In this document: piece after piece, positions 1 to 64,000 of the stretch
Layout of the letters: every line of letters starts with the position of its first letter
Numbering within the stretch: the stretch's first letter is position 1
Assembly (NCBI GenBank): GCA_949316235.1
Contig: OX438747.1
Coordinates: forward strand, 34,115,601 to 34,179,600
Source of the DNA: Oegoconia quadripuncta
Lineage: Eukaryota > Arthropoda > Insecta > Lepidoptera > Autostichidae
Reading direction: 5' to 3'
Length of the DNA: 64,000 bases
Notes under the pieces: model-generated
The model's input: only the letters and a program-made list of their open reading frames with translations
What the model was told of the DNA's origin: nothing
Database searches by the model: none
Translations under genes and position numbers: made by a program

Positions 1-2
1 GA

Positions 3-1928
3 TTCCCTGTTAACCCAGTCCAAACTGGAGATGTTTCAGAATCCAATCCAACGGAGCGAGACCCCCCATTAGACGAAGGTCTAATGGACCTATTAATTTC
101 ACCAGCTTCATTTGACCCCGACGAACTAATTCCCCTAGACCCGGATGATGACCCCTTACGGTCGCCAGAAATAAACCTACCTTCTACATACCCTTCTGAT
201 CCCATTGAAGATAACCTCCTACAGTCACCTGGGATGAACTTACCCTCTGCAAACCTCCTTGATCCCAACGAAGATGTTTTACCTGAAATAATCTCACCTT
301 CCAGTGCTCCTGAAGTCCAGCCCGATGTTGCACCAACGCCATCTACAAGCGCCGTTTCCGACTTACCTGACGAGGATTATCCCACCTTCCTGAAAATGAT
401 AGCAAATAAAAACAGTTCTTTTAATACTTGCATTCAGGAACATAATGAAGACATAACGAAATCTAAACATGGGGTTATTATCTTACCTACTTCCATCGAC
501 CTTGATGAATCCAACCCTTTTGTACAAGCCATCCTAGATAGCACCCCCAATAACTCTGAAATCATAGATAAAGAGAGGACGCTTAATTCCTTTATATCTT
601 TCGCACATGAAGGCAAGACATACTATTTCCTTTTTTTTAAGGTGTATCATTTTGACAAATCCAGTTACGAAGACATTTACAAAAGTCTTAAAACACTCAG
701 GGACGAACTGGTTGTTACCCTTGACATGAACATCACCCCAGACATTGCGATAACCGAATTTAAAAATCCTTTTGATACCCATCAATTTATAAAAATCTAT
801 AACATGTTCCTTTACCTGTTTAATAACACCAGCATCAATGTGCACATATACAAGGACAAAATCATATATCCTACTCTTTCTGAAATCCCTAAAATACTGA
901 GGGATAATCATAACATACCCATTGCGGGACATCTTGGTAGTAACCGTATGCTTAAAAGAGTCCAGGAAACCTTCTACTGGAAAAGCATGCGTAGTGATAT
1001 CGAAGGTTTCGTGAAGAAATGCCCTCAATGCCAAACCAATAAAGCTCTCAGACAAGTAAATCGTGCTCCAATGCAAATTACCAGCACATCCACGGAGCCA
1101 TGCCAACGAATATCTCTAGACATTGTAGGACCGCTCCCTGAGGCGGGACCTGCAAAACTAAAATATATACTTACGATACAAGATGACCTTACCAAATTCT
1201 CCTCTGCATATCCTATCCGCAGTATCACGGCAGAAGAATCCAGTGAATGTTTGATCCACTACGTATCCATTTTTGGTATCCCTAAAATGATCCTCACGGA
1301 TCAGGGAACCAACTTCACAGCTGATCTCTTTAAAAAGACCTGTGAATTCCTGAAAATAAAGAACCTCTGGGCTTCCCCGTATCATCCGCAAACCCAAGGT
1401 GCCCTGGAGCGAAGCCACTCAACTCTAAAGGAGTACCTTAGATCCTACATAAATGACGAACAAACAAACTGGCCCCGCTATGTTTATACAGCCATGCTCA
1501 CTTACAACACAACCGTTCATTCCACAACTCATTACACACCCTACGAACTCATGTTCGGAAACAAGCCGTTCATCCCAAATTCCATTTATGAGGAGTCCGC
1601 AGGAGCGACTTACCCTGACTATGTCCGTATGCTCCAAAATAGATTAAAATATTCTAGAGAAAGGGCCTTGGAGTTCATGAGGCAATCCAAGGAAGCATCC
1701 AAGTCCTACTATGACACTCGTACTCGTCCCGTCAAGTACAAAATTGGCGATTTCGTATACCTAAAAAACCACCTGAGAATGCGCAAAGCGCTGTCTCCTC
1801 CTTGGAAAGGACCCTATAAAATAGTTAAGGTAAATGGCAATAATACACTCACCTTACTCATCAACCGGCGCCACGTTACGCATCACTTTGATCAGGTGAA
1901 ACTAGCTGACGTTGGAACAAATCTATAG
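3..1928 (+). CDS. pol: LTR retrotransposon pol, C-terminal part (linker plus integrase), truncated by window start
   Basis: The frame is open from base 3, so this is the end of a longer pol polyprotein whose protease and reverse transcriptase lie outside the window. An acidic, Pro-rich linker comes first. The integrase then shows an HHCC zinc-binding motif (His near 908 and 940, Cys at 1021 and 1030), followed by the catalytic core: Asp near 1117 (LDIVGPLP), Asp at 1299 (LTDQGTNF) and Glu at 1406 (QGALERS), which gives the D-x35-E spacing of retroviral integrases. A GPY/F-type module (WKGPYKIVKV, about 1803) closes the protein. Integrase inserts the cDNA copy into host DNA. The env frame and 3' LTR downstream place this in an errantivirus-like Ty3/gypsy element. 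The frame is intact here, which suggests a fairly young insertion. Confidence 0.9.
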   Translation, partial: FPVNPVQTGDVSESNPTERDPPLDEGLMDLLISPASFDPDELIPLDPDDDPLRSPEINLPSTYPSDPIEDNLLQSPGMNLPSANLLDPNEDVLPEIISPSSAPEVQPDVAPTPSTSAVSDLPDEDYPTFLKMIANKNSSFNTCIQEHNEDITKSKHGVIILPTSIDLDESNPFVQAILDSTPNNSEIIDKERTLNSFISFAHEGKTYYFLFFKVYHFDKSSYEDIYKSLKTLRDELVVTLDMNITPDIAITEFKNPFDTHQFIKIYNMFLYLFNNTSINVHIYKDKIIYPTLSEIPKILRDNHNIPIAGHLGSNRMLKRVQETFYWKSMRSDIEGFVKKCPQCQTNKALRQVNRAPMQITSTSTEPCQRISLDIVGPLPEAGPAKLKYILTIQDDLTKFSSAYPIRSITAEESSECLIHYVSIFGIPKMILTDQGTNFTADLFKKTCEFLKIKNLWASPYHPQTQGALERSHSTLKEYLRSYINDEQTNWPRYVYTAMLTYNTTVHSTTHYTPYELMFGNKPFIPNSIYEESAGATYPDYVRMLQNRLKYSRERALEFMRQSKEASKSYYDTRTRPVKYKIGDFVYLKNHLRMRKALSPPWKGPYKIVKVNGNNTLTLLINRRHVTHHFDQVKLADVGTNL

Positions 1929-1994
1929 AAATAAGAATAGAATAGTTTAGCTTATCTTAATTTAGTAACGATAGGTAATTATTATTATTTGCAG

Positions 1995-3855
1995 TTCAGT
2001 TCGAGGTCAACCTCATCAGGATTACGTCCAGCCAATCACTTCGAGTTCAGGACTTTATTATGATTATTTAGGGAACCTCAAAGTTAACAACGTTCAGTTA
2101 AGAGTTTTAATACCAGTAGACGTTTCACATTTCCATCCACACATACAAAATATCGAAACTACTCTAGGATTTATGAAGAACTTGTGTAGTCAGACACGGA
2201 TAGCACAAATCGATGTGGAATGTCGCGACGCGTTACGACCATTAATAGCGCGATTCCACGGCATGAGTAGAGAGTTTTCATCCATCTCGCACCTGATAAG
2301 AAATAGATCAAAACGAAACGCTTGGATAGGAGGTATAGGAACAATCTTGAAACAGATATTTGGTTCCCTAGACGAGAATGATGGCCTAAGGTATGACGAA
2401 GCCATACAGTCTTTACAAAATAACGAAAAGCAGTTGACTTCACTGATGAAAGAGAACATTTTAGTTGCTACCTCTATATTAGTGCATTATAATAGTACCC
2501 TAAGTAAAATAAGAGATAATGAAATCAACCTCAACGCAGCTATCGACAAACTCTCGCAAAACGTTCAAAATATTACAGAAATCACCAGCGGATTGCAGAT
2601 ACTTACCAATGTTCATGAAATACTCACCATACTGGAATCATCGATACTTACCCTGTCATTCCAACTGGAAGATGTAATTAACGCTATTTTATTCAGTAGC
2701 CAAAACATCCTACATCCTGCAATAATAACGCCGAGCCAATTACATCGAGAGCTTGCCGATAACTACAGACATTTGCCTAGCGATCTCGAGCTGCCCGTGA
2801 CTCTGGATATCGATTCTATGTATCTTATTTTAAATATTTCTAGGTTAGTTTGTTATTATGTTAATAATAAGATTATTTTCGTTCTGCAAGTACCGCTAGT
2901 TAGCGTCAGAGAATATGTATTGTTCCACAATATTGCTCTTCCTACACCTTACCACCCCGAAGAGCCGAACTCATTCAGTTTGATCATACCTGATCATAAA
3001 TATATAGCAATGACCAAGGACAAATCTCACTATTGCATTTTCGACGATCTGAAAATATGCAAATCCGTAAGCCCAGGAAACTACATCTGTGACCTCGAGA
3101 CCGTGTATTCCACTGATGCGAAACCTACCTGTGAGAGTGAATTGTTAGCGAAAGTGATAAGTGAAAAACCATTACAGTGTAAGACACAAATCATATTAGG
3201 AAGACTGGATATTTGGAAACCGTTGACGAACAATAAGTGGGTCTATGTCCAATCGGAGCCCAACAAAATTTCAATTGACTGTGTTAACTCCAACTTGTAT
3301 GAAACGAATATTTTCGGCACGGGTATAGTTACTATCCCTCATAATTGTATTGGATATTGTAAAAGTGTTACATTGATACCAAAATACAATGTTCTAAATA
3401 TTACTGCACCTATAAACCATATTCCGGATTTTAATCTAATTAACGATACTTGCTGTAATTTAATTAAGTTAAACAGTGTAGTGGATAGAGTGTCCCCTGT
3501 TCACCTACATGACGTAGATCTGGATGACTTCCATTCAAAAAATAAAATCTTAATGAAATCCCTCTTGAATGATTTAAGAGCTATTGAAAACTCACACGGC
3601 CCTCACATTGTGAAATATGGGACACATTATTCAATACTCATAATTTTTATTTTTATTTTTATTTGTTTATTGCTAGGATACATAATTATTAAGAAAGGCT
3701 GTAAATCTGGCAGCAACCGACCTTTCCAATTAAAATTCAACTTTAATAAATTATTATCTCAGTCTACTCCCGAGCCAACAGGGACAACAGACAGACAAGA
3801 CCCTGGAACAGAAATCACTACTACCCCGGTTGCTCCCCTTAGAAGTAGATTTTGA
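1995..3855 (+). CDS. env: Errantivirus-type envelope (F-like fusion protein), likely made from a spliced mRNA
   Basis: An uninterrupted frame reaches back past the first internal ATG (2173) to a strong splice acceptor, ttatttgcag, ending at 1994. This suggests, as in known errantiviruses, that env is made from a spliced subgenomic RNA with its start codon upstream. Features seen: a basic furin-like cleavage site RSKR near 2304-2315, followed at once by a Gly/Ile-rich hydrophobic fusion-peptide-like stretch; a long heptad-like region; many cysteines in the middle; and one strongly hydrophobic transmembrane segment near 3634-3693 with a short polar tail. This is the organisation of baculovirus-F-like envelopes of insect retroelements. 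It follows pol by 66 nt and precedes the 3' LTR. Whether it is functional cannot be judged. Confidence 0.85.
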
Positions 3856-3887
3856 CAGAGACTTTGCAACAACCCCAAGTCTCTTCT

Positions 3888-3899
3888 TAAAGGGGGAGG
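3888..3899 (+). other. Polypurine tract (plus-strand primer)
   Basis: The purine run AAAGGGGGAGG directly abuts the LTR start TGTTAT, where the plus-strand cDNA primer of an LTR retrotransposon is expected. Confidence 0.75.
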
Positions 3900-4160
3900 T
3901 GTTATATCCCGGCTCTGTAGACGTTAGTGCTGCCCTGGCAGTTCACTCTGTCAGCTCAGCGTTTAGATGCTTGGGAAAATGGGTCTGACCTGACGATAGC
4001 TTAGTCTGTATCCAACCTCCGAACAGCGCGGTTGCCTAAGGATAATTATAACCAAGTTCTCTCGTGATAAATAATTCCTTATCCAATATAAATATTATAT
4101 ATATTGTCGCGAGTGAAAGCGGTTTTTTTTAAAAACCCATTTCCCTAAACCCGTATAACA
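3900..4160 (+). repeat. 3' LTR of the env-bearing retrotransposon
   Basis: A 261-bp LTR starting TGTTATA and ending TATAACA, a perfect 7-bp inverted terminus with the canonical TG...CA ends, placed directly after the polypurine tract. It holds an AT-rich TATA-like stretch (about 4085-4105). The 5' LTR lies outside the window, so target-site duplication and LTR divergence cannot be checked here. Confidence 0.85.
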
Positions 4161-4169
4161 GTTCATATG

Positions 4170-4310
4170 GAAGACGTCAAAGGGGGTGGCGGGTGGCGGG
4201 GCGGCGGGCGCAACCAATCACAGCGCGTCGCGGCGGCGCCGGGGCAAGCGCCGGCGGCGAGCGGCGAGTGGTCGCCTTTCGGCGTCTTCAAAGATACCGC
4301 GGCACGTGAG
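4170..4310. other. GC/CpG-rich patch with CCAAT motif and short inverted ends
   Basis: About 140 bp of strongly GC-rich sequence sits abruptly in AT-rich DNA beside the LTR. It contains AACCAATCA and is bracketed by gaagacgtcaaag and cgtcttcaaag, whose cores are reverse complements. It could be a promoter island or a small GC-rich mobile element. No coding frame is convincing. The following stretch, 4310-4730, is AT-rich with nothing recognisable. Confidence 0.35.
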
Positions 4311-4735
4311 CGTGTGTTGTGGCAAAGTACTTAGAGCGGGCCATTAAGACCCAACTCACAAAATTTACATTTCTAAATTTTATTTTTTGAATAAAATCTG
4401 TTAACTTTAATGTTTTATTTTTAATTTTTTTTCGTAATAGGTACCTACATCCTATACATACACTCTGCAACGTTTATCGGGTTAATTTTGTTAGACCTTA
4501 TATAAGTATATTTTTTTAATAAAGCTTTAGCTGCTAGGCCATCAGCTTAAAAATGCAACTGAAATATATAACTTAACTAAAAATAAAACTAAAACCAACC
4601 TATGCAAACTAAACCTAAAACTAAAAAATAAACATAAATGTAAAGAAACAAAAATCCGCCCGGTTAAGCTGAAAAAGTCCCCTCTCCGTTTCCTGCCGGT
4701 GTCATAAAATGTAAGCAAAATAGCAACTATTATAA

Positions 4736-5020
4736 GGCCCGTATTAATAAACCATTCTCAAGATTGAGAACAGTCTTGTGACCGGTCTCAAGTAAACGTG
4801 TTGATTAATAAACCGAACTTGAGACCTAAAAAGCACGTGCATACTCAAGCAGACTCAAGAAACTCGAGACTATCATTCATTCGCCGCTGAGGCGAAGTGA
4901 TCTCACTCAAGATTGGTTTATAAATTAGCACGGAGCTTGAGATAGCGTCAACTGCTTCAGACACACCTAGGTTGATACAGCCTCAAGACTTGTATTGAGA
5001 TTGGTTTATTAATACAGGGG
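4736..5020 (+). mobile_element. Harbinger-type MITE, family 1, full copy
   Basis: A palindrome-rich element with ends GGCCCGTATTAATAAACCA and the near-complement TTTATTAATACAGGGGAC, flanked by TAA on both sides. The interior repeats CTCAAG/CTTGAG words. Related copies are at 20563, 24763, 34932, 51714, 51914 and 58420. Three-base TAA/TTA target duplications and GGCCCG ends fit PIF/Harbinger elements. There is no transposase. Confidence 0.7.
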
Positions 5021-5201
5021 ACTAAGTTTATATGAATATTATTTATAATCTAAAAATTAACTTAACACTACATATCTAATTTTCCCGAGTTATTTATGCT
5101 TTTCCCATCGTGACACGATTTCCCATGACGTACAGCGCGTCATTTATGCAAGAGATGTTTTACGCGAATTGAAAACTAATCAATTCGTAATGAATGGATT
5201 G

Positions 5202-5234
5202 ATAATTAAAAAGTTCTTCTTAATCTCGTCATTT
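5202..5234 (+). promoter_or_regulatory. Putative core promoter of gene A
   Basis: A TATA-like ATAATTAAAA (5202-5211) lies about 29 bp upstream of TCATTT (5229-5234), which matches the arthropod initiator TCAKTY. Transcription from A5231 would leave a 31-nt leader before the ATG at 5262. The inference rests on spacing alone. Confidence 0.4.
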
Positions 5235-5261
5235 TGTGTATTCGATACTTCACAGCCTACG

Positions 5262-5286
5262 ATGAAGTGGCATCTTCTAATACCAG
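5262..5286 (+). CDS. Gene A coding exon 1 (start of signal peptide)
   Basis: ATG plus seven codons and one extra base (phase 1), ending CCAG before the donor GTAACT. Chosen because it supplies Met-Lys plus a hydrophobic start that continues smoothly into the Ala/Val/Ile core of exon 2. Confidence 0.55.
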
Positions 5287-5710
5287 GTAACTCAAGAGTT
5301 CTACCTATCTCTATTGTTCTTGTTATTTACAAGGACAATTTACTCTTTTTTTTTTTTATAACGCATCCGCCTAATTTCGTTATTTTTTATTTATTTTGTT
5401 TATTATGAAACAAACAGTCGTTTATAAACATATTCAAAACATAAAAAGAACTAAATTTAGACCTTTTTATAAAGACAATTTTTATAAAGTTATAATTCAA
5501 GAGATTTAAATATTACAATTTATAAAGTGCAGTGGTAAGCCAAAAAAAAAAGAACACTAACAAACAACATTGGTTATTGTGAGGCACAGTCGACGATAGC
5601 CTATTGTTGTAAACCCATCACTATATCCCATCAAATAACCGCTATCATATATCATATATATTTATCATAACACAAAATATATTATCATACAACATATTAT
5701 GATAATATGT

Positions 5711-5759
<49 letters not shown>

Positions 5760-6850
5760 TATTTATATACTTATACATAATAATAACAAGTATATCAAGC
5801 CTTAGCTAACTTAAAAGCTTTCTTCAATGAGTTCAATGAATAGCACTCGTTACTTACGATAAAATGATAATGTGGCGTTTGCAATACATTTTCACTGATC
5901 TAGTGAGGTCACGATAAAATATAATATTAAACTTTATGCAGAAAGCAATTAATTTACACTTCCCTTCACTTGTACACCAACACTAACGTTTACTGCACAA
6001 TATTCTGTCATTATTAAGCTTCAAAAGTTAGAATGCACAAATTATAAGAATTATAAAGAAAAATGCAACTTCACTCGCCGAGATCCCGCTAAAATGCCGA
6101 GCAAACGGTCATGACCCTACACTTACGATAAAAAAACAATTTTCAAAAGATTGATGCTTACGATCTTCTGCCGTTTAGGACTCGATATATACTGAATATT
6201 TATACTGGTAATGTACCATACCATAGCCTAGTGTCTCAAATAATTTGAAGGTTCCAGGTGAAGACGCTTGACCTTCGACCTTCCTTCACTTATCAGACGT
6301 AACATTTTCAGCAGTAGCAGTACTTATAGTTCATTGCCAAGCCGAAGACGATGTGGATCTCCAAGAGATGCTGTACAAAGCCCTTGATAAAAACAACCCT
6401 GACTATATAATACTTAAGAAATACGAAGATACCGAATCTAAAGAGGCTGCATACGAAGTGAACCATAAAGAAGCCTTACGCTGGGGGATCTACGAGAGCA
6501 CAGAGAAAACAGAACCAGAGAAACAGAAGGTCAACGTCATACCAGAATCAATCACAATAAAACCTTTAACGGATGTTAGGATAAACAATGAATATTTAAA
6601 AAATATTGAAGGTGGAATACCTCCAATACATCTCCAAATCTCTTTAGCTGATGTGGAAAAAGAGGGCAAGCCAGTTGTACTTCAGTTTCCAATCAACATT
6701 AATATAGACACAAAGAAGGAGGACGATAGAAGATATGTAGGCAGTGATAATGCTATAGCGAAATTGATTAGAGAAAAATTGAAAAAGTCAGCATCGCCAG
6801 GTAGAATGCTGTTTGATGAATTGAATAAAAAGAACTTAAAGACTTTATGA
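5262..6850 (+). CDS. Gene A: small secreted charged protein, two coding exons (5262-5286, 6312-6850)
   Basis: Exon 1 encodes MKWHLLIP plus one base and ends at a GTAACT donor. Exon 2 starts after acattttcag and restores the frame exactly. Together they give 187 aa with a signal peptide (MKWHLLIPAVAVLIVHCQA) predicted to be cut before EDDVD. A second acceptor, cttatcag at 6296, also keeps frame and would add five residues, so the exact junction is open. The mature part (about 168 aa) is rich in Lys, Glu, Asp and Ile and has no cysteine that I see. It carries a hydrophobic strand pair around PIHLQISL and GKPVVLQFPI near residues 117-135. I recognise no family. The intron is 1025 nt and holds an AT repeat and a retroposon fragment. 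A poly(A) signal follows the stop. The architecture resembles genes B and C in this window. Confidence 0.65.
5717..5757. repeat. (TA)n microsatellite
   Basis: About 40 bp of uninterrupted TA dinucleotides in gene A intron 1. The surroundings at 5640-5780 are also almost pure A/T. Confidence 0.95.
5945..6110 (-). mobile_element. Fragment of retroposon family D
   Basis: Matches the 5' portion, in reverse orientation, of the 400-bp poly(A) retroposon seen complete at 21272 and 55477 (shared word gaagcttaataatg and the CTCGGCGAG region). It lies in gene A intron 1. Confidence 0.7.
6312..6850 (+). CDS. Gene A coding exon 2
   Basis: Runs from the acceptor at 6310-6311 to TGA at 6848-6850. The frame is also open upstream to 6272, without any ATG. 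The first in-frame ATG inside the exon (6368) would discard a clean signal-peptide core, which is why a spliced start is preferred. Confidence 0.7.
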
Positions 6851-6945
6851 GTGTTTTTATTGCTTTGTCCGCAAAGAACTGGAAGTGGACGTTGTTTGAA
6901 GCTGATTTGTGTGGCAATGCTTATTTTTAAAGTTCCTCCAATACA

Positions 6946-6951
6946 AATAAA
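6946..6951 (+). terminator. Poly(A) signal of gene A
   Basis: AATAAA about 95 nt after the stop codon, in an AT-rich 3' UTR, just before an inserted LINE tail. Confidence 0.6.
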
Positions 6952-6961
6952 ATACAATACG

Positions 6962-7065
6962 TACCAGCGATAAGACCGCCTTTGTACACCTGTTAAAATA
7001 ATATCACTGTGTATATTTTTAAGCTGTGTGCAATAAAGAATTTTTTCTTTCTTTCTTTCTTTCAA
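6962..7065 (+). mobile_element. LINE 3' tail, 'AAGACCGCC...GTGCAATAAAGAA' type
   Basis: The 3' end of a CR1/Jockey-like LINE, shared with 46605-46700 and 53186-53275. It ends in GTGCAATAAAGAATT and a (TTTC)n simple-repeat tail. Confidence 0.65.
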
Positions 7066-7149
7066 TGTGTGTATGTAAACAACTTCTAACAGTTACACCG
7101 AAGGCATAGCCTTTAGAAATTAAACCATTAGACATGATTAGCAAGACAA

Positions 7150-7306
7150 TGGTGTTGATTCGGATGTACACCAACTGAACTAAATTAAAACCAGTTTTAA
7201 AGTAGTACTGTCTCTTTCTCCCTGGAACAGTACGATGTGACGGCACCACTCCAAAACTGGTTTTAGTTTAATTTAGTTTAATTGGTGTACATCCGAATCG
7301 ACACCA
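7150..7306 (+). mobile_element. MITE family 2
   Basis: A 157-bp foldback element with TIRs TGGTGTYGATTCGGATGTAC / GTACATCCGAATCGACACCA and an inner inverted arm, AAAACCAGTTTTA. Other copies are at 8170, 10585 (split by a LINE) and 36900. No coding capacity; superfamily not assigned. Confidence 0.75.
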
Positions 7307-7500
7307 GAGGGCGGAGTGTGAGTTTTATTTCGACTTAACTTTACTACCGTGTTCACGTTTATGTGACGATTTGTATGAAGAAAGATACAGCGCCTCTAGC
7401 GGATAGTTTGCAAAACGATTTTTTTCATAGGGACTTTTTGCGTAAACGCGAACGCGATGGTAAATTTAAAAACGAGACAAAACTCGCACTTCGCTCACAG
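7306..7500 (+). mobile_element. MITE family E
   Basis: A foldback element whose left arm (GGAGTGTGAGTTTT...TTCACGTTTATGTG) pairs with its right arm (CGTAAACGCGAACGC...AAAACTCGCACTTCG). A close copy is at 59017-59212. It abuts the MITE family 2 copy. From 7500 to 7745 nothing is recognisable. Confidence 0.7.
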
Positions 7501-7747
7501 TATGCTATTATTGAGCAAACTACCTAGTGGCATGTGTCGAAACCACAGAAATAAAACTCCGTGGTCGAAACTATTGCTAGTATCGAGCATGCTTAAATGA
7601 GCATGTTTACAACTGGACCGACGTTCGATTTTTGAGCGTGCTTTGCTAGGAGGGCGCGTGCTTTAAGCGCATCTGAACAGCCCCCGTATTCTAATTGATT
7701 CTACAGTCAAATTTCGAATGCATATTATTTTGTTCTCGGAAATGCAT

Positions 7748-8156
7748 TCTTCTTCTTCTTATTTTTGAGGATGGCAACCAGTCAACCTCACTGTCGAGGG
7801 ACATTACTGCCAGTTTCGAGTGAAAAATTTTATTCCTCTTATTTCTTCAGTTTATAAGTCAGTCTCAGTCAAAACAAGTAATTCGCCGTATACTTGGCGT
7901 ATACAGAGTCTAGTCACGGTCAAGTCATTCTTCAGTAAAATGGCAGAATGCTTTACGAAAGATTTTGGCGGCTTCTTGTGGGAACCCGAAAGCTCCGTTA
8001 CGCACTTTAATTTACACTTCCTTTCACTTGTACACCAACACTAACGTTTGCTGCACAATATTCTGCTATTATTAAGCTTCAAAAGTTAGAATGCACAAAT
8101 TATAAGAATTATAAAGAAAAATGCAACTTGACTCGCCGAGATCCCGCTGAAAAGCC
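7748..8156 (-). mobile_element. Retroposon family D, near-complete copy
   Basis: A reverse-oriented copy of the 400-bp element at 21272-21675, with its (GAA)n-type tail at the left (CTTCTTCTTCTT). It carries the variant tail that includes the segment with cctcgacagtgagg. Confidence 0.75.
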
Positions 8157-8169
8157 CTACCAGAGTCAT

Positions 8170-8326
8170 TGGTGTCGATTCGGATGTACACCAGCTAAAC
8201 TAAACTAAACTAAACTAAAACCAGTTTTAGAGTGATGCCGTCGCATCGTACTGTACCAGGGAGAAAGAGACTTTACTACTCTAAAACTGGTTTTAGTTTA
8301 GTTGGTGTACAGCCGAATCGACACCA
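8170..8326 (+). mobile_element. MITE family 2
   Basis: The same TIRs (TGGTGTCGATTCGGATG... / ...CGAATCGACACCA) and inner AAAACCAGTTTTA arms as the copy at 7150. Confidence 0.75.
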
Positions 8327-8399
8327 GTGTTATGTAATGTTCAACTGACACTGAACTGACCGAGTTATAGATGTTTTTCATTTATAATAAGTATTTAAT

Positions 8400-8490
8400 T
8401 ACAAAAAAAAATGTATTTATGTAGTATAACAACCATCTGGTATCCACAACACAAGCCTATAGTTGCTTAATGTGGAACTAGATGGCGCTG
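8400..8490 (+). mobile_element. SINE-3 tail fragment
   Basis: Shares 'CCATCTGGTATCCACAACAC' and 'ACTAGATGGCGCTG' words, inverted, with the tRNA-derived repeat at 53345-53588. Only the body and tail remain. Confidence 0.55.
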
Positions 8491-8599
8491 TTTAAGGATA
8501 TTTATTTATTTATTAATTAATTTATTTATTTATTTATTGTATATTTAATACAGCCCTCAGTTGTGACACAGTCAAATAATAGAAACATAATTCAAGCCT

Positions 8600-9057
8600 C
8601 ATTTATGAATTATAGTATTTGGTATAAAACCATTCAGCCCTATCTATTTTCCAAACCATGGTTCGATGATGTCGACATGTGCAGAACCATGGTAGTTTAG
8701 CCTTAAGGCTTCGATCCGGACACATTCCATTGAATAGTTTTGGATATCTTATGAGAAAAGTACCATCCCCAGACTGTGAAGAGTGTGGAATCGTAGAGGA
8801 TGTACACCATGTTATGGTGGAGTGTGTCCGAATCGAAGCCGAAAGGTTTCAAATTAGAAACAGACATGTTGGCAATGTCGGTTGGTACAATAGCATCTTG
8901 TCTCTCCCTAATTCAAGCGAAGCCAGAACTTTAATATAAAATTGTTAAGCTAGGTATAAGTAGAAGATAAGGTGTCCTAAGCCTAGATTACCTATGAGGG
9001 TGGCATATGCTGTTATAGATAAAACCCTCTATAAATAAATAAAGATAAAAAAAAAAC
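8600..9057 (+). mobile_element. LINE 3' end with zinc-binding C-terminal domain and poly(A)
   Basis: From 8679 the frame encodes the LRLRSGHIPLNSF ... CEECG ... HHVMVEC pattern typical of the C-terminal Cys/His knuckle of non-LTR retrotransposon ORF2. It stops near 8937, then a short UTR ends in ATAAATAAAGATAAAAAAAAAA. The element is severely 5'-truncated and its start is undefined. Confidence 0.7.
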
Positions 9058-9204
9058 ATTTTGCAACAGGAAGTGACTTTAGTTCATTTTTAAAGGTCAA
9101 TAAATTGCAGTCCCTCGTTTTTCTTGGAAAAATATAGGTACTTGTTTGAAGGAGAGTAATAAAACAAAACATATAAATTCATATGACTCAATATTTATTC
9201 GTAC

Positions 9205-9433
9205 TAATTTTTTTTTTATCCCAACTTGCGTTGAGGTTTTTTTACATTGCTCGATATACAAGAATATATATAAAGATATATTAGATAAAATAACTTGGGA
9301 TGGACTTCATTGGGTCGTGTCTCCTCCGCAGATGTTATGGGCTCGTTACAGCAGCGAATACAGAATGGATGATGGGATTTCCTGCAAGGAGTTATAGCAG
9401 ATGCAAATCCTGCCCAGGGCTGAAAAAAAAGTA
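9205..9433 (-). repeat. Dispersed repeat G, copy 1
   Basis: Begins with a T-run followed by ATCCCAACTTGCGTTGAGG and ends near GCAGATGCAAATCC...CAGGGCTGAAAAAAAA. A diverged copy is at 10250-10520. The T-run at the left suggests a minus-strand retroposon. Identity unknown. Confidence 0.5.
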
Positions 9434-9574
9434 AGTACAATTAGTAAAGAGATTTCAACATGTTTATTTCATTTTTAATGGTTAAAAAACAAACAATTTA
9501 ATTGAACAAATTGGTGTCTATGGCGACAATTAGTTGTGAATGTGGACTTGGCTATATGCAGATTTCGTTCAGGT

Positions 9575-9735
9575 TTAGGACCCGATTTCGAAAGACATAT
9601 AAGCGAAAGCCATTTGTGCGACGCCAGATAATCGAAGTGTCATATGAACGAAACTCCATTTAGCCGATGGGCCATTTAATCGAAAAGACAAATATGCGAA
9701 AGCCTGATCGAAACTCATTTCGTTCACGTAGAGTC
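9575..9735. repeat. Array of degenerate short words (TTTCGAAAG / GCGAAAGCC / ATCGAAA)
   Basis: Words of the type 'nnCGAAAnnCATTT' recur about every 12-16 bases with drifting spacing. There is no coding frame. Similar-style arrays occur at 29297-29550, 29915-30015 and 48015-48115. From 9735 to 10245 the sequence is AT-rich with nothing recognisable. Confidence 0.4.
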
Positions 9736-10249
9736 ATTACATCAAATACTGCACCAAACCACTTGTGTGATGAAATACTGCACCAATTACTACAGAAAAG
9801 GGACAAAAAAAATGCGGTATTTTTTAAGTAATAACACATAATTAACTCAAACTTATTTTACACGGTAGTTTTAAAGAAATAAGGAACTCCAACTCAATCG
9901 CGTACTTATTTTTTTCGGTTGAGATTGATTCCAAATGCCTTCCAGTTCAAAATCTGATTTAATCAATCCACCTTGGGTATTATGCCACATGGCAACATTC
10001 ACTTGGACTACGTAACTATTCCTTTTCGTCTTGTAGGTATATGTAGAATTATGCTAAGAATTTGTATAGGTACTACTTTTATTGATGTCTCTATAACATT
10101 TTAAATTGTTACACAAAATTTGAAATATTTTCAACTCACCTGAGATTATATTTACTGAAATAATTTTGTTAACTGTAAAGTCAAGAAACAATGAAATTCT
10201 TAAATAAAACAAATCAACAATAATATATAATTCAGTTTAATTATATTGT

Positions 10250-10520
10250 TCTTTTTTTTTCATCCCAACTTACGTTGAGGGCTTTTTGGAATGCTCACTA
10301 AAAGAATATATATAGATATACGCTTATATTAAATCAAAAAACATTAACATTGGATATATCGTGTCTTCTCTCCATAGAGTACATAGACAAATAATAATTA
10401 AAATTATTTATCTATGGTATTGGTAAGGAGGACCCATTACAGAAGGGCGTAGAGGAGTTCTGGAGGCATGTCATGCACGGAGTTGTAGCAGATACAGATT
10501 CTACCTTGGCAGCCTGAAAA
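10250..10520 (-). repeat. Dispersed repeat G, copy 2
   Basis: Same leading T-run plus ATCCCAACTTACGTTGAGG and same ending (GTTGTAGCAGATACAGATTC...GCCTGAAAAAAA) as 9205-9433, with an A/T-rich insertion in the middle. Confidence 0.5.
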
Positions 10521-10584
10521 AAACGTATATTAATCATGAGCGCAGGCTTAGAAATCTTAAAAAAAATTGAATTACTTGAGATAT

Positions 10585-11107
10585 TGGTGTCGATTCGGAT
10601 GTACACCAACTAAACTAAACTAAAACCAGTTTTAAAGTAGTAATGTCTCATTCTCCCTGGAACAGTACGATTAGAATTAGAATTATTTTATTTGCTCAAA
10701 ACATGGTATACAATGATAACAAGGGAAAAGGTGAACAATCATATTTTGTCACAATTACAATGGCATGCTGATATTTGTTTAGGTAAGTACTTATAATTAG
10801 GTTCAACAAGCATCTACTTTAATTCTAAATATTCTTTTATACTATAAAATACATTGTCACGAAGCCATTTACATAACTTTGTCCTAAATAATTGTATATT
10901 TAACAACTTCATATCATTTGGTAAATTATTGTAAATTCTGACACACATAGTTAAACAGCCCTTGTCATATTGCATTGTTCTAGGAACTTCTCTAAACACA
11001 AGTTTACTGGGGTCCCTTCGGTTTCTTCGGTTTACATAACAAGCGACGGCACCACTCCAGAACTAGATATAGTTTAGTTTAGTTGGTGTACATCCGAATC
11101 GACACCA
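10585..11107 (+). mobile_element. MITE family 2 copy split by a LINE 3' end
   Basis: The left half (10585-10671) and right half (11043-11107) together reproduce the 157-bp MITE. The interruption falls in the spacer after AACAGTACGA. The LINE therefore inserted after the MITE. Confidence 0.7.
10672..11042 (-). mobile_element. LINE 3' end inside a MITE
   Basis: On the minus strand, 10999-10814 encodes the last about 61 residues of a reverse transcriptase (IYNNLPNDMK ... LRDNVFYSIKEYL pattern, common to CR1/Jockey-group C-termini) and a stop. A UTR follows, ending in ATAATTCTAATTCTAAT. Strongly 5'-truncated. Confidence 0.7.
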
Positions 11108-11218
11108 TTGTGTAGAGACCATAAATATTATTGAAAATAAGTGATTCTAGAAAATTTCTTAGAACTTCATTGAGATGAAGGGACACACGGAACTCTATAA
11201 CATCATATTTTTTAAGTG

Positions 11219-11289
11219 TCAGTTTAAAGACAACATCATCCTGCGGGTACACCCCAATTTCTCTAATTTTTCCACCTTTATCGAACATT
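11219..11289 (-). CDS. Gene B candidate terminal exon 19
   Basis: Acceptor attttgaatgcag, then 2 nt plus 23 codons in the required phase, ending TGA. It would add a Lys/Leu-rich tail with two Cys ([15 protein letters not shown]...). The intron to exon 18 would be 233 nt. No clear AATAAA follows, because a MITE lies at 11107. Another terminal exon is possible. Confidence 0.35.
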
Positions 11290-14200
11290 CTGCATTCAAA
11301 ATGTCCAACAAATCAGATGATGGAAATCGGATCAGTCGTATTTCATTCACGAGTTTGGGATCACCTCTTTAATTTCCATTTAAACATGTCGGTGGTAGTT
11401 TTTGTTACAATTTATATATTACTACTAGATGTGTTTATCCTGCTTTGATTATTATGGTCCTATTTATTATATGTATATAGATTAACTACAAGAGCTTCAG
11501 ATGTGAAAACTGTCATACGTACTTTGAGCTTGACCTTGGCTTTGGGCTTGGCTTTGGGATTGGCTTTGGGCTTGGCTCTGAGATTGACTCTGGGCTTGGC
11601 TCTGGGCTTGGCTCTGGGCTTGGCTCTGGGCTTGGCTCTGGGCTTGGCTTTGGGCTTGACTCTGGGCTTGGCTCTGGGCTTGGCTTTCAGCTTGGCTCTG
11701 GGCCTGGCTTTGGGCTTGGCTTTGGGCTTGACTCTGGGCTTGGTTCTGGGCCTGTCTCTGGGCTTGGCTCTGGGCTTGACTCTGGGCTTGGCTCTGGGCT
11801 TGACTCTGGGCTTGGCTCTCAGCTTGACTCTGGGCTTGGCTCTCAGCTTGACTCTGGGCTTGGCTTTGGGCCTGGCTCTGGGCCTGGCTCTGGGCCTGGC
11901 TCTGGGCCTGGCTCTGGGCTTGGCTCTGGGCTTGACTCTGAGCTTGACTCTGAGCTTGACTCTGTGCTTGACTCTGGGCTTGACTTTGAGCTTGACTCTG
12001 GGCTTGGCTCTGGGCTTGGCTCTGAGCTTGACTCTGGGCTTGGCTCTGAGCTTGGCTCTGGGCTTGGCTCTGAGCTTGGCTTTGAGCTTGGCTCTGAGCT
12101 TGGCTCTGAGCTTGGCTCTGAGCTTGGCTCTGGGCTTGACGCTGGGCTTGACTCTGGGCTTGACTCTGGGCTTGACTTTGAGCTTGACTCTGGGCTTGTC
12201 TCTGGGCTTGACTCTGAGCTTGACTCTGAGCCTGGCTTTGAGCTTGACTCTGAGCTTGTCTTTGACTTTGACTCTGAGCTTGGCTTTGAGCTTGGCTTTG
12301 AGCCTGGGCTTGTCTCTGACTTTGAGCTTGTCTCTGGGCCTGACTCTGAGCTTGACTCTGGCTTTGAGCTTGACTCTGGCCTTGGCTTTGGGCTTGACTC
12401 TGACTTTGAGCTTGACTTTGACTTTGGGTATATCCTGTAAAAAGTTATCGTTATGATCAGATATCAGAAAGAGAAAAAGAGAGTGTGATCGATATCTGAT
12501 TGATGCTATATCAATTTACCTTTAGGAATGATCCTCATAATTAGAACTGGGACGCCATTTTCGTGAACCTCTGTGTATTCGAAATCGTATTCGTCGTTAT
12601 CAGCGAGGACTGAAATCAGAATTCAAGAATTTACCTTCAATTGTTTCGATGTTGAATGTAGGTTCCTTTATTCGTTCTGTTTTTGGTATTATACTAGCAG
12701 AAAATGACAGCTACCTATCAATTGATATGAGCAATGTTTATAAATTTGAAATCCCTAAGCAGCCCTTTTGCGATATATTACCTAACGAGATCACCTAGAG
12801 TAGAGTACTTACATGGAATCTGGACATATCTGGATTGTCCTGAAACAAAAATGAGAAACAAAGTTGAATTGATATGATTTATTTGTGAGAATATGCAAAG
12901 TCTTGCATGGTATATTGGAAATGACAATGACCCTGACTTAGCGATCAGCAGGAATCAGAAAGAAATACTCAGGAGCTGGAATTGGCGACATAAATTATAT
13001 AGGGATTCCAAAAAAAAATGCTACGGATGCTACATGCCTAGGTCACATTGACATATTTATATCAACTTCACGGTTTATAATGCCTTTGAAGTAACCGACA
13101 ATTCCTCAAAAAGTAGCGTTGCGGACAGACATTGCTGACGGAGCACGTATTTCCTTTCGTCAGTATCTTGCTTGCATCCCACCAACTAGAGACGCCTGCT
13201 TCTGATGGTCGCGTTTTATTTAATGTACCATTTCTTTAATCAAATTGGTTGACCCCGATATAAAAATTTCGTTTTCCCAGCAGGTATAATGCCGCGAAGC
13301 ACGCGACTCTCACGCAATAGAATGTCGTCGCAATCTTCACAAACCTTCACTAAATATTACGGCAATAATCACAAACAAAATTTGAAAATGGACTTTTCGA
13401 CAATTTTATCGCCACAACAAATTGACTGCATCGATTATCGCCGTATTGTTCTATACAAGCTAGATACTATAGACAGAACAGCATTATATCGATGATGAAA
13501 GAACTCAATGTCTACGACAATTGTCTCCAGCTACACTGAGACGGGAAGGAGTGCTGTCAATATTAGAAATGCAGGATGGTTAATAAAGCAAGTAGACATT
13601 TTCAGAGCCTTCAACCAGTCTAGTTCTGAGCACCTCAACAAATTTCAAATGGTGACGTTTGATCATGTTGAGGACCGACATAAGTACTAAACACGTAGCT
13701 TTCAGCTGCGTCGCGAGGGGCGACGTAACCTCATTGTATGACAACAGCGTGCAACACATGATACCTCGCCAATCAGGAATAAAGATGGGGATATGATCCA
13801 GTAGTAATGCGTGACATCGTCTGTGTCCATTGCTGATGTACTCGACAATGCTGGATGTTATCACCAGATTACGAAATACACAGATGCAGTTTGCCCCGAC
13901 GCATCGTACCCTTCACTAATCCACAGAGGGCGTTAAACGCACAGCTTGTGATTCTCGCTTCCATATTGTTATGGTTGACAAATGCAACACACCAGAAGCG
14001 CCATCGGAGTCGCATTCTACAAAACACTAAACCTACATCATCGAATAAACCGCATATTGTAATACTGTCTACACCGTGAATAGTCCAGTGTGTGCATGTG
14101 AGAAAATAATATATTAAGGCAGTGTCACATGTAAGAAAAAGAAAACGAACGCACCGCCATCGTAACCTGTTTTGAAGAACAGGCCATCAGAAGTCGTCAA

Positions 14201-17200
14201 ACGTGGTATGAATTTGCCCAATATTTTGTGTTATTACGACAGTTCACGCACACTTTGGCAGATAAAAAATTGTCACACCCAATGAGCTCTTTGTTCGTCT
14301 ATACGCTACGATATTTTAAGTCGATCGATATATTCTTGACCAATGTTTTTAAATTTTTGTTCATGTGATTTCGGAAAAAAATAAATATCACTGAACGGTA
14401 GCAAGCAGATTTTTATACAAACCCGCGATTGTGCTAACCACCCCCGATTATGCTAACATATTAACTAGATAGTAGATTTAATACCAACTAAACCGATTTG
14501 ACTCGAATGTTTATAAAATAAAGTTCGCTTCAACAATTCGTGAACGTTAGCATATGTGAAAGATATTGATATCACAAGTGGTGAATTAACAAAAAGTGAA
14601 CCTATGATAAACAAGTATTGGATGATACATACCTTGGCTCTGGCTTTGGGCTTGGCTCTGGCTTTGAGCTTGACTCTGGCTTTGGGCTTGACTCTGGCTC
14701 TGGGCTTGGCTTTGGGCTTGGCTCTGGCTTTGGGCTTGGCTCTGGCTTTGGGCTTGGCTTTGGGCTTGGCTCTGGCTTTGAGCTTGGCTCTGGCTTTGGG
14801 CTTGACTCTGACTTTGACCTTGACTTTGACTGCCGTCGTCGCAGGAATCATGGCAGGTTTCAACTCCGTTGTCATCACAATCGTCGTGATAGGTGGTCAC
14901 TCCGTTGTTGTTTGTGGAAGACGAGTGAGATGAGTAGTGATAAGCTGCGGATTTGATTAATAGTCCAAAATATTTATTTCATAGGATAAAATTTATTGAA
15001 TACAAACGTGCGAAGAATTTGTGGTTCGAAAGATCGTTGTTAAGATAACTTGTTGGTCGCCACAATTATACCTGTACTTGTGTACTTCTTCAACGAATGC
15101 AAGTGCGAAAGAGACCCCCGGGTAATGAGTACGTAACTGAACTTAGAAATGACGATCTTTCGAACCATTAGCGCTATCGTTCATCGAGGAAGTATTCTGT
15201 CGCTGTATCGTGTCAATTCGTGTCTAGCATCGTAACTGTTTCGTACCGCACTTCTCTGCACGTTTCTACTTTGAAGTTCAGTCTTTACGGACTCATTTAG
15301 AATACGGGCTCTGATCCTTGCAATGGTAGACGGTTTATAGGCTAAATGCTCATCATTACGTGAAGGACTGTGTTGGTTTATGACTATTAAGATATTTTAT
15401 GTTAATAAACTTTATCACTAAATAGTATTAAACAAAGCCGCTTTGTCCCTATGTTTGTTTCTCCACTTACTTCATCTAAAGCACAATTTTCATTATCATT
15501 TAGAGATTTTTTTCGGAAGATTTCTATGGTATTTTATTAACTGGATACGCGTTTGACCACAATCTTACCTGATGGAAAGTGTCGATGTGGCCGAAGATGA
15601 AGCCTGCTATCTCAGTATATGCCTATTCACACGTACATGTTTATTATACATATTTATGGAAAGTAATTGCGCCCATACAGAGGCGGGGCAGGTCGTTATT
15701 AATTAATATAATACTCACAGTTAGGTTGTGCCTGACTCTGGCTTTGGGCTTGACTCTGGCTTTGGGCTTGGCCCTGACCTTGGCTTTGACCTTGACTTTG
15801 AGCTTGGCTTTGAGCTTGGCTTTGGGCTTGGCTTTGATCTTGGCTTTGAGCTTGGCTTTGAGCCTGGCTTTGGGCTTGACTTTGAGCTTGGCTTTGGGCT
15901 TGACTTTGAGCTTGGCTTTGGGCTTGACTTTGAGCTTGGCTTTGGGATTGACTTTGAGCTTGGCTCTGGGCTTGCGATTGGCTCTGATTCGGACTACCAT
16001 CGTCGCAAGAATCTTCGCAGCTTTCAACACCGTTGTCATTGCATTCGCTATGATGGGTGACTACTCCGTTGTTGTTTGTTGTAGAGGAACTAGATGAGTG
16101 GTAGTAATCTGTGAAATTAATAATAATACACAATAATACAAAAGTACACGTGGTCCAGTTTCGTGAAGACAATCAAGAAGATAAGTTCTTTATTGAGTAA
16201 CCATCAGTGGAATTTTTATATGAATGTTTCCGCGCTTCAGAAGGCATGTCAGTCGGTCCCGGTTATTTCCAATAAGATATTGCTTTTTAACATTAACATT
16301 ATTTGACAATCTACACTATAAGACGCCTACGAAAACCTGTAAAGGCTTGTGTGTAATGCGAATGAGGTCACTGACCCGCCGCGTTATTAATTATTACAAA
16401 AGTATGTAACGTAAATATCTTAGCTTGAAAACGTTGAGTATGAAATCGCCCTAGAAGTTCACCGACTTAGTTCAACGACTGCCTTCAAATAAAAACCACC
16501 GAGAACGTCTGTTTAATGTATTCTGTGAAACACGAAAACACTATTATACTAATAATTATAATATACTCACTGTTTGGATGATTTTGGCCTTGACTCTGGG
16601 CTTGGCTCTGAGCTTGGCTTTGGGCTTGGCTCTGCCCTTGGCCCTGGCCTTGGCTCTGGGCTTGGCTTTGGGCTTGGCTCTGGGATTGAGATTGGGCTGG
16701 TACGTAAGTAGGACCTTCTGCAAACAATTACAAAAGAATTTTTCAAGCTTGAAATTGATAGAATATGCAGGTAAAGAGGAAGGCGGAAAGTAGAGAGATG
16801 TGGAAAAATCTCCACCGACAAGAGCATGGCTCTTAAATCAGATGATGATGAGATTGATAGAATTTTGGAAGTATTGCTTTGCCTACTTGTTACTCAACCA
16901 CTTATGTATATTCGTAAGTATTTGTGATTCACCTATCGGTGATATCTCGCTCTTTGTCATAACACTGAATCAAACTTACAAATACACATGAAAGTAAAAA
17001 GGATTATTTTCGCCCGTCCACAAAAAAATTTGTTGCAAATGTTATCATTTCGCTCAAGCATACAAAACCCGTTTTTTGTTTATTATGTAAGGCTTGGCAA
17101 TTAAGCCATCAGCATAAACACGAAAACATTCTTCTAACGACAGAATGCTTTACGGAAGATTTTGCGGCTTCTTGTGGTCACCCGAAACTTTGTTACGCAC

Positions 17201-20200
17201 TTTAATTTACACTTGCACACCATTATAAGCTTCAAAACTCAGAATGCTCAAATTTCAAGAAATAAAAACAAAAATGCAACATCACTCGCTGAGTTTCCGT
17301 CAAGTCTAAATAAACCCATGTGAAAGCGATAAATTGTTTGATTGATACCGAGTATTTAAAATAATACTAGCATAGTAAATTATAGCTTACCATCACAGCA
17401 TTCGTCGCCACCGGCTGAAACAAGGAGTATAAAATGATACAAATACAAATACAAATAGTTTATTTGCCAATGAGATACTGAAGTTATAAATCGCACGCTC
17501 GTTTAAGAGGGTTTATCCCGCACGGCATTCCATACAAATTTTCATCACGAAAACCTTCATAAGTCCGACACGACACTTAAAAACATTGAAAACATACTAC
17601 TCTCCCCCATGAAGCTACTAGAGCAAGGCGAATAGGTGTGAGAGAGACGGAGATAGAGGCTAATGCCGTGATAGACAGAGTGAGGGAGAAGTTTAAGAAG
17701 CCGAGGCCTTTGAGTGAAAAGAAGCGAATTGTTAAGTAAGTTTGTTTTTTTATATTTCATCAAAATTTCAACAAAAAGATTTATTCAAACTTTATATTTT
17801 ATTATCGGAAAATTTGGCCTCAAAAGTTAGTATGGAATGCCGAGTTAAACCCTCTTAATGAGATAATTAAAACTTTGACGAGAGCGCCACTGGACTCCCT
17901 CTTAATTTGATTTGTTAGAGGATAGGTTTAAACACTTACATTCATTGCAGCCATCTATATAAAAAAAACAAAAATTAGTCTTAAAAAAGCAATAAATTTT
18001 ATTCCGAAGACCTCATTTAGAAAAAAAAATATTATATAGTAAGTCAAAATCGTCATACGAAAAAAAATATGTGAAAATACAATAATTGGCTTTTCATTCG
18101 AGATGTCAGAGTTTTTTTTTTATGCACATCGGGTTGTTACTTGACCTCAATCACGCGTGATGTTAAGTGAAGATGAGGTCGAAGTTGGAAGCGTACTGAC
18201 CCGGAAACCCCAACACATTTGGGGGACTGGCTATCTTATCTCTCCCAACAGGAACACAACAATGCTTTTCACATTGCTGTTTGGCGGCAGATTTAGATAA
18301 GATGGTGGTAGCTAGCCAGGCGGACTTTTAAAATGCCCTACCACCAACCAAACCGAGTATTTAAACATGTACCCCGCTGGGGATCGAACCCGCGACCTCC
18401 GAATCGTAAACCCAATGTTGTTTACATTGACTCACGGAGGCGGTCATAAATCTAAAACAGCAAATTGTATGTCTTTTATGCCTTTTGTTCACATGTGAAT
18501 ATATACATATAATTGTACAATGTTGTTTGTATATGGTGACATTTGTGTGCTGTGCATGCTGCATATATTATACTAGCTTTCCTCCCGCGACTTCGTCCGC
18601 GTGGAAGATTTTATCAAAATACAAACAACAAACTTTCATCCCCTATTTTATCCCCTTGGGGGTAGAATTTATCAAAATCCTTTCTTAGCGGATGCCTACG
18701 TCATAACATCTACCTGCATGCCAAATTTCAGCCCGAACCATCCAGTGGTTTGGGCTGGGCGTTGATAGATCACTATGTCAGTCACCTTTGAGTTATATAT
18801 ATTTAGATTGGGTCATTACCTATGAAATTGGAGTTTTTTTTCTTTCGTTAATCATAAATGTACCAATTCCTGCGATTTTCAAAGCTATATCCAAATTTGT
18901 TTTTTATTTGGAAAATGGAATATTGTTTCAAGGTTTCACCTGAAATATTTTTTAATTTCTGGGCTAAATCACATAATAAAAAAATTTGAACAGAGCTCTT
19001 TTCATGTGCTTCCCATAATCATTTCTTAGATTCGCTGAAACTTTTATAAAGCGGTTACTTTTAAAAATTAACGCTGCCTATACTTAACTTAATGTTATCC
19101 GATAATACACATAAATTTTAGCTAAATTTGGCTTTGGCGTTCCTAAAAAAAAAACAAAAATGTTTGTATGGAGAAAACAGTCTTAATGAAATTTTCATAC
19201 AAAACGCCAATTTCATAGGTAAGGACCTAATATATATGATAAAGATGAGCGGGGTCACCTGCCACAAGCATACTTATTATGCTTACTAGCTTGACTCCAT
19301 CCACTGTTCATAGTCACTATTATTTTAGACTGATATCAAGATTTTTGCATTTGTACTTACCACCGTTGTTGATTGGCACTGGAAAGAAAAAAAAAACACT
19401 ATTATTGCGATGTGAAAATAACATATTATCTTAAAATACGTTCAAATAGGTCGGACATACCTTCCCACAAACGAATCCTTTTAATAATTTTTTTTTATGC
19501 ACGACGAGTTCGTATTTGACCTCAATCACACCTGATGTTAAGTGAAGATGAGGTAGAAGGTGGAAGCGTACTGACCCGGAAACCCCAACACATTTGTGGG
19601 ACTGGCTATCTTTTCTCTGACAACCGGAACACAACAGTGCTATTAACATTGCTGCTTGGCGGCAGATTTAGATAAGATGGTGGTAGCTAGCCAGGCGGAC
19701 ATTTAAAATGCCCTACCACCAACCAAACCGAGTACTTAAACATGTAAGCTGGGAATCGAACCCGCGACCTCCGAATCGTAAACCCAATGTTGTTTAGATT
19801 GAGCCACGGAGGCGGTTATAATTTGTAAATGTAGAAAACCCCAAATAAGTATGTAGTTAACGAAAATTCGGACTAAGAGGTTCGACTCTTCAATCATAAT
19901 GCGAACAGCCAAGGCATGGAATCCCTTCCGGCGTCAGTCTTTCCTGAATCCTGCAACCTTGGGATCTTCAAGAGCAGAGTGAATAGGCATCTACTCTGAA
20001 ATCGCATGCTTCAATAATCGACCACATCGTCACTTTCCATTAGCAGGGCTACTAAGTACAACTTCGGGCGATTTAAATGAGAAAGAGTCGCGTGACATAT
20101 CGCGTGATATGGCCTCAAGTTGACGCTTGAGAATCTGCTGCATATTAAACAATATCAGAAAAAATGGTCTTTTGATAGTGGTCGGCTGTGGTCGGCTCCG

Positions 20201-23200
20201 ACAAATGGGTAATGACGGTTGGATTGCCGACCGTCGGAACGTCTGTAGCAATGTCGGAAAGATAGCCACGTCGTCGGCTCCAATTTTGCTGGCGCCAGTC
20301 AAATCGGAACGTCTATCTGCACTATTAAAACAGTTGAATACATACCTACTCCTCCTCCTTGGCTCTGACTTTGACTTTGAGCTTGACTTTGTGCTTGACT
20401 CTGCCCTCCTTGCGCTTGACTTTGTGCTTGTGCCTGCGCTTGGCTCTGAGATTGCCCTACGGAAGCAGGGTAAACACCACCTGCAAGAAATTCAAAAATA
20501 CTATTATTTCTTCAATTTAGTAACTAATATCTTTGTTTAAGCTTCATTACTATGGAGCGTATGGCCCGTATTAATAAATCAATCGCAATACAAGTCTTGA
20601 GGCTGTATCAACAGAGATGTGTCTTAAGAAGTTGACGCTATCTCAAGCTCCGTGCTAATTTATAAACCAATCTTGAGGTCTAAAAAGGGACATGTTAAAA
20701 ATGTACTATAAACATGATTGTAACAATAGGGCAGCCATTATTGCCTACAGAAGAGAGTACCCAGATAGAGAAGTTCGTTCTGGTACGTATTTACGTAAGC
20801 TGGATCATTGTATTGCACAACGAGGACGTCACTTCGAACATCTGCTTTGAATAGGTACATGTACTTACTAAGAAATAAAATGTATGGAAGAGTTTAATAT
20901 AATTTTTTTGGATATTTCTCGTTTTATTTTTAAAAAGTTATTAATGTCATTTTACTCATTAGGTAAAGTATTTTCGATATCAGTTTAAAGTCTTTTGATA
21001 TATATAATTTCCGTAACGGAATAATCGCCTGTGCACACTTAACGATTACACCCAGTATATCTACTTTTTTATTCATTTTGATATTTATTTATAATTATGA
21101 GTTCCAGATAAATTTTCCATGATAAGAACCTTACGAACTAGATGGCGCTGTGTGTAGGTCTAAGGATATTATTATTATTACTCCCTATGCCCTATTTTTT
21201 CCTTGCGGTAAAAAAACTAAGCCTGTATGTTACGTGTTTTAAAAAAACTTTCTCGAAGTAATTCGTTTTTAGGCTTTTTGGCGGGAACTCGGCGAGTGAA
21301 GTAGCATTTTTCTTTATAATTCTTATAATTTGTGCATTCTAACTTTTGAAGCTTAATAATGGCAGAATATTGTGCAGCAAACGTTAGTGTTGGTGTACAG
21401 GTGAAAGGAAGTGTAAATTAAAGTGCGTAACGGAGCTTTCGGGTTCCCACAAGAAGCCGCCAAAATCTTTTGTAAAGCATTCTGCCACTTTACTGAAGAA
21501 TGACTTGACCGTGACTAGACTCTGTATACGACAAGTATACGACGAATTACTTGTTTTGACTGAGGCTGACTTATAAACTGAAGAAATAAGAGAAAATTTT
21601 TCACTCGAAACTGGCAGTAATGTCCCTCGACAGTGAGGTTGACTGGTTGCCATCCTCAAAAATAAGAAGAAGAAGAATTCGTTTTTACCGCGGCGAATCA
21701 CCGTATGATCTGCTGATAGATTTTAGTCTGAATTACAAGCGAATTTATTATTATATGACACGTACCATCACTGCAGCCGTCGTCACCATGTGCTGAAACA
21801 TAAAGTGTTTTAGTTAATAAATTAGTTACGAAGATAACCATTTCATAAATACATGACAGTAGGTACCTAAGTATCATAACTTAAGTTTAATCTTGAGATC
21901 GTTTTATTAATTAAGAAGACTCGGAGACTCGAGCCTTTTGCAACTAGGGTTGCCAGATCATAATATAAATATTTGTTTCGTTGTTTGGATGTTTATATAA
22001 ATATTTATGTATGTTTATCCGTTATCTAGTATCCATAGCACAAGCTTTGCTTAGTTTGGGACTAGAGGATAGGTGTAAATGTCCGAAATATTTATTTATT
22101 ATTTATTTTTTTGAACCATTGCGCATTTTTCGACTGTGCACACATGGCGTTACCAGCATGCATTAAATACAAATAGCAAGCGGAGGAGGTACAGTAGATA
22201 AGGGGGACGAATTATAAGAAGGCAGGACATTCCTCCTTTAAGATACCATCTGGCAACCCTATTTGCAACACTAAATGAAATTAATCAAAATAAAGAAATA
22301 ATTGAAACACTCACAATCGTCGCAACAGTCATCTAGAAAAAAATATGTTAATTAGTAATCATTATACAAGATAATGTTATGAACCCTAGCCAAATTCGTA
22401 CTGAGCACACAGATCAACAGAAAAATACTAACATAAGGCACTAATCCAATCAAGGACGAGGAGGCGATTAGTTTTCAATTATATACTCGCTCAAGAAACG
22501 AACAAAAGATAAAGATCCCGTGTAGGAAAAAAGAGAGATATATTTATAGTTCATATACATATATAGTTCATATTTATCCATATGTTATGGAAGAGCGGGG
22601 TTTTCTAACGAAATGAAATGAAATGAAATGAAAATCATTTATTCATGTAGGCAATACAATATGCACTTATGAACGTCACTTGTTTTTTAAACTACCACTA
22701 GCTCGGAACGCGACCACTACTGAGAAGAGCTAGCGAGAAACTCAGAGGGTTTACACAAGTATAAATATACTTAAAAGAAAACCCCAACACTAAAAATGTT
22801 AGGTATCTAATAAATGAAAATTTACCTTTTTTTGTATTTTTGATATATATATAGTTCATATAGAGATATATTTGGAATTTAAAAATTAAATTATTATTCA
22901 ATATGTCTAGACGTCAAAATAAATTTAATATTTGCATGTCCGCTTGCGGGCTGAATACAATGTACTATCAATTTTTAATTATTAAGATCTTGTTTATACT
23001 GTATTCTCACAAATAAACTTATTATCTTATATTGGCTGTTCACACTGCCAGCGAGAACTCTCTCTTCACTAGTTGATCGCAGCGATAAAAGCTATAAACG
23101 ATATAACTCGCTCAGCGGTACTCGCCAAGCGATGCCCGCTTGGCGGGCAGAGCGATCATTCTACTGTACAACGTGGAGTACACGTATTTACTATGAATTG

Positions 23201-25189
23201 AACACGTGTGTCTTGCGTACAGGTTTGTACAGGACTGTATGGGCCACCCCGCCCCTGAGCGAGTCAAAGTCAAAGTCAAAAATGCTTTATTTTGTAGGTA
23301 CACAGAGTACGTTAGTTAGTGATGGTAAAGGAGAAGAGATGCCTGTTAGCCACAGTTGAGAACCGAAGAGGAAAGATGATAGGTCACTTGATACGACATG
23401 ATATTTTTTTGAAGAACATAATTGAGGGAAAGATTGAAGGAATTAGAGGAAGGGGAAGACCTAGGCGTAATTACTTTGACCAAGTGAAAGAGAAGGTGAA
23501 TGTCGTGTCGTACCAAGAGGGCGGAAAGTAGAGAGACATGGTCGTTACTCCACCGACAAGAGCATAGCTCTTAAATTGAAGAAGAAGACAGAGTACACTT
23601 AAAATAGTCAATTTTACATTTTTTAAGCTACTGCTTGTTCAAAACGCAACTTTCCCCTGAGAAGAACAAGCAAGAAACTCGAAGGGTTGCTCTTTGAAAA
23701 TCTGGCTTTGATTTTACATAAAGGTTTTATATTTTCATTATTAATTTTGAAATAGCCTGGCATGCGAACGATCTGATTATGTCCAGGGATGATTATCATC
23801 TAAATAGTCTGATATATTATTATTATTTATAATATGCTCTGTTAATAAGTTTCCGTTTTACAGTATCTTTAAATTTATTGAATGGGAGATTTTATATATT
23901 ATCAACTGGAACCTTATTGAAAAAGCGTATACATAACCCTTTGAATGAATTACTGACTTTGCGGCGGCGACTTATGTGACCTGCAAGTTTATCTTTATTT
24001 CTTGTATTGACATCATGTTTATCATTATTTCTCCTAAATGATGCTATATTTTTTTGACATATATTAAATTTTCAAAAATGAACTGTGAGAAAAGGTTAGA
24101 ATGTTATGTTTACACTTTAAACCAATCTTTAAGTGACACTGCAGGTCTCAATTGATAAATTGCGCGAACGGATCGTTTTTGTAAAACAAAGATTGTATAT
24201 ATATCCGCGGCATTTTCCAACAGCAAGATACCGTAAGACATCAAGCTGTGGAAATAACTAAGTGGTGTGAGTAATCGCCCGTCACAATCGAACACTCGCT
24301 TCATAGCTACACACTTGCTCCTCGCCGCTCGCCAACTCGTTTCTAGCTTTAATCGCTTCTCGTTCATCGTCGTCGATGGGACCAGTGCCTTACAAAGGAT
24401 AATCTTCTTTAAATCTGATTACAATCTAAGGGCCCAAAGAGATTTAACTAATAATGCCATCTAGGTTTGAATAGCAAAAACACGTATTCAATAAGACCAT
24501 CTGTATCTCAGTAGCGAATCAGTAGTAAAGCTTCAGAACAACAGATGGCGCTTATTAGAATAATGGTCAATGTTCTACAAACGTGTATGGCAATTATTTT
24601 TGTATTCGAATTATTACGTATGAAATATTTACTTAGGTCCAGTCGTTTTACCGTAACGAGAATTGCAATTTTGTTATGCGCAACGCGGCATATTTACATG
24701 TTAATTAGAGCAAAGTGGAATTCGACCTCTCACTTGGGCGTAGTACACTAGACAGAGACTAAGGCACGTATTAATAAATCAATCTCAGTAGAAGTCTTGA
24801 GGCTGTATCAACCGAGATGCGTCTTAAGCAGTTGACGCTATCTCAAGCTCCGTGCTAATTTATAAACCAATGTTGAGGTCACTTCTCCAAGTATTCGCCT
24901 CAGCGGCAAATGAATGATAGTCTTGAGTTCCGTTTATTAATACGTGAAACTCTCAAATGAGTACTGCTTGAGTAAGGTAAGTTTCAGGTCTCAAGTTAGG
25001 TTTATTAATCAACACGTTTACTTGAGCCCGGTCACAAGGCTGTTCTCAATCTTGAATATTGTTTATTACAGGGGGGGACTGAAAATCAGCAACACTGCTG
25101 AGTCCCTACCCATTCATCACAATACTGTGGTTCTCGATTCTATGTATGCTTGTGTTTTTTTTTTCTTTTTTGTGATGAATAAATACCTT

Positions 25190-25220
<31 letters not shown>

Positions 25221-28200
25221 TTAATACGGGGCCTAAGGTCCGTAATTCAGAATATTGCCCAAGCGTAGATCTGCCGTTGAGCATAGGTAGAGATGCCGTT
25301 ATACAAGTTATATAAAGCTGTCCCGTTTTAACTGTCCTCAAGCGGAGATCTCTGCTTGAGTAACATTCTATAATACGGGCCTAATTATTTTCGTAAAATT
25401 CTACAAAATTTAAAAAAGAAAAATAAAGTTTCCTTATTTTATAGAAACGAATGAAGCGATGTTTTTATGAAATAAACTACAGATTTAGAAACAATGCTGG
25501 GATCCAATGCTAGTTTAAAAAAATATATTTTATATAGATAGATAGATAGATAGATAAAAAGTTTATTGCATAAACTGGCACACATACAAAGGAGAAACAT
25601 GAACAAATAAGAAAACAAGAGACATACAATTTTTAACAAATACAAACAGATATAAACAAATATACCATAACATTAAAAATACCTTCAAGACTATATAGAA
25701 TATATGTGGGTATGTGTGCAACAGTCATGCAACAAGGCCATAGCTCAGCGCATTAAAAATGCTCAATAAATGAGCAAGCACTGATTTTCAGCTATCACCC
25801 AGGAGGCGCGCGGGAACAAGCATAAAAATGAAAAAAGAAAAGAAAAGTATGCAGAGGTGAATGAAACCGTATTATTCCGTCTACGAGAAGTGCTTAGGAA
25901 TACCCAGTTTTTGTTTATCTAGTAGGTACGATAAATATTGTTTTCTAAACGTATATTAATTATGTCAAATCAACATGACAGTAGTTGAGCAGTGACAGAT
26001 ATAAAATTATTATCTAGATACGTCATATTAAGTGCTGATATTTTTTTTAAATATTATAATCCGATAAAATTATTGTTTCCTTTTCTATGGGCCCTGGACA
26101 TACTAACATTTATGTTAGTAAGTCATATATTCATATTCATATAGTCTTTTCTATGGCCCCTGGACATACTAACATTTATGTTAGTAGGTAAGGTAATTAG
26201 TATCCAAAGCCGTAAAAATGTATATCAGCGCAACTGACAAAAGACACCCAATTTAAAGACTAATTTAAAAACTCTTCTTCAAAAACGCAAAAAATAACAA
26301 TTAATATTAAATTTAATTGTACATACCACCGCCGTTGGCTGGAACTGCAATAACAATAAAGACATCATTTATGAAACGCGAATGTTTGCAACTGAAACTA
26401 TGTGCAAGAGGCTAATATCAATTTTGATGAGATAACTAATAGATACGTCATTTATAAACATGAATATTTGCAACTGAAACTATGTGCAAGAGGCTATTAT
26501 CAATTTTGATGAGATGACTAATAGATACGTCATTTATAAACATGAATATTTGCAACTGAAACTATGTGCAAGAGGCTATTATCAATTTCAATGAGATGAC
26601 TAATAGATACGTCATTTATAAACATGAATATTTGCAACTGAAACTATGTGCAAGAGGCTATTATCAATTTTGATGAGATGACTAATAGATACGTCATTTA
26701 TAAACATGAATATTTGCAACTGAAACTATGTGCCAGAGGCTATTATCTATTGGATGAGATTACCAATAGCTACGTCATTTATAAAACATGAATATTTGCA
26801 ACTGAAACTATGTGCAAGAGGCTATTATCAATTTTGATGAGATGACTAATAGATACGTCATTTATAAACATGAATATTTGTAACTGAAACTATGAACAAG
26901 AGGCTATTATCAATTTTGATGAGATTACCAATAGATACGTCATTTATAAACATGAATATTTGTAACTGAAACTATGAACAAGAGGCTATTATCAATTTTG
27001 ATGAGATGACTAATAGATACGTCATTTATAAACATGAATATTTGCAACTGAAACTATGTGCAAGAGGCTATTATCAATTTTGATGAGATGACTAATAGAT
27101 ACGTCATTTATAAAACACGAATGTTTGCAACTAAAACTATGTGCAAGAGGCTATTATCAATTTTGATGAGATGACTAATAGATACGTCATTTATAAAACA
27201 TGAATATTTGCAACTGAAACTATGTGCAAGAGGCTAATATCAATTTTGATGAGATAACTAATATATACGTCATTTATAAACATGAATATTTGCAACTGTA
27301 ACTATGTGCAAGAGGCTAATATCAATTTTGATGAGATGACTAATAGATACGTCATTTATAAACATGAATATTTGCAACTGAAACTATGTGCAAGAGGCTA
27401 TTATCAATTTTGATGAGATGACTAATAGATACGTCATTTATAAACATGAATATTTGCAACTGAAACTATGTGCAAGATGCTATTTTGATGAGATTCCGAC
27501 TTCTTATTTTCTTTGTTTATCACTTCCAAGTAAAATAATTAAAGTAGTTCAGTACATACCCAGTCCTCCTCCTTGGCTCTGACTTTGGCTTTGAGATTGC
27601 GACTGTGCTTGGCTCTGAGTTTGAGATGGGGCATATCCACCTTTTGTTGCAAATAGCAAAAAACAATAAGTGTGAAACGAAAAATAAGCATACTGCGTGT
27701 GAAATTAAAAATTGAATTTAGCAAACTTTGACAGCTATATGCATTTTTGCTGGATGGTCAGCGTCATATTCTTTCTAATAGGTCTTTACCTATGAAATTG
27801 CCGTTCTGCAGTAGGTACTGGCCATTTCAAATCAAAAGAATTTTTGTTTGGCTAAGAATTCTAATTTCAAATTAATTTTATTTTAAAAACATGGAATTCT
27901 TTTTCCAAAAGTAGTCATTTGTTTATTGATTAGTGTTACATTTTCATCGCATTTCAATCTTTTTCGTCATCATGGATACGTTAAAAATTCGAGTAATTAT
28001 GGAATATGAGTACCGTCGTGGCAGCAACGCGGCACAAGCGGCACGCAACATCAACGATGTTTACGGAGCTAACACTACAAACCAACGCACCACCTGTTAT
28101 TGGTTTGCTCGCTTCCGTTCTGGGAATTTCGACCTGAAAACTGAACCTCGCGGTCGTCCGAAGACTTTGGTCGACAATGATGAATTAAAGGCGATTGTGG

Positions 28201-31200
28201 AAGCTGATGATAGACAATCTACGGCTGAATTAGCTGCAGCTTTCGACGTTAGCGTCAAAACAATATTGGTCCATTTGCGTCAAATTGGCAAGGTAAAAAA
28301 GCTTGACAAATGGGTGCCCCACGAACTCAATGATCGCCAGCGCGAAGTACGCGTCGAGACGTGCCTTGCACTGCTCAACAGACATACAAATGAAGGAATT
28401 TTGAACCGCATTGTTACCTGCGATGAAAAATGGATTCTGTTTGATAACCGCAAGCGCTCAGCAAGTTGGTTGGATCCTGGTTCAGCACCTAAACAATGCC
28501 CTAAACGAAAACTTACCCCTAGAAAAGTGATGGTCACTGTTTGGTGGTCTAGCGCCGGTGTGATTCATCACAGCTTCTTACCAAACGGGATGGGCATTAC
28601 TGCAGATGTGTTCTGTGAAGAACTGAACACAATGATGGAGTAGCTGACACATCTCCAACCAGCATTGGTCAATCGCTCCTCTCCGCTGCTCCTGCACGAC
28701 AACGCGCGACCTCATACTGCACAGCAGACGGTCTCCAAGTTGCAAGAACTGGGGTTGGAAGCTCTCCGTCATCCGCCCTACTCACCAGACCTTGCGCCTA
28801 CAGACTACTACTTTTTCCAGAATTTGGATAACTTCTTGGCAGGAAAAAAATTCAATACCCGAGAGGCAGTACAAAATGCCTTTGAAGAATTTGTTGCCTC
28901 CCGTCCAGCTGATTTCTTTAAGAAGGGCATCAATAAACTGCCACTGCGTTGACAAAGATGCATTGATTGCATGGGTGATTACTTCGATTAATACAAATAA
29001 AAAATACATGAAAAAAATTCGTTTAAATTTTTTCATACAAAACGGCAATTTCATAGGTAAAGAGAAATACCTAATATTAAAGAGTTAACACCTGAACACT
29101 ATTAAATCATAAAAACTTACGTTTTAGCGTTTGTACTATATTAATTCTGTGGTTTTAGTTAAAATATATTTTGTCTCTTTTGAATTTTGAATAACTTTGC
29201 AAAGTTTCACTAGGTACTAAAGATTGATAGCATAGGTATATTACTTACCACCATCTCCGCAGTCATCTGACAAAAAAAGAAAAAAGTGGTTAAAGACATT
29301 GGCACTTCGCAAAATGTGCACTTGACGAAAAATGTGTATTTCGCATAATGCGCACTTCGCAAAATGTTTACTTCGTAAAATGTGCACTTCTCATTGTGTA
29401 CACTTCTCAATATGTGCACTTTTTATCACAACAACGGTCTTAAAAAAATTCTTTGCTTAACTGAGTATTAAAAAAAAAAACACTTTTACAAATTGATCGT
29501 CAGTACATTTTGCGAAGTGCACATATTTCGTGAAGTGCACATGTTGAGAAGTGCAGATTTGCGTCAAACCCCTTCAGAACCATAGTATCTCTAAAAATAT
29601 TTGCGATATTTTCTGTATTTTCGGAATAAAAATTAAAGTTTGTACGATCTATAGTTGCCGTGAATGTTTAAATTAATAAGTTATTGCGGGGATTACTGCG
29701 TCACTTTCACTTATACTTAATTAATAGAGTTGTATGTGTATCACAAATGCGGCATCGTGTAGATACCTACCTACAACTAGGCTTGCTAACTCTCCCGGAA
29801 AAAAGACATTAGATTTTAAAATCTCCCGACACCAGAAACGCAGCTGGAATTACATATCTCAAACGCCGCCTCTGAATGTGTTTCGCATTTTATTTTTTTC
29901 GCATTTATAATATTAGTTAGTGATTAGTCCATTGTAGAATGAAACACTAATAGAATTGGTCATTTGTAGAATTAGTATTTTATAGAATATAGGCATTTGT
30001 AGAATTAGTCTTGTGTCGACTAAACGAACTAAAACTAGAAGAACAATAAAATAAAACACTCGAAAGCGTAGGCATGATATCATCCTAATCCACCAAACAA
30101 TAGATCGATGGGACAGCAATTAACTTTTCCCCGCGGACCACGCATTACTGAGACACATTAGCAATTAGCACTTATTAGCAGTGAAAAACAATGGCAAACT
30201 AACCTCCGCACTAGTAAATATACTGTATTGCGGGATATAATGTGTAAAGCGTAGTAAACGAACAATTGTCTAAAAATCGCCAACACACTTTCAAAATACA
30301 CATTTTATAGTTTATAGAATTCTATGATTTTATAGTTTCGAAACAAAAGCTGCTCGCAGTGTAAAAAAGACAGATTTAAATTAATAATCTTTGAGTTTCA
30401 TTAAATCATTTTTTCACCTCCCGGATTTCTGATCAACTGACTCGGCAACACTACCTACAGGTACTTTATTTTGTGGCCTGCGAGTGAAAGCGAAAAATTG
30501 ACAAATAATCCACATTATTATGATTACTTTTAAGTTGATTTTATGGTAGGAGATATACTTATCCCCAAACAGTGCCTCAATCATAACGCATTAGTTAAAT
30601 TTACTTATTAACTTGACATAAAATCAGTTAATGTGAAAAGAACGAGAGTGACCGTCAAATTTGAGAAACTTTGGGAACTATGGATTTTATTTGTAGTTTT
30701 CGTCACATTGTTTATCTTATTATTAAAGTTTTTGACATTATTGCTCATTCACAAAGCTGATTCCCCAGAGAAGAACGAGCAATAAACTCAAGTGTTGCTC
30801 TTTTAAATAAGTTTGGGTTAAAATTATATTATATTGTATAATTAGACTGAATATCGCCGAGCGGTCTATGTCCATGCTTGCTTATCATTCAGATAGTCAG
30901 AAATTTTGTTGCCTTTGGTAAATAATGTCTGTTTTATGATGGTTTTGAATTTATTTAAAGGTAAATTTTAAATGTCCACTGGAACCTTATTATAAAAGCT
31001 GGCATCTCAAGCTGTGCCCCCAACAGTGGGGATGTTAACCTGGTAATGTAAGTTAATAATAAAAATACTCACCCCCAAGACCCACTGCAAAAAAGGAGAA
31101 AGTAAAGAAATATTAATATAACAATGTTAAAGATACACTTCACAGAAGATATAATTAAACACTCAAAAATTAACAATGCACGACTGTTTTCTTCTTCAGT

Positions 31201-34200
31201 AATGTTTTTTTTTTTAATATTTCGCACACTTACACCAATCATCTAGTCCCAAACTAAGCAAAGCTTGTACTATGGATACTAGATAACGGATAAACATACA
31301 TAAATATTTATATAAATATACATTACTCAGGAATCAATGTTCATATTCATGACACAAACATTTACCCGTCGCGGGATTCGAACCCGCAACAGTTGGTTTC
31401 GCTGACAGGGTCACTATCCACTACACCAATTGGTCGTCTAAATTCTATTCCTTATCTCCGCAATACATCATGAGATCACAACCAAATTTAAATGGCACCA
31501 CCCTGGTGATAAACCCTATCAGATAATAAAACAATCATCAAAATAGATTAACAATTGACGAAAATATGGACGAACATACATACATGTTGAATACTTACAT
31601 GATTCCTAAATTTCTTATCAGACCTTATAAACTGTATTCTGGCAAATAAATAATTTCTTTCTTTCTTTCATACATAACGTCCGACCTTTATCCCAAACGG
31701 GTGGTCAGAGATATCCCAAACATTAGCGTTTGGAGTCTCCAAACATTAAAAGATGAAACAACAAACACGGTTCATCTTTCTATTGGGTCTTTACCTATGA
31801 AATAGGAGTTTTTTTTCTTCGTTAATCATTTATGTACCAATTCCTGCGATTTTCAAAGCTATATCCAAATTTGTTTTTTATTTGGAAAATGGAATATTAT
31901 TTCAAGGTTTCACATGAAATATTTTTTAATTTCTGGGCTAAATCACACAATAAAAAAAAATTGAACAGAGCTCTTTTCATGTGCTTCCCATAGTCATTTC
32001 TTAGATTGTCTGAAACTTTTATAAAGCGGTTACTTTTAAAAATTAACGCTGCCTATAATTAACTTAAAATTTTATCCGATAATGCACACAACGTTTAGCT
32101 AAATTTGGATTTGCTGTTCCCAAGAATAAATAAAAAATGTTTGTATGGAGAAAACAGTCTTAATGAAATTCTTCATACAAAACGCCAATTTCATAGGTAA
32201 GGAACTAATATAATCAGTATTTTATTTATATAGCTATAGTATAGGTTTTTATTGACATAGTTTCTGTAATATATTTGTATATAGCAAACACTTATTTACT
32301 CTACATATAATACAATGCTATAAAAAGAAAAATGAGCACTGAAGCATACGTTCACGAGGCAGAACACATGTTTCAGGTCACTGCTCTGTGGCAGGATGAG
32401 AAAGTTTTTTTTTATGCACGACGGGTTCGTACATATATTATATTAGGCTTTTTGGCGGGATCTCGGCGAGTGAAGTAGCATTTTTGTTTATAATTCATAG
32501 AATTTGTGCATTCTAATGGCCTAATATTGTGTAGCAAAAGTTAGTGATGGTGTAGATTACGAGTAAGTGAAGGGAAGTGTAAATTAAAGTGCGTAACGAA
32601 GCTTTCGGGTTCCCTCAAGAAGCCGCCAAAATCTTTTGTAAAGCATTCTGCCACTTTACTGAAGAATGACTTGACTATGACTAGACTCTGTTTACGCCAA
32701 GTATACGACTAATTACTTGTTTTGACTGAGACTGACTAATAAATTGAAGAAATAAGAGAAATAAGACATGGCTGTATGGGCTTAGATCCCTATGCCTTCT
32801 CCGAAAGGAGTGAATAAACGAAAAAAAAATTATATTATATTATATATCGTACGGGTTGCAGCTATAGCTGTATAGCCAGACTTATGCACTGGCCCAGATG
32901 GCAACCCTCTAATCGCCCGATACTTCGACCAGGCGCGTCACCAGCTCTTTGAAGAGCTGACGCGCCTCCGTTCCCGATGGCTCTATTGTCTCTACCTATA
33001 CAAATGTTAGCGGCCGACACAAAAAAATAGAAAATATGTCTAAGGACTTACAATTTGGCATTGCCTGTGCGCTCAGGATCTGTAAAGAAAAATAGGTTCT
33101 GCGTTTAAAACACTTTTAAAAAGAAAAAGAATTGCCAACAAATACCACAGAAAATTTAGTAGGAATTTATGCATATATATTTTTTATTTGTCTTTATTAC
33201 ATTGCACTAATGTCAAATAGGTAGATTGCTTGAAGTTTTCACAAAAAGTTGTGTTATACGACCAATAAACTGGTCCACGTCTAACGGATAAATCTTTTAC
33301 AATTTTTTGCGTTAGACCCTCCGGAGACCTGAGAGCTGGTGCCTACTTTGCTCAGCAGCTGAACTTATGCACGCTTGCGTACTGCGTACTATGCCTCACG
33401 GAAGCGAGCTAACGGCGTATTTTTACTATAAGTTAGGTTTATTAAGTATGTACATGAAACAACAAAATAAAACACAATTAAAAATACCTATATCTTATAG
33501 AAAAAATACGCCGTCCAACTCGCTTCCGTGAGGCATAGTACCTAGTACGCTAGCGCTATTGCTCCGCTGAATGCATAAGCTCAGCTGCTGAGCAAAGTAG
33601 GTACCAGCTCTCACATCTCCAGAGGCGTGGACCAGTCTAACGGATAAATCCTTTACAAATTGTTTCGTGTCAGAAGACCACGGGCCCAATGTCTCCACTG
33701 CAAGCGCCGCAAACTCGTGGTTTATAGAGATTGACGCATATTTACGGCGCTTGTTACTTTGAGCTTGTTCAGCCGCGGTTCCAGCTCTTTGCGCAGTTCC
33801 TTGTATAAGATATATTTTAATAACGACTAATATATTGTTATGTTATGTATCCTACATTGAGGTAAATTTTAGATCGAATTAAGAGTGTCTATTCCGTCCA
33901 GTGGCGCCCTCATTGGATAAATTAAGACTTTTAAATACAGATTAAATAAAAAAATCACACTCGTTATGCCTAACAAACTAGGTAATTACGAATAATACTT
34001 AAATATCTTTGATGGCGGTTATTTTACAGAATTCACGATTATACAAAAAAAGGGGGCGTTCTTATCAATAATTGTAAATTCTCGAAAATAACCGCAAATA
34101 AGGTATTATTATTATTAAATTCTTTATTGCACACAAAAATAAAATACAATGAACATTTAACATAGATGACGAAGGCGATCTTATTCCAGTCAACCTCGTT

Positions 34201-34648
34201 AATTTTTAATAAGTAGTTGGATAGTCTATGTACCTACTAAATAACTTAAATATCAGTAGGTACATAGAAAATACATAGGCATATTGGAATCAGTTTTAAT
34301 TATCTTTAAAGAGCTTTAAAGAGGAAGACTTCTCGAGTGCAGGTTAGTGCAACATTTTTGATTTATGCTGTATATATACATATGTATAATAATAAATATA
34401 AATATCCTTGGACATACACACAATGCCATCAAATTCCACCTTGTGTTGTGGATACGAGATGGTTGATATACTACACTTGATATCTATAACTCGGTAGTAG
34501 TTGAAGTTTCTAACCACTACACCAAAAAGAAATCTAATTTATCCATTGAGGGCGCTACTGGGCGGGTTAAGCCCCTTTGCTTCATAGTTATTAAAAAAAA
34601 ACTTACACTGAGTGCGCAGACCACGACGAAAGATAGTGAGAAATGCAT
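11219..34648 (-). CDS. Gene B: secreted modular Gln/Ser-repeat protein with Cys-Asp-Gly microexons (about 19 coding exons)
   Basis: Exons, in transcript order: 34648-34607, 33079-33052, 31084-31073, 29266-29249, 27640-27560, 26344-26327, 22332-22315, 21792-21766, 20480-20346, 19378-19361, 17954-17940, 17414-17391, 16717-16571, 16108-15719, 14944-14633, 12839-12813, 12609-12520, 12434-11523, and tentatively 11289-11219. Every junction is GT-AG. The first intron is phase 0, all later ones are phase 1, and the sum is 2385 nt (794 aa). The product starts with a 20-aa signal peptide (cut after AQA). Alternating QSQA/QSQS tracts then separate short Gly/Asp/Cys linkers. A duplicated Cys domain lies at about residues 195-360, a hydrophobic strand ([13 protein letters not shown]) near 455-468, and a Q-rich block of about 300 residues after it. 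I know no named family. Composition and secretion suggest an extracellular structural protein, for example silk-, mucus- or cuticle-like; this is inference. A TATA box lies upstream. The 3' end is the least certain part. Confidence 0.75.
11523..12434 (-). CDS. Gene B exon 18: 912-nt Gln-dipeptide repeat exon
   Basis: 304 codons read almost entirely as Gln alternating with Ser, Ala, Gly or Arg (QSQAQSQSQ...), with no stop and no ATG. The acceptor is cttttacag at 12435 and the donor GTACGT at 11522, both phase 1. The underlying DNA is a degenerate repeat of about 12 bp, so the complementary strand is also open as Leu-Gly/Leu-Ser in several frames. The minus reading is preferred because its ends match splice sites and its phase matches all other gene B exons. 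Confidence 0.8.
12520..12609 (-). CDS. Gene B exon 17: acidic-plus-hydrophobic linker
   Basis: 90 nt between the acceptor ctgatttcag and the donor GTAAAT. Encodes [14 protein letters not shown] then [15 protein letters not shown]. It is the only non-repetitive, strongly hydrophobic stretch in the mature protein and looks like a beta-strand pair. Confidence 0.7.
12813..12839 (-). CDS. Gene B exon 16: 27-nt microexon
   Basis: Acceptor ttgtttcag and donor GTAAGT flank 27 nt encoding QSRYVQIP in phase 1. It links the Q-tract of exon 15 to the exon 17 linker. Confidence 0.65.
13285..13920 (+). pseudogene. Unrecognised decayed coding remnant in gene B intron
   Basis: Balanced, coding-like sequence with frames open for 60-90 codons but broken by stops and frame changes (for example, a stretch reading [13 protein letters not shown] then KQVDIFRAF). 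It faintly recalls the linker before a cyclic-nucleotide-binding domain, but the match is too weak to name. It could equally be a dead transposon or a retrocopy. The rest of the intron, to 14632, shows nothing recognisable. Confidence 0.25.
14633..14944 (-). CDS. Gene B exon 15: Cys domain plus Q-tract (copy 2)
   Basis: 312 nt, acceptor aaatccgcag, donor GTATGT. The N-terminal part reads [17 protein letters not shown], then [17 protein letters not shown], then a (QSQA)n tract. It is a clear duplicate of exon 14 in both order and sequence. The four-Cys pattern C-x7-C-x3-C (with paired Asp) is conserved. Confidence 0.8.
15530..15626 (-). mobile_element. LINE 3' tail fragment (63729 family)
   Basis: Matches the 3' end of the LINE at the right edge of the window (shared ACCTGATGGAAAGTG and GCCTATTCAC words, minus strand). 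Intronic in gene B, between exons 14 and 15. Confidence 0.6.
15719..16108 (-). CDS. Gene B exon 14: Cys domain plus Q-tract (copy 1)
   Basis: 390 nt (130 codons), acceptor ttcacag at 16109, donor GTGAGT. Reads [17 protein letters not shown], then [17 protein letters not shown], then a long QSQA/QSQS tract ending AQPN. The Ser/Asn-rich head could be O-glycosylated and the clustered Cys could form disulfides; both are inferences. Confidence 0.8.
16571..16717 (-). CDS. Gene B exon 13: Q-tract exon
   Basis: 147 nt, acceptor tgtttgcag, donor GTGAGT. Encodes [10 protein letters not shown], then QSQ/QGQ dipeptides and GQNHPN. It is the homologue of exon 9 in the duplicated four-exon cassette. Confidence 0.8.
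17137..17296 (-). mobile_element. Fragment of retroposon family D
   Basis: A partial, diverged, reverse-oriented copy (shared GAATGCTTTACG, GCGGCTTCTTGTGG and CTCGCTGAG words), intronic in gene B. Confidence 0.6.
17391..17414 (-). CDS. Gene B exon 12: 24-nt microexon
   Basis: Acceptor ttgtttcag and donor GTAAGC flank 24 nt encoding GGDECCD in phase 1. Homologous in position to exon 8. Confidence 0.75.
17940..17954 (-). CDS. Gene B exon 11: 15-nt microexon
   Basis: 15 nt encoding GCNE in phase 1, between acceptor tttatatag and donor GTAAGT. Its position in the cassette corresponds to exon 7. The acceptor tract is A-rich, so this is less certain than its neighbours. Confidence 0.55.
18112..18443 (-). 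mobile_element. SINE-1 (tRNA-derived), full copy
   Basis: The minus strand starts with a tRNA-like head (GCCTCCGTGAGTCAATG as A box; GGTCGCGGGTTCGATCCC as B box), then a conserved 200-bp body, ending GTGCATAAAAAAAA. Other copies are at 19489, 36551, 38165 and 50892, with fragments elsewhere. Confidence 0.85.
18570..18790 (+). repeat. Lepidopteran dispersed repeat 'CTAGCTTTCCTCCCGCGACTTCG'
   Basis: Starts TACTAGCTTTCCTCCCGCGA and runs to CACTATGTCAGTCACC. The opening motif recurs at 46470 (TAGCTTTCAGCCCGCGACTT) and in diverged form at 62550. The class is not certain; it is common in lepidopteran introns. Confidence 0.55.
18808..19229 (+). mobile_element. Mariner-derived MITE, copy 1
   Basis: About 420 bp, ends TTGGGTCATTACCTATGAAA and TTTCATAGGTAAGGACCTAA, with TA-rich flanks. 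The terminal 25-30 bp match the full mariner at 27779-29073. No coding capacity. Confidence 0.75.
19361..19378 (-). CDS. Gene B exon 10: 18-nt microexon
   Basis: 18 nt encoding PINNG in phase 1, acceptor tctttccag, donor GTAAGT. Homologue of exon 6 (PANGG). Confidence 0.75.
19489..19816 (-). mobile_element. SINE-1 copy
   Basis: The same tRNA-like head and body as the copy at 18112, with the poly(A) end at the left. Intronic in gene B. Confidence 0.85.
19885..20016 (+). mobile_element. LINE ORF2 C-terminal remnant
   Basis: Decayed frame with the pattern [13 protein letters not shown] ... FLNPATLG related to the LINE end at 63765-64000 ([18 protein letters not shown]). It ends around GAATAGGCATCTAC. 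Confidence 0.6.
20346..20480 (-). CDS. Gene B exon 9: Q-tract exon
   Basis: 135 nt, acceptor tttcttgcag, donor GTATGT. Reads [11 protein letters not shown], then QSQA/QAQA dipeptides and QSQGGGV. Homologous to exons 5 and 13. Confidence 0.8.
20563..20679 (+). mobile_element. Harbinger-type MITE family 1, half copy
   Basis: Starts GGCCCGTATTAATAAATCAATC and matches the right arm of the full element (CTTGAGGCTGTATCAAC, TTGACGCTATCTCAAGCTCC), then breaks off. Confidence 0.7.
20898..21055 (-). mobile_element. MITE family F, truncated copy
   Basis: Matches the complete element at 56116-56301 in inverse orientation (GGATATTTCTCGTTTTATTT, TCGCCTGTGCACACTTAACG, ATTACACCCAG). One terminal arm is missing. 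Confidence 0.65.
21272..21675 (+). mobile_element. Retroposon family D, complete copy with 12-bp target duplication
   Basis: Starts GGCTTTTTGGCGGGAACTCG and ends in an AAGAAGAAG tail. AATTCGTTTTTA occurs on both sides (21260-21271 and 21676-21687). This shows LINE-style retrotransposition of a 404-bp unit. Intronic in gene B. Confidence 0.8.
21766..21792 (-). CDS. Gene B exon 8: 27-nt microexon
   Basis: 27 nt encoding HGDDGCSD in phase 1, acceptor tatgtttcag, donor GTACGT. Confidence 0.75.
22000..22090 (+). mobile_element. SINE-2 tail fragment
   Basis: Matches, inverted, the tail of the tRNA-derived repeat at 31231-31434 (CCGTTATCTAGTATCCATAG, ACAAGCTTTGCTTAGTTTGG). Confidence 0.55.
22315..22332 (-). 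CDS. Gene B exon 7: 18-nt microexon
   Basis: 18 nt encoding DCCDD in phase 1, acceptor atttttttctag, donor GTGAGT. Confidence 0.75.
22605..22800 (-). mobile_element. LINE 3' UTR with (GAAAT)n tail
   Basis: The minus strand reads CTCTGAGTTTCTCGCTAGCTC and ends ATGAATAAATGATTTTCATTTC with ATTTC repeats. The same UTR is at 41990-42082, and a short piece at 42525. Intronic in gene B. Confidence 0.6.
23262..24370 (-). mobile_element. LINE 3' portion, decayed
   Basis: The minus strand encodes broken reverse-transcriptase C-terminal pieces: [32 protein letters not shown] (24110-24367, described in segments) and RFFNKVP with [10 protein letters not shown] near 23830-23950. A UTR with TTTCTTGCTTGTTCTTCTC follows. 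CR1/Jockey-like. It shares its coding sequence with 56292-57063. Confidence 0.65.
24763..25077 (+). mobile_element. Harbinger-type MITE family 1
   Basis: Begins GGCACGTATTAATAAATC after a TAA and ends ATATTGTTTATTACAGGG. The internal CTTGAG/CTCAAG palindromes match the copy at 4736 in reverse. Intronic in gene B (exons 6-7). Confidence 0.7.
25237..25381 (+). mobile_element. Short Harbinger-type MITE (145 bp) with perfect TAA duplication
   Basis: The left arm GGTCCGTAATTCAGAATATT and the complement of the right end, GGCCCGTATTATAGAATGTT, pair over about 45 bp. TAA flanks both sides. The remains of another family 1 end (TTAATACGGGGCC) lie just to the left. Confidence 0.75.
25510..25690 (-). 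mobile_element. LINE tail with (TAGA)n
   Basis: The minus strand ends with GTTTATGCAATAAACTTTTT followed by TATC repeats, a typical LINE simple-repeat end. No coding part. Confidence 0.4.
26085..26195. repeat. Two-copy direct repeat containing a hairpin
   Basis: TTTTCTATGGGCCCTGGACA / TTTTCTATGGCCCCTGGACA, each followed by the palindrome CTAACATTTATGTTAG, about 60 bp apart. Confidence 0.8.
26327..26344 (-). CDS. Gene B exon 6: 18-nt microexon
   Basis: 18 nt encoding PANGG in phase 1, acceptor ttgttattgcag, donor GTATGT. Confidence 0.75.
26366..27490. repeat. 82-bp minisatellite, about 13-14 copies
   Basis: Unit about 82 bp, containing CATTTATAAACATGAATATT, GCAACTGAAACTATGTGCAA and GAGGCTATTATCAATTTTGA. 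Copies differ by few substitutions, so the array is young. It lies within gene B's intron between exons 5 and 6 and begins 22 bp from exon 6. On the gene's strand, each unit carries an acceptor-like CATAGTTTCAG. Confidence 0.95.
27560..27640 (-). CDS. Gene B exon 5: Q-tract exon
   Basis: 81 nt encoding [10 protein letters not shown], then QSQ repeats and GGGL in phase 1. Acceptor gcaacaaaag, donor GTATGT. Shortest of the three GYxP/GVYP-type Q exons. Confidence 0.75.
27779..29073 (+). mobile_element. Full-length mariner element, inactivated
   Basis: About 1.29 kb between inverted ends (TCTTTACCTATGAAATTGCC ... GGCAATTTCATAGGTAAAGA), near TA dinucleotides. It inserted in gene B's intron between exons 4 and 5 and shares its termini with MITEs at 18808, 31783 and 50161. 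Confidence 0.85.
27972..28991 (+). pseudogene. Mariner transposase pseudogene (DD34D)
   Basis: 339 codons from the ATG at 27972 to TAA at 28989-28991, close to the usual 345-aa mariner length. The N-terminal paired HTH region is clear, and the catalytic Asp residues are present in CDEKW, HDNARPH and PDLAPTD, with 34 residues between the last two Asp. Two in-frame stops, TAG at 28641 and TGA at 28950, make it non-functional. It would cut and paste the element at TA sites. Confidence 0.9.
29249..29266 (-). CDS. Gene B exon 4: 18-nt microexon
   Basis: 18 nt encoding DCGDG in phase 1. Acceptor ttttttgtcag, donor GTAAGT. Confidence 0.75.
29297..29550. repeat. Inverted arrays of degenerate 14-16-bp words
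   Basis: 'CACTTCGCAAAATGTG'-like words repeat at 29297-29420. Their complements (CATTTTGCGAAGTGCACATA) recur at 29505-29555, forming a loose foldback. Noncoding; class unknown. Confidence 0.55.
29915..30015. repeat. Short-word array TTTGTAGAATTAG
   Basis: 'ATTTGTAGAATTAGT' variants recur about four times with drifting spacing. From 30015 to 30690 the sequence is AT-rich intron with nothing recognisable. Confidence 0.4.
30690..31020 (-). mobile_element. LINE 3' end, decayed
   Basis: Minus-strand UTR with TTTATTGCTCGTTCTTCTC and remnants of the C-terminal frame (AATAAGGTTCCAGTGGACAT). The same family as 60065-60357. Intronic in gene B. Confidence 0.55.
31073..31084 (-). CDS. Gene B exon 3: 12-nt microexon
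   Basis: Twelve nucleotides, TGGGTCTTGGGG, between acceptor cttttttgcag and donor GTGAGT. In phase 1 it adds Leu-Gly-Leu-Gly. The ideal flanking signals and fitting phase support it, but such a short exon needs cDNA proof. Confidence 0.6.
31231..31434 (-). mobile_element. SINE-2 (tRNA-derived) copy
   Basis: Minus-strand head GGTGTAGTGGATAGTGACCC and B box GTTGCGGGTTCGAATCCCGC, with a tail of CATAGTACAAGCTTTGC. Also at 38626. Confidence 0.7.
31783..32207 (+). mobile_element. Mariner-derived MITE, copy 2
   Basis: Starts TTGGGTCTTTACCTATGAAA after TA and ends TTTCATAGGTAAGGAAC. Closely matches 18808-19229 over its full length. Confidence 0.75.
32404..32829 (+). mobile_element. SINE-1 tail stub joined to retroposon family D
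   Basis: A T-run plus ATGCACGACGGGTTCGTAC (32404-32431) is a truncated SINE-1 end. From 32456 a family D copy runs to a poly(A) end near 32829, with ATTATATTA-like repeats on both sides. Confidence 0.65.
33052..33079 (-). CDS. Gene B exon 2: end of signal peptide
   Basis: 28 nt, phase 0 in and phase 1 out, encoding ILSAQAMPN. It completes a 20-residue signal peptide with an A-Q-A cleavage site. Acceptor ctttacag, donor GTAAGT. Confidence 0.75.
33265..33425 (+). mobile_element. Reverse-transcriptase C-terminal fragment, left arm of a palindrome
   Basis: Plus-strand frame [15 protein letters not shown]. It is the near reverse complement of 33493-33698, with about 70 bp between the arms. Confidence 0.6.
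33493..33698 (-). mobile_element. Reverse-transcriptase C-terminal fragment, right arm of a palindrome
   Basis: Minus-strand frame with the pattern [12 protein letters not shown] ... [15 protein letters not shown] ... [14 protein letters not shown], as at the end of certain LINE ORF2 proteins. It converges tail-to-tail on the left arm. Confidence 0.6.
34100..34240 (-). mobile_element. LINE 3' tail
   Basis: The minus strand ends TTTTGTGTGCAATAAAGAATTTAATAATAATAATACC, like the tails at 6962, 46605 and 53186. (Quoted in parts: GTGTGCAATAAAGAATTTAA.). Confidence 0.55.
34395..34530 (-). mobile_element. SINE-3 fragment
   Basis: Shares ATACACACAATGCCATC, GTTGTGGATACGAGATGG and CTAACCACTACACCAAA with the repeat at 53345-53588. 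It lies in gene B's first intron... just downstream of exon 1 on the minus strand. Confidence 0.55.
34607..34648 (-). CDS. Gene B exon 1: start codon and signal-peptide core
   Basis: ATG plus 13 codons ([14 protein letters not shown]), ending phase 0 at a GTAAGT donor. An upstream in-frame ATG at 34780 exists but lies beyond the TATA box, so 34648 is preferred. A 42-nt first coding exon ending inside the signal peptide is also seen in silk fibroin genes of moths; this resemblance is architectural only. Confidence 0.75.
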
Positions 34649-34725
34649 CTTAAGGTCTGTCCAAGGTTCTAGACCCGTATAAGATGAAGCCAAGTAGACT
34701 ATGGATTCTATCACAAAATAACAAC

Positions 34726-34734
34726 CTTTATATA
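34726..34734 (-). promoter_or_regulatory. TATA box of gene B
   Basis: TATATAAAG on the minus strand, 78 nt upstream of the start codon, predicting transcription start near 34700 and a leader of about 50 nt. A strong TATA fits a highly expressed, tissue-specific gene. Confidence 0.6.
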
Positions 34735-34931
34735 CTCTGAAACTACCAATAAGCAATAATTTTAATTCCTTGTTTTCCATTTGAGTAAATAACGATCATT
34801 GTTAATAATTAACAATAAATAATATATGTTTAAATAAAGTTGATATGTTTGATGTAGTAGATTTATGTGTGTGACAATGGATTACGTCACTTGGGTTGTT
34901 ATTTTTGGAAGGAATTATTGATTTAAGATTA

Positions 34932-35377
34932 GGGCCCGTATTTATAAGTCATTCTCAAGATTGCGAACAGTCTTGTGACCAGTCTCAAGTAACCGTGTTG
35001 ATTAATAAACCTAACTTGAGACCTGAAACGCACGTGCTTACTCAGGCCGAGAGATGCGCCGAGCTTCGAGTATTGAGAACAGTCTTGTGACCGGTCACAA
35101 GTAAACGTGTTGATTAATAAACCTAGCTTGAGACCTGAGTATGCACGTGCTTTGGTAAGCAGTACTCAATTGAGAGGTGCGCGTATTAATAAACGAAACT
35201 CAAGACTGTCATTCACTCGCCGCTGAGGCGAATACTTGAGAAGTGATCTCAGCTAAGTAGACCTCAAGATTGGTTTATAAATTAGCACGGAGCTTGAGAT
35301 AGCGTCAACTGCTTAAGACACATCTCGGTTGATACAGCCTCAAGACTTCTATTGAGATTGATTTATTAATACGGGCC
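34932..35377 (+). mobile_element. Harbinger-type MITE family 1 with internal duplication
   Basis: Starts GGGCCCGTATTTATAAGTC and ends ATTTATTAATACGGGCC. The first about 140 bp occur twice in tandem, making this copy 446 bp. Confidence 0.7.
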
Positions 35378-35384
35378 TAGGTTT

Positions 35385-35540
35385 GTTAACATACCAGCCA
35401 TAGGACGTCCACAGCTGTTCGTAGACCTACCCCATAGACTTCCAGAGCAACCAGTTGGATAAATTCTGCAACCAGCGAGTACCGCAATCTTCACCTCAAA
35501 GGCTTATCCAGGGCAGTTATGGGGATCATGACCAAACTTC
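35385..35540 (+). repeat. RTE-like repeat remnant
   Basis: CCAGCCATAGGACGTCCACAG and following sequence match the style of the RTE-associated repeat at 38703-38892, but decayed. Confidence 0.4.
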
Positions 35541-35639
35541 AAGCATTTATTTCAACGTAAGATACATTCTTTCTTGAATGTCAGTTTAAATCTACTGGAA
35601 ACAATGACAATGAAAAAAAACATGAAAAAAATGTTTATT

Positions 35640-36475
35640 TCTTTCTTTAGGAATCACATGCAACATATTGTTAAGATTTCCTTTTAGGTATAAGGATTCG
35701 TGTGATTCCCTCGAGCTCATAGATCAACACACGTACCTAGGACTTGTTATAGATAAACATTTTCATTGGAAACCGCATATAGAAAACGTTTGTAATAAGT
35801 TGAGGGCTGTAAGTGCCAAACTCGCAATATTAAAATATAAGCTTCCATATGTCATACTTAGAATGTTATACCTTTCTCTGGCTGACTCAGTTATAAATTG
35901 TGGTCTTGGTAGTTATGGACGAACATATAAAAGTTACATAAATAGTATATACAGCCTACAACTTAAAATACTAAAGACTATTGTCCCTAAACACATTAAA
36001 ACTAAGTTTACAGAAGATGAGTCAGGTTTGTTTAGATATTGTAGGGTAATATCTGTGTTTGATAAGATTAAAATGTCCGTTATTACAGACGAGTATCCCA
36101 ATATAAATTCATTAAAGACAAAACATAGACCTGATTATCTACGTAAGCTGGAGTATATACCTTTGTATGAGTTACCTAAATACACTAATATTTACGGAGC
36201 GAGGACGTGGGAGTACCTGTTACCAAACATTTTAAATGATATTCCCAAGGAAATACATACAGATATATTTATAAATATAAAAAAATGTAAACAATCACTT
36301 AAAAAGTACTACATGGGTGGTGCTGGTGATACTGTAACTTGTAATAGACAGTAAGTGGTAAGCGATGAGGCTCAGTGTGTTGCGTATAAACCTTGAATAG
36401 GTTTCTGTGGCGCACTTTTGTATTGTGTTAAACCTTTTTCATATATAATGAATAAATAGAAAAAAAAAAAAAAAA
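35640..36475 (+). mobile_element. LINE ORF2 C-terminal third plus 3' UTR and poly(A)
   Basis: Frame 35668-36354 encodes a reverse-transcriptase thumb and tail (TYLGLVIDKHFHWKPHI ... LRMLYLSLADSVINCGL pattern) for 228 residues without a break, then a UTR and an A-run at 36457-36475. The intact frame and long poly(A) suggest a recent 5'-truncated insertion. Jockey/CR1-group; clade not resolved. Confidence 0.75.
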
Positions 36476-36550
36476 ACCTGTGCCAGAAAATCTTTTTCTT
36501 CCTTAACTAAGCATAGTAAACATTGTAATTACTGATTAATAGATTAGATA

Positions 36551-36873
36551 TTTTTTTTATGCGCAACGGGTTGGTACTTGACCTCAATCACACCTGATGT
36601 TAAGCGAAGATGAGGTCGAAGGTGGAAGCGTACTGACCCGGAAACCCCAACACATTTGGGGGACTGGCTATCTTATCTCTGACAACCGGAACACAACAAT
36701 GCTATTAACATTGTTGTTTAGCGGCAGATTTAGATAAGATGGTGGTAGCTAGCCAGGCGGACATTTAAAATGCGCTACCACCAACCAAACCGAGTACTTA
36801 AACATGTACCCCGCTGGGGATCGAACCCGCGACCTCCGAATCGTAAACCCAACATTGTTTACATTGAGCCACA
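36551..36873 (-). mobile_element. SINE-1 copy
   Basis: tRNA-like head at the right (GGTCGCGGGTTCGATCCCC), T-run (poly(A) on minus) at the left. Confidence 0.85.
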
Positions 36874-36899
36874 AGAATGTCTCTTCAACTTACTAAGCA

Positions 36900-37031
36900 G
36901 ATGTACACCAACTAAACTAAAACCAGTTTTAAAGTAGTATTGTCTCGTACTCCCTGGAACAGTACGATGCGGCGGGACTACTCCAAAACTGGTTTGTTTA
37001 GTTTAGTTGGTGTACATCCGAATCGATACCA
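36900..37031 (+). mobile_element. MITE family 2, left end eroded
   Basis: Retains ATGTACACCAACTAAAC, the AAAACCAGTTTTA arm and the right end TACATCCGAATCGATACCA. The first bases are altered. Confidence 0.65.
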
Positions 37032-37033
37032 TT

Positions 37034-37270
37034 GATTAAAGACTGAGGTGCTTTAGACGAGAAAACGTTGCTCAGTTTCGTCAACTCTTTCTCGAAGTAG
37101 GACTTATCTAAAAACTCTTGTCCTTCTACAAATACGACAATGGACTTCCCAACTGATATTGGTGTGAGCACGACAACAATCTTCATTTTAGGGCGCACCT
37201 GGTGGGATACTCGATTGAGGCCTTCGAGGATCATGACGACAGTGCGCAGTGTCGTTGCCCAACCGAACAT
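37034..37270 (-). CDS. Unrecognised ORF fragment cut by a MITE
   Basis: An open minus-strand frame of about 79 codons with balanced coding-like composition (e.g. VRPKMKIVVVLTPISVGK and VVFVEGQEFLDKSYFEKEL). The C-terminus runs straight into the MITE at 37031, so the ORF is truncated. It could be a host exon, a retrocopy or an unknown transposon protein. No ATG context or promoter is evident. Confidence 0.3.
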
Positions 37271-37399
37271 TTATTGCAAGGAAAGGCGTATTCCCCGAAG
37301 AGTAATTTACTTTTTATGAGGCCCAATAGTGAGAGACCAAGTTGCAATGCCATAAGTCATCATTGATTAAGTATAGTAAGTATAGAGAATAAAAGAAAG

Positions 37400-37640
37400 A
37401 AAGAAAAATTTATTTAAATCCATCTCAATGACACAAACAATCAGGTACAATTATTACACACTCGAGACACATGCAAAAAATAACATTCTGTTTGCCATCT
37501 AATTGTCGGTGTCGCAATGTGGAGTCACAAAGATCTCCAACTCAGCATGGGTTGTAGCCGTTCACTACAACGCTGGTTTTCAGTGGAGCCTCCAAATGAC
37601 GCACGGACACTGGTCAACAAATGTACATACAAATAACAAT
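37400..37640 (-). repeat. LINE-tail-like repeat
   Basis: The minus strand shows GTTGTAGTGAACGGCTACAAC and ends in AAATAAATTTTTCTTTCTTTC. Shares 'CGCTGGTTTTCAGTG' with 41400-41420. Coding part absent. From 37640 to 38160 only SINE-2-like tail words (ATGGATACTAGATAACGG) are recognisable. Confidence 0.4.
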
Positions 37641-38164
37641 TACAATTAATAGGAATAATCAGCAAGATAAACTATCAGGCCCTCTCCTAATGTCAGATAA
37701 TATTGCCATGCCCCAACGGGGCGTCACAAATATTTATTTAAGACCTAGTTTTACTCGTAAGCATGTACTTTATATTTGTGATACTGCAATAAACATACTG
37801 AATACTAACATGCTGGTGAAGTATTCTCAGTGATACAGCGGGACCGCCGCCAATTGAAGAATCTGTGCTGGTCACATCCTACACGAGGGATCTTTCCAGT
37901 TTCCAAGGCTTCGGTCAAGACTAGCAACCTCGCTCGGCTCAAAATACCTGACGGTTCGAGTACAGCAGGCACATTAGCAGATATGAAGGTCCTCCGTAAG
38001 ATATTAAGATATCGTTCAAAGGCGATTTTTGCTTGGGCTTTGAACCAATTTGAACCATGGATACTAGATAACGGATAAATCTAGATAACGGATAAATCTA
38101 CATAAATATTATAATAAACATCCATGAGTCGGGAATGAATGAATGAATTTTTGAAAGTCTAATA

Positions 38165-38500
38165 TTTTTTTTTTTTATGCACGACGGGTTCGTACTTGAC
38201 CTCAATCACACCTGATGTTAAGTGAAGATGAGGTCGAAGGTGGAAGCGTACTAACCCGGAAACCCCAACACATTTGGGGGACTGGCTATCTTATCTCTGA
38301 CAACCGGAACACAACAACGCTATTAACATGCTGCTTGGCGGCAGATTTAGATAAGATGGTGGTAGCTAGCCAGGCGGACATTTTAATATGCCCTACCACC
38401 AACCAAACCGAGTACTTAAACATGTACCCCGCTGGGGATCGAACCCGCGACCTCCGAATCGTAAACTCAGTGTTGTTTACATTGAGCCACGGAGGCGGTT
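38165..38500 (-). mobile_element. SINE-1 copy
   Basis: Full-length, with head at the right (GCCTCCGTGGCTCAATG) and GTGCATAAAAAAAAAA at the left on the minus strand. Confidence 0.85.
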
Positions 38501-38625
38501 AAGGCGAAGTTTTTCCCTTCATCGAGATAAGAGATGGTCAAGTGCGCGTAGGTTTCGTAACTAAATCCCCATTGATAATTAAACCGACAAAATTAACTCT
38601 GTGTTAAGCTTTCGACAACCGATTT

Positions 38626-38702
38626 GTGTAGTGGATAGTGACCCTGTCTGCGAAACTAACGGTTGCGGGTTCGAATCCCGCGAGAGGTAAATGCTTGTGT
38701 CA
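38626..38702 (+). mobile_element. SINE-2 head
   Basis: tRNA-like GTGTAGTGGATAGTGACCC and B box GTTGCGGGTTCGAATCCC. Confidence 0.65.
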
Positions 38703-38892
38703 TCACCATCATATCAGCCGAAAGACGTCACTGCTGGACAAAGGGCTCCACAAAAATCTCCATGATGATCGGTCCTGTGCTGCCCGCTTCCAGCGATCTT
38801 TACCAAATCGTCGGTCCACTTCGTGGGGGACCTGCCCACGCTTCGTCTTCCGGTGTGTGGTCGCCAGTCGAGAACCTTTGTGTGATAAAGCA
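38703..38892 (+). repeat. RTE-associated dispersed repeat
   Basis: CATCATATCAGCCGAAAGACGTC ... TCGTCGGTCCACTTCG ... GAGAACCTTTG. This wording is common to 3' regions of insect RTE/BovB-type LINEs. (Words are quoted in part.). Confidence 0.5.
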
Positions 38893-39051
38893 TTCAATGT
38901 TAATAGCATTGGGTTGTCAGAGATAAGATAGCCAGTCCCCCAAATAAGATGGGGTTTCCGGGTCAGTACGCTACCACCTTCGGCCTCATCTTCACTTAAC
39001 ATCAGATGTGATTGAGGTCAAGTGCTAACCCGTTGCGCATAAAAAAAAACT
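38893..39051 (+). mobile_element. SINE-1 body and tail fragment
   Basis: Lacks the tRNA head. It carries the body (GATAAGATAGCCAGTCCCCC) and tail (CGTTGCGCATAAAAAAAA). Confidence 0.75.
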
Positions 39052-39089
39052 TTGTCTAATTGGTGACTTTCTATCCAATTCTACAGAAA

Positions 39090-39196
39090 TGAAATGGAAT
39101 GGAATGGAATGGAATGGAATGGAATGCAATGCAATGAAATGAAATGAAATGAAATGAAATGAAATGAAATGAAATGAAATGAAATGAAATGAAATG
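39090..39196. repeat. (GGAAT)n / (GAAAT)n pentanucleotide array
   Basis: About 20 pentamer units, first ATGGA, then ATGCA, then ATGAA, at a LINE tail. Confidence 0.95.
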
Positions 39197-39599
39197 TTTA
39201 TTCGTGCATAGAACCAGGTAAAAAAGTTATACGTAATTTTGGGATGATCTCTGGAACTGGCCTCTTCAGGCTTAAATACACTATAACTATAATAAAAATA
39301 GATCTATAATAGCAAATGGCATTTAGATGCGCTGCCAATAATTGGTGGTGCTCAAATGTTGCTTATTAAAATAATCAATCAATCAATCAATCAATGAATC
39401 ATTTATTTATTTGTGATACACAGGTGTACAGGTTGTTATGATACATTAACTTATAAATATGATCTCTGTGATCAGCCAAATTGGCATACAAATATGGTAG
39501 TCATGTTAAAATAGTAGATAGTGAAAAATAAACAGCAGAATAAATAAATTCTGCTGTTTATTTTTATTTACATTTAATTTAGTAAAAGAAATTCTACAC

Positions 39600-40940
39600 A
39601 GTATACTCACGCGGAATTATTTACAACGGTGCTCCTATTTGATATGTCGAAAGCCTTTGATTTTGTCCCCCATGAACAACTGTTATCAAAATTAGAACAC
39701 GTAGGAATTAGAGGTCCAGCACATAGCTGGATAAGGACATATTTAAAGAATAGATTACAGTGTGTAGAGGTGCAACAACTTGACAATAAGCATGTAACTC
39801 ATACGTATTTCTCAGAGTTTAGGCGAAATTCCTATGGGGTCCCACAAGGAAGTGTGCTTGGCCCACTTCTATTTCTTATCTATATTAACGACTTACCCGA
39901 AGTAACGAATCATGAAACTAGTTTATTTGCAGATGACATTTCCATAGTAGTAAAGACTGACAAAAGATGTACACGAATCTGACATAAATAAGGTATTAAA
40001 TTCAATAATTAAATGGCTAAACAAAAATAATCTTAAAATAAATTTAAATAAATCTAAATTCATAAATTATAATGCGTCATGTAATTCATTGAACATAAGT
40101 TACAAGGGAGAAGCCCTACAGGGTGTCAGTAATTCAATGTTTCTAGGTATATTCATTGATGAAAAGCTAGACTGGAAATTGCAGATCGATAAAATATGTA
40201 ACAAAATTAATAGGTTTGTTTTCCCACTGCATAGGTTAAAGAGTGTAGCGTCCAGGGAGACTGCAATAATCGCCCACCATGCCTATGTAGAATCAGTCCT
40301 CAGGTATGGTCTTATAATCTGGGGTAACAATACAGAAGTCGGTAGAGCGTTTATTGCGCAGAAAAAATGTATACGAGCAATTTGCGGTGTTAGACAGGAC
40401 GTATCTTGTAAACCACTCTTTAGGAAATTGAATATTCTCGCGCTACCTAGCTTATACATACTTGAAATGGCTAAATTCATTAAACAGTATCAACAAAAAT
40501 TTTATAAGCAAGCCAGAGATGTACTTCAACTAAACACAAGGTATCCTGACAGACTCATGCTTAGTGAAGTACCGAAAAGTACACGTTACCTAAAAAACTG
40601 TTATTTTAAATATTTGAACACAAGAAGTGGCTTCTCCAATACACATTCTATTCAATTAAAGAATTTTTGGACCATAAGGTGGAAGTATAAAATATCTAAT
40701 GTATTAATCCTAATGAATTGAACTGCCTTGAATTATGTAATGTATTTGATAATGAATTTAATAGTAAGGAATGGTATCAATTTCAATTATGTAAATGAAT
40801 TTAATATCGGAATAATTAATTAAGACTGTAATAGATTTAAGATTTTATAAATGTTTGTATGCTATTATAAGTGGCTGAATAGGCGATGTAACTATAACGT
40901 AACACCTTAAAAATGTACCCTATTCAATAGCAAATAAATC
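39600..40940 (+). mobile_element. LINE ORF2 reverse-transcriptase C-terminal half with one frameshift
   Basis: Frame 39629-39982 carries RT motifs MSKAFDFVPHEQLL, YGVPQGSVLGPLLF and the catalytic LFADD. A single-base shift near 39975 moves the frame, and 40089-40721 continues with the thumb and tail (FLGIFIDEKLDWKLQI ... YVESVLRYGLIIWG) to a stop. The 3' UTR ends AGCAAATAAATCATTTG. Jockey/CR1-group, closely resembling 43563-44444. Confidence 0.8.
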
Positions 40941-41039
40941 ATTTGTATTTGTAAAGGTTTTGAGTATGAGTAATTTCAACAGAAATCAGTCATCACCTTC
41001 TTGCCTTGGTCCCAATATATTTGTGATCGGCGCACTACG

Positions 41040-41165
41040 TCTTTTTCTTCCAATCTCCTCTATCAGCCGTTACCTCGTGGATCCGGTTTCTCACGTCCTG
41101 GTCGATCTCACCATCCCCTTGTACGAGTGACCCAAGGTACCGGAAGTTAGCGCAGCTTAGTAAGG
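41040..41165 (-). mobile_element. RTE-type LINE reverse-transcriptase fragment
   Basis: The minus-strand frame NFRYLGSLVQGDGEIDQDV ... RIHEVTADRGDWKKK matches the conserved FRYLGS block of RTE/BovB ORF2. A short isolated piece. Confidence 0.6.
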
Positions 41166-41224
41166 ATTATCCGGCAAGAATTATGGACACAAGACTGGAA
41201 GTACCGCCGAAGTCACAAAACATG

Positions 41225-41610
41225 TATTCAAGCAATCAATCAATCAATTACGCTTTATTGTTTAAATAAGGATGGTACATTTAAATATCTTATAGAAACT
41301 ACAAATTAGGCGGCCTTGTGAGTATTCCGTTTTGCATCTCCTCATTTTCAAGCCAAAACTCTCCAATGGCGTCAAATGGCGTCCGTGCGTCACTGGCCAT
41401 TTGGGGGGCACTGAAAACCAGCGCTGTGATTCGTCGCGGCATGAGCTGAGTGCTAACCCGTTTGTGCATCCCGCAACACGTGACAGCATTGTCGGGATCT
41501 TCTTCATAATTGTATTTCTATTTTAGCTATAATTTACTACTTCTTTGTTTTTGTATCGTGTTGTGGCGTTCATAATAAACTATTCTTTCTTTCTTTCTTT
41601 CTTTCTTTCA
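41225..41610 (+). mobile_element. LINE 3' UTR with (TTTC)n tail
   Basis: Contains GGGGGGCACTGAAAACCAGCG and ends GTTCATAATAAACTATTCTTTC with repeats. It also shares words with 37400-37640. No intact coding frame. From 41610 to 41990 nothing is recognisable. Confidence 0.45.
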
Positions 41611-41989
41611 ATATTTGTCGCCATTCCTCCAATCTGATCTCGACCTCCAGACCAAATCAATGCGATGTTAAAGTTGCATGACGTATTTATTGAATAATTA
41701 TTTCATTTATGCATATATTTTCCATATAGTATTAGTGTAGGTAACTATTGACTACTGTTCGATTGTTTGAACAATTGTTCAAATTCTTGCATTATTAAGA
41801 ACAATGATGGAACTAAAAGGTACTTGTAAATTTATCTACGCATATATTACACAAATATTAGCTGTGGATTTCGTACAAGGTGGTCTAAAAATCATGGATC
41901 AATCGAAATGAATGGTATTCGCAAGCGACACGAAATTTGTTACTTCAAATAGTTTTCAAATTTATCTGCTGCTAAAGAATATTCATCGT

Positions 41990-42082
41990 AGGCAATACAA
42001 TATGCACTTATGAACGTCACTTGTTTTTTAAACTACCACTAGCTCGGAACGCGACCACTACTGAGAAGAGTTAGCGAGAAAC
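41990..42082 (-). mobile_element. LINE 3' UTR fragment (22605 family)
   Basis: Near-identical to 22645-22745 (GGCAATACAATATGCACTTA, ACTAGCTCGGAACGCGACC). Confidence 0.6.
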
Positions 42083-42499
42083 CAAAGAGTATAGTAACTA
42101 TTTACCGAGAAAGAGTGGCAACTCCGTGGTTAAATTTGCATGTATAGACAGTGCTGCTGCCAGCGATTGGTTGAGGAATTAAATCTATCTATACATACCT
42201 ACGTACACTAATTATATAGGTAGAAACTAGGTTTAGAAATAGGTATTGTTGTTTATGAGGAAATTTTTATTTCTCATAACTAATTTCTTTAAATTAGCTA
42301 TGAAAAACAAGTATAACAAAAACAAACAACAAATTAACAAAAATCTGAACTTTTACAAAAAACTTTCAAACGGAAATCAACGTTGACTGAGAGCTCGACA
42401 TCACATCACCCACCGGTAAGATGGCGGCTGCTGCCACAGAACACTAATAACGGTTAGTTCGTCAACCGCAGTTCAGAGGTCGCAGTCTGCTATGAAAAT

Positions 42500-42720
42500 T
42501 GATGATATTTGAAGTGTGCCCCCCCCTGCGAGAAACTCAGAGGGTCTGTGTCTTTTCAATCAGTCATTTACAATCTAGAAAGGTTACAACAATTTTTATA
42601 TATCGTGTAGAGGAGCCGTTTAATCCCATGGATTACTATCATTAATGTAGTCTGAAATTTTGTAAACATAATTTTTGTTTTATAATAATAAGTTTAAATT
42701 TATTAAGGCTGCGCCGAGCG
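42500..42720 (-). mobile_element. LINE 3' end, decayed
   Basis: The minus strand shows CTCTGAGTTTCTCGC, and further remnants of the RT tail and UTR like those at 46010. From 42720 to 43045 nothing is recognisable. Confidence 0.45.
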
Positions 42721-43044
42721 AAAGACGCGCGCGCTGTTTAGGTATTTCGCTTGATGCGAACGTGCGTATGGCAGACCGAACACCGTCCGAGCGTAAACAT
42801 ATGTAACTCACATTTTCTTTATTGGGGGTTGTATTGGATTTCTTCTCGCAATAATTTTCAGGGCTATTTAGTATCAATTATTTTTACTTTGTCTACTCCT
42901 TTTTAATATTGACCAAATGTGCTAAAAATTAAAACAAAATCCTTGTTAAATTTAATTTTTATTGATCTTTTAGGAAAGTTTATCAATAATGTAAAACTAT
43001 TGGTGATGTTGCAAAATCTACAGATTATAAAACGCAAAAGTTCA

Positions 43045-44478
43045 ATTCAATTCAATTTATTAATGTGAAACACAGGTATAAAAGATGTTAGTAAATATTA
43101 TGGTATAAGTAACACTGTGATCTACTCTCCATTTTGATGACTGTGATCCATTTTGGCATACAAAAAAAATGGTTAGTTATTTATCTAAGGTAGGTACATA
43201 GGCTTATCTAATATGGTAGGATTTTTTGCAAAAAAAAAAACAAATATATTACAGTAGATACCCATTAGCTTAGTTTCGAAAATTAATATTATAATTCCAT
43301 GTCAATTATTAAGGACAATGTTAAAATTGTAAAATACGATTGAAATTGGTAAATAAAAATGTCAAATTGAAATGAAATTAGATTAAAATTACATAGTCAT
43401 GGAATATTTAACATGAATTATATTCAGTCATTTATACATTATTCAACACATAGAGTCAATAATAATATAACAAGTCAAATAGTAACTCAATGCAAATTAA
43501 CAACTGCAAATTTAAATTAGGTGCTGTTTTCCCGCTCAGAACCAATCAAGCAGATTTGTCATTCAAGAAATCTTTAATGGAATAATGTGTTTTTCTATTA
43601 AATATTTAAACAACGAACTCTTGAATGTACTTAGATCATGAAATTCTCGAATGAATTTAGGTATCTTATTGTATATTATTGGTGCCATTGCAAAGATGCT
43701 ATTTCTAAAAAGTGTAGTTTTACAGGATACTAAACGTAACTGATCACGTCGCCGTGCTCGTTTAACATGTTCAAAATGCTCAGGATTAGACCGAACAAAA
43801 ATTGCAGTCTTGTAAATATAAATAGAAGGAACCGTGAGTAAATTCAGCTGCTTATAGAAGGGTTTGCAAGAATCTGTGCGTCGCAAATTACAAATAACTC
43901 TTATACATCGCTTCTGGGCTATAAACACTTGTTCATTGTCTGTGGCATTCCCCCAGAAAATTATACTATATCTCAGAGTAGAAGCTACGTAGCCATGATA
44001 GGCCGTAAGTACAGCTCCGCGGTTAACAGTTTTGCTTAAGATATGTAATGCATATGAGAACTTTGTTACTTTTTTGCATACTTCATTTATTTGTGTCGTC
44101 CATTCCATGTTACTGTCAATATTAATACCCAAGAATTGAGTTACTGATGCTTCATCCACCCTTTTACTATTATATTGTACATTTGTTGTCATATTTAAAT
44201 GGTTTCTTTGTTTAAAGTTCATTATTTTCGTTTTGTCTAGGTTAATCTTAAGGTTATTACATTCCAACCAGTCAATGATAGATGAAAGACTGCTGTTGAT
44301 ATCCTCTTCATCCTCATATACCACAGTGCTATCATCGGCAAATAACACCATAGGATGATTTGTAGATTTCGGAATGTCATTTATATATATTAGAAAAAGG
44401 AGTGGGCCTAATACACTGGCCTTGAGGTACACCGTAGTGCACATGTCTAGTTCCAGATGTATAGGATTGTATGTATGT
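43045..44478 (-). mobile_element. LINE ORF2 C-terminal half inserted in the MULE-like gene
   Basis: The minus frame 44444-43563 encodes VLGPLLFLIYINDIPK, LFADDSTVVYEDEED, the thumb (FLGINIDSNMEWTTQI ... VASTLRYSIIFWGN) and the tail to a stop. Upstream, HYGVPQG continues the RT in another frame after a one-base indel, reaching about 44478, where MULE-like coding sequence begins. The UTR ends near 43045 in TTGAATTGAATTGAA. Related to 39600-40940. Confidence 0.8.
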
Positions 44479-45077
44479 ATACAACCAAGTGCTGAGTTAT
44501 GACTTGAAATTTCTTGTAGTTGTTGATAAATGTAAGTAAAATTTATAAGTCTGTTTCCGTTTATTGTAATTTCTTCTTGCTTTTCATTTTCAATATCTAT
44601 ATTTAATTCAAAATCAGACGTTTCTTGCGGAGATTCCTAAAAAAAACAGCATTACTAGTAGTTGTCCAAAATAAGTTATTCAGTCAATTATGAAAACTCT
44701 TATCAAATGTCCAATTGAATTAAGTGCGTTCCTTGTGTACGGTGAATGTATCTATGTAACATAACAAAGAACTTACACTATGGCGACTTTGTCGAAAAAA
44801 AAATTCACTCCCCAATCCCCAAACAAATCGGCAATCAGCTGATCGAAATTAGGATGGGAAATAAATTTTTTGTTATTTTTTTTCAACCATGTCGCCACAG
44901 TGAAAGTCGTTTGTTATGTTACATACCTACATTCACCGTACAAATTGGACCTTATATTTGCTACAATTACAAGAACTGACCTGTTCATTATCAATTTGCG
45001 TTGTAGTTTTATTTTTTTTCTTGAATCTCGTCTTGCTTATTAATTTATAATATCTTTTTTTACGGTTTCCCATTTTA
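44479..45077 (-). pseudogene. MULE/Mutator-like transposase-derived gene, N-terminal exons, broken by a LINE
   Basis: Exon 2 (45077-44981; ATG at 45073) encodes a very basic start (MGNRKKRYYKLISKTRFKKK). After a 344-nt intron, exon 3 from 44636 encodes an acidic stretch and then INGNRLINFTYIYQQLQEIS with HNSALGC, which I read as the conserved N-terminal block of insect Mutator-like transposase-domain proteins. The LINE at 44478 cuts the frame. Spliced structure, a matching phase-0 junction and an upstream promoter argue that this was an expressed gene. The family name is from memory of the motif and is unverified. Confidence 0.5.
44736..44942 (+). mobile_element. 207-bp MITE inside the MULE-like gene intron
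   Basis: Perfect 15-bp ends TGTACGGTGAATGTA / TACATTCACCGTACA, with pairing continuing imperfectly to about 46 bp (through GGCGAC). Noncoding. Confidence 0.75.
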
Positions 45078-45601
45078 CTGAAACAAATAATAGTTTATTA
45101 CTGTAATGAATGACGCCATTGCAGTTTTCTTAACTTGGCTCATCTTGTCGAACTCCACCCAACTAGACCAATATATTGTCAATCCGAAATTTTATTTCGA
45201 AAAAATAATGAATGATTAAATAAGTGAAAGCATACTCTTTATTGCACAAGAAATGAAACAACAGTAATATAGGTACTACAGTTATGATAAACTACATTGT
45301 ACAACTTCGGTGACCTCTTCCGGACAACCGGTGGTTAAAAGAAAATTAAAATTAAAAAAAAAAAAGAGAGGTTATTAGAAAGGACAGCTTTACAAAAAAT
45401 AAAAGATAATATAACATGACAGACAAAACCAGAATAAAGTTGCTACGCAACTGACCAATGTCTTAATGAAAGTACAGAACAATAACCTAAATGTAATATG
45501 TACATACATCACATATACTTAACTAATGTAACGTCTCTTGGTATTTTTTGTATGCAAGAAAAAGTTAGCAGTCCATTTAAAACTCCGAAAAATATACTTA
45601 C

Positions 45602-45704
45602 ACCGTTTTCGGCCGTCGCCGGTACACGAAATGACGCGATCGGTGTGTATAGTGGCGCTCAACAAAGTGACGTGCGCTCGCTCTGAACACTTGTGGGCGA
45701 CTGA
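45602..45704 (-). other. Predicted non-coding first exon of the MULE-like gene
   Basis: Runs from the initiator near 45702 to a GTAAGT donor at 45601. The next exon begins at an acceptor (tttgtttcag) four bases before the ATG at 45073. Confidence 0.45.
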
Positions 45705-45733
45705 ATCACAGCGATGCGCGACATTATTTTATA
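45700..45733 (-). promoter_or_regulatory. TATA plus initiator core promoter of the MULE-like gene
   Basis: TATAAAAT (45733-45726) lies about 28 bp upstream of TCAGTC (45705-45700), the arthropod initiator consensus. The surrounding DNA is unusually GC/CpG-rich (45600-45770). Confidence 0.55.
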
Positions 45734-46009
45734 TCGCCGCGCGGCCGCCATAGTAAAAATGTATGGCGGATTTGAAGCGCATTTTGATAAATTCATATCT
45801 TAATTGCCTAATACAATTTTTTATATTGGAGACGGTAAATTTGTAGTATAAACACTCCTGTTTCGGTTGAACTAAAAATAAGCGTAGATTTCTAATGTTA
45901 TAAACTAAAAAAATACTTAACGCCACCATACGTTTTTTGCATTTTTGTCTAACTTTCCGTAATTTTGTAGAGTAATGTATAAATAATTTTAACATTTTTC
46001 CACGGAGTA

Positions 46010-46340
46010 AATATTAAGACATTCTTCGTCATGGTAAAAGTATTTTTTTTAAATGTGTATATCAAGTATTGTTGAATTTATCAACTTAACAGTAACTGCT
46101 GTTTTAGCACATTTCCCTCGGCGCAGGCTTAAGCGTAAGATTCTGTATATCCATATGGGAACCTTGTTGTAGAAGCGCACACATTGACCTCTGAATGACT
46201 TACTAACTTTACTAAGTCTACTAAAAGGTACAGCTAATTGATTTTTGCTCCTTGTATGGATATTATGTCGGTCACAATGTTTCTCGAATGAATATATATT
46301 TCTCTTAACATACCTATACAAGATTTTCTTTCATAACATA
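46010..46340 (-). mobile_element. LINE ORF2 C-terminal remnant
   Basis: The minus strand reads KHCDRHNIHTRSKNQLAVP ... SFRGQCVRFYNKVP, the conserved end of CR1/Jockey-like ORF2. Confidence 0.65.
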
Positions 46341-46349
46341 AAATATTAA

Positions 46350-46700
46350 TTTCTTTAAATATTTGTCTCAATGTATCTCTTGACCTTAATTTATAGATTG
46401 CACAAATATGGGAGGACTTGTCTTAATCGTCATGTTGAGGATGTGTTACAGTTAAGGTTATTAGCACTAGCTTTCAGCCCGCGACTTCGTCTGCGTATCT
46501 ATAAATACGTGGTGAATGATTCGTGTAATACCTGTTTACCGGTGACTCTACTCCAGATTACGAACAACTTCTTATTAAAAACCTTCTTTAACTGAGGTTG
46601 TCTGTGTTGTTAAGACCGCCTTTGTACACTTCATCATCTATGGTAAATGTTCTTTGTATTTTATTTGTGTGTGCAATAAAGAATTTAATAATAATAATAA
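46350..46700 (+). mobile_element. Mixed repeat: CCCGCGACTTCG element and LINE tail
   Basis: TAGCTTTCAGCCCGCGACTT at 46470 matches 18572. From 46605 a LINE tail (AAGACCGCCTTTGTACACTT ... GTGTGCAATAAAGAATTT) ends in AATAAT repeats. Confidence 0.5.
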
Positions 46701-46769
46701 TAACTTTACACTAGGAACCAAAACCGTATTCAGCCCAAAATTGTTGGACTTCCGTACTAAAGATGGTTT

Positions 46770-48008
46770 TAGAATTGTTTTGTGGTGGTCACAATTATTG
46801 AATCGCTAACTTGTTTCTGCATAATAAAAATTAAATTTCCCCACAGCAGGATACCATAAGACATTTAAGCTGTGGAAATAACTAAATTGTACTAATGAAA
46901 CGGTATTATATTATATTTACTTCTGATATTATTTCATTGGTAGTAACAGGGTACAGGAAGTTGATACAATAAGAGACCTAGGCGTAATATTCGACAAAAA
47001 GTTGACTTTCTTACCTCATCTAGAGTATGTAATCAAAAAAGCATCTAAAATGCTGGGATTTGTCATTCGCAATGGCAAAGTTTTCCGCCGCAGTAAAATT
47101 AAGATATTGCTATATAATAGTTTGGTACGAAGTATCTTGGAATACTGTAGTGTTGTATGGAGACCACATTATGCAACACATAATTTGCGTTTGGAACGTC
47201 TACAGAAGCGTTTCCTATGGCACCTCTCGTTTTCCATAGGTATGGCTAAGAAAATAAGATCTTATGCGAGCAGATTGAAACTTTTTAATATGGTCTCTCT
47301 AGCAACTCGTAGGGAGCTTATAGATGCGTTATTTGCTTTCAAAGTACTAAGACAAAAAATCGACAGTCCCCAATTACTGGCGCTTTTCCGCTTCCGTGCC
47401 CCTGTCAGAGTTCCCCGTAGTGCTATAACACCATCATGTCCGCCGCTCCGAAAAACTGTCTTGGGTAGTAGCTCACCAATCTCCAGGCTAAGTAAAATAA
47501 TAAATACATGCAGTGATCAAACGGATGTGCACTTTGATTCCATTGCTAAGTTCTACAGAGCAGCTTTAGATTCTTTAACATACTAAAATCTTAGATTAAA
47601 TGTGAACTTCTGAAGTGTTGACTTTATTATTAAGTAATTGTTATAAATATATATTGTTAGTGCATGTGGTGTTTACCTGTAAGTGATTGTTGCACTTAAC
47701 GGTTTCAGATTACTTAATGTGTATTTACATGTATTGGTGTAATCAATTGTTGGTGAACCTTGAAAATAAAAAAATAAATAAAAATATTTCTCGAATTTTT
47801 TTAACTGCATACTCTGTAGAGCTGACCCTTTTCGCCAATTTATGGATGTGAGGACCCCATTACATTTTGGCGTCTAAAGTAATGCCCCAAAAATATAGTT
47901 AGAATCTACGAGGTCTAAAGTTGCATTTTTTATCTTTATGTTTGTACGCACCACCCTGACATTGTTCCTCATTAAAACAAATTATTTGCCGTAAACCATT
48001 CTACTCCA
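46770..48008 (-). mobile_element. LINE remnant split by a later LINE
   Basis: 46770-46930 and 47788-48008 together match the continuous minus-strand LINE at 56440-56720 (CCACAGCAGGATACCATAAG; CTGTAGAGCTGACCC; GAGGACCCCATTACATTTTG). Confidence 0.65.
46936..47787 (+). mobile_element. LINE 3' end inserted into another LINE
   Basis: Encodes an uninterrupted C-terminal ORF2 piece to 47586 (IRDLGVIFDKKLTFLPHL ... LVRSILEYCSVVWRPHY), then a UTR and an A-rich tail. Its flanks ATATTATTTC / ATATTTCTC suggest a short target duplication. Confidence 0.75.
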
Positions 48009-48014
48009 ATTCAT

Positions 48015-48115
48015 TAGAATTGTTTATTTGGCAAATGAACGTTTGGCAAATCAAAATTTGGGAAACATACTTTTGGCATGTGATACTTTGGGAAACGTTT
48101 TTTGCCCAAAAATTA
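48015..48115 (+). repeat. Degenerate short-word array (TTTGGCAAAT / TTTGGGAAAC)
   Basis: 'nnTTTGGCAAATnnA'-like words recur six or seven times with 13-16-base spacing. 48115-48360 is unrecognised single-copy-like DNA. Confidence 0.45.
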
Positions 48116-48364
48116 GTAATCCCGGATCTGACTATCGGAAGGCGTTGGAGCCATTATTTCGTTTAAACATTCATTACGCTTCCGATACAATAGTAAGGGC
48201 GGACGCCCGAGTCGGAAAGAGCGTCGTGGTGTTTACGATTGTAGAAGCATTTTGTATTAATTTAGTTCGTAAGATTTTCACTAGATGGCGCTGATCGTTT
48301 TTGAAACGCGCTATCGTTTGGTTCAGTGAATTATCATAAGAAGGTTTGTGATTAATATGCAATC

Positions 48365-48545
48365 CTCATCAGCACGTAAACATCCCACTGCAGAGATATA
48401 GGCCTTCCCTCCTATATGAGGAAGTATGGGCCATAGTCCAGCCACGCTGGTCCAAAGCGGGTTGGGGACTTCACATGGCTTAGAATTTTTGTTTCTCAGG
48501 CATGCAGGTTTCCTCACGATGTTTCCCTTCACTGTTTAAATCGCA
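48365..48545 (+). repeat. Common insect dispersed repeat (LINE 3' region)
   Basis: CATCCCACTGCAGAGATATAGGCC ... CAGCCACGCTGG ... GGTTTCCTCACGATGTTTCCC, a wording typical of RTE-like 3' regions in insects. (Words are quoted in part.). Confidence 0.5.
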
Positions 48546-48584
48546 GTTCGCAGTAGGATAAATGCACATAAGTAATTAAATTAA

Positions 48585-48842
48585 ATACCTAGAGTGGCTT
48601 CTTGGCAGAAAATCTCGACTATCAGTAGAGAACAAGGTTATGGTTTACAAGGGAATACTGAAACCAGTATGGATCTACTGCCTCCAGTCATGGGGATCAG
48701 CAAAAACCTCACAAACACCGAGATACTGCAAAGGTTCCAAGATGGTGTGCTCAGAGCAATAGTGAATGCTCCATGGTTCACAAAAATGGAAGACATCCAT
48801 AAGTACCTAAGGATGCCCACAGTGAAACAAGAAATAAATTAA
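48585..48842 (+). mobile_element. Jockey-type LINE ORF2 fragment with frameshift
   Basis: LLGRKSRLSVENKVMVYKG ... ILKPVWIYCLQSWGSA, then in another frame NTEILQRFQDGVLRAIVNAP with WFTKMEDIHKYL. This block is the hallmark of the Jockey clade RT C-terminus. Confidence 0.75.
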
Positions 48843-49079
48843 TTAACAAGAACCTATAAAGATGGAATAACTCACCACAAAAACAAACTTGTTCAAATGC
48901 TGATTGAACGACCTAAGACCAGAAGCCTCAAGAGGTTTCATACATAGGATAATCTGTAAAGAAAGCATCTGAGAAGGCTGCCTGACAATGGGATGGCTAG
49001 CCTAACAAGCCAATCACTTTCACAACAACTGCTTATAGTCAATAGACTGATAGCATGTTTGTAACATCTTACGAAAAAA

Positions 49080-49175
49080 AAACTCATTGGTACATGGCCT
49101 GCCTGGGAATCGAACCCGGACCTCCTAAATTGGGAGACCGCGTCTTCACGCCTCAGCTACCTACTGGCTCACCAC
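49080..49175 (-). mobile_element. tRNA-like SINE head fragment
   Basis: The minus strand has GGTAGCTGAGGCGTGAAGACG and the B-box-like GGTCCGGGTTCGATTCCC. Body absent. From 49180 to 49740 nothing is recognisable. Confidence 0.45.
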
Positions 49176-49760
49176 TGACGAAATATGCAATAAGTGACAA
49201 TAATTTCATCGTCCATCTTTTCTTTCTGCTCCGGGATAATAATAAAGCTCGAGAACGACTGATTTCAGAAAAAGTCTGGCGTAACAATCGGACGTCTATC
49301 GAATACATATATCGATATACCCGCCCTTAACTTGTGTCAAAGATCTCGGTAGGAGGCCCCAGCCAGAATCCTTAGGTTCAACCCGATCTTGGATCTCCCA
49401 TCGTGCTCCACCAACTACAGGCAGAATGCGTTTGTGCAGCGAGCGAGTAAGAATTTCAATTTACTTAGCAACGAGTTTGATTTGGACCTGTTTTGTACTA
49501 GCGTTACATCGGCAAGGAACACATTAAGTAGACGTTTTTTTTTGGCCCAAAAGTAACCTAATACTGCTGTGACCCGTTTGTTTTTTGGATTGGCGATGCA
49601 AGGATATCCTATCTATAGATTGTTTATAATTAGATAAATTTTTCCAACCGTTCCCTGATTGCAATGTATAGTTTTAGAAAATAAAATAAAATAAATAAAT
49701 ATAATAAATTAATGGCTCTAACTTTACTGTGAAAATAAGATTATTCTAAACAAAAACAAA

Positions 49761-50138
49761 TCATTTATTCAAAAACACATAATCACTCTGCCCGTTCTGT
49801 TCTTGAATGTATACCAAAAGCGGCCTCGTCTTCGTTCTTCTCTTCTCTATCTCATCCAGCAGCTCCTGCCCTGTTGGCTGCAGGTTCAGGATCATTGAAG
49901 TCGGCTTCGGGTATTGTAAGTATCTGAATATCTCTAGGTTTTTGTAATCGTTGTCCCAATTTAAATCTTCATTTGCGTTGTTTGAATCAACTTCGGAATT
50001 GCAATCAGAGTCTGCATTCGCATCTGCATTTGCGTCGGCATTAGCTTCAGACTTAGCTAAAGCATCAGAAAATTTCTCATGATCCTCCACATCGATTTCC
50101 TCTTCTATTTCGCAATCGTTGATTGTCAGTTGCAAAAT
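49761..50138 (-). CDS. Gene C exon 4 (terminal)
   Basis: 378 nt from the acceptor cgattacag to TGA. Begins [19 protein letters not shown], contains the [12 protein letters not shown] repeat, and ends YVFLNK. AATAAA overlaps the stop codon region. Confidence 0.7.
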   Translation of the reverse strand: MLQLTINDCEIEEEIDVEDHEKFSDALAKSEANADANADANADSDCNSEVDSNNANEDLNWDNDYKNLEIFRYLQYPKPTSMILNLQPTGQELLDEIEKRRTKTRPLLVYIQEQNGQSDYVFLNK

Positions 50139-53100
50139 CTGTAATCGATATTGTATAATATTAGGTTCTTTACTATGAAATTGGCGTTTTGTATGAAGAA
50201 TTTCATTAAAACTGTTTTCTCCATACAAACATTTTTTGTTTTTTTTTTTTGGGAACGGCAACTCCGAATTTAGCTAAACTTTGTGTGTATTATCGGATAA
50301 CATTAAGTTAAGTATAGGCAGCGTTCATTTTTAAAAATAACCGCTTTATAAAAGTTTCAGCGAATCTAAGAAATGATTATAAATGAAGCACATGAAAAGA
50401 GCTCTGTTCAATTTTTTTTTATTAGTTATATGATTTAGCCCAGAAATTCAAAAATATTTAATGTGAAACCATATTCCATTGAATTGAAATAATATTCCAT
50501 TTTCCAAATAAAAAACAAATTTGGATATAGCTTTGAAAATCGCAGGACTTAGTACATATGATTAACGAAGAAAAAAAACTCCAATTTCATAGGTAAAGAC
50601 CCAACATTTATTTAAAAAGCAGAAACAAATAAATACATGGGATTGAAATACAAACCGGGGCAAAGGCAGTGCTTCCTCGCTGAATGCAGATACTTAAGCG
50701 TTGAACGAGGGAACGGGCAGTATTTAATACAGATACTTAACCGTTGAACAAGGGAACGGGCAGTATTTAATAGAGATACTTAAGCGTTGAACGAGGGAAC
50801 GGGCAGTATTTAATACGATTGCATTAACTTCACTTGTAACTAACAAATCTTGGAAGTAACTTTTAACGTACTCAACGTACGTAACGTTTAACTGCCACCG
50901 TGGCTCAATGTAATCATTGGGTTTACGATTCGGAGGTCGCGGGTTCGAACCCCAGCGGGGTACATGTTTAAGTACTCGGTTTGGTTGGTGGTAGGGCATT
51001 TTAAATGTCCGCCTGGCTAGCTACCACCATCTTATCTAAATCTGCCGCCAAGCAGCAATGTTAATAGCATTGTTGTGTTCCGGTTGTCAGAGATAAGATA
51101 GCCAGCCCCCAAATGTGTTGGGGTTTCCGGGTCAGTACGTTTCCACCTTCGACCTCATCTTCACTTAACATCAGGTGTGATTGAGGTCAAGTACTAACCC
51201 GTCGTGCATAAAAAAAAACTTCTAATTGTCGTATATTGGTCTCATATGATTCGTTTTGACGAGTCCAATATATTGCACTTGGTGTCGACGATCTGATGAT
51301 GGAGCCAAGAGTTTTTTTTTTTCAAATTCCATATTTTTTTATGTCATTGTTACCCTTGAATCATTATTTATATACATAAACCAAACATAAAGATTTTTTT
51401 TATATGAGAGGGCGGCAAACCAGCATGCGGGTCAATGGAAAGCAATCACCGCCGCCCATGGACACCCGCAACACCAAAAGGGTCACAGATGCGTTGCCGG
51501 CCTTTGAGGAAGGTGTAGGCTCGTTTCTTGAAGGTTCCAATGTCGTACTCGTTCGGGAATACCGCTGCCGGAAGTCCGTTCCACAGGGTGGTCGTACGTG
51601 GTAGGAAGTTTCTTGAGAAACGTACGTACAGTGGTAGACTTCCACTCATCCAGGTGATGTGGATGGAAATTGAATTTATTCATTCAAAATCAAAAATCAA
51701 AATCATGATATGGCGCGAATGAATGATAGTCTTGAGTTTCGTTTATTAATACGCACACCTCTCAAGTGAGTGCTGCTTGAGTATGCACGTGCTTTTCAGG
51801 TCTCAAGTTAGGTTTATTAATCAACACGTTTACTTGAAACCGGTCACAAGACTATTCTCAATCTTCGGAATGGTTTATTAATACGGCCCATAGTTAGCCT
51901 CGGGTGAACACTAAGGCCTAACTTGAGACCTGAAACGCACGTGAATACTCAAGCAATACTCACTTGAGAGGTGCGCCGAGTTTCACGTATTAATAAACGA
52001 AACTCAAGACTACCATTCATTCGCCGCTGAGGCGAATACTTGAAAAATGATCTCAGCTGTAGAAGTCAATATTGCTTTATAAATTAGCACGGAGCTTGAT
52101 ATAGCGTCAACTGCTTAAGCCGCATCTCGTGTGATACAGCCTCAAGACTTGTATTGAGATTGGTTACTCCATACTTTTTATCCCTTTCTGTCGTATTAGT
52201 GCAGTATTTCACCATACAACTCTGCATTTTATGCAATTACGGCGTGTGGCTGCTGATTTCACAAGTTATTGGTGACATTTGGATTGTCTTAACGATAATT
52301 CATACGCAGTACTGTAAAGTATATGGCCTACCGTCTCTTTCTCTTCAACCTCGTCGTCTGAGTGTTGCTCAATATCGAATTTAACAAGTCGAATGTCGAA
52401 CTCTTCGTGCTGGATCGCCAACTCGTTCAGGAAGTTGCCAATTTTGTCAATAATCGTCTGAATTTCCGCCTCTTTCTCTGGCGTCATTACGATGCAGTGC
52501 TCCTGTTTGTATGGGTGTTTCTCTGTAAAATATATAAATAAGTTGTTAGGCAACAAGAATTGGTGGCGTAAAAATAATCTGATGTGTTTTCACTGGAAAT
52601 TAAAAAAAAAAAAAAAATTTAAACGGTATCTAGTTTTTGACCGTCTATGATTAAAAAGTATCTATTTTAATCAATCATGATTAATCAAATATCTACTTTT
52701 AACCAGCTAAGGTTAACAAATATCTACTTTTTACCAATCATGATTATCAAATCTTTGACATTGTATATCTATTTATTTAATGAACTATTTGCAAATTGAA
52801 ATTATTTAGTATAGAAATTAATTATATAATTATTTAGACGAATTAACTCTAAACAATATTTGCACACCCCACAGTGGTAGAATTTGCGGAGACAATTATT
52901 ATAGCTTTAAGAACTTCATGTACCAAATTCCGTAGCAAATAAACATTTAATTTCATTTCATTTCAAATTTCATCTGTCTGCTGGAAGAAATTTCATTGTA
53001 GAAATAAGCAGAACCTGTTGTGTCGTCTCTATTATGTTGTATCTGTATGTTTTTTTTCTTGTGTGCAATAAATGATAAATAAATAAATAAAAAAAATCAT

Positions 53101-56100
53101 GATTAACAAATATATTTACTTTGCACCATCCAATTATTTATTAAAAAGCTTTTTAACTGAAGTTGTCTCGAAGAAATCGCTATCAGGGATAAGACCGCCT
53201 TTGTACACTTCACCATCTATGTTAAATGTTCTTTGTATTTTATTTTTGTGTGCAATAAACGAATTTAATAATAATAAATATCTACTTATAACCAATCATG
53301 ATTAACAAATATCTCTTTTTAACCATGATTGATTACATTAATAAATAAATATCCTTAGACATATACACAGCGCCATCTAGTTCCACAGTAAGCAACTATA
53401 GGCTTGAGTTGTGGATGCCAGATGGTTGATAAACTACATGAATACATATTTTTTGTAAATAAATACTTATTACAAATGAAAACATCCATAACTCGGGTAC
53501 ACATGTCGGTATGCCCCTAGCGGAATTCGAACCCGCAACCTTTTGGTATAGTGGTCAGAGTTGCTAACCACTACACCAAACAGGTCGTTTATCGTCATTA
53601 CGTAAGTCTTGTGACTGAATATAGAAAATTAGCTAGGTAAGTAACTTCTCAAAGTTTTTGAAATCATTGAAAGTACTGAAAAAAAAATGATTTTTTACTT
53701 TGGCAAAATGCGTCCACTGTTGGACTCCTACAACCGCCAGACGCAAAAACGGTGAAGAGACGAGCTTGACAGTTTTAATAAGGGATGGTTTGTACTCGCC
53801 AAGAACAGAAACGACTGGAAACAGATGAGGGAGGCCTTTGCCCAGCAGTGGGACACTATGGGCTCTTAATAATAATAATACTTTGGTTCTAAATGTTAGT
53901 GTAACCCTAGGTGGACCAATCATGACACAAGTTAACCGTAGTTACAGGGTGAGTGTTCAGTTTGATGTTAATGAATTTATCTTTATACAATACAATACAA
54001 TACAATGCAATGCAATGCAATGCAATGCAATACAATACAATACAATACAAATACACTTTATTCACAAATTGAAAATATTTACAAAATAGAAAAATAAAAA
54101 AAGAGAACTATTATTTATTTATTTATTTATTAAAAACGGACTCTTTATTTCCATCGTTAGCAGTGACCTGTTGAGCATCCAGTAAAGGTTTACCATCATG
54201 GAACACAGAGCTAAAATGATCCGCAAACGCTTCCGCAGCCTCCAACTTTGACACAACCCTGTTATTGGACATAAACTTGTTGCTAGATTGCTTATCCTGC
54301 CGTTTATTGGGCGGCCTTATCACTTAAAGCGATCTCTTCCATGCAACCTTTGGGTGTAAGAGTGCAATCTTTATAGATCAAAGAGGTTGTGCAAAACACG
54401 AATGCAGATATGAAATAGCTACCATATTTGTTATATTTTTTTTTATATAAGTAATTCTATATATATTTATTCCTGCATGGGAAAATTTAATTTGTGTAAT
54501 TCCTGTTTATTGCTGACTGTACTTCGTTCAAAAAATTTTGGATTTACGAACGTCAACCATTCTGATACCAGCTTTATTTTTATTTTATATATTTTATAAT
54601 TTCTTGCACACGAGTACACATAAAGGTCAAATACATACTAGATATAGGATGTATCAATAGGCACTAGCTTATCTCTAAAAAGAGATTTCTTCCAGCAAAT
54701 GTGAAGGAAAACATGTTCGATAGTATATGTATACTTACATACATACGTGCACTGAGAAAAATGTGTTCATAATCAGCTTAAAATCAAAAAGACTATAATA
54801 ATAATACTTCAAATACAATAGAATAAATACCTATTTAATATTAAATAAAATACGTACATTTTTTTTTTTTTTTTTTTTTTATTGAAGGGGTGGGCAAACG
54901 AGCAAGAGGCGCACCTGATGGTAAGTGTCACCGCTGCCCATAACCATCTACGGAAACGGAAGATCCGCAGTGGCGTTGCCGGCCTTTAAGGAAGGAATAT
55001 GCTTTAATTATTTTATACTTCATAAGTTTTAATTATTAAATAAATGTGTAATGCCTGTATCTTTTTTACTTGAATTTACATTACTACTTTACATGAATGT
55101 CGAACAATTTTCGGCTAAGTTCGACTTTCATAAGGTAATTTCAGAATTGTTTACTTTGTAGGGTAATCGAAAATTTTTTGGTCGAACTTGACTATGGTTC
55201 CTTAGGGAAAGATGTTCGTAATGAGAGTAGGGAATTACACGAATTCAAATTGACCTTTATTGTTATTAACAAAATAAGCAGTTAATAAATTAAACGTAAT
55301 ACGCACTCGATTCACCTCTGGCAACGCCATACCCCAGCGTCTGGAAAAAGTATTAAAAACATATTTAGGTAAAAAAATCGTATAAATGTGTTGTAGAAAA
55401 CAATTATCAATTTGTGAATTATGGATTGGTAACACTGTTTTTATTTAGTCAATGCTTGGACAGCTTAACCTATGAAGGGCTTTTTGGCGGGAACTCGGCG
55501 AGTGAAGTAGCATTTTTCTTTATAATTCTTATAATTTGTGCATTCTAACTTTTGAAGCTTAATAATGGCAGAATATTGTGCAGCAAACGTTAGTGATGGT
55601 GTACAAGTGAAGGGAAGTGTAAATTAAAGTGCGTAACGGAGCTTTCGGGTTCCCACAAGAAGCCGCCAAAATCTTTTGTAAAGCATTCTGCCACTTTACT
55701 GAAGAATGACTTGACCGTGACTAGACTCTGTATACGCCAAGTATACGACGAATTACTTGTTTTGACTGAGACTGACTTACAAACTGAAGAAATAAGAGAA
55801 ATAAGACATGGCTGTTATGGGCTAGATCCCTTTGCCTTCTCCTAAAGGAGGAATGAAACCAAAAAAAAAAAATTAACCTATGAATCTGTCAACTGTCAAT
55901 TGTCGCCTCCATTACCACGTACATATCATTTCTGTGTAAATTAATGGTAATTAGATTAATCCTTATGCATCTCAAATTGTACCTATCTTTAGTAACCTCG
56001 ACCATTGCTAAATAATAATTATAACAAGCAACAATTATAAAAAGTTGTTTATTTTAAATATCCGCTCTGATCACACCTTCTAAGAAAATGTAACTACAGA

Positions 56101-59100
56101 CCGTTTCGTCGTATACAGGGTGTAATCGTTAAGTGTGCACAGGCGATTATTCCGTAACTATTATAGATATCAAAAGACTTTAAACTGATATCGAAAATAC
56201 TTTACCTAATGAGTAAAATGACATTAATAACTTTTAAAAATAAAACGAGAAATATCCAAAAAAATTATATTCGCCTGTGCACACTTAACGATTACACCCT
56301 GTATAGATGTGTGTGTGTGTAAATAAACACTTTACAGGTTAGAATATTATACACTTTAAACCTATCTCTAAGTGACACTGCAGGTGTCAATTGATAAATT
56401 GCGCGAACGGCTCGTTTTTGTAAAACAAAGATTGTATTTATATCCGCGGCATTTCCCCACAGCAAGATACCGTGAGACATCAAGCTGTGGAAATAACTAA
56501 AATGTACTAATTGTAGCAGTATTTACGTCTGATATTTGTCGAATTTTTTTGACTGCGTACGCTGCAGAGCTGAGCCTTTTCGCCAGTTTATGTATATGAG
56601 GACCCCATTGCATTTTGGCGTCTAAAGTAATGTCCAAAAATACAGTAGAATCTACGAGATCTAAAGTGGCATTTTTTATCATTATATTAGTGGACACCAC
56701 ACTGACATTGGGTAGTACAAATTTCAACCAACTAATTTGCATATACCATTTCAAACCATTCTACTATTTCAGAAATAGCATTGCTCACATCGTCATAGAT
56801 TAATTTTCGTCTATAATTTACTTTAAATAATACGGAGGTATCATCTGCAAACAATACTATTTCATGTTTATATCCTTTACAAGGTTAGGCAAGTCATTTA
56901 TATAAACCAAAAATAAAAATGGCCCGAGTATAGAACCCTGTGGGACGCCCATGCAGACTGTGGACCCTGACGATGTGTTGCCACTGATATTAATCTTCTG
57001 ATCTCTACCGCTCATATAAGAATTCAAAAGGTCAATAGCACGCACAGGAATAACAATATACAAGAAGGGAATTTAAATATACAGGGCGTCCCACGGCTAT
57101 GCCACATGGAGGGAAAGTACCTTGAATTTTGTAGATGGAACATTTTACTGAAAGAAGACATTATTTTAATTTAAAAAACAATTTAAACTGCATTCATAGA
57201 TTTTTAAATAAGTACATGGTTGAACCGGGAATCGAACCCTTTATTTATAAAAAAAAAATTACCATGTAACTTTATCATACCAATCGAAAGGCTTCATCAT
57301 AAGGATAATTTTTTGCTAAATAACATAGAAAGAAGAAAGAAAGAAAAAATTCTTTATTGTACACAGCTTAAAAATATACACAGTGTCAGAAATAAAAGGA
57401 AGACCATGAATTTTAACATTTTTAATACAAAATTAATCAAATTTATCAAATGCTCAAAATGAGTCCCATCCTGTTCAATACAAAGTCGCACTCTTTTGAT
57501 TATTTCGCTCCCTGTCGATTTTTTGATCATGTTGTGGTGAATATTTAGAATAATACGTCGAAGTTCAGTTTGTAGCTCGTGGACACTTTGACACTGGTTC
57601 TTGTAAAGTAAATTTTTTACATAACCCCATAAAAAAAATCTAACGGGGTTAGATCTGGGGATCTCGGCGGCCATTTTTTCGTCCATTTGTCCCGATCCAG
57701 GAAAGAAAATGTTCATTGAGATAGTCCTACTTACTAATTACGTATCTCTTTATCATTTTATCATGAACTTAAATTATAATAGGGAAATGATGCATACTTC
57801 TCGAGTGGGTAATTAGTATTAGTAATGATAATGTCAGTTGTATGTCCTTACGGCAATGTCAGCTTTTCATTTTTCTGAACAAAATTGAACATCTAATGTT
57901 AAAATTCATGGTCTTCCTTTTATTTCTGACAATATGTTATTTAGCAAAAAATAATCCTTATGATGAAGCCTTTCGATCGGTATGATAAAGTTACATGGTA
58001 TTTTTTTTTAATAAATAAATGGTTCGATTCCCGGTTCAACCATGTACTTATTTAAAAATCTATGAATGCAGTTTAAATTGTTTTTTAAATTAAAATAATG
58101 TCTTCTTTCAGTAAAATGTTCCATCTACAAAATTCAAGGTACTTTCCCTCCATGTGGCATAGCCGTGGGACGCCCTGTATACTAGGACAAATGTAAAAAA
58201 TTGTGACCGCGGGCAGCGTTTCCTCGCTGGATGCAGAAACAGCCATATTTCAAAGCGCTTGGTCGATGTCGCTGGTGACATCGACCAAGCGCTTTGAAAT
58301 ATTAAAGAAAAATTTAAGAGCGCCCGGCTCCCAGGTTTCTACTCCGAAAGCAAGGGAAATGTTTATTTCCGCAGTCTCAAGAGTTCAAGAGTGTCGACAC
58401 AAATCGCATCGCACACTAAGGCCCGTATATAATAAACCAATCTCAATGCAAGTTTTGAGGCTGTGTCACCCGAGATGCGTCTTAAGAAGTTGACGCTATC
58501 TCAAGCTCCGTGCTAATTTATAAACCAATCTTGAGGTCTACTCAGCTCAGATCACTTCTCAAGTATTATTATAGCGGCGAATGAATGATAGTCTTGAGTT
58601 TCGTTTATTAATACGCGTACCTCTCAAGTGAGTACTGCTTGAGTATGCACGCGCGTTTCAGGTCTCAAGTTAGGTTTATTAATCAACACGTTTACTTGAG
58701 ACCAGTCACAAGACTGTTCTCAATCTTAGGAATGGTTTATTAATACGGGCCTATGTCTAAAAAAAGCACTTGGGGAACTGGCTATCTTATCTCTAACAGC
58801 CGGAACACAACAATGCTATTAACATTGCTGTTTGGCGGCAGATTTAGATAAGATGGTGGTAGCTAGCCAGGCGGACTTTCAAAATGCCCTAAGATCCGAC
58901 TCATGCTAAGAGAATTAACGTCTAATCGGTAGACGTATCGAGTTATCATAATTTGATTCTACGACGCTTATACGTAGTACCAAATTTAAATATGAAATAA
59001 GTTTTACATAGTTGCTCAGAGGGCGGAGTGTGAGTTTTGTTTCGACTTAACTTTGCTACCGCGTTCACGTTTACGTGACGATAAGTATGAAGAAATGTGC

Positions 59101-59354
59101 AGCGCCTCTAGCGGATAGTTTGCAAAACAATTTTTTTCATAGATACTTTTTGCGTAAACGCGAACGCGATGGTAAAGTTAAAAACGAGACAAAACTCGCA
59201 CTTCGCACACAGAGGCGTCATATTTCCACTAAATGTGCCACGAGAGGTTTTAATCTAATCAGCCCCCATTACCCCATAGTCTATTCACCGAAAGACCCAA
59301 ATAAGTCAAAAATATACTTACAATAAGTAGAATAAATATAGTATTTGTGTTCAT
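49761..59354 (-). CDS. Gene C: small acidic secreted protein, four exons
   Basis: Exons 59354-59322, 55340-55316, 52522-52332 and 50138-49761 join with phases 0, 1 and 0 at GT-AG junctions, giving 627 nt (208 aa). A signal peptide ([11 protein letters not shown] + TLGYGVA) is split by intron 1. The mature chain is strongly acidic, with an (AND)n stretch ([12 protein letters not shown]) near residues 110-125, three Cys (EHC, NDC, SDC) and a hydrophobic C-terminal region ([15 protein letters not shown]). I recognise no family. An initiator TCAGTT sits about 54 nt upstream of the ATG. Introns are filled with SINEs, LINE ends and MITEs; one MITE ends 22 bp from exon 4. Exon 3 and 4 sequences are solid; exon 2 rests on splice and phase logic. 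Confidence 0.6.
50161..50604 (-). mobile_element. Mariner-derived MITE, copy 3
   Basis: Ends TTAGGTTCTTTACTATGAAA and TTTCATAGGTAAAGACCCAA. Inverse-oriented relative to 18808 and 31783. It sits 22 bp upstream of the gene C exon 4 acceptor. Confidence 0.75.
50640..50830. repeat. Three-copy tandem repeat, about 47-55 bp
   Basis: 'GATACTTAAGCGTTGAACGAGGGAACGGGCAGTATTTAATA' recurs three times in succession (50690, 50735, 50775; unit given only in outline by GTTGAACGAGGGAACGGGCA). Confidence 0.85.
50892..51219 (+). mobile_element. SINE-1 copy, plus orientation
   Basis: Head CCACCGTGGCTCAATG, B box GGTCGCGGGTTCGAACCCC, poly(A) at 51210. Best copy for reading the tRNA-like promoter. Confidence 0.85.
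51400..51690 (-). mobile_element. LINE ORF2 C-terminal end
   Basis: The minus strand (51649-51446) reads [18 protein letters not shown] ... [21 protein letters not shown] and a stop. This is a widespread lepidopteran LINE terminus. Confidence 0.75.
51714..51890 (+). mobile_element. Harbinger-type MITE family 1, half copy
   Basis: Right half only, ending GGTTTATTAATACGGCCC. Confidence 0.65.
51914..52168 (+). mobile_element. Harbinger-type MITE family 1, half copy facing the previous one
   Basis: Starts inside the element at ACTTGAGACCTGAAACGCAC and ends CTTGTATTGAGATTGG, so the two halves form a rearranged pair. Confidence 0.65.
52332..52522 (-). CDS. Gene C exon 3
   Basis: 191 nt, acceptor attttacag, donor GTAGGC. 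Starts mid-codon (phase 1) with [16 protein letters not shown] and runs to DDEVEEKET in phase 0. Amphipathic helix-like centre ([15 protein letters not shown]). Confidence 0.7.
52620..53335. repeat. Interrupted about 32-bp repeat (AATCATGATTAACAAATATC)
   Basis: Units of 'ACCAATCATGATTAACAAA' plus 'TATCTACTTTTT' recur at 52625-52750, 53095-53140 and 53275-53335. Two LINE tails (about 52770-53095 and 53186-53275) have landed within the array. The core TCATGATTAA is itself near-palindromic. Confidence 0.65.
53186..53275 (+). mobile_element. LINE 3' tail
   Basis: AAGACCGCCTTTGTACACTT ... GTGTGCAATAAACGAATTT plus AATAATA repeats, nearly identical to 46605-46700. Confidence 0.65.
53345..53588 (-). 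mobile_element. SINE-3 (tRNA-derived) copy
   Basis: Minus-strand head TTTGGTGTAGTGGTTAGCAAC with B box GGTTGCGGGTTCGAATTCC, then body and a tail of GGCGCTGTGTATATGTC. Confidence 0.7.
53985..54055. repeat. (CAATA)n/(CAATG)n pentanucleotide array
   Basis: About 12 pentamers of the form ACAAT/GCAAT at a LINE tail. Confidence 0.95.
54123..54325 (-). mobile_element. LINE ORF2 linker fragment (endonuclease-RT connector)
   Basis: The minus frame contains [18 protein letters not shown], the conserved segment between endonuclease and reverse transcriptase of Jockey/CR1 LINEs. Confidence 0.65.
54855..55000 (-). repeat. LINE-3'-like repeat with long T-run
   Basis: A T-run (54860-54881), then GGCAAACGAGCAAGAGGCGCACCTGATGG and TGCCGGCCTTTAAGGAAGG, related to the ends at 51400 and 59880. 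(Words are quoted in part.). Confidence 0.5.
55316..55340 (-). CDS. Gene C exon 2 (end of signal peptide)
   Basis: 25 nt between acceptor atactttttccag and donor GTGAAT, phase 0 in and phase 1 out, encoding TLGYGVAR plus G. The junction G|AG makes Glu with exon 3. Completes a convincing signal peptide. Confidence 0.5.
55477..55872 (+). mobile_element. Retroposon family D, complete copy with 12-bp target duplication
   Basis: 396 bp from GGCTTTTTGGCGGGAACTCG to a poly(A) run, flanked by TTAACCTATGAA (55465-55476 and 55873-55884). Contains ATGGCAGAATATTGTGCAGC and, downstream in another frame, about 80 open codons ending before CCTTCTCCTAAAGGAGG. Confidence 0.85.
56116..56301 (+). mobile_element. 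MITE family F (Tc1/mariner type), complete
   Basis: TIRs CAGGGTGTAATCGTTAAGTG / CACTTAACGATTACACCCTG, flanked by TA on each side. 186 bp, no coding. Confidence 0.8.
56310..57070 (-). mobile_element. LINE ORF2 reverse-transcriptase fragments
   Basis: The minus strand carries [20 protein letters not shown] (57063-56857), [13 protein letters not shown] sequence just left of it, then [17 protein letters not shown] (56754-56497) and [20 protein letters not shown] (56483-56292), in shifting frames. Related to 23262-24370 and 46770-48008. Confidence 0.7.
57082..58177. mobile_element. Tc1/mariner-like foldback element with 245-bp TIRs
   Basis: The outer arms 57082-57326 and 57934-58177 are near-perfect inverted copies beginning CAGGGCGTCCCACGG, with TA on both sides. 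Inside them sits a second inverted pair (TGTCAGAAATAAAAGGAAGA...), a LINE tail and a transposase remnant. Confidence 0.8.
57386..57930 (-). pseudogene. Tc1/mariner-superfamily transposase C-terminal remnant in inner element
   Basis: The minus strand, 57716-57400, encodes [17 protein letters not shown] ... [16 protein letters not shown], the last catalytic-region and C-terminal pattern of insect Tc1/mariner-type transposases. The catalytic N-terminal half is gone. The inner inverted ends about 37 bp long bound it. Confidence 0.65.
58203..58310. repeat. Short perfect palindrome
   Basis: ATATTTCAAAGCGCTTGGTC GATGTC and its complement GACATCGACCAAGCGCTTTG lie back to back (58246-58300), forming a hairpin of about 25 bp per arm with a short loop. 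Confidence 0.75.
58420..58751 (-). mobile_element. Harbinger-type MITE family 1, full copy
   Basis: Starts GGCCCGTATATAATAAACC after TAA and ends GGTTTATTAATACGGGCC. Best-preserved copy with the one at 4736. Confidence 0.75.
58762..58892 (-). mobile_element. SINE-1 body fragment
   Basis: GGGGAACTGGCTATCTTATC ... GCCAGGCGGACTTTCAAAATG; head and tail missing. Confidence 0.7.
59017..59212 (+). mobile_element. MITE family E, copy 2
   Basis: Close match to 7306-7500 with both arms (GGGCGGAGTGTGAGTTTTG / CAAAACTCGCACTTCGC). Confidence 0.75.
59322..59354 (-). CDS. Gene C exon 1 (start codon)
   Basis: ATG plus ten codons ([11 protein letters not shown]), phase 0 end at GTAAGT. Hydrophobic signal-peptide start. 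Confidence 0.55.
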
Positions 59355-59406
59355 TTTTGCGAGAGCCTTCCTTCCGTTCGTCACACCACAACGTGGTTTA
59401 AGCCCA

Positions 59407-59411
59407 ACTGA
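59407..59411 (-). promoter_or_regulatory. Initiator (TCAGT) of gene C
   Basis: TCAGTT on the minus strand, about 54 nt upstream of the ATG, matches the arthropod initiator. There is no TATA at -30; a (TA)n run lies further up at 59462. Confidence 0.35.
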
Positions 59412-59629
59412 GTAAATGCAAATAATAGATGTATGTTCAACTTAACAAATAACAGTATTCTATATATATATATAATAGGAAAGTCGGTTTGTATGTTAGT
59501 GTCGGGAAATAACTGTGTTAAAAGCTATATATCTTCGAAACGCTTAACCGATTTTCGTCAATCATGTCAAATTCAAATTCAAAAATGTATTATTTTGTAA
59601 GTTTTGTAGTGTAGTAGTGTAGTGGTAGA

Positions 59630-60035
59630 GCCACGCTGTAAGCTATTAGCTTGCAGCATGAATGGGCCGGCTCGACCGGGGAAGTACCACCCTCTCGCAG
59701 AAGACCGACGTCTGAGTAGTGGCATTTTGCCACTGCGCTTCGTCCGGTGAGCGAGGGCGCCGGAGGCCCACCTTCCAGTCTCTCTCCAGAATGGTAGCGG
59801 TATTTAAAGATTTAGTACCCCAGGAGAGTACCAGCACTATTAGTGCTGGAGAATCCCTCATCGCTCAGGCTGCCCTACTTATTCTGGGGTGGACACCTTC
59901 CTCAAAGGCCGGCAACGCATCTGTCACCCTTTTGGTGTTGCGGGTGTCCATGGGCGGCGGTGATTGCTTTCCATCAGGTGACCCGCATGCTCGTTTGCCG
60001 CCCTCTCAAATAAAAAAAATAAAAAAAAGTTTTAG
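59630..60035 (+). mobile_element. LINE 3' end (ORF2 C-terminus, UTR, A-rich tail)
   Basis: Plus frame ends [21 protein letters not shown] before a stop (about 59888-59955), then TCAGGTGACCCGCATGCTCG and an A-rich tail. Same family as 51400-51690. Confidence 0.7.
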
Positions 60036-60357
60036 GAATAACATTTGAAATTGTCATACATACACTAGGCACATTCACTAGGCAGTCTCCCCAGAGAAGA
60101 ACGAGTAAGAAACTAAGGGGTTGCTCTTTTTAAATAAGTCAATACAAATACCTACAATTATTTCATACAATTTATGATTCGACAAAGAAAAATAAAAATA
60201 AGAATACAATATAGGTAGGTACTGGATATTAGCGAGCAGTTCATCTCCACGCATTCTTATCGTCCAGATAGTCAGAAATTTTATAAAAGCCTTCGACACA
60301 TAATTTCCGTTTAATGGTTGTTTTTAATTTATTTAAAGGCAAATTTTGAATGTCAAC

Positions 60358-61330
60358 TAGGGCTTGTAATATTCGCCCAGTTTTACTATTCGAATATTAC
60401 GAATAGTTCAATCGCTACTATTCGAATTATGACGAATATGACGAAGTTTTCGAATATTTTCTATCTAAAAAACAAAATAAGTAACTATAGCACATAATTC
60501 GTAGATTTTATAAAGTTCACAGACATCAAAGTAACATCGACTGATTTGTAAAGAAAAAACTAGGTTTTTCTAAAATGATTAGGTATTAGCACCTCCTTCT
60601 GCGAGGCAGTCATGCTCCAGAAGGAGGCCGCAGAGCGCGATCGGGAGAGGGCCGATCCCGCTCGCAGGAGGCGACGTCGGGGGGGCGGCAACGCGCGGGG
60701 TCGCGGGCGGCTACATCTCGGGGCGATGTAGCCGCCGGACGCGACCCGGGAGAGGATGACACCCCCCGGAGCGACCGGGGGGGTGTCGTCGCATCGGGCC
60801 CTGTCGCGCCTCATACCGCCCGCTGATCGCGGTGTGGGGCTCGACAGTGCTCCCGCGGAGGGCGCGCTAGCCGCCCTCCGGGAACGGGCCTCCCCTTGTG
60901 AGGGGAGGCGGGGCGGGGGACGACCTGGAGCCGCTTATGCGTTCCCAGGTCCTCCCTACTGCCGAGGAAGGTCGCCGGGGGGTTTTAGTGGGTAGTCCCG
61001 CTCCTGTCATTGGAGCGGGGAGTCCCACATGTCGCTGCCCCACAGCGGCGGGTCGAATGCGTAAACGTATTTCCCCTCGAAAAAAAAAAAAAAAAAAAAA
61101 AAAAAAGGTATTAGCTTTAATAAATAATCAAACTATTTTTGACCGCAGGAAAACACATAATATTTTAGTAACAAATAATATAATGTAAGTTTCCAGTAGC
61201 GAGAATTTAATTTGGCGTTATTTTGTTCAATTCACGGTTATATTTATTGTATTGTTAAATTTAGTTAATATTCGAAAAGGTAAATGGGGCGAATATTCGA
61301 TTAATACGAACATTCGAATACCAAGCCCTA
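60358..61330. mobile_element. hAT-type nonautonomous element with 8-bp target duplication
   Basis: Ends TAGGGCTTGTAATATTCG / CGAATACCAAGCCCTA; ATGTCAAC on both sides (60350-60357, 61331-61338). The interior is rich in ATTCGAATA words. An 8-bp duplication fits hAT. No transposase remains. Confidence 0.8.
60591..61106 (+). mobile_element. GC-rich poly(A) retroposon inside the hAT element
   Basis: 516 bp of markedly GC-rich DNA ending in 27 A, flanked by GGTATTAGC (60582-60590, 61107-61115). Several frames are open, but composition bias explains that. Possibly the 3' end of an R1/TRAS-like LINE or a GC-rich SINE; not resolved. Confidence 0.75.
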
Positions 61331-61654
61331 ATGTCAACTGAACCTTATTATAAAAGCGTATATACATGACATACATGACCTTTTGTCACAAGGTAGGCAG
61401 CATTTTAAAATTTGCGAAAACATGAGATGAAATACAACTACGAAATAATATCTTAATCCTCGCAACTATTTACAATATTTCTGTTCAAATCAGTATCAAT
61501 CAGTTGTCTTGACAAAGCTTACAATTTTCTGGAGTAGGCACTGCCTTTCTGCCTGTATGGAAGGCACGCCACCACACAGACACATTTTCGTCCGTGAACG
61601 TCATTGTCGCTGATATAAATGATGATGAGATAGACATAGCAATTATCCCAATAT

Positions 61655-61676
61655 ATATATATATATATATATATGA
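61655..61676. repeat. (TA)n microsatellite
   Basis: Eleven TA units. 61390-61650 is otherwise unrecognised AT-rich DNA. Confidence 0.9.
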
Positions 61677-61679
61677 CAG

Positions 61680-61980
61680 TATAATGTATGTACGCTTTTA
61701 CAATAAAATACCAGAACATGTATTGAATTTAACAGAGCAGAAATTTAAACGCCACATTAAAGATACTCTGTGTAAGGGTTATTACAGGATAGATGATTAT
61801 TTAGGCGATAAAGAGGTCTGGTGTTGGCCGGTCGTTATGTTAATTGCTTTTGTTTTGTAATATGTAATATAAAATGTAATATTATTGTAAAGATGGAAAC
61901 TAATTGAAAATATGTGTTGTTGCGGAGTTTCTTGTCGCTTAACACCTTGTGAAGCGATGTAGTTTAAAAAAAAATAACAC
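61680..61980 (+). mobile_element. LINE ORF2 C-terminal remnant
   Basis: VRFYNKIPEHVLNL ... FKRHIKDTLCKGYYRIDDYL, followed by a UTR with GGAGTTTCTTGTCGC. Confidence 0.7.
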
Positions 61981-62362
61981 GTTGACTTTCAATAAGTGAT
62001 ATTTTTGGTATCCTACGTTGAATAAAATATTTTCGTGTTTTTTTTTGATTTTGATAGGTACACGATACATAAATTATTCTATCCCAGACAAAGTCAGGTG
62101 ATTCTAAGTTGATAATTCTTAAAAGTCGGTGTAATAATAACACCTAAATAATTATTATTATTGTAGGCACATATTTGAGCAAATAACATCTAAATAATCC
62201 TCGGTGTATAGTGTTATTCCTCTATGATAATACGCATTAGATAGGTACCTCTGTTCAGCACCTCCATGGTTCAATCACTAACGTCATCATCGGGCCATAT
62301 GCGTGTTAGGCCAGTAGAAATAGGTAAGGCTGTCAACTCACAGAAGGATCTTGGAGTGCTTA

Positions 62363-63063
62363 GGGGCCGTCCATATATTACGTCATTCTAAATTAGGGGG
62401 GGGGGGGGGTTGGTCTGCGGATGACGGTAAATGATAGATGGGGGGGGGGGTGTTTTGACGTCATTCTTATTTATTTATTTATAGTTTATTTTTCACATAC
62501 AAAAAGATTATTTCTAAAAAGAAATTTCTTCCAGCACACCTAGTAAAATACTAGCTGCCCGCCCCGGCTTCGCCCGTGGTACTTACATGTATTATACATA
62601 TAAACCTTCTTTAAGAATCAGTCTATCTATTTAAAAAAACCGCATCAAAATCCGTTGCGTAGTTTTAAAGATCTTGAATTTAAAAGAATGGGTGAAAACT
62701 CCGTGGGAGTTATCCAAAGAAAAGTAAAAAATAAGTAGTTATATTATATCAATGATTATTGCCAAAGTAAAAATAATAAAAGGTGATTCTATAATATATT
62801 TTATTTTATAATGTATGGACCTCAAAGTCCGAAATAAATGATTTCTTTCTTTCTTTCTTTCTTTCTATAACCAAGTGTTTTAATCATATAATACAATACC
62901 CTATTTTTCTCAAATCTGCAATGTTTTATTTTGTCAAACTAGTAATGACGTCAATTTTGGGAGAAGGGGGGGTGGGGTCATTAAGAAATGACGATAGGAT
63001 GATTATAGGGGGGGGGGGGTCTAAAATCTGAAAAAATCGATGACGTAATTTATGGACGGCCCC
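62363..63063. mobile_element. MITE with TTA target duplication and G-runs
   Basis: Ends GGGGCCGTCCATATATTACG / CGTAATTTATGGACGGCCCC; TTA on both sides. Long G-runs lie near each end. Contains an inserted LINE tail (about 62468-62870). TTA suggests a Harbinger-like origin. Confidence 0.75.
62468..62870 (+). mobile_element. LINE tail inside the MITE
   Basis: Includes CCCGCCCCGGCTTCGCCCG and ends GTCCGAAATAAATGATTTC plus (TTTC)n. No coding part. Confidence 0.5.
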
Positions 63064-63288
63064 TTATCACGCACAACTTAAAGTGGTGTGAGCATGTCAG
63101 TGGAATTGTTAAAAGAGCAAACTCCTTTTTGTATGCCATACTTACTTTAGTAACTTATTAGTAATCTGTGGCCATACGAAGATCCTTCCACTTCGTTAGC
63201 CCTGATGTTTCCATCAAAATTTATAAAACTTATGTCAGGCCGCTCCTCGAGTATGCTTTCCAAATTTGGAGTCCGTATTTTGTAAAGA

Positions 63289-63346
63289 TATCCCCGCTGG
63301 GGATCGAACCCGCGACCTCCGATTCGTAAACCCTATGTTGTTTACA
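63289..63346 (-). mobile_element. SINE-1 head fragment
   Basis: Only the tRNA-like part: GGAGGTCGCGGGTTCGATCC and the flanking GTTTACGAATC. From 63350 to 63720 nothing is recognisable. Confidence 0.7.
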
Positions 63347-63728
63347 TATATTTTAGAGGCAGCTGATGGAAAATAAATCGACATTCTAACACAAAACAGC
63401 TAGTATCTACGCTCGCACATTTGAATAAACATAATCTAAAATACGTATTATTTGCCTGTTTATTTACAAAAGAAATAATATGTGGGGCCTCCATTCTGTT
63501 TTGCCGAATTTGTGAAAATCTGGGGCTGTTATACTTATATCTGCGTATGGACAATTGAAACAATCAAAATGGTACCCGATTTCGTTCTGGAACTGTACTT
63601 AATAGCAAATGCTGATTTATGTTGTAAATAATGTTGGCGATAAACGTATTCCACGCAAAGCCCTTCCATGCGGGCCTAAAGTTGTATATATTTACAACAA
63701 AAAAAACACTTATATTATTTTTAATTTT

Positions 63729-64000
63729 TTTAATTAAAAACTGGTTTCGCGTTCGACTACAATCTCACCTGATGGAAAGTGACGATGTAGCCGAAGATGT
63801 ATCACGCGCACCCAGTAAATGCCTATTCACTCTAGACTTGAAGATCCCAAGGTTGTAAGTGTCGGGAAAAACCGACGCGGGCAGTGAGTTCCATACCTTA
63901 GCAGTCCGCATTATAAATGATGAAGCAAAGCGCTTAGTGCGGATGTTCGGTATGTTGACAACATATGGATGGAAACTGGAAACCCTCCCCGCGCCTGGTT
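63729..64000 (-). mobile_element. LINE ORF2 C-terminus and 3' tail, cut by window end
   Basis: The minus frame is open from 64000 to TGA at 63767-63765: NIRTKRFASSFIMRTAKVWN ... [20 protein letters not shown], then HLLGARD and a stop. The tail ends in TTAATTAAAAAAATT. Jockey/CR1-group, and the parent type of 15530 and 19885. Confidence 0.8.

Follow-up and report, generated by a model that had tools for sequence, protein, structure and literature searches.

A many-exon moth gene for a secreted Gln/Ser-repeat protein, probably a sericin-1-like component of the silk coat

We describe a spliced gene of about 19 mostly tiny exons that, in our assessment, quite probably is functional and encodes a sericin-1-like secreted silk-coat protein of a moth. 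The spliced gene itself is confirmed at the sequence level, with the last exon given in a preliminary description corrected. The assignment to sericin 1 is made because of a CICY motif in two alternative last exons; it is conditional on the splicing of exon 18, with sericin 1 (Ser1) taken from published descriptions.

Results

Small phase-1 exons form one reading frame

The window, by which we mean the whole stretch of 64,000 nucleotides that was analysed, corresponds to C6:34115601-34179600 of a 622.6 Mb assembly in 45 contigs. On its minus strand, 18 exons could be joined in a single frame from 34648 to 11497, with the QSQA-rich exon 18 taken as the end (Table 1). All 17 introns (17/17), amounting to 20,812 bases altogether, are of the GT-AG type, and no stop codon occurs within exons 1-18 of the joined frame. 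The 17 accepted donors scored between 6.4 and 11.1, and the acceptors between 6.2 and 14.1 in 16 cases, with exon 5 standing out as weak at 1.1. Exon 1 ends in phase 0 and exon 2 leads from phase 0 to phase 1; from there on, both boundaries of every exon from 3 to 17 lie in phase 1. The protein start encoded by exons 1 and 2 resembles a signal peptide. Several exons appear in duplicate (exons 6 and 10, and exons 14 and 15), and the microexons 4, 7, 8, 11 and 12 are similar to each other. It had been proposed earlier that scattered Q-rich blocks and tiny exons form one in-frame product of the minus strand, and this is what we found; the exon chain and the composition also support its portrayal as a secreted Gln/Ser-repeat protein in which Asp/Cys/Gly linkers occur alongside a Cys domain present in two copies and a Q block some 300 residues long.

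Table 1. Coordinates of the gene and its candidate ends within the window
Feature	Positions	Strand	Length (bases)	Remarks
TATA box TATATAA	34728..34734	-		86 bases upstream of ATG
Exon 1	34607..34648	-		signal peptide, first part; phase 0 out
Exon 2, ILSAQAMPN	33052..33079	-		signal peptide end; phase 0 in, 1 out
Exon 3, LGLG	31073..31084	-	12	microexon
Exon 4, DDCGDG	29249..29266	-	18	Cys/Asp/Gly microexon
Exon 5, Q/S block	27560..27640	-	81	weak acceptor, 1.1
Exon 6, VPANGG	26327..26344	-	18	
Exon 7, DDCCDD	22315..22332	-	18	
Exon 8, SHGDDGCSD	21766..21792	-	27	
Exon 9, Q/S/A block	20346..20480	-	135	
Exon 10, VPINNG	19361..19378	-	18	resembles exon 6
Exon 11, DGCNE	17940..17954	-	15	
Exon 12, SGGDECCD	17391..17414	-	24	
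Exon 13, Q/S/A block	16571..16717	-	147	
Exon 14, Cys domain copy 1 (YYHSS..DSCDDGS) and Q/S/A block	15719..16108	-	390	
Exon 15, Cys domain copy 2 and Q/S/A block	14633..14944	-	312	
Exon 16, GQSRYVQIP	12813..12839	-	27	
Exon 17, non-repetitive	12520..12609	-	90	30 residues
Exon 18, spliced form	11523..12434	-		QSQA array of ~300 residues; phase-1 donor GTACGT after 11523
Alternative end, exon 18 unspliced	11463..11499	-		stop 11499-11497, AATAAA 11468-11463; product 779 aa
Last exon copy T1, ..CQGRICICYNSVHDMPPELLYALL + stop	10437..10513	-		acceptor 6.3; product 796 aa
Last exon copy T2, ..LGRICICYNSLQEIPSSILYSLL + stop	9346..9419	-		acceptor 12.3; product 795 aa

Two of the introns carry repeats: an 82-base satellite (26365-27484; 13.6 copies, 94% match) lies between exons 5 and 6, and pieces of a Mariner-type transposase (27930-28952; PF01359, PF17906) lie between exons 4 and 5. 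Outside the gene, a plus-strand open frame of 626 residues (1975-3855) matches the Baculovirus F protein family (PF12259, E 2e-43) and, on this match, is the envelope-like gene of an endogenous retroelement. Another plus-strand frame, of 192 residues (6272-6850), points towards the gene; it apparently comprises the end of a signal peptide followed by a secreted charged protein, and has no Pfam or database relative. On the minus strand, a 170-residue frame with an (AN/AD) repeat (49761-50273), without a Pfam match, is possibly an exon of another gene.

The exon chain and its frame exceed chance expectation

We scanned for composition-biased, phase-symmetric exons under fixed thresholds, with the other phases, the other strand and the rest of the window as controls. 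Between 11.4 and 34.7 kb on the minus strand, the scan returned 11 exons in phase 1-1, a count that is favoured by splice weights derived from the gene's own introns, whereas the zeros of the controls are not. All of them (11/11) belong to the model, namely exons 4, 6-9, 11-15 and 18, while exons 3, 5, 10, 16 and 17 fell below the thresholds. No exon was returned in phases 0-0 and 2-2 on the minus strand of the gene stretch, on the plus strand, or on either strand of the other 29.3 kb of the window, and 30 Markov simulations of the scan gave a mean of 0.

The reading frame is under constraint. Among the 72 units of the exon 18 array, minor variants numbered 16, 11 and 96 at codon positions 1, 2 and 3, respectively (96 of 123 at the third position, with tandem copies counted as independent), and pairwise comparison of the array at three lags yielded 103, 68 and 333 differences at the same positions. 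The arrays of exons 5, 9, 13, 14 and 15 show a third-position excess as well, though a weaker one. The copy of the Cys domain in exon 15 is 67% identical to that in exon 14 (55-residue query); at the heads of these two exons, 18 of 38 codons are identical, while 9 differ synonymously and 11 non-synonymously, which proves little by itself.

Could the locus nonetheless be a decayed, silent relic, or a collection of chance frames on a 12-base satellite? A 12-base array does occupy 11535-12402, the introns hold the 82-base satellite and the mariner pieces, one acceptor is weak, and weak Q/S matches are scattered through the genome. Yet exons 1-18 contain no stop and are joined by GT-AG introns throughout, the third-position bias occurs in both the array and the last exons, the excess of exons is specific to strand and phase, and a second gene is built in the same way (see below). 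We therefore regard a relic or chance origin as very improbable.

Exon 18 probably continues into one of two duplicated last exons

At the end of exon 18, the donor GTACGT after 11523 leads out in phase 1, as in exons 3-17; its score of 5.5 is below those of all 17 accepted donors. Two candidate last exons, T1 and T2, lie 1.0 and 2.1 kb downstream of exon 18 on the same strand and have phase-1 acceptors. Both encode GRICICYNS...LYxLL, which places CICY 15 residues from the C-terminal end. Their 22-residue cores differ by 5, 1 and 15 bases at codon positions 1, 2 and 3, corresponding to 9 synonymous and 8 non-synonymous codons; the exon stretches are 74.6% identical over 63 bases and the 3' flanks 78.2% over 87 bases. 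Polyadenylation-type signals follow at 146 bases past the T2 stop (AATAAA) and 195 bases past the T1 stop (ATTAAA). A seven-position signature, built from T1 and T2 themselves so that its rarity is partly post hoc, occurred only at these two places in six frames of 234 kb (94 kb at this locus plus 140 kb surrounding the second gene), and a looser motif scan gave many chance matches. Judging from these sequences, T1 and T2 look like tandem copies of one last exon under constraint.

An exon ending at 11219 had previously been put forward as exon 19. We rejected it, given that its acceptor scored only 3.1 compared to 6.3 for T1 and 12.3 for T2, and either T1 or T2 is likely the better last exon; all three would share the exon 18 donor at 11523. 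The idea that exon 18 is not terminal was probably right, even though the target exon was wrong. The products of 796 and 795 residues are near the 794 residues stated earlier by coincidence.

Alternatively, exon 18 could be the terminal exon, in which case the gene would encode a 779-residue structural secretion of the same composition that is not sericin 1, and the CICY exons would be part of another gene of the sericin type, either a neighbour or a remnant. The read-through stop at 11497 is indeed followed by AATAAA 28 bases further on, and the donor at 11523 is weak. This donor, however, keeps the phase of exons 3-17, the acceptors of T1 and T2 are both in phase 1, and between 11.5 and 9.3 kb we saw no further set of exons upstream of them, which makes a terminal exon 18 rather unlikely. 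Exon 18 is, in our view, probably spliced on to a last exon.

The composition fits an extracellular coat or gel

With T2 as the last exon, the product consists of 34.3% Gln, 21.4% Ser and 14.5% Ala and contains 16 Cys (2.0%). For the 779-residue reading, the GRAVY value is -1.36 and the pI 4.16, with only 0.1% Lys and 1.0% Arg. This composition fits an extracellular fibre coat or gel, in agreement with the fibre or gel nature suggested in the preliminary description.

Pfam gave no family for two pieces of the gene without the last exons, chorion and chitin-binding models included, and one join of non-repeat pieces, likewise without the last exons, had no match in the PDB. A 493-residue query lacking the CICY exons had 26 protein database matches at E<=0.01 among 7992 scored, and those with a named organism were bacterial, fungal, protist or algal. 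The second gene found no match in the protein database; a non-repeat neighbour used as control likewise found none, so that this search says little about moths. The string QSQAQSQ had no match in a text search of the literature.

Composition alone would suit any cross-linked extracellular gel, so the product might instead serve outside larval silk, for example as an egg glue of the female accessory gland, in the eggshell or cuticle, or as a gut-lining gel. We consider such a role improbable, given that the CXCY C-terminus is reported for silk-gland sericins in excerpts of PMC9684489 and PMC9745057, and that Pfam returned none of the families, chorion and chitin-binding ones among them, for the two pieces tested.

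A second, similarly built gene lies 2.06 Mb away

A second gene was found at C6:32063119-32024456 on the minus strand, 2.06 Mb from the sericin-like gene. Its 36 exons, chosen from scans such that some are possibly missing, encode 1015 residues. Its two-exon start is the same, and it too has phase-1 exons, together with QSQA/QSQG blocks and Cys/Asp/Gly/His microexons, as well as a Gly/Ala-rich tail that includes a 6-base exon; the CXCY end is absent from the 36-exon model. The exon scan, in whose weights the splice sites of this gene played no part, returned 26 phase 1-1 exons here and none in the other phases or on the other strand, compared to a mean of 0.13 and a maximum of 1 in simulations.

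In the genome as a whole, the best 13 of 65 protein matches at E<=0.01 fell in the two C6 loci, with weaker ones scattered (150 of 2702 candidates scored), and 16 of 17 DNA matches were on C6, the remaining one being on C3. Arrays of QSQA also occur at C12:17676654-17677961 and 17713044-17714189, in frames of 436 and 382 residues; their flanks are quite different (EP-rich repeats and a Cys-Cys end), and they are candidate relatives at most. Within about 45 kb of the second gene we observed three frames with Cys-rich repeats (CEPEPC, CDDPC, CDKPEPTCDQ), at C6:32003223-32003816 (+), 32009966-32010397 (-) and 32105404-32107998 (+), which are likely further secreted structural genes.

Discussion

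Sericin 1 is described as the regular innermost coat of moth silks, with repeats that diverge beyond recognition. Fibrohexamerin has matches in the genome in question on C1 and, more weakly, on C17, and the fibroin light chain has one on C17; both families occur in moths, butterflies and caddisflies, and we treat the source as a moth. A CXCY or CXCX motif near the C-terminus is encoded by both copies of the last exon, provided that the 11523 donor of exon 18 is used. The resemblance to silkworm Ser1 presumably goes further, with a Gly-Lys/Arg-Ile-Cys-x-Cys-aromatic core followed by Ile/Met-Pro. The product also has the character of a secreted, hydrophilic repeat protein (signal-peptide-like start, GRAVY -1.36, Q 34.3%, S 21.4%). 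Tandem repeats reside in the large exons 14, 15 and 18, but small exons are duplicated too. In the excerpts of PMC9684489 and PMC9745057, CXCY near the C-terminus is a mark of sericin 1, and the latter describes CXCX in this position for all Ser1 proteins and places the production of Ser1-like proteins in the rear middle silk gland, where they form the first layer on the fibroin core. The preliminary description knew of no matching named family; with this motif in the twin last exons (PMC9684489, PMC9745057) and with 28.9% Gln listed for the sericin 1 of Yponomeuta cagnagella, this statement is not supported.

After removal of the signal peptide, the protein would form a strongly hydrophilic coil in which QSQA spacers are interspersed with short acidic Cys/Asp/Gly knots, and which is closed by a short C-terminal piece bearing CICY. 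It may coat the fibroin core within the middle silk gland and glue the fibres, with the Gln/Ser spacers binding water and neighbouring chains. The acidic Cys microexons are likely cross-link points: Cys residues in both the knots and the C-terminal motif could form disulfides, maybe with help from metal binding at the acidic knots. Three processes probably enlarged the gene: symmetric phase-1 exons were duplicated, slippage took place within the QSQA exons, and the last exon was copied, which may yield two alternative C-termini.

More tentatively, and with some doubt on our part, sericin 1 may here have been rebuilt as a cassette gene, in which every phase-1 microexon of 12-27 bases contributes a single acidic Cys knot to the chain of QSQA spacers and the duplicated last exon offers two CICY ends, so that splicing could vary the length, the number of cross-links and the terminus in frame, with the 36-exon second gene encoding a sister polymer. 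If this were true, the scarcity of Lys and Arg and the microexons would cause such genes to be missed by ORF-based annotation and by trypsin-based silk proteomics. Taken as sericin-1-like, the case illustrates how far sericin 1 can diverge, with Gln in place of Ser, microexon cassettes in place of a few large exons, and two possible ends. It also provides a search recipe for similar genes, namely chains of phase-1 microexons with a CXCY exon at the end, and a natural blueprint for hydrophilic polymers that can be cross-linked. Its relevance is mainly to the evolution and annotation of silks, and less that of a new kind of system.

How does the gene compare with known silk proteins, as far as excerpts of the published descriptions go? 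Sericin 1 of Yponomeuta cagnagella (YC-Ser1) likewise has CXCY near the C-terminus, Gln as the top residue, a hydrophilic character and a length of about 1000 residues (PMC9684489). Its Gln content is 28.9% versus 34.3% in our product with T2, and its GRAVY value -1.73 versus -1.36 in the 779-residue reading (PMC9684489). In contrast, YC-Ser1 has 8 exons, with the repeats in large exons (PMC9684489), whereas we found about 19 exons, most of them tiny and in phase 1, and a duplicated last exon. Pyralid Ser1A and Ser1B as well as Bombyx mori Ser1 share CXCX near the C-terminus, and the silkworm gene is alternatively spliced, but in the tables for the pyralid proteins the dominant residue is Ser, Thr or Ala and not Gln (PMC9745057).

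The zonadhesin-like silk proteins are also secreted, contain Cys and are encoded by several exons. They differ by their TIL/EGF domains and 12-15% Cys (PMC9684489, PMC11906653), compared to no Pfam domain in the tested pieces and 2.0% Cys here; TIL (zonadhesin-type) matches are found elsewhere in the genome, on C9, C11, C12 and C13. Silk mucins have many exons, for instance 25 in the table and 24 in the text for Y. cagnagella Muc2 (985 residues, 17.1% Gln), and Muc1 duplicates whole exons (PMC9684489), as does our gene; Gln reaches 25.7% in Ephestia Muc1 (PMC9745057). Their C-termini, however, carry a three-Cys motif (CXCYCZ or NCFCTC; PMC9684489, PMC9745057), which is absent from both of our last exons, where CICY holds two Cys. 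According to the part of PMC9684489 used here, sericins keep their repeats in large exons, while mucin 1 duplicates whole exons. The gene described here combines both patterns, with repeats in large exons, whole-exon duplication, about 19 exons and twin last exons.
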